Source: Cheilinus undulatus
Lineage: Eukaryota > Chordata > Actinopteri > Labriformes > Labridae
Reading direction: 5' to 3'
NCBI RefSeq assembly: GCF_018320785.1
Contig: NC_054884.1
Location: forward strand, 17,795,667 to 17,859,666
DNA length: 64,000 nt
The notes below the pieces were generated by a model. It did no database searches and was not told where the DNA came from. It was given only the letters and a program-made list of their open reading frames with translations. How positions within the stretch are numbered: the first letter of the stretch is position 1; every line of letters starts with the position of its first letter. Both the position numbers and the translations under genes were made by a program. This document shows, piece by piece, positions 1 through 64,000 of this stretch.

Positions 1-557
1 TTGTTAGTTATTGTAAGTCTGGGCTATCTTTTGTCTCAGTATTTTGTACCTGCTGTTACTGCCCTCTTGCACCATATTTGGTCTTTGTTTTCTACTGTGT
101 AGCAGTTTCATGCACAATATAAAGTTAAATTTAAATAAATGAAAAATAATACTCACTGACATGGAAGGATACTCATAATATTCCACATTTGGGGCAGGAG
201 CCGTCTTGGTAGTTTATGAAGACTCAAATCAACGTATCGGCATTTAGCCTCACCCAGTATATGATTAACGGCAGGACTGGTCTGACCTGACTCTGATCAA
301 GAGGGCAACCAGATGAATCTGCCAGAGCAAATTGGACACAAACTCACTGAAAAATTAAGTTTGCAACATGTTTTGGATTATGGCAGATACCACAAAATCA
401 ATATCAATTTCCCTGGCTGTACTGGTTTGTATTAGACGGACCTGAAAACTGGGATTAATAGCATATAATGATCTGTTGTGTTATTTTTGAAAGTATGTTA
501 GCATGATTGTGTTACTACTGAGCATGAATGCCAACTTTGTATTTTTTCTTCTCACAG
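1..557 (+). other. Intron of tgfb1i1 upstream of the first visible exon
   Basis: No exon, promoter or recognisable repeat is seen here. It ends in a polypyrimidine tract and AG at 556-557 in front of the first visible tgfb1i1 exon, so it is read as intron. The N-terminal LD-motif exons should lie further upstream. Confidence 0.55.
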
Positions 558-3500
558 CCAGCTGCACCCGTCACTCCAGCAGTGACAGCACCGCAGCAGC
601 CCGCCGCTCCACCACAGACCTCACCCGGGGGCTCACTGGACAGCATGCTGGGGCTGCTTCAGTCAGACCTGAGCCGACAGGGAGTTCAAACGTCGTCTAA
701 GGGGAACTGTTCAGCTTGTCAAAAACCAGTGGTGGGACAGGTGAGATATCAAGTTCTTCTTTATAGATTTACACAAAGTATTTTAAGCTTCTGTCATTTT
801 TTTCCCTAAAGTCACAGAATCTGCATATATCATTAAAAGAGTGGATATTTGATTGTTTTTTAACTTTGGACTTCTCTCATCATGCAGGTGGTCACAGCTC
901 TCGGGAAAGTGTGGCACCCAGAGCACTTTGTGTGCTCGGAGTGTGAGACAGAGTTAGGCAGTCGTAACTTCTTTGAAAAGGATGGACGGCCGTACTGCGA
1001 GTCAGACTACTTCACCCTCTTCTCCCCTCACTGTGCGCAGTGCAACAAGCCCATTCTGAATGTGAGAGACTCAAGTTCACCCAGATTACCTGCACACAAC
1101 TGAGCCCATCTGACTCTAACTCTTCTCTTTCTTTCTCTCTCTCTTTTTAAAGAAAATGGTCACAGCTCTGGATAAGAACTGGCACCCAGAGTGTTTCTGC
1201 TGTGTGAAGTGCAGCCGGGCGTTCGGAGAGGAAGGTAATGGGCGGTATGCACTGTATCCTGTCTGGGTTTGATACAAAACAATGAACTCAGCTAGAGTCA
1301 AACTGAAGCACACCACTGAGAGCCCTACTGAGCACATATTCTTATGATAATTTTTTTAATTACCAGGCACTGTACAACATAATGTTCATAAATTTGCAAG
1401 AATATGTCACAGGGTAAACAAAAGCTGTAAATCTATTTGCATGAGCCTTAGGTCTAACTTAACATACTTTTAAAAGTCTGTTAAACTAAACTGCTTCTAA
1501 AGCAGAGTTATTGCTCTCTTTTAAAGACAGTTTTATCCTGCAAAGACTGAGATAAAGTACATGATCTTTGGCATAGAATGACCAAATTTAAGCAAAACAG
1601 GCTTTGAAACATAAAAGAAATGTCAGCCTTTAGAAAGAAAAAAGATCCATTAAGCTCAAAACAGTTTTAACAAGATTAAAGTTTTAAGTGACACTGATTG
1701 GAGTCACATGGAAATTGTTTTCCCCCTGCAACATCTACTTAATTTACCATTCATCAAAGCAGCTCCTGAACTGTGTAACACTGTGACCGTGTCTTGTGCA
1801 GGTTTCCATGACCGTGAGGGCCAGCAGTACTGCCAGCAGTGCTTTCTGACTCTGTTTGCTTCACGCTGTCAAGGCTGCAGCCAACCTATCCTGGAAAACT
1901 ACATCTCAGCTCTCAACTCGCTCTGGCACCCGCAGTGCTTCGTGTGCAGGGTGAGTGTTCCTCTGTGGGTTTGAGGCCCATGTCAATGAAAATGTTTACT
2001 GCATTAGTCAAACAGAAAGAAGGTGAGGAGCATAGTTCAAGAAGAATTGATGTATTTGGTTTCTTATTCCATGTCCTTTTATGTAATCCATTCATGGTGT
2101 TGTTCAAAGTTTTCCATTAATAAAACTAGAAAAGCACTCAGAGAGCGCAGACCTCCGCCATCTCCCAATAGTACAGAATCCTTCAAAAAATTCCTAAAAC
2201 CAGACGGTGATCTGGATCACTCCCAAAATCTAATCAGTTCTTCCTTATGCCATTTCTGACATTTCCTGAAAATTTCATCGAAATCCGTCCTTAACTTTTT
2301 GAGCTATGTTGCTAACAAACAAACTAACAAACCCTGCCGATCACATAACCTCCTTGGTGGAGGTAATGAACACAATTTACAATTTCAACACTGGAGAGAG
2401 TGTAGGAAGGAGAAACAAATTGTTATTGATCTATAATCTTTAAAGGAACCCTGCATATTGAGACATATTGACCATATTGAATTACAGTGCCTACAAAAAT
2501 GCTACTCCATTCTTTTTTTGCAAAAACAGCTCTGCCAGGTTACTAGTCTCTAGTCTCCTTGCAGTCATTCAGTTTATAAGAATCGCCTGATCTAGGCAGA
2601 TTTACACATGTGCCATACTCCTTCCATTTCTTGATGATGGATTTAACTGAACTCTTGAGGATGTTCAGTGCCTTGTAATTTTTTTTTTCCCACCCCCAAA
2701 CTTATACTTATGTATGAGTGTTCTTTTGTCTTCATGATGTAATTGTAGCCAGAAATACTTATTAAAAAGTTACTGGACCTTCCGGTCACTGGTGTTTTTA
2801 TACTAAATTCACTTGGGACACATTCATTGCACTCAGGTCCTGTTTCTCTAATTGTGAGACTACTAGCACCATTTGGCTGTACCTCTGCTGAATTAGGTCA
2901 GTCACTTTAAAAAAGGTGAATGTTTATGATAGGCTGCCATTGTTAGTCTGGGTAGTGATGTCAGCTGGTTGTATTGTTCCTCTTCCCATGCCTTTCCAGT
3001 TTTACTCACCTTGATCTACATTTACAACATGTTCTTACTAATATATCTCTTTACAAGATCTGCATTATTACTCAGGGTAAATTCGTCAGCCTACATATGA
3101 ACCTATTTGATTGATTATCCAATGAAGATATGTCTTTATATGAAGGTTTCCTTTTGTGAGTCTGGTAGTTTATAAGGGTTTCCTGTATTTTTTCTTGTAA
3201 AAGTAATGTTTAATGTTAAGATGTACCATTAAAGTTTTAGAAACATGTTAGCTATTTAAACAATGGTGGATCAAAGATCTCAGATGGGGCACAGAGCTCT
3301 GCCTGCACTTATTTTGTTGGAAATATTTTTGGAAATCATAGGTAGACACTTAATGGATAGTTTATGCATAGATATTTTAACAAGATCAAGCATGGCTAGG
3401 CCCATTCTGTTGAGATTTTCAAAGAAAACAATTCAAATTGTTGTTTATTTTTCTGCATTGGTCCGGTGGGGGCTTTTCTTTTCTTAAATAGAAGTGGAGG

Positions 3501-4347
3501 GAAGAAAAAAGGTTGGGAATTGGCATATAGGACTACAGCCTCTGAACATGGGGTGCACGAGTGAACCGCTAGTCCACTTGAGCTAAAGTTAAGGTGTTTC
3601 AGATCAAGTTTCTGTTATTGGGAAGGAAATTAATGGATTAAACTACAATCGAAAAAAGGAATTTGTCTACTCTACCACAAACACGTACGGGGTCCAAACC
3701 AGAGCCAAGAGAAATAAAAGTGATTATTAAGAAAATGTTCGTAAGTAAGCAGATTTCTAAAACAGAAATAGGTCAAATTCTCTTAAATACTTCTTGTCTA
3801 TTTAAAAATTTGTCTGAGATGGATGGGTGTAGAGTAAATCCCATTGTTTAACTACTTAAGATTTTTGGGCATTTCTGAGAACAAGCTGAGGTCAGTGTTA
3901 TTACTTTAATAAGGTATTTGAATTACATATGCTACTGTGGCACTGCTCAGACACACAGATCATTTTAACTACTAAAATAAACCAAACAAAAATAAGCCTG
4001 ATTATGTCATGAGAATCTTTCCATTTCACATAACTTTCTAATTACAGTCCTCTGAGTAATCGTGTCTCTTCCCCCCTCAGGAGTGTTACAGCCCCTTTGT
4101 CAATGGCAGCTTCTTTGAACACGAGGGGAAGCCGCTGTGTGAGGCCCACTACCACCAGTCCCGTGGCAGCATGTGTCAGGCCTGCCAGCAGCCGATCCTG
4201 GGCCGCTGCGTTACTGCTATGGGGGCCAAATTCCACCCGCACCACCTGGTGTGCCACTTCTGCCTAAAGCCGCTGAGCAAAGGCTGTTTCAAGGAGCAGG
4301 AGAACAAACCATACTGCCACCCCTGCTTCATCAAACTCTTTGGCTGA
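558..4347 (+). CDS. tgfb1i1: Hic-5 / TGF-beta-1-induced transcript 1 (LIM adaptor), 3' part
   Basis: Focal-adhesion adaptor of the paxillin family and nuclear-receptor coactivator. Exons: 558-740, 888-1061, 1153-1234, 1802-1950, 4081-4347 (stop TGA 4345-4347); phases 0/0/0/1/0 join without a break, giving 284 codons before the stop. The first exon carries a Pro/Ala-rich linker and the LD motif [12 protein letters not shown], which matches the last LD motif of Hic-5 closely. Four LIM domains follow, each with paired CxxC and HxxC zinc ligands (e.g. [31 protein letters not shown]), ending FIKLFG as in Hic-5. The human protein is 461 residues, so about the first 170 residues (LD1-LD3) are missing to the left. 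Paxillin and leupaxin share the layout, but the LD4 linker and the phrase [12 protein letters not shown] favour Hic-5. Confidence 0.93.
2105..2375 (+). repeat. Teleost interspersed repeat (RTE/Expander-like LINE tail)
   Basis: Lies in the 2.1-kb last intron of tgfb1i1. The stretch running from a 'ttcatcgaaatccgtcc' segment to 'aacctccttggtggaggtaa' matches, from memory, the 3' end of a repeat very common in fish genomes. No coding remnant is seen. The class assignment is less certain than the repeat call. Confidence 0.5.
2483..2960 (-). mobile_element. Tc1/mariner-like relic (minus strand)
   Basis: Begins with TACAGTGCCT, typical of a Tc1-like inverted-repeat end. On the minus strand it shares a stretch around 2605-2660 (helix-turn-helix region of a transposase) and 2700-2900 with the plus-strand element at 37690-38325. 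No intact ORF remains. The right end is approximate. Confidence 0.6.
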
Positions 4348-4892
4348 GGATACAGCTGGACTTTACTACAACCCCTTCATCATGACTCTCAGCCCACTAT
4401 TTTTTTTCTATAGTATAAGGGTGGAGCTGATCTCTTTTTTTGATTTAAGAATACAAGAGGTCAAATAAGAGGAAAATCCAGCCCAGTAATTTGTTCATTT
4501 GACAAAAAATAAACAAATTACTGATTTGACAGAAACCAAATGATCCCAAATGTTTTTGTCATGTGTGTAAATCTATTATGTACTGTATTGATTCAAATTG
4601 AATATGGAAAAAATATTTACCAAAGACAGAAAGGAAGCAGTATGTTAAGAAAACATGTAATGTTTCAGAGAAGGATTTTTTTTTTGCATTAAATCCCTTT
4701 TAATATATATTTGCTTTACAAGGCAAACAGTAAAAGTGCCAATGCAATGCATTTATATATTGTATGCTGCCTGCTATGTGATGTATGTTTATGTGTAACA
4801 AATTGAGCTATCATATGGTCAATGTCCAATATTTTGCATTATTCTTTCACATCTGCTCTATGCAATTTGCCAAAGACATTTCCAAAGATTAC

Positions 4893-4898
4893 AATAAA
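4893..4898 (+). terminator. tgfb1i1: Poly(A) signal of tgfb1i1
   Basis: AATAAA about 550 nt after the stop codon. An earlier AATAAA at about 4508 could give a shorter 3' UTR. The 3' UTR is AT-rich with no other feature seen. Confidence 0.6.
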
Positions 4899-4914
4899 GG
4901 AAAACACAACTTTT

Positions 4915-5640
4915 TTTTTACTGTTTTGTAAGTGAAATAATCTAAGAATTGACTGAGAAATTAGAAAACAGAAATGAGAAAACTTAGCAATCTATCATGA
5001 AGTTTAGCAACTTTGAGGTCCTTTGTGTCCAAAAATTGCCAGAAGGTCAAGGCCAGTGCTTCTCAAAGGAATTATGGGTGGGAAAAGGCTTTATTTAAAA
5101 CACGAGTTGTCACGTTCAAAATGTGAAAGAGAAAGAAAAAGGTCACCATTTACATTTTTTAAATAAAAATGGACTATAGACAGATTTCAGATATTTAAAT
5201 CATGGGGATAAAGTATACAGTTGTAACCAAGACAAACAAAATTTTAAATTTAAACAAAATTTAAGTCAAATGAATTGATAGGTCTCCTAGAAAAGGATTA
5301 TCATTGTGTTTGTTTTGTATGGTAAAGTCTATTTAATTTTCCAGTTATTTCATCATTTTTTGCATTTGTAATTCTGTGCTTTTTATTTGTTGTTGTGGCC
5401 GCAAGGGTGCTCCAACATAAATAAAAAGAGTTGGAAAAAAAAGATTAGCTTCTTCTGGCAAGTACCCTTTAATTAAACTTTGCCACTAGGTGTCGCTGTT
5501 GCTTTCCCTAACGACCACTTTAACGTCCTCTGAAAATCAATGGCTCTTTCCAGGGTGTACATTTTAAAATAAAAATTATAAATAAAAATATGAACAAGCT
5601 TTGAAATACACTCAAAGCATACTGAATATTTACTGGGTAT
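4915..5640. other. Intergenic: tgfb1i1 3' end to patl2 promoter
   Basis: AT-rich sequence with no coding signal. It should contain the patl2 promoter near its right end, but no TATA box stands out. Confidence 0.5.
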
Positions 5641-5649
5641 AACAATTGA

Positions 5650-5834
5650 CCGGGGTTAATACGATGCGAGCTAACAGCTACGTGCAGCGTGCTGACGTGT
5701 CCACGTCTCTCTATCTCACAGGTGAGTTCGTTTAAAAGTTAATTAGCCTTCATCGCTGTCTGGACAAGAGACATGAGGTAATCTTCCCAGGAAAGTCACA
5801 GTGAACCGTCGGCTTTAACTTAAAAACACACACA
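5650..5834 (+). other. patl2: Probable 5' UTR of patl2 with a short intron
   Basis: A consensus donor (CACAG|GTGAGT, intron from 5722) and an acceptor (TTCCCAG, to 5790) suggest a non-coding first exon ending at 5721 and a second exon from 5791 that carries the start codon at 5835. Inferred from splice signals only. Confidence 0.4.
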
Positions 5835-8800
5835 ATGAGTGATTTAGAGCAACAGCAGGTAAGCTAACTGTCTTTTGCTATGGTGCTGTATGAGTTTGTT
5901 GATGCTGAGAACAAAATAAAGCCTTAGTAAAGGCCACATAACGCAAGGGCATCATATATTTGTTGCATGCTATCGCGTAAGCATTTTGTCTTTGCAAAAT
6001 ACATGGATACGGTCTGGGGTGTTTTATTTTTAGATTGGAGGTCCCTTGCAAAAACCAACATGAGGATCTCCCCATTTACGCAGAATCAGTCACAGAGAGT
6101 GAACATGTTTTTATTACATGTCTTTTCAGATAACAAAGAAGGGCATAGGACATACCCAAATCTGAAAAGAAAGGAAAAAAACAACCAACAGTGGCAGAGC
6201 ATAACTCCAACCAACCACATCTAAATGGTTTAACATGTCTTTAGCCCAGGTGTAACTTAAGAAAATAGATAAATGCTCATTCTTGGTGCAATACTTGTCT
6301 GCCACAATCATACATTTTCGTTATAGTATCACACAGGAATCCATAGTTCATTATTTCAGTATGTCTATGAGGTATGTCTAACCATAATTCACCTGATATG
6401 AAAACATCTCAGGCCTTTTAAAGGAGCTTGGAAGTAACTCTGTTGGGGCCCATGACACCCTCCAATGGACTTATGAAAAGTTATTCTGATTATAATAATT
6501 TATTTTGATGCTATTTTATTCACCCTCTGCCCCTTACTACTTTCTAAACATGTCTTGATAATTGAAACTAGTTTTGGACAATATAAACTTAGAACAAAAA
6601 GTAAGTATATTTGTGTTTTTTGTAGACTCCTTGTTGTAACAATGCTTCCTGTCAATAAATCTTACACCATTGTTTATCTCCCTTTTAAATAGTGCCACAT
6701 TTGTACGGAGCATGCATTTGTGGGATGAGCAGCAGAGCTGAGTATGTGGGTTGCAACCTTGAAAAAATTTGCCATATCTTCTCTGCCAATACCAAACAGC
6801 TTATGGGGCTGTTGCTATTGACTCTTGTTTTGGGCTTCTGGTACCCCCAGGTGCTGACAATCAGGTGCCTGATTGGCACCTGTTATGTTTAGAGATGAGT
6901 CCAGATTCTGCCTACGGCAGTTGGATTGTTGGGTCAAAGTGTAGAGAAGACAGAGAATGCTATGCTGATTGCTGCACTGAAAGCGTAACATCTTTTGGTG
7001 GAGTCAGTATGATGGTGTGGGGCAGCACCTCTCTCACTGGAAAAATGAGACTTGTCATCATTGGAGGCAATCTCAATGCAGAGAAATATCAAGATGAGAT
7101 TCTGCAACCAGTGGCAACCTTATATCTCCACAGTCTGGGACCAAACTCTATTCTCCAAGATGACGACACCTTCCCAGAGCGGGGTTTATCAAAGACTACC
7201 TCCAGAATTTGGGAGTGGAGAGGATGGATTGGTCTGCCAGCAGTCCTGACCTCAACCCCATTGTCATGCCATCCCACAGCAGTGTGTGACCAGGCTGGTG
7301 AGCAGCATGAGAAGGAGGTGCCAGGCTGTTGTGGCCGTGTATGGTTCTTCCATGTGCTACTGAGGCTCCTGTTTGTTAAATGAAAAAAATGTTAAATGGC
7401 CATAATATCTTGTTTTGTCAGACTTCAATTATCTAATCCACCAAACAAGAGTCAATGACGGAATAAGCTAAGTAATTGGCTTATTCTAATTGGTAAGTTT
7501 TTCATGAGCGCAACCCAGATCCTCAGCTCTGCTGCTCATTTTACAGATGCATGTTTCTTACAAATGTGGCACAGTTTAAAGGGAAATAAACAGACCTTTG
7601 CCAATGGTGAACTGCCTAAGGTTAAAACACAGATATGAAGCCTAGGGAGGGTCATGGTGAGATGTTTAACAGGCTAGGTTTGATTATGTGATTGGTGAAA
7701 GTAAACTTGGACAGTTTCTTAGACCCAGAAGTCTCTTGGGACAAATCAGTATAATAATTTGCAGGATGTGGTCAATTTGATTGTATACAGAGAGCACTTA
7801 TGAGTGGAGGTTACTGCACTAAGTATGATGTTTTTTATTCTGCAGTCAGTGGTTTTAGCAGTGTTACTGTTACTACTAGATGAGTGCTAATATTTTCCAC
7901 ATTTAAATGGGACATGACTGAAAATGTTAAACTTACAAAAGCTTAATAGTCATTTGCAGACATTAAGGGTTTCCCAGATTGTCTTAGCTTCTTTGAGTTT
8001 TTCTATTTACCCCAAAGTTGTCTCCATCAACCCAGGAGGCTGAAAAGGTGTGTGAGCCTCAGTGGCCTGAGAATGGAGACAAGTGGAGCGATGCAGAGGA
8101 CGGGACCGACATGGACTGTGGGCTTCTGCAAGCCATGGCTGAAGAGGATGAGGAGATCAACGTCTACAATGAGGAGACATTTGGAATGGGTGTGTAGACT
8201 TTACTCATTACTTCTGCAGGTGCACTGATGCTTAATTCTGTTTCTACAGTGTAAACTAATACAGACACATTTAAAATGTCAATTCTTGATCGTCCCAGTT
8301 GGATGGACATTGAATCAGTTTAACTTTTTCTTTGCAGAGAGACAGATTAGCATAAAGGTGAGTCTGTCTTTAGGTAACGTACAGTGCATACGTTTATATC
8401 AGGGCTGTACAAATCATGGTCCACTGGCCAACTGCAGCCTGAGACCCATCACCAAATTCTTCTATTATCAAATGCAGTATAAAACATAAGTCTTGTGCTT
8501 AATTGTAATGTACTTCTTAATTTTGACTCTAGGGAGTGCTGTTGTGTAATTTCTGTAAAAAGAAATTTGACAAGAAAAATTTGTCAACATTTTTTATCTC
8601 ATAACTGAACTGAGGCGTCAGCATAATTGGTAAATGCCCTCATAAATAAAGACAAAAGGATTAAAGCAGCAAGCAGCTCCTTTGCTCCTCCATCTCAGGG
8701 TCTGATTTACAAAACATATCAGGCTTTTAATCTTCAAGCACCAAGATCTGGTGAAGTTTGTTTGCTTGGTGCAGTTTGCTCCTGTCTTGTGTATGAATTT

Positions 8801-11800
8801 GGAGATGACCATCCAGTGGTTGCAAAGGCTAGCTAAAGTTCCCCTATAATTTCAATTGGCCACCCAAAGATCCCAAACGGTGATTGATTGTTAGTGTAGT
8901 GTTAGTCATTCACAAGCAATTCAAGCATGTTCAATTTCTAAGTATATTACAGGATATATTGGAATAGTTTTATTTTAGCATACTAAAGGTTAGAAAAATC
9001 AAAGTGGTCCCATCTTACCTTTTTTTCTGTACGTGGCCCTCACTGGTCTCTCTTATGCTTGTGTCATGTAACAGGATATAACGATCAACAATAGCCAATG
9101 TTACCAGTCGTTACTTGTTAATTTAATTCTTTAAAGGATATCCACGAGAAACTCAAAGAAGTTCCTGATTCTACATCTTTAGTCTAGAGCAGCTGGTCAG
9201 TCCTCAGTTCTCTTACTGCTGGATCTGTCTGCTGCCATTGACACGGTAAACCACCAAATCCTTCTCTCCACACTCTTCTCACTTGGTATCTCAGGATCTG
9301 CCCTCCATTGGTTTAAGTCCTACCTCACTGGGAGATCTTTTATTAGCATATTATGGAGGGGAGAAGTGTCCAAACTGCATGGCTTATCAACAGGGGTGCC
9401 TCAAGGATCAGTGCTTGGTCCCCTACTTTTCTCAATATACACCACCTCACTTGGTGCAATCATCCGCTCCCATGGCTTTTCCAATCACTGCTATGCAGAT
9501 GATTAAAAGCTTTTCCTATCCTTTCCACCAGATGACACAACTGTCTCAGCTCGGATCTCATCCTGCCTTGCTGATATTTCTAAATAGATGAGGGAACGTC
9601 ACCTTTAGCTTAACCTGTCCAAGACTGAGCTTATTATCATTCCTGCCAATCCCACTGTGAAACCACAGATCAGTATCCAGCTTGGATCAAATAATCTCAT
9701 GCCCACTAAGTCTGCCTGAAATCTGGGTGTCATGACTGACGACCAGCTAACCTTCAAGGTTCATGTGGCCTCGATTGCTCGGTCCTGCTGATTTGCCCTC
9801 TATAACATCAAGAGGTTCAGACCTTACTTAACATAGCATGCAACACAGCTCCTGGTATCAGCTCTTGTAATATCACGCATTGACTACTGCAACTCATTAC
9901 TGGCAGGCCTCCCTGCATGCAGAGTTAAACCTCTGTAGATGATCCAGAACGCAGCAGCACGTCTGGTCTTCAACCAACCCAAGAGAGCTCATGTCACTCC
10001 TCTTTTCATCTCTCTACACTGGCTTCCAGCTGCAGCTTGCATTAAATTTAAAACTCTAATCATTGCTTACAGAGTAGTAACCAAAACTGCTCCTGTTTAC
10101 CTGGAGTCCCTCATCCAGGTCTACACTCCTTCTCGCCCTCTACGCTCAGCCATCGAAAGGCACTTGGTACTTCCAGCACATCAGGATCCTAAGTCACTAG
10201 CTCGACTCTTCTCTTCTGTTGTCCCTAAATGGTGGAATGAATTACCCAACTCCATTCGATCTGCAGAGTCCCTCTCTATTTTCAAGAGAAGGCTAAAGAC
10301 CCAGCTCTTTAGAGAACACTATGCACTTAGCTAGACTATTCTCCTCTGTCGTCTCCAGTGGTAGAATGAGTCCCCCGACTACTATTGGGATTTTTTGCCC
10401 AGCTCTTTGGGAGTGACCCATCACTTGGTACTTTGTTCATTAGTTTTGTGAAGACAATTTAATGGATCATGATGATGAGAGATCTCACATTTTGGTTGTT
10501 TCATTGTTCTTTATTAAAAAACAACAACAACAAAAAAAAAACTTGCATACATTATGTGCTTTGCCTTTAACACTGCATGGTAGCATCTGCATCCAATTGA
10601 ACTTGAAGAACTTTGTGGCACTTACTGATGCTGTTTCTTCTTGTCAAGGTCTTTGCTTGTGTTGTTCTTGCTCTCGAATATACGTCGCTTTAGATAAAAG
10701 CGTCTGCTAAATGACATTGTAACATTGTAACTCTTTGGTCTTGTGGGCCTAGCCGTCCAGCGGTGCTGCTCCGTGCTACACTGCAAACGCAGTCGGTGGG
10801 TGTTGGCGGACGGTGGGGCATGCAGTTAAACTGCAGCACAGCCATGATTGATCGGAGACGTATCTGGTGTATTCTAGGGGTTACTCACCATGCATCTTAG
10901 TGGCTGTTCACCCCACTCTGTGATTTCACGTGGTCTTTTGCTTCAAGGTTTAGGTGCTGTTGTTCCTAAACCAAATTTATGATAATATGTCACTTACAGT
11001 TGAACTACCCATTTTGTATCACACATGTTTGCAACTGGAGACTGCATGGCTATTTACTTGATTTTATACACCTGTGGCAACAGGTCTGATTGAAACACCT
11101 GAATTTAATAACTAACAGGTGTTCCTTTGTCCATATAGTGTATATTTTTATCAGCACCATAATAGAAGTGTCACTTTATGGTAACAAATAACTTTTGATG
11201 TGAGAATGTACTGTACATAATTTTGTATTGTTAAAGGTTAAACTCTACCCATAGCCTCATACTGTTTCTACATGTGACTGATTTCATAGATCTTGATGCA
11301 CATGGGGCCACAGAGGACCCCAGCACCAGTCTCCTCCAGTTTGGGGAGCCACCTCTTTCATCACCACCACCGTCTCCACCTTCAGCACACCCCTTGCCAT
11401 CGTCTCGCCACAGCCCCCCCTCCCCTTCCAGGCAAAGACCGCAGTACCTGCCCCGAGCCTTACGAGGGCGATACAGCAGAGGTCGAGGACCCCGGAGGGG
11501 TGGGCTGGGCAGGGGCCAAATGTTTGAGGACCCAGCTGTGATGAGAATAGTTGAAGGGTGGCCAAGCCTCAAGGTAAAGATGAATATCTGATATACTTTT
11601 GAAATGACTGAGATCACCTCAGAGGGTGCTGTCTTCATTAAAACTGTTTTGGGTGTTTCAGAGCCTGGACAGCGCCATAGTAGACTGTGGAAACGCCATG
11701 TACAAAAATGACTTAAAAGATGACGTAGGTGTCCTTTTTTAATGCAGCTTTTCTTATCCCATTTTTATTTGTGTTGTAATGTTACCTGTCATTGTGTTTT

Positions 11801-14800
11801 TCCCCCCATAGTTGATGGAGCCCTCTTCCAGAAAGACAAGAAGAATCTCAGGATCAATACTTCAGGTTCAGATCACAAACAAATGGATGTTATCTGTATG
11901 AAAGTAGGTTGCTTAATGATAGTTTCATGATGTTATTATGTTGCTTAGGATCAAGCTATAGTGTGTGTGATTGATGGGCACAGAGGCAGAGGTCAGCACC
12001 TGAACTCCAGTTACTTGGATTTGCCACATCCTGTCTCATCCTTCAGGGGAAGGAGAGGAGAACCAAGAGGATCGTACTCCAGGAGACAGTTTGGTCTCAG
12101 AGCCCACAATCAGGTGGAAAAACTCAATTTACAAGACAATTGTTTCTTTTAATGAATGCAGGACATTTTAAGCCTTTAGCTTTTTAGATGTCTTTCTTGG
12201 AGTGGGAAGGGATGCTGTTACTGACTTGTTTTATGTTCATTAAAGCTAATCAAAATCTAAACCAAACATGTTAAAAAAGGGCTCGGATGCTGGCAGTGAA
12301 ATTGGCAAGTTACTGCACCCAGCCAAGCACTAGTCCTTTAGGAAACTATTACCCAGGTTTGTATTCTGAGGATTAACCCTAAACCTTTGGTGTATTTCTG
12401 GTTACTGGGTTAAAAAGATTTTTTAGACATGCTAATGGGTGCATTTTGCAACCTCTTATTGAGCCATTGAAGCATTTACCCCTGTTTCTAGTCTCGGTTC
12501 AGCTCAGCTTAAGGTTGCTCTATCCAGGTCCGTCATTGGTGTGGTGTGTTATCCATCTTATTGACTTCTTTTGCAAGCAAGTTTAAGTATGTTTCCCTTA
12601 GAAACACAGCATGATCATTTCCCCACTTAAATCTTTGTCTCGCAGATGCATGAAACTTTGGCACCAGGATCACCCATCTTCTCACGCCAGCCACTAACCC
12701 CACGGCAACATTACAACCAGGTTTCATTCATAGATCTGTTATTATAAAGACTTATCACAACTCAGCTAATCTTGTAGTATGTCTAGTTACAAAACTATTG
12801 TAAATGCACTTGTCTGTCAGGGCTCTTGAGTTTTTTCCTTTTGTGTTTGTTGAATCAGACGGCGGGTTACATGTTTCCCTCGAACCGTCCCTGCCCCTCC
12901 ACACCTCAGTCTTTGCCTTCTAAGATGATGCAACTTCGCTTCGGTGCCAACTCACCAAGGCCGTCACCCTTTTACAGCCCCTCGTCTAACTCAGTGCAGC
13001 ATTTCAGGTGTGCAAACAATCTTGAGCATTACACCAATGTTTGGCTGACACATGTATTTATTTAACATTTATTGAACATGAAGCCACAGTAACATTGATG
13101 CCATGACATTTAATAATGCACAGGTCCCAGATGCACTGCTGTAAGTGTTTATGACAGGCTGCTAATGTTCAACCCCTGACCACTGGAGGCCTTAGAGGTT
13201 AAAGACAGAAATAAAGGAAAATGAGGAAGGAACAAAGATGCCAAAAGAACATCCAACATTTTCAAATGCAGTGAAGTTTAGAGATTCAACACAGATAAAA
13301 TACAGTTAAAATAAAGTAAAATAAAAGGCTGTACTGGAGACAGTTTCTCTAGATCAGCAGACACAGGGGGACAGCCTTGATTTAGTAACTTGAAAATTGT
13401 GCTGCATTTTCAGCTCAATGGTTGGCCATTCCAGAGTTTTGCCCCGATAAAAAGGTGCACACATTTAAAAATCAGCTTAAGATTGCTGTAGCTAATGAAG
13501 CTTTCAAAGCTAAGCATGTTGTGTTTCTCTAATACAAGACATTGGTGCCATCGTACAGGGTTTTTGTCCATGATTTTCATTGCTTGGTTATGTAATTATG
13601 TGATTGGTTTTAAAGTTTTTTGTGAGACTTGGGACCAAGAAATAAGTCAGCATGACAGATGTGAAATGATCATAGCATGAATATTGAGCTGGGCTGTATT
13701 TGATGAAAGATTCACTCTCTTAAATCAGATTTTACTTTTGTGCAAACATGATTTACTTGACTTTCAAATTGCAGATGTGAGTCTAGAAGGAATCCTAGGT
13801 ATTTAATGTCTTCAACCACTTTAAAGGGCTCATTTGTAAGTGGAGATTGAGTATCGAAGACTTGGCTGTCAGGTCTTTTAAGTGCATTAACTTTTTCATT
13901 AACTGTATTTCTTAAAATCCCATCCATTAAAGTCCCTGTAAAGAGAAATCAAAAATTTGTGTCTTCACACTCCAGATATATTGGGATAAGGTTGCTGTGT
14001 TGCATGTGAAAACACTGGAATCTATATATGCCTCGATTTTGGATTTAGACCATTAGAAAGTTGTTCACCTCTTTTATAGCTTAGTTTCATTTGAGCAGGG
14101 AAAATTGAGGAGCCCAAGACGTCACCAAAGAGATTACCCCACCGACCTAACACTACGGTTTAAAATCACAGAGCTATTCATCTCAGTACAGTCTGTTGTT
14201 AGCTGATGTCACTGCTTTCATTAAAAGTTAACCGTCAACTACATGCTGTTTTTTGTTCAATGTGATGTAAATTTCCCAAATCTATCAGACACAGTGGCCT
14301 ATGGGTTATTAAAAGCATCAGATTTGTGCCAGAACACAGTAAACGTAATCCTCAACTTTGTCTCTCTGCTCTGGCACAGAGCCAGTGCTCTGACTGTGGC
14401 TCACCATAAGGTCAAAGGACAGGCTAATTGCTGGAGTGCTGGTCTATGGCCTAGTCTCAGTGTCCACACTCAGACACTCACTGACTTTAAGGCACATTCC
14501 TGCTAAGTATGTGAGGTCTTAGGGCTGTCCCACTGTCAACACTTGGTGTGAGGAAATTACCCATCATCCACAGTATTGTTACGTAAGTTGGATTCCCTGG
14601 GCAAGTCTGCTAGCAAATGCTATAATAGGGAAAAGAAAAGAGAGCAGTGATAAACAGAAAAAAATGAAGGGTGCAATCAGTTTTGACACTGCAAAAAAAA
14701 ACCAGCCTTCATCCTCTGAGGAAATAGGCCTGTACTTCATTAGACAAAAGATGCAGCCATGTGTCCCACACACTGGTTTGATGTGAACTGGAATACTTAA

Positions 14801-17800
14801 AGAAAAAAAGGATAAGAAATTAAGTGAAGTTATTGGATCTAGCCAGCATGAAAAGACAAATATAAGTTTATAAAGGCAATACTTTCAATGAAATGACACG
14901 AGTAAAAAAATGTTGCTAAAGAAAAACAAAACAAAAAAAACACTCATACTGAGAAGATGTCGCTTATTCTGAGTTTTAGATTAAAATTTAAAGACATCTG
15001 GGTTGGTTGAAGCACCCAACTTTTACGAATGATAACATTAGTATAGTTTTTATAAGGTGCCAGTTAATGATTGAAATCAGTCTTTTGTGTCAAAGGTATG
15101 CCTTAAATGTTTAGTAATGTGATCCACAGGTTACCTGGTCCTGTCACCCAGCTCCACCCCCAACATAAACGACTCCTCAGCCAAAAACAGCGTGTATTCC
15201 AAAGGTTGGTACTACATTATTCAGTGCCTCCAAATATGTTTTTATCATATCCAATATTGCACTCATAAGAGGTTATTTCTGAGGGAAAAATCTGTCTGTA
15301 GAAAATCAGAGGGCTGGGATCCTTACTGTAACCTCATGACAGCCAAAGAGAAGGAATGGATCACCAGGCTGCAGATGATCCAGCTGCAGAGTGAGAATCC
15401 ATACCTGGAGGACTACTATTACCAGGTAGGAAATCTTTGCTCTTTCTCCACCACTCCTTTTATGCCTTCATCCTCATCACTATTTCCTATATCAGGGAAG
15501 CCACTTCTATAATGACATAACTGAGTGTTTTACTGACAGTGTCTTTGACCTTTTTTCACAGGAATACTATCGGCGGATAGAGGCCAAGATGGCAGAGGAA
15601 GAGCTGGGCATCAGGGGCAAAAGGGAGCCACTAAAGCTCACCACACCTTACATCACGAAAACGGACTCCTACACTCCAGGTCATTTTTGAAAAATTTTAA
15701 TGTTGGACCAAATAGTCATGTTTTTGGTGGTGTGTTTGCTTTGTTAGTGAGAGATGGAAATGGTGCTGTTAATTTAGTTTTCCTGTTTAAAACTTTGCAA
15801 TTTTTTAAAGTGGCAGCAAGACAGTTTATTTTATTTTGTTTGTTACCCTTATTTTTTCATTCCCCCAATGTTTTGTGAATCTAAACTAAGTTTTGATATG
15901 AAGCGGTAGTACAAAGTTTAGCTATTGCATTTGCAGTAAAGCTTAAATGATTCACCTTTTTTCTTCCTTGTGTGAATCTTTCTTCTCCAGTGGTGCACAT
16001 AGAAGGCTCTTTGGGTCAGGTTGCTGTGTCCACGTGTTACTCTCCTCGACGCGCCATCGGTGCAGTTCATGCCATCCAAGCTCAAGGCCCACTCGAGGTA
16101 CTTGTATGTGTTTGAAACAACTTCTGAAGTCTTAGAAGCAATATAAACTCTCATCACTTACACTGACCCTTATTTTGATTTTAAAGGAGCAAAAAGACAT
16201 GAGGCAGCAGCGGTTAGAGGTCCTCAGCAAAATAGAAAAGGTATCTGCTCGATACTCCTTTTGAAACAGTCAGGGGGTCTTTCAATAATCTTTTCTAATA
16301 CTGCCATATCTGATCCTGTCTGCAGTTATTTGTAGTTCTGTTGGAGGTGGAGGAGACAGAAAGGATGAAAACCACGGTGTTGTCTGAAGCAGAAGAAAGG
16401 AAGCTGATGGAAAAGACTCAAAGGAAAGTGGAGCACATCTACTCCCAGCTGCAACACCACAATCCCCGGTGAGATACACACGACAGATATGAACAACAAG
16501 TGATGCCTTAATAGTACTTAAAGAGAAGTGATTAATTTTAATTTTTCTTGTTTCTGACTGGTGAATTTGACCACTGACTGTGTGAAAATGTGTTCATGTA
16601 GAGATTCAGGAGGAGAGTTTCTTCCTTTCCTGCTAGTCTCAAAAGGCAAAAGGCTTCTCGCACGTCTGCTTCCGTTCCTAAAACATGATACTGCACTGAA
16701 GATCCTGTGCATCGTGACTTCCAACCTGCCGACACTGATGAGCAGAGATACAGAAGAGGTAGTTTGGCAGAATAAAAGATACTCAACTGCAAAAAATAAC
16801 TTTTAAAACTTGTCTAAAATAAAAAAATGGATGACATTTATTGTGACTACTCTGATCGTTGGCTTTTTCCCTCTTTTCAGGCCCTTCCTGTTCTTTACCC
16901 ACCTCTTCGTAACGTCATCGGAGGTCTGACATTCAGTCAGCTGATCGGCGTCCTCAAAGATCTGACATCATCTGAGTCTCTGACCACGTATGAGTCTCTC
17001 ACGCTGGCATGTCAGAACAAGGTCTGCACTTGTCGTCACATTTTATGCCCTATTCGCACCGGACTAGTATTATGGGACCTCCAGTAATTTGTAAAAATAG
17101 CACAGGATGTCTGTGTTTTTAATCTGATATGAATCGACCATTTTGCAGAGTAAAAATTCAAGGGTAAATTACCTACCATATTTCAGTGCACACACAGACG
17201 TCCAGAGGTTATATTATCCTATATGAATCAGCATCTCTTTAATTTAGGGTGGTAATTATGTTTTTTACAGTCTGTGTTGCTTTTTCTGCTAAAATATAAA
17301 TGTATAGAGGCTATGCAGGAGATTGTTAATAAACTTTTGACACATATGGGTTATAAATAGTGATTCTATTTTAGTTGATTTCAGCTTATGCTTCAGATAA
17401 GCACAGGTGACTTATGAGACCTAGATTCATAATGGGAGAGATGGGAAGGTTGTTCACTAGTTTATTGGTAGTGGACAGATTGCTATAGATCTAAAACGGT
17501 TAAAAAGGAAAGGAAAAACAAATATGCACATGTTGTCTTTTGGAAACTGGTTAAAAATATGTAGGCACATGAAGAAAACGTCACCTACAGAACACAATGT
17601 GCACAATATTGCATTTTTTTTGTGTGAACTTTAGAAATACAAATTCAGTGTTTTATGGCTGCAGCCATGCTGCAAACCTTCAGTTTTCTTTCAAAAATGT
17701 CTAAATTCTAGTGCATTACAGACGTTGCTTATCATGTGCAAATGCACCATAACAAACACTGATGTCAGGAGATAATTCACAAATTATCAGAGGTCAACAG

Positions 17801-18617
17801 GTAATACTAGTCCTGTGTGAAAAGTACTCTAGATTATAGTTTTGTCAGGGTCTTTTTGTATTTGTTTTTCCTTTCAGTTTGGACTGTCGTTACTGTACGC
17901 CCTCCTGTCCCAGGGAGAGAAGCTGCTGTCTTCAGGTGTCCCTCTGGAGCCCAGCATCGGTGACTTTGAGACCTGGTGGGGAATATGAACCTGGTGTGTC
18001 GTGATCTGGAGAATTTTTATCATTGTCATTATGCTTTGACCCCAGTGTTGATTCCTTCTTTTAGGACTGACACAATATTCCAGGTGGCAGGGCAGCTGTC
18101 CCAGTGTTCTCTGGTAGAGCCACTCCTCTTGCCCTCAAACCTGCTGACGCTCTTCTGTCGTTATCTGGACAAACGCACTGTTCATCAGCTGAAAAGCAAC
18201 ATGGAGTAAGTCACATTTTTCAGTGTAACTTTACATGTAAAGGGGATTCTCTGTCTTTCTTTGGTCATAGACCAAAATAACAACCAAATGTCTTTGTTCA
18301 GATCTGCAACTGGATTCCTGGCTCTCCCATCTTAACATGGACCAAAGCTTAAAAGATGTTTAGGTAATGACGCTCAGGTTGTGGTGAGCAAATGAAGGCA
18401 AGGAGCCTAAAAAAAAAACTCCTCCCTGTTTATTATGTCAGAAGAAATGTAATGTACTCTCTGATTGTTTTCTTATTTTTCCTCCCTCCCTCGTCCCTTC
18501 ACATTTTTGCACACTTTGACTGTTTCCCTTTTTATTTCCTTTATCTGATCTTTTACTCTCCTCCCTTTGGTCTCCAGTAAGTTACATCAACTCAAACTTG
18601 GAAAAACAACCCTATGA
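5835..18617 (+). CDS. patl2: PAT1 homolog 2 (Pat1-family RNA-binding protein)
   Basis: Pat1-family protein acting in mRNA repression and decay; vertebrate PATL2 is an oocyte translational repressor. Coding exons: 5835-5858, 8036-8189, 11290-11573, 11662-11724, 11812-11865, 11949-12113, 12646-12720, 12859-13007, 15130-15204, 15302-15425, 15562-15679, 15991-16097, 16187-16240, 16326-16468, 16602-16758, 16881-17021, 17878-17975, 18065-18205, 18578-18617. The frame stays open for 721 codons; human PATL2 has 543. An acidic N-terminal motif ([15 protein letters not shown]) resembles Pat1 N termini, followed by a Pro-rich/RGRGPRRGG segment. The C-terminal half carries [35 protein letters not shown] and [14 protein letters not shown], which fit PATL2 better than PATL1. 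Least certain are the start of 11949-12113 and the last exon: an in-frame TAA at 18207 would end the protein 12 codons sooner if the GTAAGT donor at 18206 is not used. Confidence 0.9.
6672..7591 (+). mobile_element. Decayed Tc1-like DNA transposon in patl2 intron 1
   Basis: Imperfect terminal inverted repeats: GTGCCACATTTGT at 6692-6704 pairs with ACAAATGTGGCAC at 7560-7572, and similarity continues outwards to about 6672 and 7591. Inside are transposase remnants in shifted frames: a DESRF motif near 6897, then [26 protein letters not shown] and SILQDDD (6990-7165), and a C-terminal scrap near 7280. The N-terminal DNA-binding half is missing, and stops and frameshifts are present, so it is non-autonomous. 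Confidence 0.85.
9195..10732 (+). mobile_element. 5'-truncated LINE-2-like non-LTR retrotransposon
   Basis: Lies in patl2 intron 2. Broken reverse transcriptase reading: a first block resembling LSAAFDTVNH near 9225, the catalytic YADD at 9492-9503, and a long C-terminal piece (9939-10334) containing [17 protein letters not shown] and WNELPNSIR. Several in-frame stops and frameshifts lie between. The 3' end has a conserved tail, TAGATAAAAGCGTCTGCTAA near 10690, followed by an ACATTGTA tandem typical of teleost L2/V-SINE tails. The 5' start is approximate. Confidence 0.85.
11035..11142 (+). repeat. Isolated end of a fish DNA transposon
   Basis: The stretch from about 'cacctgtggcaacaggtctg' to 'gtccatatagtgta' resembles, from memory, the terminal part of a common teleost Tc1-like/MITE family. 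No partner end was found nearby. Confidence 0.4.
13360..13930 (-). mobile_element. Non-LTR retrotransposon fragment (RT C terminus), antisense
   Basis: On the minus strand, an open stretch at 13927-13712 reads like the end of a fish LINE reverse transcriptase ([20 protein letters not shown], then NHVCTKV). Further along the same strand, to about 13380, there are pieces resembling the usual C terminus (PVRWHQ, LSFESFI, IFKCVH), broken by stops. It sits in the patl2 intron 13008-15129. Confidence 0.65.
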
Positions 18618-19117
18618 AACATTTCTTTGCTGTCATGTTGTGAGATTTCTGTTTACAGAGTTTATAAAATTTCATTAACATATAGAAAGAGCATCTTTAA
18701 TTTCAAAGCTTTGACCAAACAACTTTAAATTTGTTTTCAGATTACCTTTTATATCCTGTTACATTTAGGAAAAGAAGCTTCACTTACTGAGATCATGTTT
18801 GTTCAGATGTTGGTGACTAGATTGAGGATTGTATAGTTGTTTATGATTGTACAGCTGATTATATATGTTCATCATAATGATAGTAATGATGATTATCAAG
18901 GAAATTGTCATGGCATGGTCCATCAACAAAAGCCATGCAGTTTTGTGTTTTTTGTAAAGACAAATGTTATGTATACATGTGTGATGATACTAAATATGAT
19001 GTATTTGGTGTAATTTTTCATCTTAGATGTTTCAGTTGTAAAATATATTTTATTTATTGTATTAATTTGGAAACAGGAATACTTTAAATAGCACCCTTCC
19101 AGAGCACTTGCAACACA

Positions 19118-19123
19118 AATAAA
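19118..19123 (+). terminator. patl2: Poly(A) signal of patl2
   Basis: AATAAA followed directly by an A-run, about 500 nt after the last coding exon. Confidence 0.55.
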
Positions 19124-19124
19124 A

Positions 19125-22100
19125 AAAAAAGCGTTGAAAATCCTTAAAGTGTGCAGAAGATGCATCTATACAGGCGAGTTTTATGAATCATGACTTAGTA
19201 ATTGTGAGTCACATGTTTCTTGTGCTGCAGTTTTAACCTCAGTATTGATAATCTGTAATATTGGTAAAGTGCTGGAGATGATCGTTTCTCAGTCGTTGCA
19301 TTGTTTTGATCTTGTTTCCATTTACTTACACAACAGTGGGATCTTTACAAAAGTAGAGCAAATGTCACGTACAAAAACTTAAATTTAGACAGACATTTAA
19401 ATAAAGAAATCATGCAGGCATTTTATGTTATAAATTAGCCTTTGGTTTTGACATGCATGTCAAATCAAGAGAAGCAAAGTGAGTAGAGATGTTTTTAACT
19501 AAAGAGATTAAAACAAGTTAATAAGCATGAAAACACCAGTGGGAGTATTCCTGAAGGGAGGAAGTGGCAGCCAATTAATGTGACGAGACTTAACAGCCAG
19601 TAAAAGACATTTATATTCGGAGCAGAACTCTGAAATAAGGAAAGAACTGATCAGAGATTGAAACACAAACATGAAAGGTCTGGACAAGGATAGAAATATA
19701 GTGCATCAATCAATTCAACTTTTTCTTTTTGCTTTGGGATGTATGGATTTCTTTTTAACTACAGCTATTATTTCACTTTGGTGGTCATCTTTATTAAACC
19801 CTTTGACATGTTAAAAATGAACAGGGATGTACACTGTACACCTAATGTAAGCCATGGACTTTCTTTTAAAGGAATCTTGTTGGTCTGGTCTTGGTTTCCT
19901 CTTTTTAAATTGTTCTCAGGAGTTTTTGTGTCATGACAGAAAATTAACTTGAGGTTTCTTCATGCTTTAGTTGATAAATCATCTCACTTCTTCCACTGTG
20001 CTCCCAGCTGTCAGTGTAGGTTTGTTTGCATCACGGTTAAAGCAATGTCTCAGAGGGAAGTCGTCATTCCTGAGCTGGCAGAGTCCACTGGCTCTGAGCC
20101 AAACACTGGGTCACATCTTAGTTGGTTGGCTGGCCTGGGACGCTCCACACATCAGGAGGAGTATACACGGCAGCCTTTGCTGTTTGTAGACTGATGGTCT
20201 TTATTGAACAGTGATTTTACTGAAGGTGGAAGGGTTTCTTTGTTGTTTTTTTTCTATTACACAGAGTCGCTTTTTTCATCCTAAGCACCACCACTGCAAA
20301 CCACCACAGCAGATTTAGCATTTAGTATTTGACATGATGCAATTTGGTTTAAAGAGACTTTTCAGTGGCTTTTTTGTGTTTCTTAGAAATTAGACTTTGC
20401 GTCTCAGTGGGGATATGTCATTCTTTACCTACTGAATGGTTGGACAACCTTAATGCACTGATATGAAGTCTAGGCAGAGTACCAACTAGAAACAGGCCTT
20501 AATAACTCACTGAGAACTGGGCTATTTTCAGTCTCCTTTTTGGTCAAAATTTTAAAAATAGTTGAAGATGGGGTTGTGATTATTCATATTTTGGTGGCCA
20601 AATTTTGCTCAAAAAGAGACACTTAAAATTGCACTAAGTGATCTAAGTTGGTTCAATGTTTCATCCAGAAATAGCATTTTAAATCTAGCCTAGACTTCAC
20701 CTTTAAAATTAGGCTGTTTGTAGTCTTCCGTGTTGGTCCAGATTCAGTGAAAATTGGGCCTTTTTTTTTGTTCTTTTGGGGACAAAATTTAGCCAGTTAA
20801 TATTAACCTATCAAACACAAATTCCTTACCTTTTGTGCCATTTTTTTGTCTAAAATCTGACTGTTTAGTTGGCTTTGTGATTTCAACTTTATCCCAAACA
20901 CAGTCTGTTTTTATAAAAATCCTCCTGATGCTGTGTTCATGCTACAGTGCTGACCGTCATTAAAGGGTGTCAATGTGGTTTTGTTCTGCCAAGATGTTTA
21001 GATTTTTTTATTTCTGGCTTTTACCACATGACTCTTTAAAGGTTTACTAAAGACACCTTAGGCTATCCAGTTAGCACAGATGTTTGCCTTATTTACAGTT
21101 ACAAGCCGTAAATGGTATTTGTCAGTTAACAGGCATGCCAGCTACTCTGTGCGGCTTTACTTTGACTTCTAGCTTAAGATAAATGTTAAGTACCCCAGTG
21201 GTGTCAAATCTCATGGCAATCAATTCTGATTTATCCTCTGAGGACCATGAGTGTATGTACATATTTCAGCATGGATGAAAGTGGTCAAATTTGTGTTTTA
21301 ACTCTATAAATAGGTTCACTGAGACTAAGTGGTTCTTTTGTGGACATAAAAGAGTGAGAAATGGACAGTTTACACATCAGAGGGTTATGTTTCTTAGACT
21401 TTTGACTGCCTGTAAGAAGATACTCTACTCTAAAGACCTTTTCGGAATTATAAACTGAGTTTCCAAAACTAACAGATCAAACAGGAAATCCTCGGGCACA
21501 TCTGTAAGCAGGTGGTGAGTAGTCAGACTGATGGTTTGTCAGCAGAGATGGCGAGAGTGTTTGTTGAGAAGCCAAGTATGTGAGAGGTCTGAGTGGGCTG
21601 TGGGGTGAGACGTTAACCCCTCCTCGACCCCATAAGAAGAGGATTTGGACTTAAAGTGAGGAATCTATGTGAAAGGTGAGATATATTTCTCTTTTTACTC
21701 ACTTTCCCCCCTTTGAATACACATTGGGCTGTTCTCACTAACTAGTCTATATGTGTTGTCTGTGTGTAGGCTGTAACCATGGAAACTTGATGGACTTAAT
21801 GAGGCGTGAGCAGACGATGAAGCTTCCCGACAGTTTCCATCTTCTCTGTTTTTAAACTGCCTTCTCTGCATGTTAAGGTGATGACGGTAAGTCCATTGAC
21901 AAAAGTTTGGACACCACAGGTTTCATGTTAGGTGAGCATAATGATAATACCCGCGTACATAAACATATTAAAATGTTACGGTATTTCAAAAAACAGCTTT
22001 AAGAACCAGAAACTGGACTAAACTTGTACTTAGCATGCACAGTTTGTTTTGGTTTTGTGTTTTGTCATTAAGATGATTAATGTAACTTCTGAGTGATGCT

Positions 22101-22780
22101 AATGTTTAGCTTAGCATCTCTGCAGTGTGTGTTTCCATGGGTGGACTGTTCAGATGAGTTTCTTTTCAGGTTATTTTAGTTATTTTTACATGTTTTGTTT
22201 GTCTGTTGCATTTATGTATTTTAAAGAGCAATTTACTCTCAGTGTGAGTTAGCCAACATCATCATGGTCAGTCACCTCCCTGCATTAAACAAAGTGTTAT
22301 TCATATTTTAATTTTTCATAAGAAATAAGAAATGCAAAGATAAAAATTGTAGATGTTGGACACTGAAATGTCAACACTGATAAATTAAAACTCCCATGTA
22401 ACATAAATGATTCTTACATTACTGTAGACATTTCTATCAGTTTTACAAAGCTGCAGATATTCTTGATTTTTATAGCTGTAATGTTTCTTGTCATGTCGGC
22501 CACCATGTCAGGCACGTTTGCCAACTGTGCATCCTGTCACCCAAATACCTCCCACTGCCCAGCCCCACTCACCTCAGTTGCTAATGCTTGTTTCCATTCA
22601 GCTTGGCGGTCGGATGTTGGCGCTTAGAGTGACGTTACCGCCGAGTCTACTCAAATAAAAGTAAAAAGTATTTAATGTATCGTTTACTTCCAGTACTGAG
22701 TAGCTGCTGAGGAGTTTTACAGTCAATTAAAGTTAAATTGAACACTTCAATGGTGTCTACTGCTCCACATATTACACACA
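19125..22780. other. Intergenic, no gene recognised
   Basis: AT-rich, with many stops in all frames and only short chance ORFs. No splice-flanked coding segment resembling a known family was found. The stretch 20040-20190 is more GC-rich and open in two frames, but I recognise nothing in it. Confidence 0.5.
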
Positions 22781-24207
<1,427 letters not shown>

Positions 24208-25165
24208 GTTACCTAAATTTTTTACTATACTATGAAGGAGCTGGACCTGGACACAATGAGATGTAATGGAGGTAGCTGGGGGGGAGGACAACAGATTTTA
24301 AAATATGACAGCAGCAGGATAATTGCATCGGGAGAGATTGTAGCAGAATGGGGCTGGCTCAGAACTGAGTAGACGTCCATACCAGCTGATTTCTAGAGCA
24401 GGAAAAGGAAGACGCATGAATGAGTGATTATTAATGACTGAAAGGATGAATGGAAATGAACTGGTCTTCCCGCTTGAAGCTAAACTTCTGTTTATTGTAC
24501 CTAAATGTTATCCTTTCGTCTTTTCACAGTCAAACATTTTACAAATTGACTTTTCACCAGAAAGCAGGAAACACTTACTCTGTGACTGTAGTTAAAGACT
24601 TGAAAAGCAACAGCTTAGAAATGATCATTACTGTCGCTGATGGTCTTGTTCAGTTTTATGGACCATTTGGTGGCAATAGTGTTAATTCCAGTCTGTTTCA
24701 TTGTCTCTAAGAAACTCCTCACAGGAGCTGAGAGTTAACGCTTTAAGTTATCTGCAGCTATTTTCAACCTATTTTTCTTTCATATGATGTATTTCTTACT
24801 CTTCTGTTCTTGGCTTCTTTTACACTGTTTTCTGTTTTTTTTCTTTTCTTTTGCATTTCTTGATTGATGAAAATAAAAGAACAAAAAACAATGACAGAAA
24901 ACTCCTTGTCTGAAAACATTACAAAGATTGCTTCTTATAAGAGAAAATAAAGTAATTAAGAAATTGTTAGAATGTACGATCAGATCCTGTTAAACTGTCT
25001 GGAGCTCATCAGTCAGTGTCCGCTCTGATGACCCCCTCTCTTTGCCCCCCTTTCTCTCTCTTAAGTGTTAATGTGCTTTAAGTGACCAATTATTTAGTTA
25101 GTGTGTGTATTCCCCTGCTGTGGGGGAGGGTCTGCACAACAGGAGCATCTATACGCCCCCAGACC
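24208..25165. other. Intergenic upstream of the calymmin-like gene
   Basis: No coding exon is recognised. The last 150 nt are pyrimidine-rich and likely belong to the proximal promoter of the next gene. Confidence 0.5.
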
Positions 25166-25171
25166 AGAGTG

Positions 25172-25178
25172 TATAAGA
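25172..25178 (+). promoter_or_regulatory. Putative TATA box of the calymmin-like gene
   Basis: TATAAGA lies 116 nt upstream of the start codon, in the position expected for a TATA-driven, tissue-specific gene with a short 5' UTR. Supported by position and motif only. Confidence 0.5.
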
Positions 25179-25287
25179 GACCCTCACAATCAGTGCATGT
25201 AACACACATCAGCTTCACCTTCCACATCCCCACTCTCCTTCTGGGGTTTGACACTTTTTGGGCTTTTTTTCCCCCTTCAGGTCCACC

Positions 25288-25354
25288 ATGTTGGGACGGA
25301 TACTTCTTCAGGGGACGATGGTCCTTTGGCTGGTGCAGACGACACACACAACGG
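25288..25354 (+). CDS. cmn: Calymmin-like exon 1: signal peptide
   Basis: Encodes MLGRILLQGTMVLWLVQTTH plus two residues and one base (67 nt): a short basic start, a hydrophobic stretch and a polar end, as in a signal peptide. The donor is CGG|GTGAGT. Ending in phase 1, it can join any downstream cassette. Confidence 0.8.
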
Positions 25355-28300
25355 GTGAGTGAAGGCCTTGTCCAGAGTCGGTCATACCAAAGACAATGTT
25401 AGGACTGTGATATCTATTTTTATTTTATATTTGATCAAATATAAATCATACTAGTGATCTGCCTATGAATCTGTGTAATGAATTTATATTTAAGTTATAA
25501 CCTACATGTGCAGACTGGCAAAGGATTTCAATAAGGTTTCCTTCTCCATGAGTTAAGGTGGGAGGATGATGGTGAGGGTGTTATAAAGTCTTGTAGGTAG
25601 TCTCTAGAGGACTGTATTACACATGTATGACAAAATCACATTGAAATGATTCCTAAAACTGAACTATGTCTGAAAATCAAACAAATATACACAAAATTTT
25701 ACCCTAACAATTTTGAAATTGCCCCAGGTTAATTTCTAAGGATGTAATGGTCCATTGATATAGACTGTTGACTCAATGATCTAGCGTTTAATATGAACAG
25801 AGTACATTACTTCATCTAAAGATTACTCTGACTGATTAATCTGCAGACTGGCAAATATACATATAACTTTTGTTTTTATTCTAAACTATCATTATTTTTC
25901 ATTCAATTATCTAGAGAAGCTTATTGATAAAATTATCTAACAGCTTGTTTTTTTCTAGTGTAGTGACCTACATTGAATTTCATTGACTTAAGTGCTTGTC
26001 AGCTGGTCCAGCATCATGACCCACCACCAACTTTATTGGAGATCTTGACCCAAAATTTTCAAAACAAAAATATTTTAAATTCAAGATTAATCACATTAAT
26101 TGTGATTAACTAAGATCCACAATTAGTGCACTATTATTATTATTTTTTTAAATTGTAATTAATATGCCTTAATGGCCTTTTAAACACACTTTGGTTGAGC
26201 TACTGCAGCGTCTCCCTGCAGCCACAGTGATGTAAAATATGTCCACCAGTGCTCCTTAAAGTCTCATTTCACTTTAAAAACTCACAGATAGCTCAGTAGA
26301 TGAGTCGAAAGGCATCAGTATCTTGTCTTATTAAACTCTTAGCTTTTTAGTGTTTCCTTATTTCCTTTTTAGTCCATAACAAATTCCTTTTCCATGGTTA
26401 GATTTATGTTAAAGTCTTCAATCTACCTTTAAAAAGCAAGTCTGTATCCAAACAAGAAGTCTTTTGCCCTTAGCTTGAAAAATCAAAAATGATACAGAAA
26501 AATGTTCAATTCAAAATGGTGATGGAAAGGATTGATTAATCACAAACTACAGAAATACAGAGATTAATCTCAGTTTGAAAAATGTTATCATTTGACAGCC
26601 CTAATAACAAGATATGGCTATGTAATAATGAGAGTGCTTATGAGTAAAAAAACACATGGTTCACAGTCACACTGAGTGTTAAAGGTTGAATATTCATGCA
26701 CAACTGCTGTACGTTTTCAACAAGTAACATCTTTAGTTCACTGCTACTGATTGAAGTACATGTTGCTGCTAAGGTGTTAGAAGCTTAAAAGTGGAGCAAC
26801 GCATTAACTTGAAATTTTTGGTGAATATGAACTTGACAGCACATGATGCCCATGCACATCAAAAACTTCTGAAAACATTCAACAAATTGAACAAATCTAT
26901 CAAAATGATCGAGGACTCAGTATAAGCAGGATAGCAAAAATGATCTCCATTGGTAAAGGGTCAGTTTGGCAAATTTTGCACGAAATTTGAACATGGCAAA
27001 CGTGTGTGCCAAAGTTGTCCCAAAACTTCTGATTCCTGATCAAAAGGAAAAATGTAAACACATTTGTGGAGACATTTCAAAACAAATTGAATGGAAACTT
27101 TTTTTTTTTTTTAGAAAATTGCTCAAGTTTTAAACTAATCATTTTCTGACGCCTTAGCAAAAACCCATGCACGTCAGTCAGTAGCTAGCAGTGACCTAAA
27201 GACGAGAGTTAATGGAAACTTGCAGCAGTTGTGCGTGAATACCCAAAATGGATTGTTATCCCTGGAATTACAGTAAAATAATAAACGTCCACTTATTGAC
27301 TTTCTGCCACATTTGCAACCCTCTAAAAAAAAACCCTGGTAGGTCACATTTAGGTCCCAAACTGCCAGTTAAGAACCACTGCTTTAATGGATATTAAACA
27401 ATGTCTTATGTCTTTCCACTCTTTAAACTCATTGTTTTACTGCATGTTTTGTGGTTTTTGAAAAGAAAAAGAACTACAAACAAGCTGTGTACAAAAAAAA
27501 CTTTTGTTGTGTATCAATATTAGTTTAATTACAGTAATACAATAAGGGCATCCTTAACTGACAAACAGTAGATCGCTATTTTTATTTACAATAGAGGCTA
27601 CTTCCACTCTATTAAACGACAATGTAACTGGCTACACTTGCACAATTTTGTACTATAGGTCTGAAATGACAGGGACAAATATCCTTCCTGAATAGATATG
27701 AATTTTTGAGCAAGTACCATACATTTATTAAGTCTCCTATAACATCTTAAATGTTACAAACTCCACACTCTTGTGCACAGATGCTGCCCTTCAGAGAGGA
27801 AAAAAAAAAGATGAGTCGGATGTCTTTCAGATGCTCTGGTTTGCTCGTCAAATTTCAAACGATCCTGTTAGACTGAAATCCTAGAAACTCTTGCTGCTTT
27901 GCTCTTTTGGTGTGTGCCGCGGTCCTAACTTTTCTTGTGATGATGTGAAACAACGATATATTCTTTCCTTTGGGCCGGCGGTCTCAGCTCGAGAAATCAA
28001 AGGAGGCTCAGCCTCAGTGGCAGCAGGCATCTAAATTTAACATCCCACTGTGAGAGGAGAAGAGAATAGTTTTACTGCGTATACACAGTCACTCCTTTCA
28101 CTTCACTCAGTCTCTGCTCACTACTTCCCCAAAATGTTTGGCACACCTCTGAGAAACCAGGAGATTTTTTTAGAAGGTTGTAATTTAGGGACTGCCAAAA
28201 ATGATTGTGAGGAGGGGAGGGGAAACTTCTGGGTCAGGGTTTAAAAAAACAACATCCAGCATGCTTTAAGAAGCCTTTTTTTCGCTTTTATTTGGCTTTT

Positions 28301-31300
28301 AAAATGGTACCATGTCCTCTACATCATCCAAAAATAGGATTCTATTTCAGAGACTTCCCCATCATCAGATTCTTCTTCACTCAAAGCTCTGGGCAAATCA
28401 ATTGAAACTTCATGTAACATGTGACAATAACGGATATTTTTCTTTTGCTTGTGGTATCCATGTTGAAGGTTGATCTGTTTTCTGATTAGGCAGTGCAGCA
28501 ATAGAAGGGAGGTTTTCCATGAAAATGTCTATCGTTTATCTGCTGGTGTGAAATAAAACAGAGGGAACACTGATGGTTTCCTCTGGGATAAAATTTAGCT
28601 GCATGGCGGTCCTTAATAGCCATTTATAAAATTGAGTTATATAAACAATCTTAACAACACAAGGTGCAACAAAACAAACTTTTAGGATATTCAACAACTG
28701 ATATTGAAATTTTGTCAGTATGAGGTTAGACACAATTGAAGAACAGCTTTGGGTAAATATTAGCCAACAGTGGTTCAAGTGTTAAGGGTTTTCCATCACA
28801 AGTCAGCAGCACCACCATGAATGAGGTACAGCAACAGAGCGGCAGCTTCTGGTGGCTCTACCTGCTTCCATGTAGCATTTTTATGCTACATCCAGTGTTT
28901 CTATGGCACTGATAAACATTTTATTTCTGCCATGGCAGCTCTGTTATTGCAACTATTGACAAGCAAGGCCAACCATAAGGCGGGATATGGGGGAGAGCTT
29001 TCAGGGCACAGCCAGACTGGGGGCCCATGGAGGTCAGCAAAATCCTGGTTCATTGTAAGTTAAGCTGTGATAACCATATTTTTTTTATGCCTGAATAATG
29101 ACCACTCTGATCAAAGCAACAAAAAATAATTTCATTTATTTATGCTGTAGTACAATATACCTTTTTTAAAATTTAAACCCATATTTTTAATGCAGAAATA
29201 CCTTATTAGTGATGTTAACAATGCGAATAAATAAAGTATAAAAGACTGAGAAAACTTTTTTGGAAAAGAATAGACTTATTGGGATGAGACAAAATGGGTT
29301 GCAAGTGGCAAAAGTTGGCAAAAAGAAGTTGCAGAAAATGGCAAAAAGCAGCAAAAAAATTAGCAAAACACAATGCTACCATGGCTGCAAAGGTGCAAAA
29401 TGGGGTTAAAATTAGGGGGAAAGTGGTAAAACTGAGGTAAGGTGGCTTAAAAAAATGATAAAAATGGGCAAAAGTGGCAAGAACGGACAAGAAGCAGCAA
29501 AAAAGTGTCAAGTGGCAAAACATGGTCAAATATTGGCAAAAGATCGCATGGATAAAAAGTGCCAAAAAGGGGCAAAGGGTGGTCAGAATGGCATAAATTG
29601 GCAAAAAGTATTGAAAAAAAATTGGTAAAAAGCTGCTAAAAGGGACAAAAATGAATAAAACCTGGCTATATATAGGCATAAAGCAGCAAAAATGGCAAAA
29701 GGTGGCTAAATTAGGCAAAAAAATATGTTCCAGAAATAGGGAAAAAATGGTAACTTGACAAAAAAAAAATTACAAACATAGGCCAGACTGTGGCAAAAAA
29801 GGGCAAAAGGCAGTTTTTAAAAAGTGGCAAAACTAGGATAAACGTGGCAAAAGGATGCATCAATAATGGATGGAAAAAGTGGTGAAATGGGTTAAGAAGT
29901 AGCATGAATAAATTATTCTAACATCAGAACCCAATAATAGCCATCATAACTGGGGAGGGCCTGTTCTCTGGGTTTGTCAGGGGTCTGGCCAAACCTGTGA
30001 GCAGGCCTGATGACAAAACACCATAAAACTATAAAATTTGAAGATATCTCTGGTTTTGAAAAACGTTGTAAATATTTAAAGTAATGTAAGTGTTCAACTA
30101 AAGATATTCATAACATAGGAAAAGTCTTTTTTTTTTTAATTATAGGAGACATGACAATGCAAAAATTCTACATGTTGCACCTTTAAAGTTGAAATGGAAG
30201 ATCAGTGTCTTATATTTGTCACATTTTTAATCTGCAAACATTAACAGCAACTTATAACTTAGTTTGAAGAAAACCTCTTTCCTTGCTCACTGTCGCTGTC
30301 TATAATGCAATGATGAATATCATTTGTAATGTCTTGGTGAATATCGTTTAGTATGTTTGTGCTAGTTAGCCGTAAAGTTGATCCTAATAATGCAGGACTC
30401 CTGTCCTGTGTAGTAAGGAAGAGGACTACTGTGGATGTGTTGCTTATCTACATAAAATCTATGATGTTTTAGGATACAGCGCAGCATCTGGAGTATCTAA
30501 TGGACAAGGACCACAGCTTAATGGTAAATCAATACTATCTTCACTTTCTGTATTTCTGAGACACAAAATTCTTCTTGTTGGATTCCATGAAGACAGATCT
30601 TCTCTCGCTGTTCTGATCTTTCCAGGTAGGAATGGTAGAGGCGTTGGAGGAATGCTGATGCCATCAAAAGGTAAATTCATGTTTTATTTGGTTAGACACA
30701 AATTTATCTTTTCAGAATAATTTTTAAAGTTGTTGATTTTTACAATTTTTGTTAGGTGTGGGTCAGGCAATGGGAGCACAGAATGGATATGGTGGATACC
30801 CTTCTAAAGGCATGGGTGAGGGACATAAATCTGTTTTGCAGACTTGTCTGTTTTTTTAAAGAAATGCTGTTTTTAAATGTAAATTTGGCTTATTTGAATC
30901 ATAAATATATTTTTTGTTCTGTTTAAGGCTATGGAGCTGCTGCTGGTGTCGCAAATGGACAAGGTGGAAAATCACAGGGTTTGTATTCTTCCTTTGGGGA
31001 CCCATCTCTCTATTTGATATCAAGTTAAACCAGCAGATGGCAGCAAATGCAAAATATGTGGTCTCTGTTCAACAACTTTTCTCAAATCCTGTGGTTTAAA
31101 AGGGGATTTTGGTCGTTTTTAGCTCCTTATAGGCAAGGCAATCTTATTTAAAGAGCACAAAAGCATTTCAAAGGGATCAACAAAGTTCAAAGTAAAACAT
31201 TTATAGTACTTATGCACTAGAAATAAGAAAATATAAAGTATGTGAGAATATGAGGTCCAAAAAGAAATATGGAAAAAATAAAAGAATAAGTACAGTATAG

Positions 31301-34300
31301 ATAATCAGTAATAACAGGGCTATAGTGTCCCTGACAATGGGGTCTTATTGTCCCCACAGACAGATTTTCTGTTCTTGCCCAAAGAGATTCTGTTTAAAGG
31401 GACCCTGTATGTCAAGACATGTTGATACGTTGGATTAACATTTGTGTCTTTTGTATGTATGTCAAACATAAAACTATGTAGATTCCTCCATTTGGAGAAC
31501 ATGTCAAATAAATTTAGACATTGCTGCCATTGTTGTGCAATGCACTCTTGCACAACAATGGTTCGAATGAAAAAAAGCTTTAAGGAAAACGCTCCCTAGG
31601 AAGAACAATGCACCAATTTTACATCACTACCCAGTGTGCTTTGTGCAATTATGACAACATACATGTTAACTTATGTTTTAGATTTTCTCAAAATATTAAA
31701 ATGTACTGTTTCTATGCAGTTTCTTTGTACAGAGCCAGAGAAGCTGGTCAGTTTATCTCTAGTAGAATAGATTCTTCTAATAGTATTCTAACATGCCTTC
31801 CAGAAAAAGCCTGTTAAACAGCTGTAGTTCATTTAAAATCCATCTGCGAGACTCCTGACCAAAGTAAAGGACATCAAACACATAACCCCAGTGCCCAGAT
31901 GATTTTAGAATATATTTTAATTTTTTTGTAGTTTATAAGTCACTGACCAGCACAGACCAAGAGTACATTTCTGGAGCAAATTGATGAGCCCCAAACTTGA
32001 ATATTTTTAAACCCAGGTGGAAAACGTTTTCATGTGCCTTTGAATAAACCCTACACCTCACGCCTAAGTTTCATTGTAGTCCTAACTGCCTTTTGTAATT
32101 GATTGTATTATTCTATTTATACATTTTAACTTAATGCCTCTTTTGAACTGACTTTATTCTCTCAATTGTTTTATGTACTTAGTACTTTTATTTATATTGT
32201 AATATTTGCATCTGTGTTGTCTATCTTGTGTTGATGCTTCTTTTACCTATGTTATGCCTGAAATGTGCTGTATAAAAAAACATGCCTTGCCTTACAACAT
32301 ACATATAAAGACATTAAAGACATCTAAATTAACATCCGAGGGTTAACATCTGTCTTAATCTGCACAGCAGAACATCTTCCTGAGTTTTAGGCTCACAGCT
32401 GCCCTGGAAACCCTCACAGGAGTGCTGTTATAGTGAAATCTAACCTCAGCCTTGAACCCAAAAACTTCACCGATTGAAAATGGAATGATTAAAATAACTG
32501 ACAAATACTTCAGTCCTCAAACTTTCTCTGTATGTGCGTTTTAATTCCAGGAGGAAATCCAGCAGCTCTACCCAATGGAAATGGAGCTAAATCAAATGGT
32601 CTGTGTTTTAAATTCTCCCTCACAAGTTTCACCTCAGCCATTATTTGCTGCAGTGCAGTCATAGTCATTCTGGTGTCATTATTCCAGGATATGGAGTTCA
32701 AGCTGGCCCGGCCAATGGACAACAAATGAAAGGCAATGGTATGACACAAATGAATTCTCATTAAGCATTCATGCACACTCAAACAGAAACACACTTATGT
32801 CCAGTGTTTCTGTCTTTAAGGTTATGGTGCTCAGGCTGGTGCATACGGTGGACAAGGAACCAAAGGCAACGGTATTTTGATTTGATAATGTATCATATCA
32901 GAGATGAATCATATTTTTATGTGAGCCACTTGTGATATTTTTTCAAATCCCTACCAAAACACTCATGTGTAGTCTCTGTGTGTTTGTTTCCATGCTTGGC
33001 TCTTAGGTCATGGGGCTGTAGCTGGTGTTGGAACTGGAGCCAAATCAAATGGTGACAGACCATTTTGATGAAATGTCTTTCATTTATTTGCTCTGAATAG
33101 ATTATAAAGAAAAATGTGTTATGTTTGCAGGTGATGGTGCTGCAGCAGGTGGATTTGGAATGAAAGGCAATGGTGGGTACTCTCTGTTATATAGTTGTTA
33201 AGTTGTCCAATTTTATAATAATATAATTGCATGACTGGATAATACACAGCTGGAAATGTCTAATGCCATAGGCAGGTCTCCATATGATTCGAGAAGGCAA
33301 TAGATCTAAAGAAGTTGTTTTTGTTTTTGCAACATCGCCTATGTTCTAACTCATATTGATGACTATTAGTTGTAATAAATCCTGGTGTTTGTTGCAGGAT
33401 ATGGAGCTCAAGCTGGTCCAACTAATGGACAACAAATGAAAGGCAATGGTATGAAAACGTCCCATAAATGAGGAGCAGCACACACAAGTTCTGTACATGC
33501 ACACGCTGAGCAACATCACAGTCAAACTATACTGTTCACTCTCTGACAGGATACAGCGCACAGGCTGGTGGATATGGAGGACAAGCTACTAAAGGAAATG
33601 GTATTTTTAAATCATATGATTTCAAGGGCAAACTTTTTTTTAGTTTACGACCCATTTAAACTTCTAAACTCTTACAACCGCATAGCTTTAAACATTTGAC
33701 TCCTTACAACATCACGAGATATATTTGATCGCTGATTATTTTTCCTTTAATAAATGTATTGCCTAATTTTTTTAACTTTAAAGTTAATAACTTGTTTGTT
33801 GCTTTTTACTGCTAAAAGATACTTCAGTAAATATAAATATTGTATATATTTGCAGGTAATGGTGCTGCAGCAGGTGCACAAAGTGGACTTGGAACTAAAG
33901 GTAAGCATTATTATGTTAATATGTATTTACTGATACAATAATTTATCATAATCAGGTTTGGTTAAAGGGAGTGGAATCTGAAGAAGTCTGAAAGGGTTTT
34001 GATTTAAAAATTGCTGCTTTAGATGCCAAAAGTTTGTCCTTGCATCACCCAGCACTTCTAACTTTAGAGTTGTTTGTCTGGTTGGTTAATATGCAGCATA
34101 AAAAAAGACTTTAGGTGCCAGGAAGAGGAGGATGTCATCTTGTAGAACTGGCAAAATATTGCACTTAGCTCCCAAGTGTTCTACATACAGTCATGTGCAT
34201 AAGTTTTAGGCATATAGGGAGCCAAGGATTCATTAGGGGGCCCGATGTGCCACGGTGCAGGACTGGAGCACAGGAGGTTGACCAGAGTCAAGAGGAACAC

Positions 34301-37300
34301 GTCAACACACACGTGTGTCAGCCAAGGTCAAACTCAATGGCATTTCTTTTGTCTGGGCCTGGTGTTACACCTGGAGACCACCAGCAGTTTTTCAGCCATT
34401 TGGTCATCCACACAGCATAGCCAGAGGCTCGTGGCAACCCTACTTCCTGCCAGGACACTACCTTATACCACGCTTACTCATCACATTCACCCTTTACTCC
34501 ACCCTAAAGGTGTGGAATTTGTTATTTTTTCAACACATTATTTTCCCAAGCCCCTAGTGATGTGCAAGGACATTTAGAGCACGACCTGGGTTGTCAATCT
34601 CCCCTCCCACCTGATAGCTCCCTCAGACAGATTAACCTATTATAACACGCCTTACTTCAGCCTCAATTTTTGGCTCAAACAGGCCCAAAAGTTATGCACA
34701 GTACTAAGAGTTTTAAAAATTCTCTTTCTTCTATAGGATATGGTGCTGGATCTGGTGTTCCTAATGGAAATGGGGCTAAGACTAATGGTAATGTAAAAAT
34801 TATAACATGCATTACAGCTATGATCAGCATCTACAGCTTTAAATCCCATTTGAATATACATTTAATGAAAATGGTATAACATCTTTGTAATTATTGCTTT
34901 TCAGGTCAGGGAGCTGCAGCAGGACAGGCCAACGGCAATGGGGCAAGACCAAACGGTAGGAACTGTAAAATCATTTCATTTGAGCATGCAACTGTTCTAG
35001 ACTTGTGCTTTTATTTATGTTTACATGACTACAGCTAACTCCTGTATTTTACAGGACATTCTGCAGCTGGAAATAAAGCAATGAAAGGCTTTGGCCGACC
35101 ATTTGGTGCAGGTGACCCATCTTTTGCTACCTTGCTGCCTGAAAATTCATGAATATGCATTTTTACGCTCTATTGATGCACATGTGTTTCTGTGATTTCA
35201 GGTGCAGGCATGGGAGTTCCCCAGCTCGCCAGAAACCAAGGTGAGTGTAGGTCATAAAACCTTACATATTAAACACTTAGACCCAGGATGGCTAAGATGA
35301 TGAAGTTCAACAGAGAATCAGTGATTTAAGTGACTTTGAATGTGCCATGCTACAAAAACAATTTAAAAGCCTGTGAGACTATCAGCCATGGCACGTTCAA
35401 GGTTACTTAAATCGCCTTTCTTCCACATTCTGATGCTCAGTTTGAACTTCAGCAGGTTGTCTTGACGTTTCTGCATGCCTAATTGCTGCCACATGATTGG
35501 CTGATTAGATATTTGTATGTATGAGAAGTTGAACAGGTGTACCTAATAAAGTGATCAGTGAGTGTTTTATATCAGTGAAATTGTCTTTATTTGTTCTCCA
35601 GGATATGGCAGTAATGGTCATAATGGTTATGGAGCTCAACCAAGGGAAGGTGAGTTACACTGAAGTCTGTTTTCATTGATATCACTTGCTGATTTATGAA
35701 GAAATGTGAACATTGATGTGCATGCTGAACTTTTAGGCTTTAATGGTGGTTTTGGGAGTGCTGGTTTAGGTCTAGGACCTCGCTATGGAAATGGAGGAAT
35801 GAAAGGACCAAAGCAAGGTACTATTTCTATCTCTTAATTAATTTATGATTTATGATGTTAAAATAACCAATGCATCTGAAACCCCTGTTATAAATTTAGG
35901 ATATGGTGCTACAACTGGTGCCTCGAATGGACAAGGTGCTAAAACAAACGGTAAACCTTTAATACAGTATGAGATTCAAAAACAGATCCACTTGAAATGT
36001 GACTGGCCTCTTAAATTAATGTGCCAATTTTAAAGGTTACTCTGGAGCCAGAGCCCCCACTGGGAATGGAGTCTTACCAAATGGTGGGTTAATCCTGCAA
36101 TAAATGTTTTGGTTTTTTTTTTTTTATGTTAATCAAAATTCAAAGTGAAATGCTTTAATTTTTGTGACTGTTAAGGTTATGGATATCCAAGTGGTGGGGC
36201 TACCAAGCCAGCAAAACCAGGTAAATAAGGAGTCATATTAAGTACGTTATCTTTAATTAGATCTAAGTAGTTTCCCTAGTAATTTCATAGTATAAAGTGT
36301 AATTGTCTAGTAATTTCTCAAGAAGTATTTACCTTCTAATATTTACCTTCTGTTAATGTATTATCAAGTATTTTCAATTCTCTGGTTTTCTGGTAGTATT
36401 TTACTCTAGACCCCTAACCCTAAAACATACTTGAAATTATTCAGGAAGAGCTCACCTTAATATAGTGTGCCAAAATAAAGAATATACCTGGGAATTATCC
36501 AGTAACTTATGTTGAACATTTTCATCTTATTTCTGATAAATTACCTGGTAAAATCCCACCTAAATGCCAGATATTTGTCACAATATTGCGAGAGTTGGGG
36601 TTAGGGATAGGGTAAGTACCGCTTAATTACCAGAGAATTGCCATAATATGGGAATTACTTGATAATTAATACATTATTTCTAGCTTTTACTCTGCAAAAT
36701 GACAGCTTATTACTAGGTAATTACCACCTTATTCTCGAGAAATTTCTAGATAATTAGACTTGTTTCTATAAAAGTACTAGTTAATAAGGGCCCTCACCAA
36801 GTGCTATTGACTAGTTTAACATGACAGTTTTAATTAACATCCAACCCTTGTTTGAAAATGTTATTTTTTACTAATGGTTTAGATTTTTCCAGACAGAAAC
36901 ACTTCATTTACAATACGCAACATGGATGCATTTTGAAACTGATAAATTTCAGAACCCTGATTTTTACTTTTCTCTGATTTTCTTCATTTCATGTTGTAGG
37001 TTATGGCAATGGTCAAAATATGTATGGTGCAAAACCAAATGGTAAGATTGTCTCTTCTTTATAAAGTCTTGTTTAATTGTTGGGAATGCATTAATGATAT
37101 CTATTGACAATAAAATTAAAATACTTTTCTATATTTTTAAAGGATATGGAGCCTCCAGAGGAGGTGCAGCGAAACCCCAACCAGGTAGAACTTGACCTAA
37201 AAACATGCAAATATAAAAAGTAAATGTACAAACACATACCTAATATAGACATATTTGTTAAATTTTGATTAAATCTTAAGGTCCTGGAAATGGAGCGGTT

Positions 37301-40300
37301 CCTAATGGATATCAAGCTAAACCAAATGGTAAGTTCTGTTTAATGTTAGAGTTTTTAATAGCACTTTGTTTTTTTAGTTTGAATTTATATCTATGTGATG
37401 TTGTGTTTGATCTGAGGTTATGGAGCTGGAGCCGGTGCAGTCAAAGGAAATGGAGCCAAATCCAATGGTAAAAACAACTATTAAAAATGTGTTGTTTTTC
37501 TACATTTGTACACAGTTTAACACCAACATGTATGCAGGGTTTCAAATGCCAAAGTTAGAGTAAAAAGTAATTCAGTGGATTGTGTTGATTTCACTTTGAT
37601 GTAGGCCAATCTGTTTTCTCATCTATAGAACCAAAGAGTTCTCTGTAATGAATGCTTGCATTTATGCTGCTCCCTGCTGGACAACATTACAGTGCCTGTA
37701 AAAAGTATTCACCTCTTTTATTGAGTTTATAAATCAATCATGGTCAATATAATATGGCTTTAATGACAAAAAAATGACAACAAATCCTCTTTAACGTTAA
37801 CGTGAAAACATATTTCTACAAGGTAATGTCAAAGAAAAATATGTAAGTGACTGCATAAAGATTTACTCTCTTTAAAGTGACTGACCTAATTCAATAGAGG
37901 TCCAGCCAAATGTTGCTAATAGCCTTACAATTAGTGAGTACAGTAAATGTGTCCCAAGTGATTGTAGAATAAAGACACCTGTGTCTGGAAGGTCCAGTCA
38001 GTGGTTAATCAGTATTCCTGGCTACCATTACACAATGAAGACAAAAGAACACTCTATACATAAGTATAAGTCAGGAGATGGGTACAAAAAAATCCAAGGC
38101 ACTGATCATCCCCTGGAGTTCAGTTAAATCCATCATTAAGAAATGGAAGGAATATGGCACATGTGTAAATCTGCCTAGATCAGGCCATCCTCACAAATTG
38201 AGTGACCATGCAAGGAGACTAGTGAGAGAGGCCACCAAGACACCTATGACTACTCTGAAGGAGTTACAAGCAGCCATAAGTCAAATGAGCATCCATATCA
38301 GGCTAGTTAAAGGAATATAGCTTTAATTGAGATCAGCTTTATTTTGTTTTATGGTGATAAATGTACACGTTATTTATGCATTTATGTTTTTGTTCATTTT
38401 GATTTGAGTATTAAAATCTACCATAATTGCCATCCTTAGCCACTCCTTGCTCTGTTTTCCTTTGAGGTCATGGAGTTAAAAATGGTGCTACCCTTGGTGG
38501 ATATGGAGGGATGCTTAATGGTAACTTTAAGTCATCAATCATTAGATTAACTTAAGAAATTTAAAAACAAATGTTTTTTTTTTGCCTTAAAATGACAATG
38601 ACAAAATATTTTTTGCAGGATTTGGGGTCCCAAGCAGAAGTTTAAAACCACAAACTAACAAAGGTGTAGGAGCTGTGTTGCCAGGTGAAGGTGCAAAGTC
38701 ACTGGGAAATGGTGAGTTTTGTGTTTCATATAATCTTCCTTAATCTTATCTTATTCACATTTGTGATTTGCGATTAAAATGCTGTGTTTCACAGGTTATG
38801 GCGGTGTTGTTGGTGTACCTAACGGACAGTTCACAAAATCAGCCAACCCTGGTAAATGATCCTGTACATGCATGTGTTTAATTTCGCTCTGCTATTAAAT
38901 TATCAGTGAAAATGTGTTTTTGATTTGACTAATGTTTCTTGGTTGTATTTTTAGGGTATGGCCAGATGCCTTATGGGAAAGGCACAGGTGCAACAAATGG
39001 AAAGAGTCTGAAAGGTGAAGTTCTCTCTCCTGAGCAGCCAAGCGCAGCACCGGAGGATATTGTCCCTCAGCAAGCCGTAACTGACGGTCCAGCACCCAGC
39101 GCCCCTGAGCCCACCAGCGGCATCATCGTCATGGTGACACAAGAGGGACATCACAAACTGCCCTCACCTGTGCCACAAAGCAAAAGCTACAAGACACCAC
39201 TGATCCCTCTGGCTACACCAGAACCAGCTCCAGTGATTCCCCAAGAACCAGAACCTGCACCTGAAACCACACTTGAACCTTCTGCTAAAGGTCCAGTGGT
39301 GGTAACATCTGGACCAGCACCAGAGCCAGAAGCAGCACTCCCTCAAGGCAAGTATCCCATACATGGACCTGTAAATCTGTAAAGTGTTTCTGCAAGAAGT
39401 AAAATATTCAGAATATTGTAAAATCAGAATAGCTTTTCTCTTGTTGAGAAGTAAAGTGAGATAATGCCAAGACATTCTGGCTGCAGACTGTAGAACTCAG
39501 ACGCCCCTTCTTGCAGACCACTAATGTGAGATGTCTGTCAGAACGAGAGTGCTGTAATTTGCTGGTACAATGTATTTCAGTTTCAGATTTTTTAACCAAG
39601 GCTAAAATTATGTATAGATCCATCTAAGAAGTAGCTATGCAACAGTGGAACACTTCAGCTTCACCAGCTTTAGCTAAAGCTAAAATAGCTACAGTAGCTG
39701 TGTAGTTGTGTTACTACACAGACCAATGTAGCTAAGCCCCTATTTACATGATAATGTTTTCAGGTGAAAATGTAAAACTTTTGTTGCGTTTTGGCTGCCT
39801 GTCTTCATGAGAATGTCGTTTTTGGGTGCCTGAAAACAAGCAAGTGAAAAGCTTTCAAAACACCCCCCGTGTCTGTCTCAATGATGACAGGCAAAACACA
39901 ACAATCGCACGTACACACTGTGGTTGCAGTCAGTTGCCATCGGCGAGTAGGGTCAGCTCCAAGGAAGGAAGGATCTCCACGCATGCATATGTTTTGGTTC
40001 ATTGCAAAATCAGACCAACTACTGGCCTGGCATTTATACTACAGCATGTGTTGTATTTCCTGCTGTCTCGACTGCTCAGAGACGTTTAAAAACTTGCAGT
40101 CTGCATATGGAATATTTAAATAACAAAGACTTAATACAAAGTAGAACATTGTTGTGCGAACAGGGCCTAAGTTAGCTTTAGCAACGCGAGCTATAGCAAA
40201 TGTAGCTAAAGCAAACTTAGCTGTGTAAGCTGTGTAAAAAATTTAGCAACATATGTAACATTGTTTACATTAGCTTTGTTAATACAGATCTCCACAAGCT

Positions 40301-43300
40301 TAGTGAGCTTTAGCTTTAGCCACACTACCTACGTAGCTTATGTAGATTTCGCAGCTAACGTTTTTGTTAGCTTGCTACATTATGTTTTCAAGAACCTTTT
40401 TTTCTGTGTGCAGACTGTTTACTCAGTTTTATTAAGTGTTTTGTAATTAGATTTTGCAGTTCAAGTTTTTAACTTTTACCTTTTGGTGTCCTAATCTTTA
40501 TCTTAACCTAACATAACATTACATGGTTTTATTTTTGAATTTTTTAGCATTTATTTCCATTCTGACAGCAACCAATCTCACAATAATGATCTGCAAGAGG
40601 GAGTGTCTGAGATCTATGGCTGGCAGCCAGACCCCTCTTTTAAATAAAACGCCACCCTGTCTCGTGAAATTCAAAAATATAAGCTTAATGTCGCTCTAGA
40701 TTGATTTCATTTCAATCCTTTATTTTAAGTGATGGTGGGAAAAATATCTGTATAACTGCAGCAAAAAAATTGTATTCACTTTTTTAAAGTACCAACTTAC
40801 CATCTACTCTCTGTATAAATGGTAATATTCAGCATGCACTGGAGCTTTATAAAATACAACACTGAAAGAGAGGCAGATTTTCATACTACACTTATTCTAA
40901 AGTTAAAATCACTGTGTACTGCACATTCCCAAATATAACCTGAACAAAATATTTTTGGCATTGTTGCCCAATCCTGCTGTGTGCAGGGGTGATTTTAGTA
41001 CTTTAAAGGCCACAGGCAAAGATCAATACAAGACCCTGCCCTGGCTAAAATCAATCATAGCGAGTGAACAAGATATTCTGGAACATTTCTTTTCACGTAA
41101 CAAAAAGAGCTGGAAGGCGTACCAAAATCTCAAATATAAACACCCAAATACCCTACAGTACTTGCTCATCACCTTTTAGAAGGGCATCCTGACTCACAAC
41201 ATTGTAATATTTTAAGCAGAGGTGTAACTTCTAAAAATAAGAAGTAAATGCTCAGTACCTGTGAAATATCAATCCTTCTACTGTAAACCATAAACTCTTA
41301 TGTATTACATGCCATTTTAGAACATAGCACCAATTGTATGATGATCGCAATGGATAAGATTGTGTAGTCTGACTTTTGCTTTACTGGGGGGAAAAAGTCT
41401 GAAGTTGTATTAAAAGTTTAAGGTGTTTGTTCACATTTGCAGCTCAGCAAGAAAATGCTGTGGGACTTTGGGGACTTCAGTGCATGTGTGAAAACAACAA
41501 GCAGTATTTAGATATGGACCATGTTTAGCTTGCAATTTCAGCAACTTGCAGTCCATTCAGGCCCCCTTCACTTTTTTATGTTTTGTTATGTTGCATCCTG
41601 ATGCTACATTTCTTTACATTAATTTCTTCTCTCGTTAATCTGAGCGTACTCAGGACCCCATACTGAAAAAGTAAAAGCAGAATTTTTATAAATTTTGCAT
41701 GTTTATTCAAAAGAAAAAAACAGAAGTATCACATTGACATAAGCATTCAGACCCTTTACTCGGTGGTTAGTTGAAGCACCTTTGGCAGTAATTACATCCT
41801 CAAATCTTTTTGAATATGACACAACAAGCTTTCCCAAATTGGAGGAATTTTCTACCATTCTTCTTTGAAAATCGTATCAACCTCAGTGAGGTTGGATGGG
41901 AACTGTCAGTGGACAGACATTTCCAGGTCTTTCCAGAGATGTTCAATAGGGTTCAAGTCAGGGGTCTAGCTTTGCCCCTGTAGGACAGAGTTGTCCCTAA
42001 GCCACTCCTGTCATGTTAGAAAGTGAACCTTCGGTCCAGTCTGGTGCTTCTGAGCAGGTTTTCAGTGAGGACATCTCTGTACTTTGCTCCATTCAGCTCT
42101 CCCTCAACCCTGACCAGTCTCCCAGTCCCTACTGCTTATCACCCCCACAGCATGATGCTGCCACCATCATGCTACACTGTAAGAATGGTATTGGGCAGGT
42201 GATGAGCAGCACATTGTTTCCTCCAATTGAGGCCATTCAGTTCAATCTTGGTTTTATCAGACCAAAGAATCTTGCTTTTCACAGTCTGAAACATCTCCGC
42301 AACAGTCCAGAGAAACAGACCGCACCTGAGCTAAATTTCTAGTGTTGCTGCAAACGGCCTGAATACTCATGTCAAAATAATATTTCAGTTTTTCTTTTAA
42401 TACCTTTGCAAAAATATCTAAAATTCTATTTTCACTTTGTCAATGCTGGGTACTGAGTGTGGGTTAATGAGAATAAAAAATGAATTTAAACAGCTGTAGC
42501 TTTAGGCTGCAACATAACAAAATGGAAAAAGTGCACTATAGGTTAAGTTGTTTTTGATCCTTTATGAAGATGGCGATTATGTACGATTGCACTTTGTTTT
42601 CCTTACAGATGTAAGCTTTATGAATGATTTTTACTCCTTAATGCTGATGAAATGTGTAACCTCTAGGTTATGTGACTGGGGATGCTGTGCCTGAGCAGAC
42701 AGTCACAGAGGCAGATGTTGTTGTTGGGGGGGAAACTGACAGTGAAGGGGATGCTGTCCCTGAAAGCACCAAATCCCTGAAACCCAAAGCTGTGCCTGAA
42801 ACAGTGTCAGCTAAAAGTACAGACAACATCACCCCTGAAGAAGCTTTGAATGTGGGAGTTCCTGAAGTCACACCAGAGGAAGCAAACATCAAGAGTCAGC
42901 CTGAGGCAGGACCGGACAGGTCTGGGGTCAAAGGTCAACCTGCAGGAGAAACTGGGGCGACTGGTAATTCATATCAGGATTGTGTCTTCTCTAATGGTTC
43001 TGTACTGCATGTGTAAATGTGGACCGAATCCTGTTTGTTCTAACTGTCAGTGTGTGTACATTTATGTCATCTAAATATCTAAAACTGCAAGATTTGTGTT
43101 GTTTTGAGGTTTAATGGCTAAGATTCAGTCTCTAACTCTTCTCTAGCACTCTGTCAATCTTGTATGCACTATCACGATTCATATTTATGTGCTATCAAGA
43201 ACTATTATGTGAAAATGGAGCTTTAATGTAGTGAGTAAATGTTAAAAAGAGAAGCGTGAAGAAGAGTGAATCTTAGCTAATGCTCAGCCATTTTACAGAT

Positions 43301-46300
43301 GTTGTGTATTTACATGGTGTTTTGTTTGTTGCATGTTCTTGTTGTAGAAATTCACCAACAATTTGTGTTCAGACATGTCTTTCTTTTATATATTCTTGTT
43401 GAAACCCTGACCAAACTGGCTCATTTAGAGCATCAGATTCATCACTTCTGAAGCCACATTTTGGGAAATAAGGCTTTTTTTCTTTCTGAGTGTTAAATTA
43501 CTCAGAAAATTGACTGAAAACATTAAGCAGTGGTTTGACTGAGAATAGCTAAATGTTTCATTGGTTTAAGTTGTATGTTCTAGCCAAGCTAAGCTATCCC
43601 TCTGTCTTGGTTTACTTTTAGCAGTTTCCCAAAATGCCATGCCATTCTTGTAACAGTTGTTTCAGGTTAAATAGACAAATTCACAATGGGTTAATTTCCT
43701 GACTTCTTCTGAGCAGTGTGTTACTTTAGCCAAATTGTGCTGTCTTTTGGGTTTATTTGATGTTTGTCTTTGCGTCGCTGTGGTCCATTCAGTGCATGAA
43801 TTACAAAGCTTAACCCCTAGATTTTTATTTACTTTGTTGTACTGTGTTGAAGTGGGTCATTATAAAGAAAAAGTTGTATGTTTGTTATTTCCAACCAAGT
43901 TTTTGATCTTGTATCCTGTCTGATCTGGTTTTCAGAGGTTGGAGGAGGACCTACAATGTCCAAAGGACAGGGAGCTAAACCAGCCAGACCTGGTAATTAT
44001 TACTCTCTTCTTTTTGATTAATAGATAATTCTGCCCACTGCATGGCTGTAAGAATCATTAAAGATCTAGGGCTGCTAGCAGCACTGAAGGGCCCTTGCAC
44101 CCTGGTGCATGCCGGTAATAGTTGGAGGATAGCATCCCGGTGTTAGCAACCTGTGCAGTGTGCTGCAGCACAGCTGAGAGACCACATAGGACTGTCAGTG
44201 AATCAAGAATAATAACTATACTCCACTTTGTATATAAGGTAGTATTGGCTATAAACACTAGGTAGCAGTATAACAGAACAAGATGGTAATATGTACTGGC
44301 ATCTTATAGTAGGTGGGGCTATAGCAAAACCATGAAATTAATGTTTCAATGTGTAGTGGGACAGACCTTGATCATACATGAGAAATTTATAGCAAATCAT
44401 ATGTTTCATGAGTTACACCAACTTCCTGTGAAATTGGCGAGGTAGTACAATCCTTGCCATTAGCAGGGAAGCCTCCTTCAATGAAACATGTCAGTGCTGT
44501 GGACAGATATTGAGGATTTCAGTTCAAAGTCTGAGCTTGACAGTTCCAGCACAGTAATGGCCCATTAATTGTTGCTTCCTGTTGCCAGTAGAGGGTGCTA
44601 TGATGAGATGTTTGCGTGTAGGTGTGTTCAGCGTCATACTGTTATCTTGCCAGAAAATTTTGAAGAACACAGAATAATCTATACAAAATTTATTTCAGGT
44701 TAAAGTCATTAACCACCATAAAAGAGGCCTGTTTTTTGGGATGGGGATAACTTTAGATCCCCTTGAACTATGTTGAGGGGCCCTAAAATTAGAGGAGCCA
44801 TTTCATGCCAGACATGCACTGAAGCACTAGAACATGTTCATTTTCACCAGGATCGGAGCATCTGCAAACTTTGGTGAGTTTTGGGGCATGTTAAGGCCAC
44901 CAAATTAGCAATTTATTTGCAGGAATAATAATAGAGAGAAGAATTCCTTCAGTATGAATAGATCCTTGCTCCGATGTTGGTGCTTGGGCCCTAAATATGT
45001 CATATTGAAGACGAAATCTTGCAATTTTTTTTCTCCTTTTTTACTTTTCTCACTTTGACTTCAGCAAAAACCTGCAAAACAAAGTTCATCAACATCATTT
45101 TCATCTTGACCTGGTGTTTAGTTCAAAAGAGGAAGTTAGCATGCTAACTAAGTAGACTGCTAAAAATGCTAAATGAGATGAATTACATCGGCACCAAACA
45201 TCAGCATGTCCTATTTTCTGTTTTAAGTATTGTTGAAGGAAACCTGTGTCTCAAAAGCTTACAACTCTTCAATGTCAGCATGTTGCTGTGCTAAAGTTAG
45301 CACCTAGCACACAGCAAATCTTAGCTTGAGCTAACTCTGTCTTATTAGTGCTTGAGAAAGAACACAATTTTATTGTACAATACAGTCAAAACTGACCACA
45401 CTGGCTTTCAAAATTAGTTTTATATCATAAAATGGCTTTTTGAAGTAGTTTTCAACCATGCAGATTAAAATCACATGCATTTCAGTAATGGTTTCTCAGG
45501 TGTTTGGACATACCTGAGTGTGCGGCATTGTAATCTTGAACTATTCTCTTCAAACATCTTCCCACTATTATTGTAGACTGTGGACCATCAGGAGTACCAA
45601 ATGGGCAGTGGATGAAGATCCCTCGACCAGGTAACTGGACAGTACTACTGTAGCACCAGCAGTGAAAGTTTAAAAAAGTGGCTCTCAACCAACCCAAAAG
45701 TTGGTTGTGAATGTTTGCCCTGAAATAAAACTGTGGCAAAAAATCTAGGATGTCTGGATGCCCTTAGCTGACATGCATCCAGATAGTTCCTTTTACTCTC
45801 TTTCATTTGTTTGCGAAATAAACATAGGTTGTTCTTATCAATTTAGATTTATTTCAATCTCAGTCTGGGGATTAAAAAGCTGGTTTCATGTTATGTGTTC
45901 ATTTCTGTAGGTCTCTAGAAGTTTCAGAAATTTGGTGTGTGACTTTTCATTTAGGAAGTAGTGACGAGTCCTGGGGCTAGAACAATGAAGAATCATTTGA
46001 ATTATTATTATATTATCATTTGTTTAACCAAAATCTTTAAATGTGTTCTTTTGCTCTTACTTCATGTAGACTGGCATTTAAAGAAACTGGGTGGTTTTAA
46101 GCTCAGTGGATCATTAGAGAAACATTCAACTTCATGTTGAATTTATATTCTTGTGTTTTGCATATAAAACAATAAATTTGATCATTACAGTGAGTAAAAG
46201 CAGGTGATGATGGAAACTGAGAACTGATGTTTTGTCTCTTCAGGTTATAATGGAGGTGCTGGAGCTTCTTCTGGCTCCAACACTAAAGGTACCTGTATAT

Positions 46301-49300
46301 GACTGAAACTGCAAATGATACAACACTGCACATTTTAATTTAATTCAATAAAAAAACCCTTGTCTTTGTTATTCATCAACTAAGTGTATCATTTTTTAAT
46401 TGCTTTTAGGTTTTGGAGCCGGAGCTGGTGTTCCTAATGGATATGGCTCTAAGCCAAATGGTACTTCATACTTTATTTTCTAATTTTAGGTTTATTAAAT
46501 TGTTGGTGTTTTGCAGGTGCAAACAGAATTTTTATTTAAAGAAATAAAGGCTTTGATCCTCGTGAATGTAAACATACCCCAAGCCTAATAAAGGTGTTCT
46601 TCTGACATTGTTTAGGTTATGGTGCCAGTGCAGGGGGATATTCTAATGGGGGAGGAGCTAAAACAACCAAACCAAGTAAGAAACCTTTTTTTTCTACTGT
46701 GACATCAAACATTTTTATTTTCCCATGTGAAGACATTTAGATGAGATGCTTTTCGATGTCTGCTTCAGGGAAAAACAATACAGAGATATAAATTTTCTAA
46801 TTGGCATACTTAACTGAAAACTATGACTTCATTAAAAAAAAGAAATAACCTGTAATGTCCTGAATGTGATGAATGCTGTGTTACTTGCCCTGCACAGACC
46901 CACTCTGGTGGCAACTATTCATTTATAATGTCTGCTCCTCTGTGGTTTTACAGGGGAAAACCTCACAGGGATGTCTGAACTATGGCTTGTGGGCCAACTG
47001 TGGCCAATGGTAGAGGTCCATTTTTATTTGGCACCCCTCCAAAAACTAAATAAATAAATGAATTAAATAATATTAAAAATTGATTAAACCTCAAAAAACT
47101 TTTTTTGAATGGAATAAAATATTTAAATGTGAAGATTATTCTTCTTTCTGCTCCTTTTCATTCAAAGTGACAGATTTAACTTTGGATATGAATTGTTTTG
47201 TTTTATTGAATGAAATAAACATAAATATCTGAATAAATAAAAGAAACTTGTGCTTGTGAATTTAAAACTTTCACTTTACCTGCCCCTTTTGTGTTGCCCC
47301 ATTTTCCCACTTCACTTAGTTATTGTCTTTTTGCACATTTTTGCTGCTTTTTCCCTCTTGTCACCTATTTTTGACACTTTAAACCTTTTTGCCCATTTTG
47401 TTAACCCTGCAAAAGCAGATGGATTTGCCTGTTTTTCGTGTTTCTCACTGGTGAATCCATCTTGTAAAGCTCCCGTCTGAACTGTTTGGGCCCGGTTAAA
47501 AAATGACAGGACGAATCAGGAGTAAGAGGCAGTACTTTCGAGCGCGGCGGAGTCGTGACGTAAACAAGCAGCAACAAGAGGCCGGTGCAATTATGGCGGA
47601 AGAGATTAGCATGGATGCTGCTATAGCACCAGTTTTATCAGAACTTGACAACATTTTTTCATTAAAGGAAGAACAAAGAACAGCAGTGAGTTGTTTTCTT
47701 TTCAAGAACGACAAAAGTCGTGTACTGACATGTCTGCAGCCGCCATGGTTCACGTTATGCAGTTCTTTATGGAGTTTACTCCTCAGTAGGGACGCAGCTC
47801 AGTAGCTGCTACGTCATGTGTTTTGTTGCTCTGATTGCCCCGTAAAAATGTGACAGAACATTAATCTAATCACCCTCCAAGTTTTTTTTTTAAGCCTCTG
47901 CCTTTTCCCAAACACTGTCTATGGAAGGTTTTCCAGATGGATGTGTGAAACAAATCCATCTGGCGTGTCAGGTTACATTTTTGTCCTTTTAAATCCCTTT
48001 TTTCCCCCTTTACCACCTGTTGACCCTGTTTTCCAACTTAACCAATATTTGCCCTTCTTCACCAATTTTTGCCACTTGTTGCTAACTTTTCAATGTCTTT
48101 TTGACACTTCATCAATTTTAGCCTCTTTTTAGCCACTTTGAACCCATTTTGCCACCATTTTCTGACCCTATCCACATTAATAACATTACCATAAAAAAGA
48201 TCACTCTGTTTTAAAGACAAGGGGTTAACATTTTTTAAAAGCTATATTGTACTACAGCATAAATAGATAAAATTCATTTTCATGTATTTGTTGCTTTGAT
48301 AAGAGTGGGTAATATTCAAAGTCAAAAATAAAATATGGCTATTATAGCTTAGATTTCTAATGGATCATGATTTTGCTGACTACCATGGTCCCCCAGGTTT
48401 GGCTGGGCCCCAGAAAGCTCTCCCCTTTCTACCCCTTTGTGGATTATTAATACTTTTACTAATTCTAATATATTAGCATGGTCTGATCATCCTTATAATT
48501 TTTTGATGTGTCCCTCCCAAGATTGGAAGTCCCTGAACTAATGAATAATATTTTGTTTATCCAAAGGTTATGGAGCAGGAGGCTACCCTGTCCCTAGACT
48601 GAGCAATGGATATGGAGCTGGTAATAAATACTGTCAATATAAACATCAGTGAAATTTTTTTTTTTTTTTTTTTTTTTAATGTCCAAGAAAATGTTCAAAG
48701 TATGCCGTTTGTGTCCTCAGGACTTGGAAATCCTTATGCAGGGAAACCTCAGCAGCCTGGTGAGTCGCCCTCCACTGACAACGTAGCGTTCATTAATGGC
48801 TGTAATGAAGATGGGAGTGTATTTTCATAAATTGTTTGTTTGCTCTCAGGTTATGGACAGGGAGCATACCTTGGAGCTGGATATGGAAATGGAAATCCAT
48901 ATGGAGGTGAGTTTAAAGAAGTTATGAGTCACATCTGTAACGAAATATGCAAAAACAATCCTTGAATTGCTCTACTATAAGTTCCTTTAAGTCAAGCCAG
49001 TAGGATTTATGAAGCTGATTATCATTATTTGCTATAAGGGGCTTTATAATCATGTGATGTTACTCTGTTTGGGTATGGCAACTTTGGGGGGGAAATCAGA
49101 GAAGCCTTAAAAAGAGCAATACAAGAAGGATAAACTACAAGTGAAGGCTCTTTGTTAGACCAACACAAAAAAAGATAACGTTGCAAATTCTTAAAAATGA
49201 GCCTTTTTTTTCTCTAGGTTATGCGGGTCAAGGCTCAGCAGCAAAGTCCAAATCATGTTGGCTGAAATATTAACAAAAGCTTGAATGATAAATGCATATA

Positions 49301-52300
49301 ATAACTATTTGTATGCGATTTTAACATGGAGTTACTGAAGGCCTTTCATCTCAGCCTAGAAATCTTAATCCAACCACGTAAGGCAGGTTTTGTTGTTTTG
49401 TCTTTAGGGTATGGAAATGGAAATGGAAATGGCTACAGTGCTGGTGTGCAGCCAGAGTTTGCTGGTAAGCATTATCTTATGAAGAAACTTATTAACTCTT
49501 TACTTAAATCAGTGTGTATTTTGCTACTTTCATTAACATGATTAAGAATAAAAGGATAAAACAAAATCTTTTTTTTTTTTTTTTTTTTTAGGTCTTGGAC
49601 AAGGTTTACCTACTGCCAGTGGCAGATTCGGTATGTTTAGGGTTGCAAAATTAGGACAAACTTAATGTAAAACATGTAGACTTAATAATGTCTTTTTTTG
49701 ATTATTATTCAGGTGGTGCCAAGCAGAGTCCTTACAATGGAGCCCCAGTGATTCCTGCTGGACTTGATGGTAAGAGGATGTAAAAATATGACTTAAGCAC
49801 GAGTGAAAAGTGAGATTATCCTGTAAGAAGGATAATCCAGAGTATAATCTACAGCAGGGAAACAAAACAGTAATAGTAACCAAACACCAGTAAGAGTTCT
49901 GAGGAAACAAAAACTATTACTGATGTTGGATTATTTACTATGTGTGTGAAAATAGAGGAGATCAGAGTGGATGAAATCCATGATGCTGATATGCAGGACC
50001 TTTTAGCTTGTAAGACTAGGAGCTCCTAAACTTTGCCCTGCCAAGGACTCCCATTTAGCATTTATCTCCAGCAAGTTCCCCCACTCTTGAAAAATGTCTT
50101 GAATTCTTTGCACATAAGAAATACCCCAAACTGAAAGTAATAATCTTTTTAGTCTCATCATTCAACATATTTATTGTAAACAGTTTATTAGAATTATTGT
50201 CTCATCAATAATCAATTGCTATGTTAACATTAAAAATATTTCTTATTAATTCAGTAGATATTGTTTTTCTTATCTGTTATAAAATGGTCTGTTGAATTCA
50301 TACTCAATAAGTTTCAGGAGTCACATGAATAGTAGTAATGGCAGTGATTACTCCTCGTTTCAGTCCCTAACAATATTCACATTCTGGCCGCTAGAATTGT
50401 ATGTGTTATTCTATTAAAGTGATTGATACGGAAGGAAACACATATATTTCAAGATGCCTTGATGCAGTGTCTGTCAAAAATAAGTGATTAGTTGGTCTTT
50501 AATTTTGTTCCATTTGTCCCCCTTTTTACTTTAAGCTTCCACATCCCCTGTAGAGCTCTCTGGTCAGCCCCTCAGGACCCTCACTTTGAAAAACAGTTAA
50601 TATCTAATATCCAGTTTGTAGGTCTCTTAGTATCACAATAAACCACTAACATTTCTCATGAACTCATACAGGAATGAGTCAGTTTGAGCCTCAGTCTGCT
50701 GGTCTTGGTCCAAATGGAAAAACCAGCAGCATGTATGGTGGTACGTATGAAAACCATATTAATCCTGTAGAACACAACAGATAAGAGCTGTATTTAGAAA
50801 ATAAAATAACATACAAGACATGCCCTGATAGCATTAAACATTTATAGATATTGTTTAATGTTTCAGGACTGGGTGGCATGCCTAATGGTGGTCAGCCTAT
50901 GGGAATGGGTGCAAAAAAATCAAACACAAAGTATGGTGAGTGCTTGTTTGTCCTGTTTCAGCATTTAAATAATTTAAGGCTTTATGTTTAAAGATAAAAC
51001 CTTGCGGATAAAGTACTTTCTCATTACCCATTATTGTCTGCCTGTGTTTGTTTCAGGTATTGGTGGATTGCAGTTTGGTGGACAGCCACTCAACAGAGCA
51101 ACTAATGGTGCAGGAAGTTATGGTAAGCCTGTGTCATTATTGCAATTTCAACTTTCTCACTGATTCTGTGGAAATAGATATAGTTCTTGATTCAAAATGT
51201 AAGTGAATTCATTCTCAGTCCATGTGTTGACAGAACATACCTTATATTCTGTCTTACTGTGTGATCAAGGATAACCTGTTTGTCTCATCACTGTCCAGGA
51301 TATGCTGGAAGCCCCTATGGACCTGCCGGTAATGGAAAATATGGTGGGTCAAATTAAAAAATAAAATGAAGTATCATATGTAGAGCTTCAAAATGTAAAA
51401 CAAACCACCAAACATTTATTTTATGCTTATGTGGAGATATTTGTGTCATGGATTTAACTATCTTGCAGGTGGTGCTGGCACCGGGGGAAACCCTGGACCA
51501 CAGAAATATGGTCAGTATCTAAAGAGAGAGTTTTGTATTTACTGCAGTGGTTTGTGTTTTAAATACACTTCAATCTAAAAATAACTTCTCATTTGGTCTT
51601 TTTCTTTACTAATGTGTAATACTTTAATGCTGTCCATTTTTTTCTGTCATTAGCATATCTCGGTTCTCCTACTGGTGGGCTACTCCCTGGTCATGGCAAT
51701 GGAAATACACCTGGAAAATATGGTAAAGATTTAGTTAGTATTTGTTATAGTGATTTCCTTGCCAGCATCCACTTCCCTTTATTTTTCTCATCTTTTTTTT
51801 GTTTCTCCGTGGTCAGGTTATGGAAGAATGCCTTATGAGGCTCAGCCAGCTGGACTGAGCCCTGGAGCCAAATCAAACGGCAAATATGGTAAATAGATAA
51901 TCTTTTTTTTTTTTTTAGATTAACAGACAAATTTAATGGAGGCCAGAAGGGGGTTGGGTAAATTGTGTGCCAAAAACTTTTCAAATGGAAAAGATTTTTT
52001 TTTTTACATTCAGATAAAGGACAAAGGTGCCACTATAGCTACAGTCTGTGGTGCTGATCAGAGGGTGCTTTGGATGACATTTAAAGACATTTAAATGGTT
52101 GAACATTTCTGTGTATGTTTGTGCAAAAACAACCGTCCATGTCTGGTTAAAGCAAGGGGTAGACAACCTTGCAAAGCACATGGATTTGTCATACTCCATC
52201 TCTGCCAACAGGCAAATCCATCTTGAAAAGCTCCAATCACCAACGTTAGAACCGAACACTGATTGAGGCGATAGTTATGCACGGGGATTAGTTGTACTAG

Positions 52301-55300
52301 AAACCGTTTACAATCGCTACTGCTGGTGCGGTGATTAGCTCAGATTTAGCCATAGTATAGTGGCAGTTTTACCAGAACTGGAACCCATTTCTGTACAAAA
52401 TAAAGACTAAAAGCTTATGATGGAAAACTTGTTTTTGCTCTTCTTCCAACCTGCTTCAGCACAAGTTTTTGAGAGTTACAGGGCAAGTGGTTAGATGCAG
52501 TGTGAGTGGGTATAGTGGCTGCTAGTGGAGTGATGAGCTCAGACGTAGCCACAGCGGCAGTTTTGTCAGAACTGGACAACATTTTTTTAAGAAGACAAAG
52601 AGCCACACCAAAAGCTTTTTGTGATGGAGAAGATATTTTTGCTCTTCCCCTGACTGCTTTGGCAGGGTTCTGCGATCATTACGGATTGCATTAGCTATTT
52701 GTGTAAAAATGCCATTATTTTGAAGTCTTTTTGTCACAGAATGATAATTTTTTTTTCACTTTTTGGTCCCAAAGAGATGGGAGAAAGAGTTTTTACAAAA
52801 AAGGCTTAGTCATTAGTATTTACTGTTAGTAATGCATACAAATCTTTGAGTTTTAATATCCATTTTTTCTTTCTTTCTTCTTTGTAGTCCCTACTTTAGT
52901 AACTTTTTTGTTAATTCAAGTGACATCACTGCAGCACATGCATTCGTAAAGCCAAAGTTGTCCTGAAAAAAAGGATGTTGAGAGCTTGACTGTGCACCAA
53001 AATGCAGGCAAGATAACAAGAAAACAAAAAACAAAAAACGTAGGGCTCAGAGGGTTAATTTTCTTTAAGTCTTTACAAATTTGAGTGAAAAAGAACACAC
53101 CTTTTAACATCAAAGCTGAAAGTAAGAGCCAAGATATCATAGCCAGTTTTTTCAGAAGATGCATAACTTACTTATGCTGATGAATGTTATTCATTTTATG
53201 TTGAGATTCAATTTTCTCTTTCTGGTTTTCCTTACAGGTCCGGCTGCAGCACAGTATCAGCCTGAACCTCTCGGATATGGACAGAATGGAAAATTATCAG
53301 GACAATATGGTGAGATTTAGCTGACATAAAACAACCTTATAAACAAACCTCTTTTCAAATATATTTCATTTAACTTTCGATTTTTGTGTGATTGCAAAGG
53401 GAAGTGAAGTTCCTTACGCACCTGAAGCTCATGGTTTTCAGAGTCGGGCAAAATCTTCTGGGAAATATGCTACAGAATATTTTTTAATTTGTTATTTGGA
53501 TATAAAACATTGTATTGTCTATGTTTGTAATCTTGTCAACCTTCCACAGGCAGCCAGAGTCCGTATAAGTCACAGCCTCTTGAATCTACATCTGAAGTGA
53601 GATCTGGTGAGGAATATGCAATTCTTGATATAGTAATGATACGTAAGTTGTTAATTTGGGTTTGAGATATATAATTTTAAGTTTATAAATGCTTGTCTTT
53701 TTTACAGAAACAGATGGCTTATCTTATGACCCCCTGCCTGTGGAGCCAAATTCAGCTGGGAAATCCTTCTGTGTGTCATCAAAGTGTTTCAAACATTCAG
53801 CAGAGCCTGATCTCTTATTTCCTATCACTAATTTTTCCTCCTTATTTTTCTCCTCTTAGTGAAAGGAGGGGTACAGACTCCAGTGACTGCAGCTGAAGGT
53901 GATGGGATTGATAGATATGGTCAGTATATTTCTGTGTGTCTGTTTGTTTTGGCATTTCTTCATTTAGTTAACTTTTAAATGTTTGTCATTTTCAGAAAAT
54001 GTGGGCTATATAAACGGACAGGTACAGCCAGAAGGTAAAACTACTGCACCATTTTTTTTATTATGTAGATTACAAATTAAAACATGAGTCAAAACCAACC
54101 ACCTTTTCCCTACCCTGTGTGTCTGCTTACTTATGTTTTCTCTACAGTTGTTAATTTCCCAGCAGCTCCCACGCCTGGTCCCACCCTGGCCTACCAATCC
54201 GCCCCGTCCTATCTGCCTGTGGACTCGTCCTTCACTCCTGATGTTACACCTGGAGCAGGTCTGGAGGACTTACCTGACCCTGCAGGCACTACCAGCCTCG
54301 CCTTAGACTCGTCACCTGCAACAGAAACGCAGGGTGTGGTTCAGCTGCCCGATCAGCCTGATGATCAACAGCAGCTGCCACGTCAGATTCACATTCAGCA
54401 GCATCTCAAGCTGCATTTTCACCAACAAGGCAAGTCCAGAAAAGGTTAAAGTTCAGTGGCTTGAATTAAGAAAATTCCTTTAAAGTGAAGAAAGCATGGT
54501 TTCCTTTAAATTGTTAAGAAGAGGAAGATTAAACATGTATTGATTTATCTCTTAGGGTAAACATTTATATAGAGCATGATGTGGGAAAGAAGAGTCAAAT
54601 TATTCAATATTTGAAAAGCATGCTGCTTTTAAATTCAGCACAGCTGTTTATGTTTACTGCTAGCCTAGCTAGCTACCTCAAAAACTAGCGGGAAACCTCC
54701 ACTGTGATTTATTTACAGAAGTTTTCACATTTTCTTAGGAAGATTTGGAGGGCTTTTTTTGGCTCCCTTTCTTAATGCAAGTAAAATAAGATCAATACTG
54801 CTCTAATGTCTGTAAACTATGTGAATCTACAGCCACAAGTTAGTTTGATTAGCTTAGCATTAACGAGCTGTGCCTAAAATGACCCTCTATTTACTATTAA
54901 TTATGATATAATCATAGTAATTATACTTCAGACAGCGTTATCGCACCGCTGTCTGAATTAATACTGAACTCCTCTGTGAAGAAGACACTTTGTATGCCAA
55001 AATGCATCAGGAAAAGTAGCATACAACAGATAACAACCAAGAAACATAACCACAAAGCAAAGGAAAATTGGGCAACACTTTATTTTAGTGGACCTAATTA
55101 CCTACTAGTTTTATAGTAATATGTGTAATTAACTACTTATTTCTGAAGAATAAGGTGGTAATTACCTTGTAATGAGTTGGAACTTTAAGAATAATAATGC
55201 AGAAATATGGTAATATTAAGGAATGTATTAGTTAACCACTTATTTGAAGCCGATAAATCAGCCATACATATCAGCAGTATAAATCATGCATTGGCCTTAA

Positions 55301-56652
55301 ATGTCGGCAAATGTACAAATGTTTTAAGTATAGATGGTTGTCCAGGGTGCCACACACTCAGGGAGAACGGCTGTGAGCATTTTGATTGAACCTCAAGGAT
55401 ATGAACCTTGCAAAGAAGATGGATTTGCAAGACTCTGTCTGTCATCAGGCAAATCTACATTGAAAAGCTTTAGTTGGAGCTGTTTGCAATGGCTGCTTCC
55501 ACTGTGGCAAGTAACTCAGATATAGCTCTATTTTACCAGAGCTTAACCCCATTTCTGCATGAAATAAAAACAACATAAAAGCTTTTTTGATGGGAAAGGG
55601 TTAGTCTTTGTGTGAGTGGGTTTATACAATGGATGTAAGAGAAGTGGAGCTTGGACTTTGCCACAGCTGCGGTTTTGTCAGAACTGGACAACATTTCTCT
55701 ATTAAAATAAGGGCAGAGAGCAACACTTAACATTATTCCCTCTCTGTTTGCTACTGTGTAGTCAACAGCGGTAGAAAAATATACAACAAGTAAAAGTACA
55801 GTTACTGTGGTTAAAGCTTACATAAATAGAGGTAAAAGTACTGATTTTAAAATGTAAACTGGACAAGTGAAGTGAATGAAAGTACAACTACCCCAAAAAG
55901 TACCCAACTACAGTTATTTGAGTAATGTAGAGAGTTACTTTCCAGCCCTGATATTACAACATAGTCATATTAAATGTCAACACCCCAGTAAAGATAAATG
56001 TAGAAAGAAGGTACATGTATGTTTTGAAAGTTTTAAACTATCCTTAACAGTGAATGCATCATTCCAGGTTGTTGGAAGCATAGTTCCTTTATCCTCACTA
56101 AAAGATATGTTCATAGTTGTTTTGCCTTGTTAATGTTTCATTTATAGTCATTAGTGTTCAGGTAGCTTGTTGGCTTGGTTCTGGATGAAAAATCTTGAAG
56201 CAAGGATTTTTATAAAAATGTCAATGGAGGATTTTAATGTTGAATTTTATTTCTGGAACCAGAGCTGTCAAAAAAAGTTGGTGGGCACTGTTTAGCTCAG
56301 TTAATTTGTCCCTAATTGCTAAGCTAAACTAACTGGGTAACAGCTGTAACTTTATTTTTACTCTATGGAAGAAAGAGTTTTATCAATCTGTCTAACACTA
56401 AACAAAAAGCCAGTGAGACCATTTCCCCAAATGTATTGCTTAAAATAACAGAGTCCATGGTAATAAAGCTTAAGAGTAACAGTTGTCCTTTTTTTCCCCT
56501 CATGTTCAGGAGCAAAGAATGGAAAATATGACTTGAACGGCTTCTTTGGGAACAGTGGCTATCAAGGTAAGACTTCGACTGACATGATTGTCATTATATT
56601 GTTTTTCTCAGCCCTCTGCTCATCTGTTACTGTTTTTCTCCACCTAGGTTAA
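25288..56652 (+). CDS. cmn: Calymmin / GREP1-like glycine-rich extracellular matrix protein
   Basis: Predicted secreted, elastin-like matrix protein; zebrafish calymmin is a notochord-sheath component. I trace 57 coding exons (blocks listed separately), 3,843 nt, 1,280 residues plus stop. It starts at ATG 25288 (context CCACC) with a hydrophobic signal peptide and ends at TAA 56650-56652. Internal exons are all multiples of three with phase-1 junctions, and typically encode one G-Y-G-A-x-A-G...N-G-x-G-A-K-x-N module. Three long exons (393, 297 and 282 nt) are Pro/Glu/Gln-rich instead. No cysteine-rich or enzymatic domain is seen. The identity rests on the repeat style, the signal peptide and the location beside paqr4 (human GREP1 lies beside PAQR4, from memory). 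Another Gly-rich matrix family remains possible. Confidence 0.75.
26070..26605. mobile_element. Non-autonomous hAT-like element, one end recognisable
   Basis: Contains GATTAATCACATTAATTGTG near the left and ends in TTTGACAGCCCTAATAAC, the form seen, from memory, at the ends of fish hAT-derived repeats. The left terminal repeat is missing or eroded. There is no transposase. Confidence 0.5.
26890..27110 (+). mobile_element. Mariner transposase relic (N-terminal part)
   Basis: Two frames joined by a frameshift near 26985 read like the helix-turn-helix part of a mariner transposase: GLSISRIAKMISIGKGSVWQ, then CAKVVPKLLIPDQKEKC. It is cut off at a T-run at about 27100. No terminal repeats found. 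Confidence 0.65.
28988..29910 (+). repeat. Dispersed repeat with an internal degenerate TGGCAAAA array (copy A)
   Basis: From 29270 to 29900 the plus strand is a long, imperfect reiteration of TGGCAAAA-like units (GGCAAAAGTGGCAAGAA and variants). The non-repetitive flank (28988-29170, including GGGGGAGAGCTTTC and AGTCAGCAAAAT-like segments) recurs in reverse orientation at 48240-48435. This is therefore a dispersed element carrying its own minisatellite, not a local microsatellite expansion. Confidence 0.7.
30473..30978 (+). CDS. cmn: Calymmin-like exons 2-5
   Basis: Exons 30473-30523, 30626-30670, 30756-30815 and 30928-30978 (51, 45, 60 and 51 nt), all phase 1. They give the first Gly-rich modules, such as GYSAASGVSNGQG and GYGAAAGVANGQG. 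The short introns (85-112 nt) have consensus or near-consensus splice sites. Confidence 0.78.
31130..31300 (-). repeat. SINE/L2-tail-like repeat
   Basis: 'ggcaaggcaatcttatttaa' followed by an A-rich tract with a 'ttcaaa' theme resembles a very common fish L2-related tail, from memory. It sits in the 1.6-kb intron between exons 5 and 6; the rest of that intron shows no exon. Confidence 0.45.
32551..33900 (+). CDS. cmn: Calymmin-like exons 6-13
   Basis: Exons 32551-32598, 32688-32738, 32821-32871, 33007-33051, 33131-33172, 33398-33448, 33550-33600 and 33856-33900 (48, 51, 51, 45, 42, 51, 51 and 45 nt), all phase 1. Modules include GYGVQAGPANGQQMKGN and its near copy GYGAQAGPTNGQQMKGN, showing that exons 7, 8 and 10 and exons 11-13 come from a block duplication. 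Donors are mostly AATG|GTatga or AATG|GTattt; exon 6 has a weaker GTCTGT donor. Confidence 0.8.
34186..34706. mobile_element. Short inverted-repeat element (Tc1-like MITE)
   Basis: Starts TACAGTCATGTGCATAAGTT and ends AAAAGTTATGCACAGTACTA, imperfect inverted repeats of about 20 nt with Tc1-like ends. No convincing transposase is visible in the 520-bp interior. It lies in the intron between exons 13 and 14. Confidence 0.65.
34737..38851 (+). CDS. cmn: Calymmin-like exons 14-29
   Basis: Exons 34737-34787, 34905-34955, 35055-35111, 35202-35240, 35602-35649, 35737-35817, 35900-35950, 36036-36083, 36176-36220, 37000-37041, 37143-37184, 37281-37328, 37417-37467, 38467-38520, 38619-38711 and 38795-38851. 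All are multiples of three (39-93 nt) with phase-1 borders. Typical modules: GYGAGSGVPNGNGAKTN, GYGATTGASNGQGAKTN, GYGAGAGAVKGNGAKSN. Exons 19 (81 nt) and 28 (93 nt) are double-length modules, possibly from exon fusion by intron loss. Confidence 0.8.
35285..35575. mobile_element. Palindromic DNA-transposon remnant
   Basis: A segment GTGATTTAAGTGACTTTGAA near 35320 recurs inverted as TTCAAGGTTACTTAAATCGC near 35398. The right end, GGTGTACCTAATAAAGTGAT, is a familiar fish transposon terminus, from memory. It lies between exons 17 and 18. Confidence 0.55.
36240..36800. repeat. AT-rich repeat with recurring 'taattacc/ggtaatta' motifs
   Basis: Many short direct and inverted copies of TAATTACC/GTAATT-like words occur in the intron between exons 22 and 23. 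A similar block is at 55075-55240. No coding content. Confidence 0.5.
37690..38325 (+). mobile_element. Tc1-like element with transposase helix-turn-helix remnant
   Basis: Left end ACAGTGCCTGTAAAAAGTAT at 37691. An open stretch at 38078-38320 reads as the DNA-binding region of a Tc1 transposase ([35 protein letters not shown]). The catalytic half is missing. It is related to the minus-strand copy at 2483-2960. It lies in the intron between exons 26 and 27. Confidence 0.8.
38955..39347 (+). CDS. cmn: Calymmin-like exon 30: long Pro/Glu/Ala-rich segment
   Basis: 393 nt, phase 1 to phase 1. It opens with one normal module (GYGQMPYGKGTGATNGKS) and then becomes a non-repeat stretch rich in Pro, Ala and Glu with a short hydrophobic patch (GIIVMVTQEG) and EPAP/PEPEP runs. 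The frame-preserving donor is CAAG|GCAAGT, a GC donor; the nearby GTATCC would break the phase. Reading through would meet a stop at 39380. Confidence 0.75.
39650..40390. repeat. AGCT-rich degenerate repeat
   Basis: Irregular reiteration of TTAGCTAAAGC/GTAGCTA words at 39650-39735 and again at 40165-40390, split by an inserted element (39733-40170). No coding content; intron 30. Confidence 0.55.
39733..40170. mobile_element. Non-autonomous DNA element inserted in the AGCT-rich repeat
   Basis: Left end TAAGCCCCTATTTACATGAT and right end GTGCGAACAGGGCCTAAG are imperfect inverted repeats of the 'AGGCCCTGTTTACAC' type seen in fish hAT-like MITEs, from memory. The same AGCT-rich sequence flanks both sides, so the insertion is visible. 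The overlapping open frames are not read as genes. Confidence 0.6.
41568..42540 (-). mobile_element. Tc1-like non-autonomous element
   Basis: Left end (about 41572) TTTTATGTTTTGTTATGTTG pairs with right end CAACATAACAAAATGGAAAA (about 42511). The interior, including 'gttcaatagggttcaagtca' near 41941, matches a widespread fish Tc1-related repeat in reverse orientation, from memory. The open stretch at 42013-42342 is non-coding repeat. It lies in intron 30. Confidence 0.75.
42667..42963 (+). CDS. cmn: Calymmin-like exon 31: long acidic segment
   Basis: 297 nt, phase 1 to phase 1, acceptor CTCTAG and donor ACTG|GTAATT. Starts GYVTGDAVPEQTVTEADVV and continues as a Glu/Val/Pro/Thr-rich stretch with recurring VPE and PEEA words. 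With exon 30 it forms a spacer of about 230 residues that splits the two Gly-rich repeat regions. Confidence 0.75.
43936..48906 (+). CDS. cmn: Calymmin-like exons 32-39
   Basis: Exons 43936-43992, 45577-45630, 46244-46288, 46410-46460, 46616-46675, 48567-48620, 48721-48759 and 48850-48906, all multiples of three with phase-1 junctions. Modules return to the Gly-rich type (GFGAGAGVPNGYGSKPN, GYGQGAYLGAGYGNGNPYG). Exon 33 carries one Cys (DCGPSGVPNG), rare in this protein. Exon 36 ends in A instead of G, changing one junction Gly to Ser. Introns 32 and 36 are long and full of repeats. Confidence 0.75.
44050..45000. repeat. Dispersed repeat in intron 32
   Basis: Begins with CTAGGGCTGCTAGCAGCACT and ends near AATAATAGAGAGAAGAATTC...GGGCCCTAA, a pairing familiar from fish genomes, from memory. 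The class is not determined. No exon is seen inside. Confidence 0.45.
47255..48435 (-). repeat. Dispersed repeat with TGGCAAAA-type array (copy B), interrupted
   Basis: Reverse-orientation relative of 28988-29910: degenerate TTTTGCCA-like units at 47255-47412 and 47969-48180, then a unique flank at 48240-48435 matching the start of copy A. The array is interrupted by the element at 47413-47968. Confidence 0.65.
47413..47968 (+). mobile_element. Hairpin-ended element with RecQ-helicase-like scrap (copy 1)
   Basis: Both ends contain GATGGATTTGCC-like words in inverted arrangement (near 47416 and 47960), so both termini seem present. Inside, an open frame from 47593 reads MAEEISMDAAIAPVLSELDN and then IFSLKEEQRTA. 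In fish genomes this kind of text precedes the ATP-binding region of RecQ-like helicases in repetitive DNA (from memory). The rest of the helicase is missing, so this is a deletion derivative. Confidence 0.6.
49218..49256 (+). other. Candidate weak-donor exon of the calymmin-like gene
   Basis: Behind a good acceptor (TTTTTTCTCTAG) lies a 39-nt phase-1 module, GYAGQGSAAKSKS. Its only frame-keeping donor is the poor TCAT|GTTGGC, and using it would put Trp at the junction instead of Gly. It could be a rarely used cassette or a decaying exon. It is left out of the 1,280-residue count. Confidence 0.45.
49408..53309 (+). CDS. cmn: Calymmin-like exons 40-50 (KYG-type modules)
   Basis: Exons 49408-49464, 49592-49630, 49713-49769, 50672-50740, 50867-50935, 51057-51122, 51299-51343, 51469-51510, 51654-51722, 51817-51888 and 53238-53309, all phase 1. 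From exon 44 on, most end in a Lys/Gln-Tyr dipeptide with the codon split TAT G|GT (TKYG, GKYG, QKYG, GQYG), unlike the N-G endings of the first half. Exon 40 contains a GGAAAT hexamer run (GNGNGNG). Exon 41 follows an uninterrupted T-run ending directly in the AG at 49590-49591. Confidence 0.78.
52135..52740 (+). mobile_element. RecQ-helicase-like repeat (copy 2)
   Basis: Same family and orientation as 47413-47968: CAAATCCATCTTGAAAAGCT near 52202, then two related segments, near 52365 and 52560; the latter reads AAVLSELDNIF followed by RATPKAFCDGEDIFAL in a neighbouring reading. Lies in the intron between exons 49 and 50. Confidence 0.55.
53401..53469 (+). pseudogene. Fossil KYG-type exon with both splice sites lost
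   Basis: Exactly 69 nt, as in exons 43, 44 and 48. In the expected phase it reads GSEVPYAPEAHGFQSRAKSS and ends in GKY plus the first base of the Gly codon, with no stop. The base pair before it is GG, not AG (the AG one base earlier would shift the frame into a stop), and the bases after it are CT, not GT. It cannot be spliced in normally. Confidence 0.7.
53550..56652 (+). CDS. cmn: Calymmin-like exons 51-57: C-terminal region
   Basis: Exons 53550-53606, 53708-53770, 53860-53919, 53996-54034, 54148-54429, 56510-56566 and 56648-56652. The Gly modules fade into Ser/Pro/Glu-rich text (GSQSPYKSQPLESTSE). Exon 55 (282 nt) is Pro/Asp-rich and then Gln/His-rich (PDDQQQLPRQIHIQQHLKLH). Its donor is either a GC site CAAG|GCAAGT at 54430 or GTTAAA at 54445; both keep phase. 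Exon 56 restores a Gly-rich end (YDLNGFFGNSGYQ) and exon 57 supplies only the last bases of Gly and TAA. Confidence 0.75.
55075..55240. repeat. 'taattacc' type AT-rich repeat
   Basis: Resembles the block at 36240-36800 (recurring GGTAATTACC and TAATTAACTA words). Lies in intron 55. Confidence 0.4.
55395..55735 (+). mobile_element. RecQ-helicase-like repeat (copy 3)
   Basis: Third co-oriented copy: GATGGATTTGCAAGACTCTG near 55420, AATCTACATTGAAAAGC near 55451, and TTTTGTCAGAACTGGACAAC near 55673 encoding VLSELDNI. It shares the two-segment arrangement of copy 2. No intact ORF. Lies in intron 55. Confidence 0.55.
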
Positions 56653-56890
56653 CCTCACTGATGACAACCTTCACCTGCTGTTATATATTATTTTGAGCTG
56701 TTTCCAAAATGTATATTAATTTTATTCTTCTTCGTTTGTAGAATAGCCTTTGCATTTCTGTGTTTTGGAGTAGAGTAAAATTGTGATATTTGAGTATTTA
56801 GGTGTTTGTTTTGTATGTTTTATGTATCCTATGTTACATTTTGTCATGCACTTACAGTTTACTCCATATGACAGATTTGCTTAGTAGAGC

Positions 56891-56896
56891 AATAAA
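56891..56896 (+). terminator. cmn: First poly(A) signal of the calymmin-like gene
   Basis: AATAAA about 240 nt after the stop. A second AATAAA at 57042-57047 could end a longer transcript. Confidence 0.6.
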
Positions 56897-57047
56897 ATCA
56901 GTGAGTTTTCTTGATTGAATTTGATGTTATTTGCTCAAAATGATCCTGTAAAATGCAAAGAAGTGTAATTTATGTTGCATGGGGAATGGGTTTTCCACTA
57001 ATGTTGCAGGGATCTGTTTATTGTTGTACAGAATATGACTGAATAAA

Positions 57048-57508
57048 ACCATCAAAGATATTCTATTTCTACACGTGTGCGTATATCTATGTTTATCTTC
57101 TTAGTCTTATAATCACCAGGTCATCATGACTGTAAACCTGCTGTATGTTAACATGAGAAAGGGAACCTATGTGTAAAAAGGAAATGCAGAATAAGTCAAT
57201 TTCCCATGAAGCTGAGGTGTGCGTCACTCATGAGCAGCTGCCGTAGTGCACATGGCTTTTTGTAAGGATTAACCCCAGCTTAAGGATAAGAACCCTCTGC
57301 TGATTGGCCCTGCAGAAAGCATGCCACTTTGCCAGCTCAACAGGTTGCTTGCTTGGAATAACACCTGTCCAATGATGGATTTCAGGTAGCACAACTTCCA
57401 GACAGTTCTGTCGTCATGGCCGTGCCCAGGTGTCGTCTGAGCATGGCCGCATTTGGGATGTAAATGTTGAGGAACCTTCCTGCTAAATGTGAGGGCATCA
57501 GGGGAGTC
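57048..57508 (+). other. Intergenic and 5' region of paqr4
   Basis: Short gap between the calymmin-like 3' end and paqr4. It becomes GC-richer towards 57400, as expected for a promoter/5' UTR. An in-frame upstream ATG at 57464 exists, but the protein family starts further in. No TATA box is evident. Confidence 0.45.
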
Positions 57509-57511
57509 ATG

Positions 57512-58920
57512 ATGGTGCTTTACAAAGGACCGCGGCTGCTGGAGTTTGCAAAGACCCCTACACATCTTCAGTTTAACAAATATGTCCTGACTGGTTACAG
57601 GCCGGTGTCCACGGCTCAGGAGTGCATGAGAAGCCTCTTCTACATGCACAATGAACTAGGGAACATCTACTCTCATGGTAAGTGCAGGAATCTGTGCTCT
57701 CTGTAGGAGTCTACTCCAGTCAGTTTCAGTTTGGACTGAATGCAAAATGTTAATTAAGGTGTGTAACTGCATCTGAGTCCTCATAGTCCTTTTTCACCAT
57801 CTTGTATCCATTTAACCAATTCAGGGTTGTGCAAACCTAACGGGTCATAGATATCTCATACTCTCACTTATGACCAGTTAGAGACGTACTTGACAAGAGG
57901 GTGTAATGAGGATATGGGGTATTAGCTCTAATCTGCCCTGGGAATCCTTGTCCTGGAAATAACCTTGGAGGTAATTAGGTCTTTTGAAGGCGTGTGACAC
58001 TTCTTTTTCAGCTGCAAATCAATTATTGTGAGAAAGACATGCCTGGAAATGCACACCTGCAAAGAATTGGATGCAGGTTCAGAGTTAAGAATGAGTATGC
58101 AAACATTTAGAGATGTACTTTCTGGATCTGGGAGTGTAAAACTTGTGTTGAGTCTTAAAAAAAACAGTTTGAAGTTTAACTGCAAGAGGTAAAAACTGCA
58201 CAGTCCTGAACTTTCAAAGCGATCCTCCTCACTCCATTTTCTCCTTGGAGATCCTCTAAGTTCATTAAGGCTAACACTCTTACTAAGAGGAAGTGTAGGG
58301 TATTAGCTGTGGAGCGCTTGTAGCCAACAGCTATGTTTTAAACATGCTTCCTGGCAGTGAAACACAGAAGAAGCGCTATCTCTGTGCTAAATTCCTCAAA
58401 TGTTTCAGCATATTTAACAGCACCTGCTCAAATAAGAGAAGTCATAATCCTACAAACATTAACTCACCCACCCACCATCTTTAATGTTCTTCCTCTTACA
58501 TCTAATCTCTACTCTTCCCTCTTTTCCCTGTCATCTCAGGAATCCCCTTTTTCCTTTTCTTGGTGCTGCTGCCTTTCAGTATCCCCTGGGAGGAGGTGGA
58601 CAGCGTCTGGATCTGCGTGGTCCACTACCTGGCCTGTCTCTGCCCCACAGTGGGCTCAGTGGTCTATCATGTGTTCATGAACCATGTGGGAGGCGAGCAT
58701 GTGTATGACACCCTGCTCTCCCTGGACATGTTTGGTGTCTGTCTTGTTAACACTCTCGGTAGGTTGTTGATGACATCATCCTCTGCTCCTCCCTGGATGC
58801 TTGGATTGCAATCACTGCTGTCGCTAGAAGTCCACTTTTTAATGAGCTTTAAATAACACCTCTTTATCTTGACCAAAGTGAGAAGTTGACCCAGTTGACA
58901 TGGAGCCAACTCCATCCACA

Positions 58921-58952
<32 letters not shown>

Positions 58953-61900
58953 CAACGAGGTATTCCATGAGAAAAGATTATTGTCTTAAGGTCATTAATT
59001 CACTTTCACATTCTTATTTTAGCATCCAAATCAAGTTGCAGGTTATTTCCTGCCTTAAAGAAAGTTGGTACTTGGTACTTCACACTTTTGGGAAACTCAC
59101 TTGTTTATTTTTTAACTACAGTTGGATGAAAGCTTGCCTGACTCCATTCAAATGAAGTTGCTTTGTTTGCACCTTTAAAGCTCAGTCCTAAAGCCCATTT
59201 AAGACTGATCACTTGTTTTTAACTTTGTTTGCATGTTAAGTCTGGGCGTTCAGGCTGTCTGTGTGAGTGCTGTGTCCCATTCACCTGATACACGTCCCAC
59301 ATTTGGAGAATCTAGAGAATCAATTACTCTCCTGTTTTTTTCTGCACACTGCGTGCAGATGTCAGCTAAAATAATTTACCTTTCTGTAGCAAACACTGGT
59401 AGAATACGGTTGTAATCTAATTCTCGACTGTTGTAAACCAAAAGTGCCAATTTGCCAATGCATTTTGCCTGTAAGTCACTTCTGTTTTGCACAAAGCACC
59501 CGGAAAAAACCCTTCTTGCATGGAAAAATGCATTATTTCCAATGTTTCAAAATAAGACGCACATTACAATAAAAAGCTATTTTAAATGACATTTTAGACG
59601 GCATTTCAAAATAAGACACCATAAAAAACATTCCAAATTAAAACTGAGCTAAGTGGCATTAAAAACACCAGGCGTTTTTTGCAGTGTCTTGGTTTAAAGA
59701 CTAGGAATGATGCTGTTTTGCAAGCAAATTTCTTCCTGTTGCTTTCCATAAAGAATGCATTTTGCGGCAAAAAAGCATTTTCAAAGTGGTGAGTTTTGGA
59801 ACTTTTGGCTTTGACGACCCTGATGAAGGCCACAGGCCAACATGCATCTGTTTAAAAAAGTTGTTCTCTAGAAAACCTTTGTTTGGGACTATTTTATTTC
59901 AATTGGAACAATAAAAACAATGAAATTTGAGGTTATTTTTTTTTTTAAGATTTATTTTTGGGCATTTTGTGCCTTTATTGGATAGAGTCGGAAATGGGGA
60001 AGAGAGCTGGGAGAAACATGTGGCAAAGGGCCAAAGGCCAGATTCGAACCCAGGCCACCCGCGTACATGGGTCATGCCTTTAACCACTACGCCATCTGCG
60101 TGCCCATTTCATGTTATTTTTGACATCTATGTATAACAGTTTGTGTGGGTCTTGGGAGGGACTCAACTCCTCTACATTACAAGTAAGAGGGGCTTCTAGG
60201 ATAATAAGTTGGAAAAATTGCTGTAGACCCAAAGCTTTCAGAACAATATGTAACAGAGAAGATGAGCATAGTACATAATATATACCATTCCGGTACGTGC
60301 TTTTCAAAGTAAAATCCAGTTTTAGCATTTCTTTGAAGTCACTTGCAGGGAGCTTTATTAAGCTGAAAATTATGAGGAATGACAGGGCTTTGACAGCAGC
60401 GAGAAAACGCAGCACACTCATGTCTGATATAAGCCGTAAGGGTGCAAGCTGGAGAGGACAATCCCAGCGGCTGCAAGTCTGAAACGGCTGGAAGAGTTAT
60501 AGTATTAACTTTTAACTTACACATCTGATCATTTTTAAAGCTGCTCATTTAAAAATGGGAATTTCTGTGCCTCTCTTACATGTCAGGACCAGTCAACATG
60601 AGAGCACTGAGGAGACAAGGGCGGGGACTGGTTGTCAGTGTTAACCATGCCAAACCTTTCTTTGACATTTTTGTGCAACTACAAAGACTATATTTAACTT
60701 GCTAGTGTAAACTTGTCTAAACTGCCCATGAATAACAAATGCACACCAACAGTGGCTGCAGGGAGGGAAGTTGTTGGATGGTTAAATCAGAGTCTTGTAA
60801 CACCATTGGCTGCTGAAGGGCAGCGGTTCCAAGATGTCTTCATAAAAAGCAACTTATTTAAACTGTATATTCCAACAATTACTGTCAAAATATCCCTAAA
60901 ATTAATTCATTTAAAATGTAAGTCTAATGTGTTCCTTTGTGTTGTTCTTATGGCAGTGCTGGGAAAGGATTTTCAGCTGTGCACAACATAATTATTGATG
61001 TTTACAGGGTCAGCAGGGTTTCTAGCCTCTGGCACTGTTATTTCAGGGCTTGTTGAGCTGAAAAGTTTGGAAATCATCAATACTAAACGGTGTGAAGAAA
61101 GTTCCTACAAACATGACAAAAAAAGTATCCAGAATATTTTGCATAGAATATATTCAAAAAGTCATTTCTAATGATTGCCAGCAGAACAGCAGAGAATGCA
61201 GAGATCGTGGTTTCAGTAGAAAAACAGTCCCATTTTTGATTCAATTTGAGACCAAATGGCAACCTCTGAAAATAAAGCAAATGGGCCAGTGCAAAAAACT
61301 GCAGATCTTTGAGTGTCTATTTAAAGATGGCCGTAAAAGCCAAAGAATCACCATTGGGCACCGTAATAAAATGCTAATTTTGACAGCAGAGATAAACCTG
61401 TTTAATACCTTAATGAAAAATGTGGTCTGATAAACTTATGTCTTTATTGGTGCCACAAAGTCCAGAAAATTTAAGTCACCCTGGTGCATAAGCTGCAGTC
61501 TGATTTTTGGACTCTCTCAAGACAAAAAGGTTTAAACCATCCTCAGCAAAATCTGCAGAGAATAGTTTCTGTGCAGCTGTGTCGCTCTGATTTTGTCACA
61601 CAGAATCCGCTCATCTACAAGCTACAGTATAGTAGTTGAGCTCTCAGCCTTACAGACTCAGCTAGCAAGCTGCCCTGCCTTCCTCTGCCATCACTTGTTG
61701 TCCTAACTGAGAAGTGTTTTCAATCAAACCAGCTTTGAGTGACACTAACACTAACGGTATACCTTCAGTTTCTTTAAATGCACGATTTGGACCTAACAAG
61801 GAAGAAAAGCGGTTAAAAAGTGGCACCAAACCCCACTGGTTTGGTCTGTGTGGTTTATATTCAAGCATGTTTTGAGCAGTGAAGAGGCTGTTTGCAATAC

Positions 61901-62974
61901 ACAGTAAATGAGGTGAATTTTCAATCTAGTTAGGACTTGTGGAGTGTGTCAGTGGCAGCTGCACATTAATGTTGTTGCTTGCCTTGGCACTTTATACTGC
62001 TATAACTCGCCTTGGTATATAAGCCATAGCTAACTTTTTATATTAAAAAAATAGGAATAAAAAGTGAGGTTTATTCACTGGGGTTTACAGGAAATACAAG
62101 AGTACAGTAGTGACTTTATTAATAATTACTCCTTTAATTTGTTTATATCAAAGATGTGCAGTATTATGGATGTGGTTGAGTTAAATGACAGTCACTGTTA
62201 ATGATTGTCTTAACACTGAAACTCTGTTTTTACTAAACATAGTGCAAATAGTCTAAAGGGCCTCCTCAAGCAACAGTAGGTGACGTCACTAAGCATCCAT
62301 GTTACATACAGTGCATGTTTACTATAGTATACTGTCAAAATTGAGGACTGTCCAGCTAAAGTCCAGTCTTAAGTGAGTAGTGTCAATAGTTTATCTAAAA
62401 GAACACTCAACCAAGCCTTTAGTTTTTGTTTAGTGTCTTTAGTCTGGCTCTATCTCTATCTCTATCTACTTAAGAAAACCCTAACTGTTCAATCTGATCA
62501 GAGCTGTGTTAGTGACATTGCTGTTTCCTCCTTTCACCAGGGGCTCTTCCCATCATCCACATCACCCTCCTCTGTTACCCGACCATACGACAAGCGGCCC
62601 TGCTCTCTTACATCCTCCTGTCCACCTATGGCATCTACTGCGCCACTACAGCCCGCACCAACGTCCTGCGTCTGCGAGCATTCGTGTGGCAGGCCCTGTT
62701 CCGCTTCACCCTCTTCTTGTTCAGGGTGTTTGGCAGCGGGGTGGGCAGCCCTAACTCCCTGCGCCTCTTTGTCATCATGGACACCCTGGCTGTACTGGGA
62801 GGACTGGTTAACATTATCCAGATCCCTGAGCGATTTGTCCCAGGCCTTTTCGACAACTGGGGAAACAGCCATCAGATCATGCATGTCATGGTCATTTGCT
62901 CCATTATCTACCTGCACTGGGGCACACTGGAGGATTTAGCCTGGATTAAGACCTACCAGTGTCCTACTGAGTGA
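57512..62974 (+). CDS. paqr4: Progestin and adipoQ receptor family member 4
   Basis: Seven-pass membrane protein of the PAQR family (Golgi/plasma-membrane; probable ceramide-related enzyme or regulator). Exons 57512-57677, 58540-58758 and 62541-62974; phases join to 272 codons plus TGA, against 273 residues in human. The start MVLYKGPRLLEF aligns with the human start MAFLAGPRLLDW; an adjacent ATG at 57509 has a weaker context. Conserved text: HLQFNKYVLTGYRP, LFYMHNELGNIY, GVCLVNTLGALPIIH. The PAQR metal-site residues are present: His in SVVYHVFMNH (about residue 99), Asp in LLSLDMFG, and the two His of NSHQIMH (about 239 and 243). The gene appears intact. Confidence 0.96.
58759..62540 (+). 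other. Intron 2 of paqr4 (3.8 kb)
   Basis: No further exon seen. It holds a 29-nt A-run at 58924-58952 and a tRNA-like SINE fragment (next entry). The rest is AT-rich without recognisable structure. Confidence 0.6.
59935..60110 (-). repeat. tRNA-like SINE-type repeat
   Basis: The T-run followed by AAGATTTATTTTTGGGCATT, then AGATTCGAACCCAGGCCACC and TTTAACCACTACGCCATCTG, matches an abundant fish repeat whose plus strand here resembles the T-loop and adjacent part of a tRNA. It is repeat-derived, not a functional tRNA gene. Confidence 0.6.
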
Positions 62975-63307
62975 TGCCAACTATATCAAGCACATAAACA
63001 GGAAGCACTCATGGCTGCGCTGATAGAAAAGAGGTTTAGGCTTTAATAAGACAGGAGGAGTAATGTATAAGAAGAAGAGTGGACTCAAAATGCACTTTAG
63101 TCCTAGCTGCTAAGGGAAGTTTGCAATTTAACGTGTTGCCAGAGCAGGACAGGAGGAACCTGCAGTGTTGTGACTGAGGTTATCTGGTACATTGAATTTA
63201 AAATCCTGACCAAACTTGATTTTTAGTTTGTTGACATGCAGTAGTATTGGGTCATATTACCCATTACAAAAATAGCTTTTAAAATGTTAAATTATGTTAT
63301 TGTATGT

Positions 63308-63313
63308 AATAAA
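63308..63313 (+). terminator. paqr4: Poly(A) signal of paqr4
   Basis: AATAAA about 335 nt after the stop codon. The 3' UTR between shows nothing else. Confidence 0.6.
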
Positions 63314-63675
63314 TTATATTTTTTATAACTGGCTACACTTGTTTTCTTTCATGTGACATAAATGTAAAAAAGTGCAACATGACAATGGTTAAATGCTATT
63401 TTTTTTATTTGAATGAGGGATATATTTACATTTGAGGAAAATGTGTTTTTTTCTATTGCTGAATAAGATTCAAACTTTCACTGTTTTTTTCTGGATTTGG
63501 CAACAAACGTTACATTCCTGTAAATTAGCATCTCATCAACTTCACCCACCTTCAAACCAAAGCAATGAAAAATGCCTTAAATCATGAAATTATGCTCACT
63601 TAAAGAAAATGGTTAAGTATATTAGACTTAAAGTCGTGCTGCAGAGATGGAGTATGCTGACCGTAACACAGCAAC

Positions 63676-63681
63676 TTTATT
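63676..63681 (-). terminator. Poly(A) signal of the convergent gene
   Basis: TTTATT on the plus strand (AATAAA on the minus), about 100 nt beyond the stop of the minus-strand exon at 63781-63875. This supports that exon being real. Confidence 0.55.
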
Positions 63682-63780
63682 GTTTTAACAACACACCAAG
63701 TCAATAAGGATTCCTGTGTGATCAGTGGACAACCTTCTCGTTTCCAACTCTAAGATCTCTCTCTGCTACATGGATGTGGC

Positions 63781-63875
63781 TCAGTCTTCGTCCGAGCTGC
63801 TGCCATCCTCTGGCTCAGACAAGTCTGCGATGGGAAACCGTAAGATAGCAGCAACTCCGCTCAGCTGAGTCAGTT
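63781..63875 (-). CDS. Last coding exon of an unidentified gene
   Basis: On the minus strand an acceptor (CTGTCTCCCCAG) precedes a 95-nt exon entering with two bases of a split codon, then LTQLSGVAAILRFPIADLSE followed by PEDGSSSDED and TGA. The acidic Ser/Asp/Glu tail ends the protein. I do not recognise the family. The gene runs convergent with paqr4, and its other exons lie beyond the right edge or in the last 125 nt, where none was found. Confidence 0.55.
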
Positions 63876-64000
63876 CTGGGGAGACAGTAGAGGAAAAAGG
63901 ATAAGGGCCTGTGCCCAAACAGTATTTTGTCTGCAGCAAAACCTCAGTATTAGAGCACCGCTAACCAGTACACAACATCCTTTTGTTTGGAATACACTTT
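63876..64000 (-). other. Intron of the unidentified minus-strand gene
   Basis: Directly upstream (minus strand) of the 63781-63875 acceptor. It begins with a pyrimidine-rich tract on that strand; no further exon is seen before the window ends. Confidence 0.4.

Follow-up and report, generated by a model that had tools for sequence, protein, structure and literature searches.

A 57-exon gene of uniformly phase-1 cassettes in Cheilinus undulatus, probably encoding the notochord-sheath protein calymmin

A single gene on the + strand occupies positions 25288-56652 of the 64,000-nt window of Cheilinus undulatus DNA analyzed in this study, with 57 coding exons and a coding sequence of 3,843 nt specifying 1,280 amino acids plus a stop codon. 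A preliminary description of this DNA had claimed that all internal exons (39-393 nt) of a 57-exon gene have a length divisible by three and begin and end in phase 1. This observation is confirmed here, as a length divisible by three was found for all 55 internal exons and phase 1 for all 56 junctions. The best explanation for this structure, which we consider probable, is that an apparently single-copy gene, orthologous to calymmin and encoding an elastin-like, Gly-rich matrix protein that is secreted, grew by the addition of cassettes.

Exons were identified and curated by eye on the sequence itself, with the aid of a purpose-written exon finder left free in phase. As the curated set was picked partly with the phase-1 pattern in view, controls were conducted, which are reported below. 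The exon model is sequence-derived, and an exon that both starts and ends in phase 1 is hereafter called 1-1. The motif TATAAG (25172-25177, + strand), read in the sequence and located by script, is a candidate TATA box. Exon 1 (25288-25354, 67 nt) encodes a putative signal peptide, MLGRILLQGTMVLWLVQTTHTT, called by eye, and ends in phase 1. All subsequent exons are on the + strand too, and exons 2 to 56 are all 1-1.

The first cassettes are exons 2 (30473-30523, 51 nt), 3 (30626-30670, 45 nt), 4 (30756-30815, 60 nt), 5 (30928-30978, 51 nt), 6 (32551-32598, 48 nt), 7 (32688-32738, 51 nt), 8 (32821-32871, 51 nt), 9 (33007-33051, 45 nt), 10 (33131-33172, 42 nt), 11 (33398-33448, 51 nt), 12 (33550-33600, 51 nt) and 13 (33856-33900, 45 nt). 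They are followed by exons 14 (34737-34787, 51 nt), 15 (34905-34955, 51 nt), 16 (35055-35111, 57 nt), 17 (35202-35240, 39 nt), 18 (35602-35649, 48 nt), 19 (35737-35817, 81 nt), 20 (35900-35950, 51 nt), 21 (36036-36083, 48 nt), 22 (36176-36220, 45 nt), 23 (37000-37041, 42 nt), 24 (37143-37184, 42 nt), 25 (37281-37328, 48 nt), 26 (37417-37467, 51 nt), 27 (38467-38520, 54 nt), 28 (38619-38711, 93 nt) and 29 (38795-38851, 57 nt). Next come two long exons, the Pro/Glu-rich exon 30 (38955-39347, 393 nt) and the acidic exon 31 (42667-42963, 297 nt), and then exons 32 (43936-43992, 57 nt, split codon Glu), 33 (45577-45630, 54 nt, split codon Asp), 34 (46244-46288, 45 nt), 35 (46410-46460, 51 nt) and 36 (46616-46675, 60 nt, last base A, giving a split Ser codon). 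Exon 33 holds the sole Cys of the 1,280-residue protein (residue 756).

The 3' part of the gene carries exons 37 (48567-48620, 54 nt), 38 (48721-48759, 39 nt), 39 (48850-48906, 57 nt), 40 (49408-49464, 57 nt), 41 (49592-49630, 39 nt), 42 (49713-49769, 57 nt), 43 (50672-50740, 69 nt), 44 (50867-50935, 69 nt), 45 (51057-51122, 66 nt), 46 (51299-51343, 45 nt), 47 (51469-51510, 42 nt), 48 (51654-51722, 69 nt, split codon Ala), 49 (51817-51888, 72 nt), 50 (53238-53309, 72 nt), 51 (53550-53606, 57 nt), 52 (53708-53770, 63 nt), 53 (53860-53919, 60 nt), 54 (53996-54034, 39 nt), 55 (54148-54429, 282 nt) and 56 (56510-56566, 57 nt). The coding part of exon 57 (56648-56652) only completes a Gly codon ahead of TAA, and the protein ends in NGKYDLNGFFGNSGYQG. 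A candidate poly(A) signal, AATAAA, lies at 56891-56896 (+ strand), with a second one at 57042.

The commonest internal exon length is 51 nt (11 of 55), followed by 57 nt (8 of 55), and introns range from 76 to 5,118 nt (median of about 117). All 56 acceptors are AG, and the donors are GT in 54 cases and GC in two. The GC donors are required at 39348 (after exon 30) and at 54430 (after exon 55). Both GC-AG introns begin with an identical donor, AAG/gcaagt (39348-39353 and 54430-54435; the slash marks the exon end), each directly behind a long exon that is poor in Gly. Hairpin folding at these donors does not exceed that of shuffled sequences (z of 0.72 and -0.54), and two GC-AG introns among 56 are not significantly many at a rate that we assume to be 0.9% (P = 0.09). 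The model is uncertain at exon 52 (weak donor, scoring 1.5, and last base T), as to where exons 53 and 55 end, and as to whether a further exon lies at 49218. The alternatives seen are in phase 1 too: exon 53 has a 39-nt form ending at 53898 that is likewise 1-1, and exon 55 could end at a GT at 54381 or 54444, again in phase 1.

How far does the phase pattern depend on the way exons were chosen? A finder with no coding score and free phase, run on the gene strand at a penalty of -8, returned 51 exons, 34 of them curated ones, with 44 of 50 junctions in phase 1, a longest 1-1 run of 16 exons and a score of 134.7. In the reverse-strand control, the best six runs (up to 25 start codons tried) had 14-15 of 32-34 junctions in phase 1, a longest 1-1 run of 4 and a score of up to 52.4. 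In eight simulations with a third-order Markov model, 7-14 of 25-42 junctions were in phase 1, the longest run was 3 and scores were 35.6-60.8. Looser settings blur the pattern. The first, loose finder run (penalty -6) contained 106 exons, 64 of the 104 internal ones being 1-1 and 40 having other phases, and the no-coding finder at penalties of -4 to -7 produced many other-phase junctions because chance exons were added, with 4 to 7 curated exons per run placed in another phase.

Adding a coding model brings up a rival reading, in which phase 1 would be the wrong frame, real exons being read in phase 0 or some exons being chance splice-like stretches. When the model was started from a generic composition, the finder indeed fell into a phase-0 frame at penalties of -9, -10, -12 and -14. 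The scores were 441.6 at -9 and 397.9 at -10, and at these two penalties 30-31 curated exons were used in that frame. However, the phase-1-trained model scored 688.5 at -10, against 397.9 for the generic-start run. Lifting the phase constraint at this penalty left the phase-1-trained model unchanged, with every one of its 56 junctions in phase 1 and 55 of 57 exons identical to the curated ones; the two sets differ in a 9-nt exon at 49218, which replaces exon 52, and in the end of exon 55. At -8, again with the constraint lifted, 62 of 64 junctions were in phase 1. Fully unconstrained training at -8 gave 61 of 66 phase-1 junctions and recovered 55 of the 57 curated exons along with 12 others, which mostly represent stretches of long introns and include exons 2 and 55 with alternative ends.

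Properties of the exons themselves also speak against phase 0. None of the 55 internal exons has a stop when read in phase 1, whereas stops interrupt 20 of them in phase 0 and 36 in phase 2, leaving 55, 35 and 19 exons open in phases 1, 0 and 2, respectively. We also compared internal exons of equal length with one another (52 exons, none longer than 93 nt) and retained the 12 pairs whose identity reaches 68% or more. When sites are sorted by their place in the phase-1 codon, these pairs differ at 47 first, 32 second and 84 third positions, each out of 204 sites, an excess at third positions (chi-square P = 2e-6) that is indicative only, as pairs share exons and are non-independent. Finally, the signal-peptide exon runs into phase 1. 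Given its stops, its lower score and the third-position excess seen in phase 1, the phase-0 reading was rejected and has, in our judgment, next to no chance of being correct. The gene is coding in the phase-1 frame, and the phase-0 outcome of the generic start is a training trap.

The preliminary description had added that the codons split by introns nearly always encode Gly (G/GN), and this holds for 48 of the 56 junctions; the others are Glu (three) and Asp, Ser, Ala, Leu and Val (one each). With a protein Gly content of 23%, so many Gly codons at joins exceed chance expectation (binomial 7e-23). G is the base at 54 of 56 exon ends and at 49 of 56 exon starts. The splice consensus prefers G on either side of a junction, which yields GGN in phase 1. 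Gly at joins can therefore be explained by the match between a phase-1 G/GN codon and the G/gt...ag/G splice consensus. Judging from these splice-site preferences, a Gly-rich protein and the splice consensus would reinforce each other at the joins, and no further device would be needed.

Uniform phase has the consequence that had been claimed for it, that exons can be skipped, gained or lost with the frame spared. Among the 1,596 possible forward joins of an exon to any later exon (56 of them real), only two create a stop (exon 52 to 54 and exon 52 to 56) and 1,258 create a Gly codon, so that such events are nearly always harmless to the frame. This tolerance is a real property of the sequence.

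The common cassette pattern is GYGAQAGxxNGQxxKxN, and Lys is placed in it non-randomly. At least one Lys is present in 44 of the 55 internal cassettes, vs. 35.3 expected (reached in 2 of 2000 shuffles), and exactly one in 32, vs. 19.5 expected (0 of 2000 shuffles). The last seven residues contain a Lys in 36 cassettes, vs. 17.5 expected (0 of 2000 shuffles). Gly falls below 15% in the three long exons (30, 31 and 55), which are rich in Pro and acidic residues, and in two short ones (51 and 52). Not all exons are thus Gly cassettes, although the phase rule covers all of them.

Many cassettes are homologous repeats of one another, as illustrated by exon pairs 7/11, 8/12, 14/35 and 14/20, among others. 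Exon 7 is the closest duplicate of exon 11 (5 of 51 sites differ) and exon 8 is a duplicate of exon 12 (13 of 51). We considered a recent block duplication of exons 7-10 into exons 11-13, which is unsupported by either intron homology or exon periodicity. Introns 7 and 11, which lie next to the exons of the best duplicate pair, lack clear homology (score of 49.0, with a shuffle maximum of 49.5), and so do introns 8 and 12, 6 and 10, and 9 and 13. Similarity among exons 2-29, the range covered by the permutations, exhibits no significant period at offsets 1-6 and 8 (permutation counts of 181-1621 of 2000). With neither clear intron homology nor a significant exon period, the duplications would therefore be old or would have involved single exons.

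Under our favored scenario, the gene would have grown as a small phase-1 exon, some 51 nt long and encoding roughly G-Y-G-A-x-A-G-x-x-N-G-x-x-x-K-x-N, was duplicated repeatedly. Each cassette would contribute a flexible Gly-rich spacer and mostly at least one Lys, and cassette number would thereby set chain length and the count of possible cross-link sites. Phase 1 would have been inherited from intron 1, which follows the signal-peptide exon, and would have persisted since the gain, loss or skipping of a copy leaves the frame unbroken only if that copy is 1-1.

Traces of cassette loss were sought within the window. When the 55 internal peptides were compared by tblastn with the masked sequence (E up to 5), three matches were obtained, two of which are on the - strand (E of 0.32 and 0.50). 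The third, at 53409-53468 on the + strand, is 45% like exon 49 over 20 amino acids (E of 0.003, for one of 55 queries). It belongs to a stretch between exons 50 and 51 (53400-53468, + strand) that, having no GT donor and not being in the expected frame, is probably a dead cassette, which we did not count. An nhmmer nucleotide profile of 52 exons detected no intron relic at E up to 10, and the relic search thus demonstrates one relic at most. A further stretch, 49218-49256 (+ strand), has a good acceptor (5.6) and a weak donor (1.2); undetected by tblastn and nhmmer and likewise not counted, it possibly represents a cassette that is weak or in decay.

In the uniform phase the preliminary description had seen a system for length variation, and these features bear on the idea that it was selected as such a device, cassette variation through splicing or among haplotypes tuning sheath length and cross-link density. 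The idea is plausible, as stops arise in only two of the 1,596 forward joins (56 real) and Gly in 1,258, while weak donors (scores of 1.4-2.1) are found at exons 5, 8, 12, 19, 35 and 52. Moreover, human tropoelastin, which has phase 1 borders too, yields 13 known splice isoforms (PMC7947355, PMC3458006), and a sea bream transcript mentioned in the literature bears the name 'Calymmin isoform X1', a hint that two or more isoforms may have been predicted, and nothing beyond that. However, inheritance from one duplicated phase-1 exon would account for the pattern with no need for selection, and we regard a selected device as rather unlikely. Only tentatively do we suggest that cassette number might be a live tuning knob, with exons gained, lost or skipped among haplotypes, stages and species and dead intronic cassettes recording the turnover. 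If so, the sheath would change in length and in cross-link density with each step, the unit of change being a single cassette, mostly with a Lys.

Several introns contain repeats or pieces of putative mobile elements. Intron 26 contains a relic of a Tc1/Sleeping Beauty-type transposase at 38039-38320 (HTH_SB, 4.4e-7, below the curated cut-off), and intron 1 contains an interspersed repeat at 26081-26288 with at least 40 further matches in the genome (76-83% identity). Introns 46676-48566, 51889-53237 and 54430-56509 have repeat pieces in common (73-84% identity), which probably represent one mobile-element family, and intron 36221-36999 shares a 76-nt piece with intron 54430-56509. Upstream of the gene are a reverse transcriptase fragment at 9183-9503 (RVT_1, 6.5e-16) and pieces with LIM domains at 1654-1971 and 4060-4344. 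An open frame at 15430-15687 presumably resembles a Pat1-like (PATL1) protein; Pfam returned nothing for the overlapping ORF 15549-15875 in another frame, nor for a shortened, approximate copy of the neighboring 15123-15509. Downstream pieces of an HlyIII/PAQR domain are located at 58506-58853 (below the curated cut-off) and 62516-62971 (above it).

As for the identity of the gene, its product most probably is the orthologue of calymmin (cmn), a protein of the teleost notochord sheath, the two having been matched by the description of calymmin. Passages of the literature describe calymmin as a teleost-specific notochord-sheath protein with weak similarity to elastin (PMC7988777, PMC12174470, PMC6981171), citing Cerda 2002 and Peskin 2020 as the primary studies. 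They tie it to notochord-led vertebra formation and report hemivertebrae and clefts in the cmn mutant spondo (PMC7988777, PMC12174470). By this description, the likeness is that of a bony-fish matrix protein that is elastin-like yet not elastin. Features of this type here are the by-eye signal peptide and the Gly-rich cassettes, while likeness to elastin lies in architecture and composition only. An assignment to the notochord sheath would fit calymmin as described, and the literature passages on calymmin give no exon structure. The preliminary description of the product as elastin-like is likewise supported, in that this is an apparently secreted matrix protein whose gene is made wholly of symmetric phase-1 cassettes. 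In Pfam, the whole protein matches no family up to an E of 1. A search of the genome of the species (1.17 Gb, 46 contigs) with the whole protein, in which 36 of 43 candidates were scored, gave 15 matches, none of them outside this locus. A second search, with the Pro/Glu-rich stretch of exon 30, gave one match (11 of 11 candidates scored); no second copy was thus found among the candidates scored with these two queries.

Could the gene instead be tropoelastin itself (elna or elnb)? Phase-1 cassettes, Gly richness, short Lys-bearing exons and a separate signal-peptide exon would all be expected of it, and the 11 KP dipeptides (including one KPAKP) may point the same way, fish ElnB being described in PMC12733013 as having KP domains. 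Lys residues are also sometimes close together, with 16 overlapping places among the 67 Lys where two lie at most five residues apart. However, several sequence hallmarks of tropoelastin are lacking. Among motifs of KA cross-link domains, the whole protein has no KAAK or KAAAK, no AAAK and a single AAK; among those of hydrophobic repeats, it has no VPG, PGVG or VGVAPG and seven GVP. Val accounts for 4.8% of residues, and Asn, Gln and Tyr together for 18%. The single Cys is residue 756 and not C-terminal, and a C-terminal Cys domain ending in GRKRK (RKRK tail) is absent, as the protein ends in NGKYDLNGFFGNSGYQG. On these hallmarks, tropoelastin was set aside as a most unlikely identity. A tropoelastin query of approximate sequence found no match in the genome, a result that is uninformative given the query.

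The gene can also be compared with better-known matrix genes. Like fibrillar collagen genes, it encodes a Gly-rich matrix protein in a long array of in-frame exons. Collagen helix exons are in phase 0 and encode Gly-X-Y, whereas in the protein described here G-X-Y triplets (with X and Y other than Gly) never follow one another in runs of four or longer. With tropoelastin genes it shares many short exons, phase 1 borders, an exon per domain, a signal peptide and Gly richness. Human tropoelastin is listed with 'phase 1 intron/exon borders' (table note in PMC3458006) and described as having one exon per domain, with 34 exons and 13 isoforms through alternative splicing (PMC7947355), and the devil-ray eln gene is described as having 70 exons, with several copies of 36- and 48-nt exons (PMC12733013). 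By this analogy, the gene architecture is one already known from elastin-type genes, and the phase uniformity is not special to the present gene. What differs is the sequence: exactly one Lys in 32 of 55 cassettes instead of the Lys pairs of KA domains, a Val-poor and Asn/Gln/Tyr-rich composition with neither VPG repeats nor the Cys/GRKRK tail, and three long exons with little Gly but much Pro and many acidic residues. Should the gene prove to be calymmin, a vertebra-linked teleost sheath protein would have the gene architecture of elastin without its sequence hallmarks, and would provide a second fish matrix gene for comparing cassette number, cross-link spacing and spine form across species.
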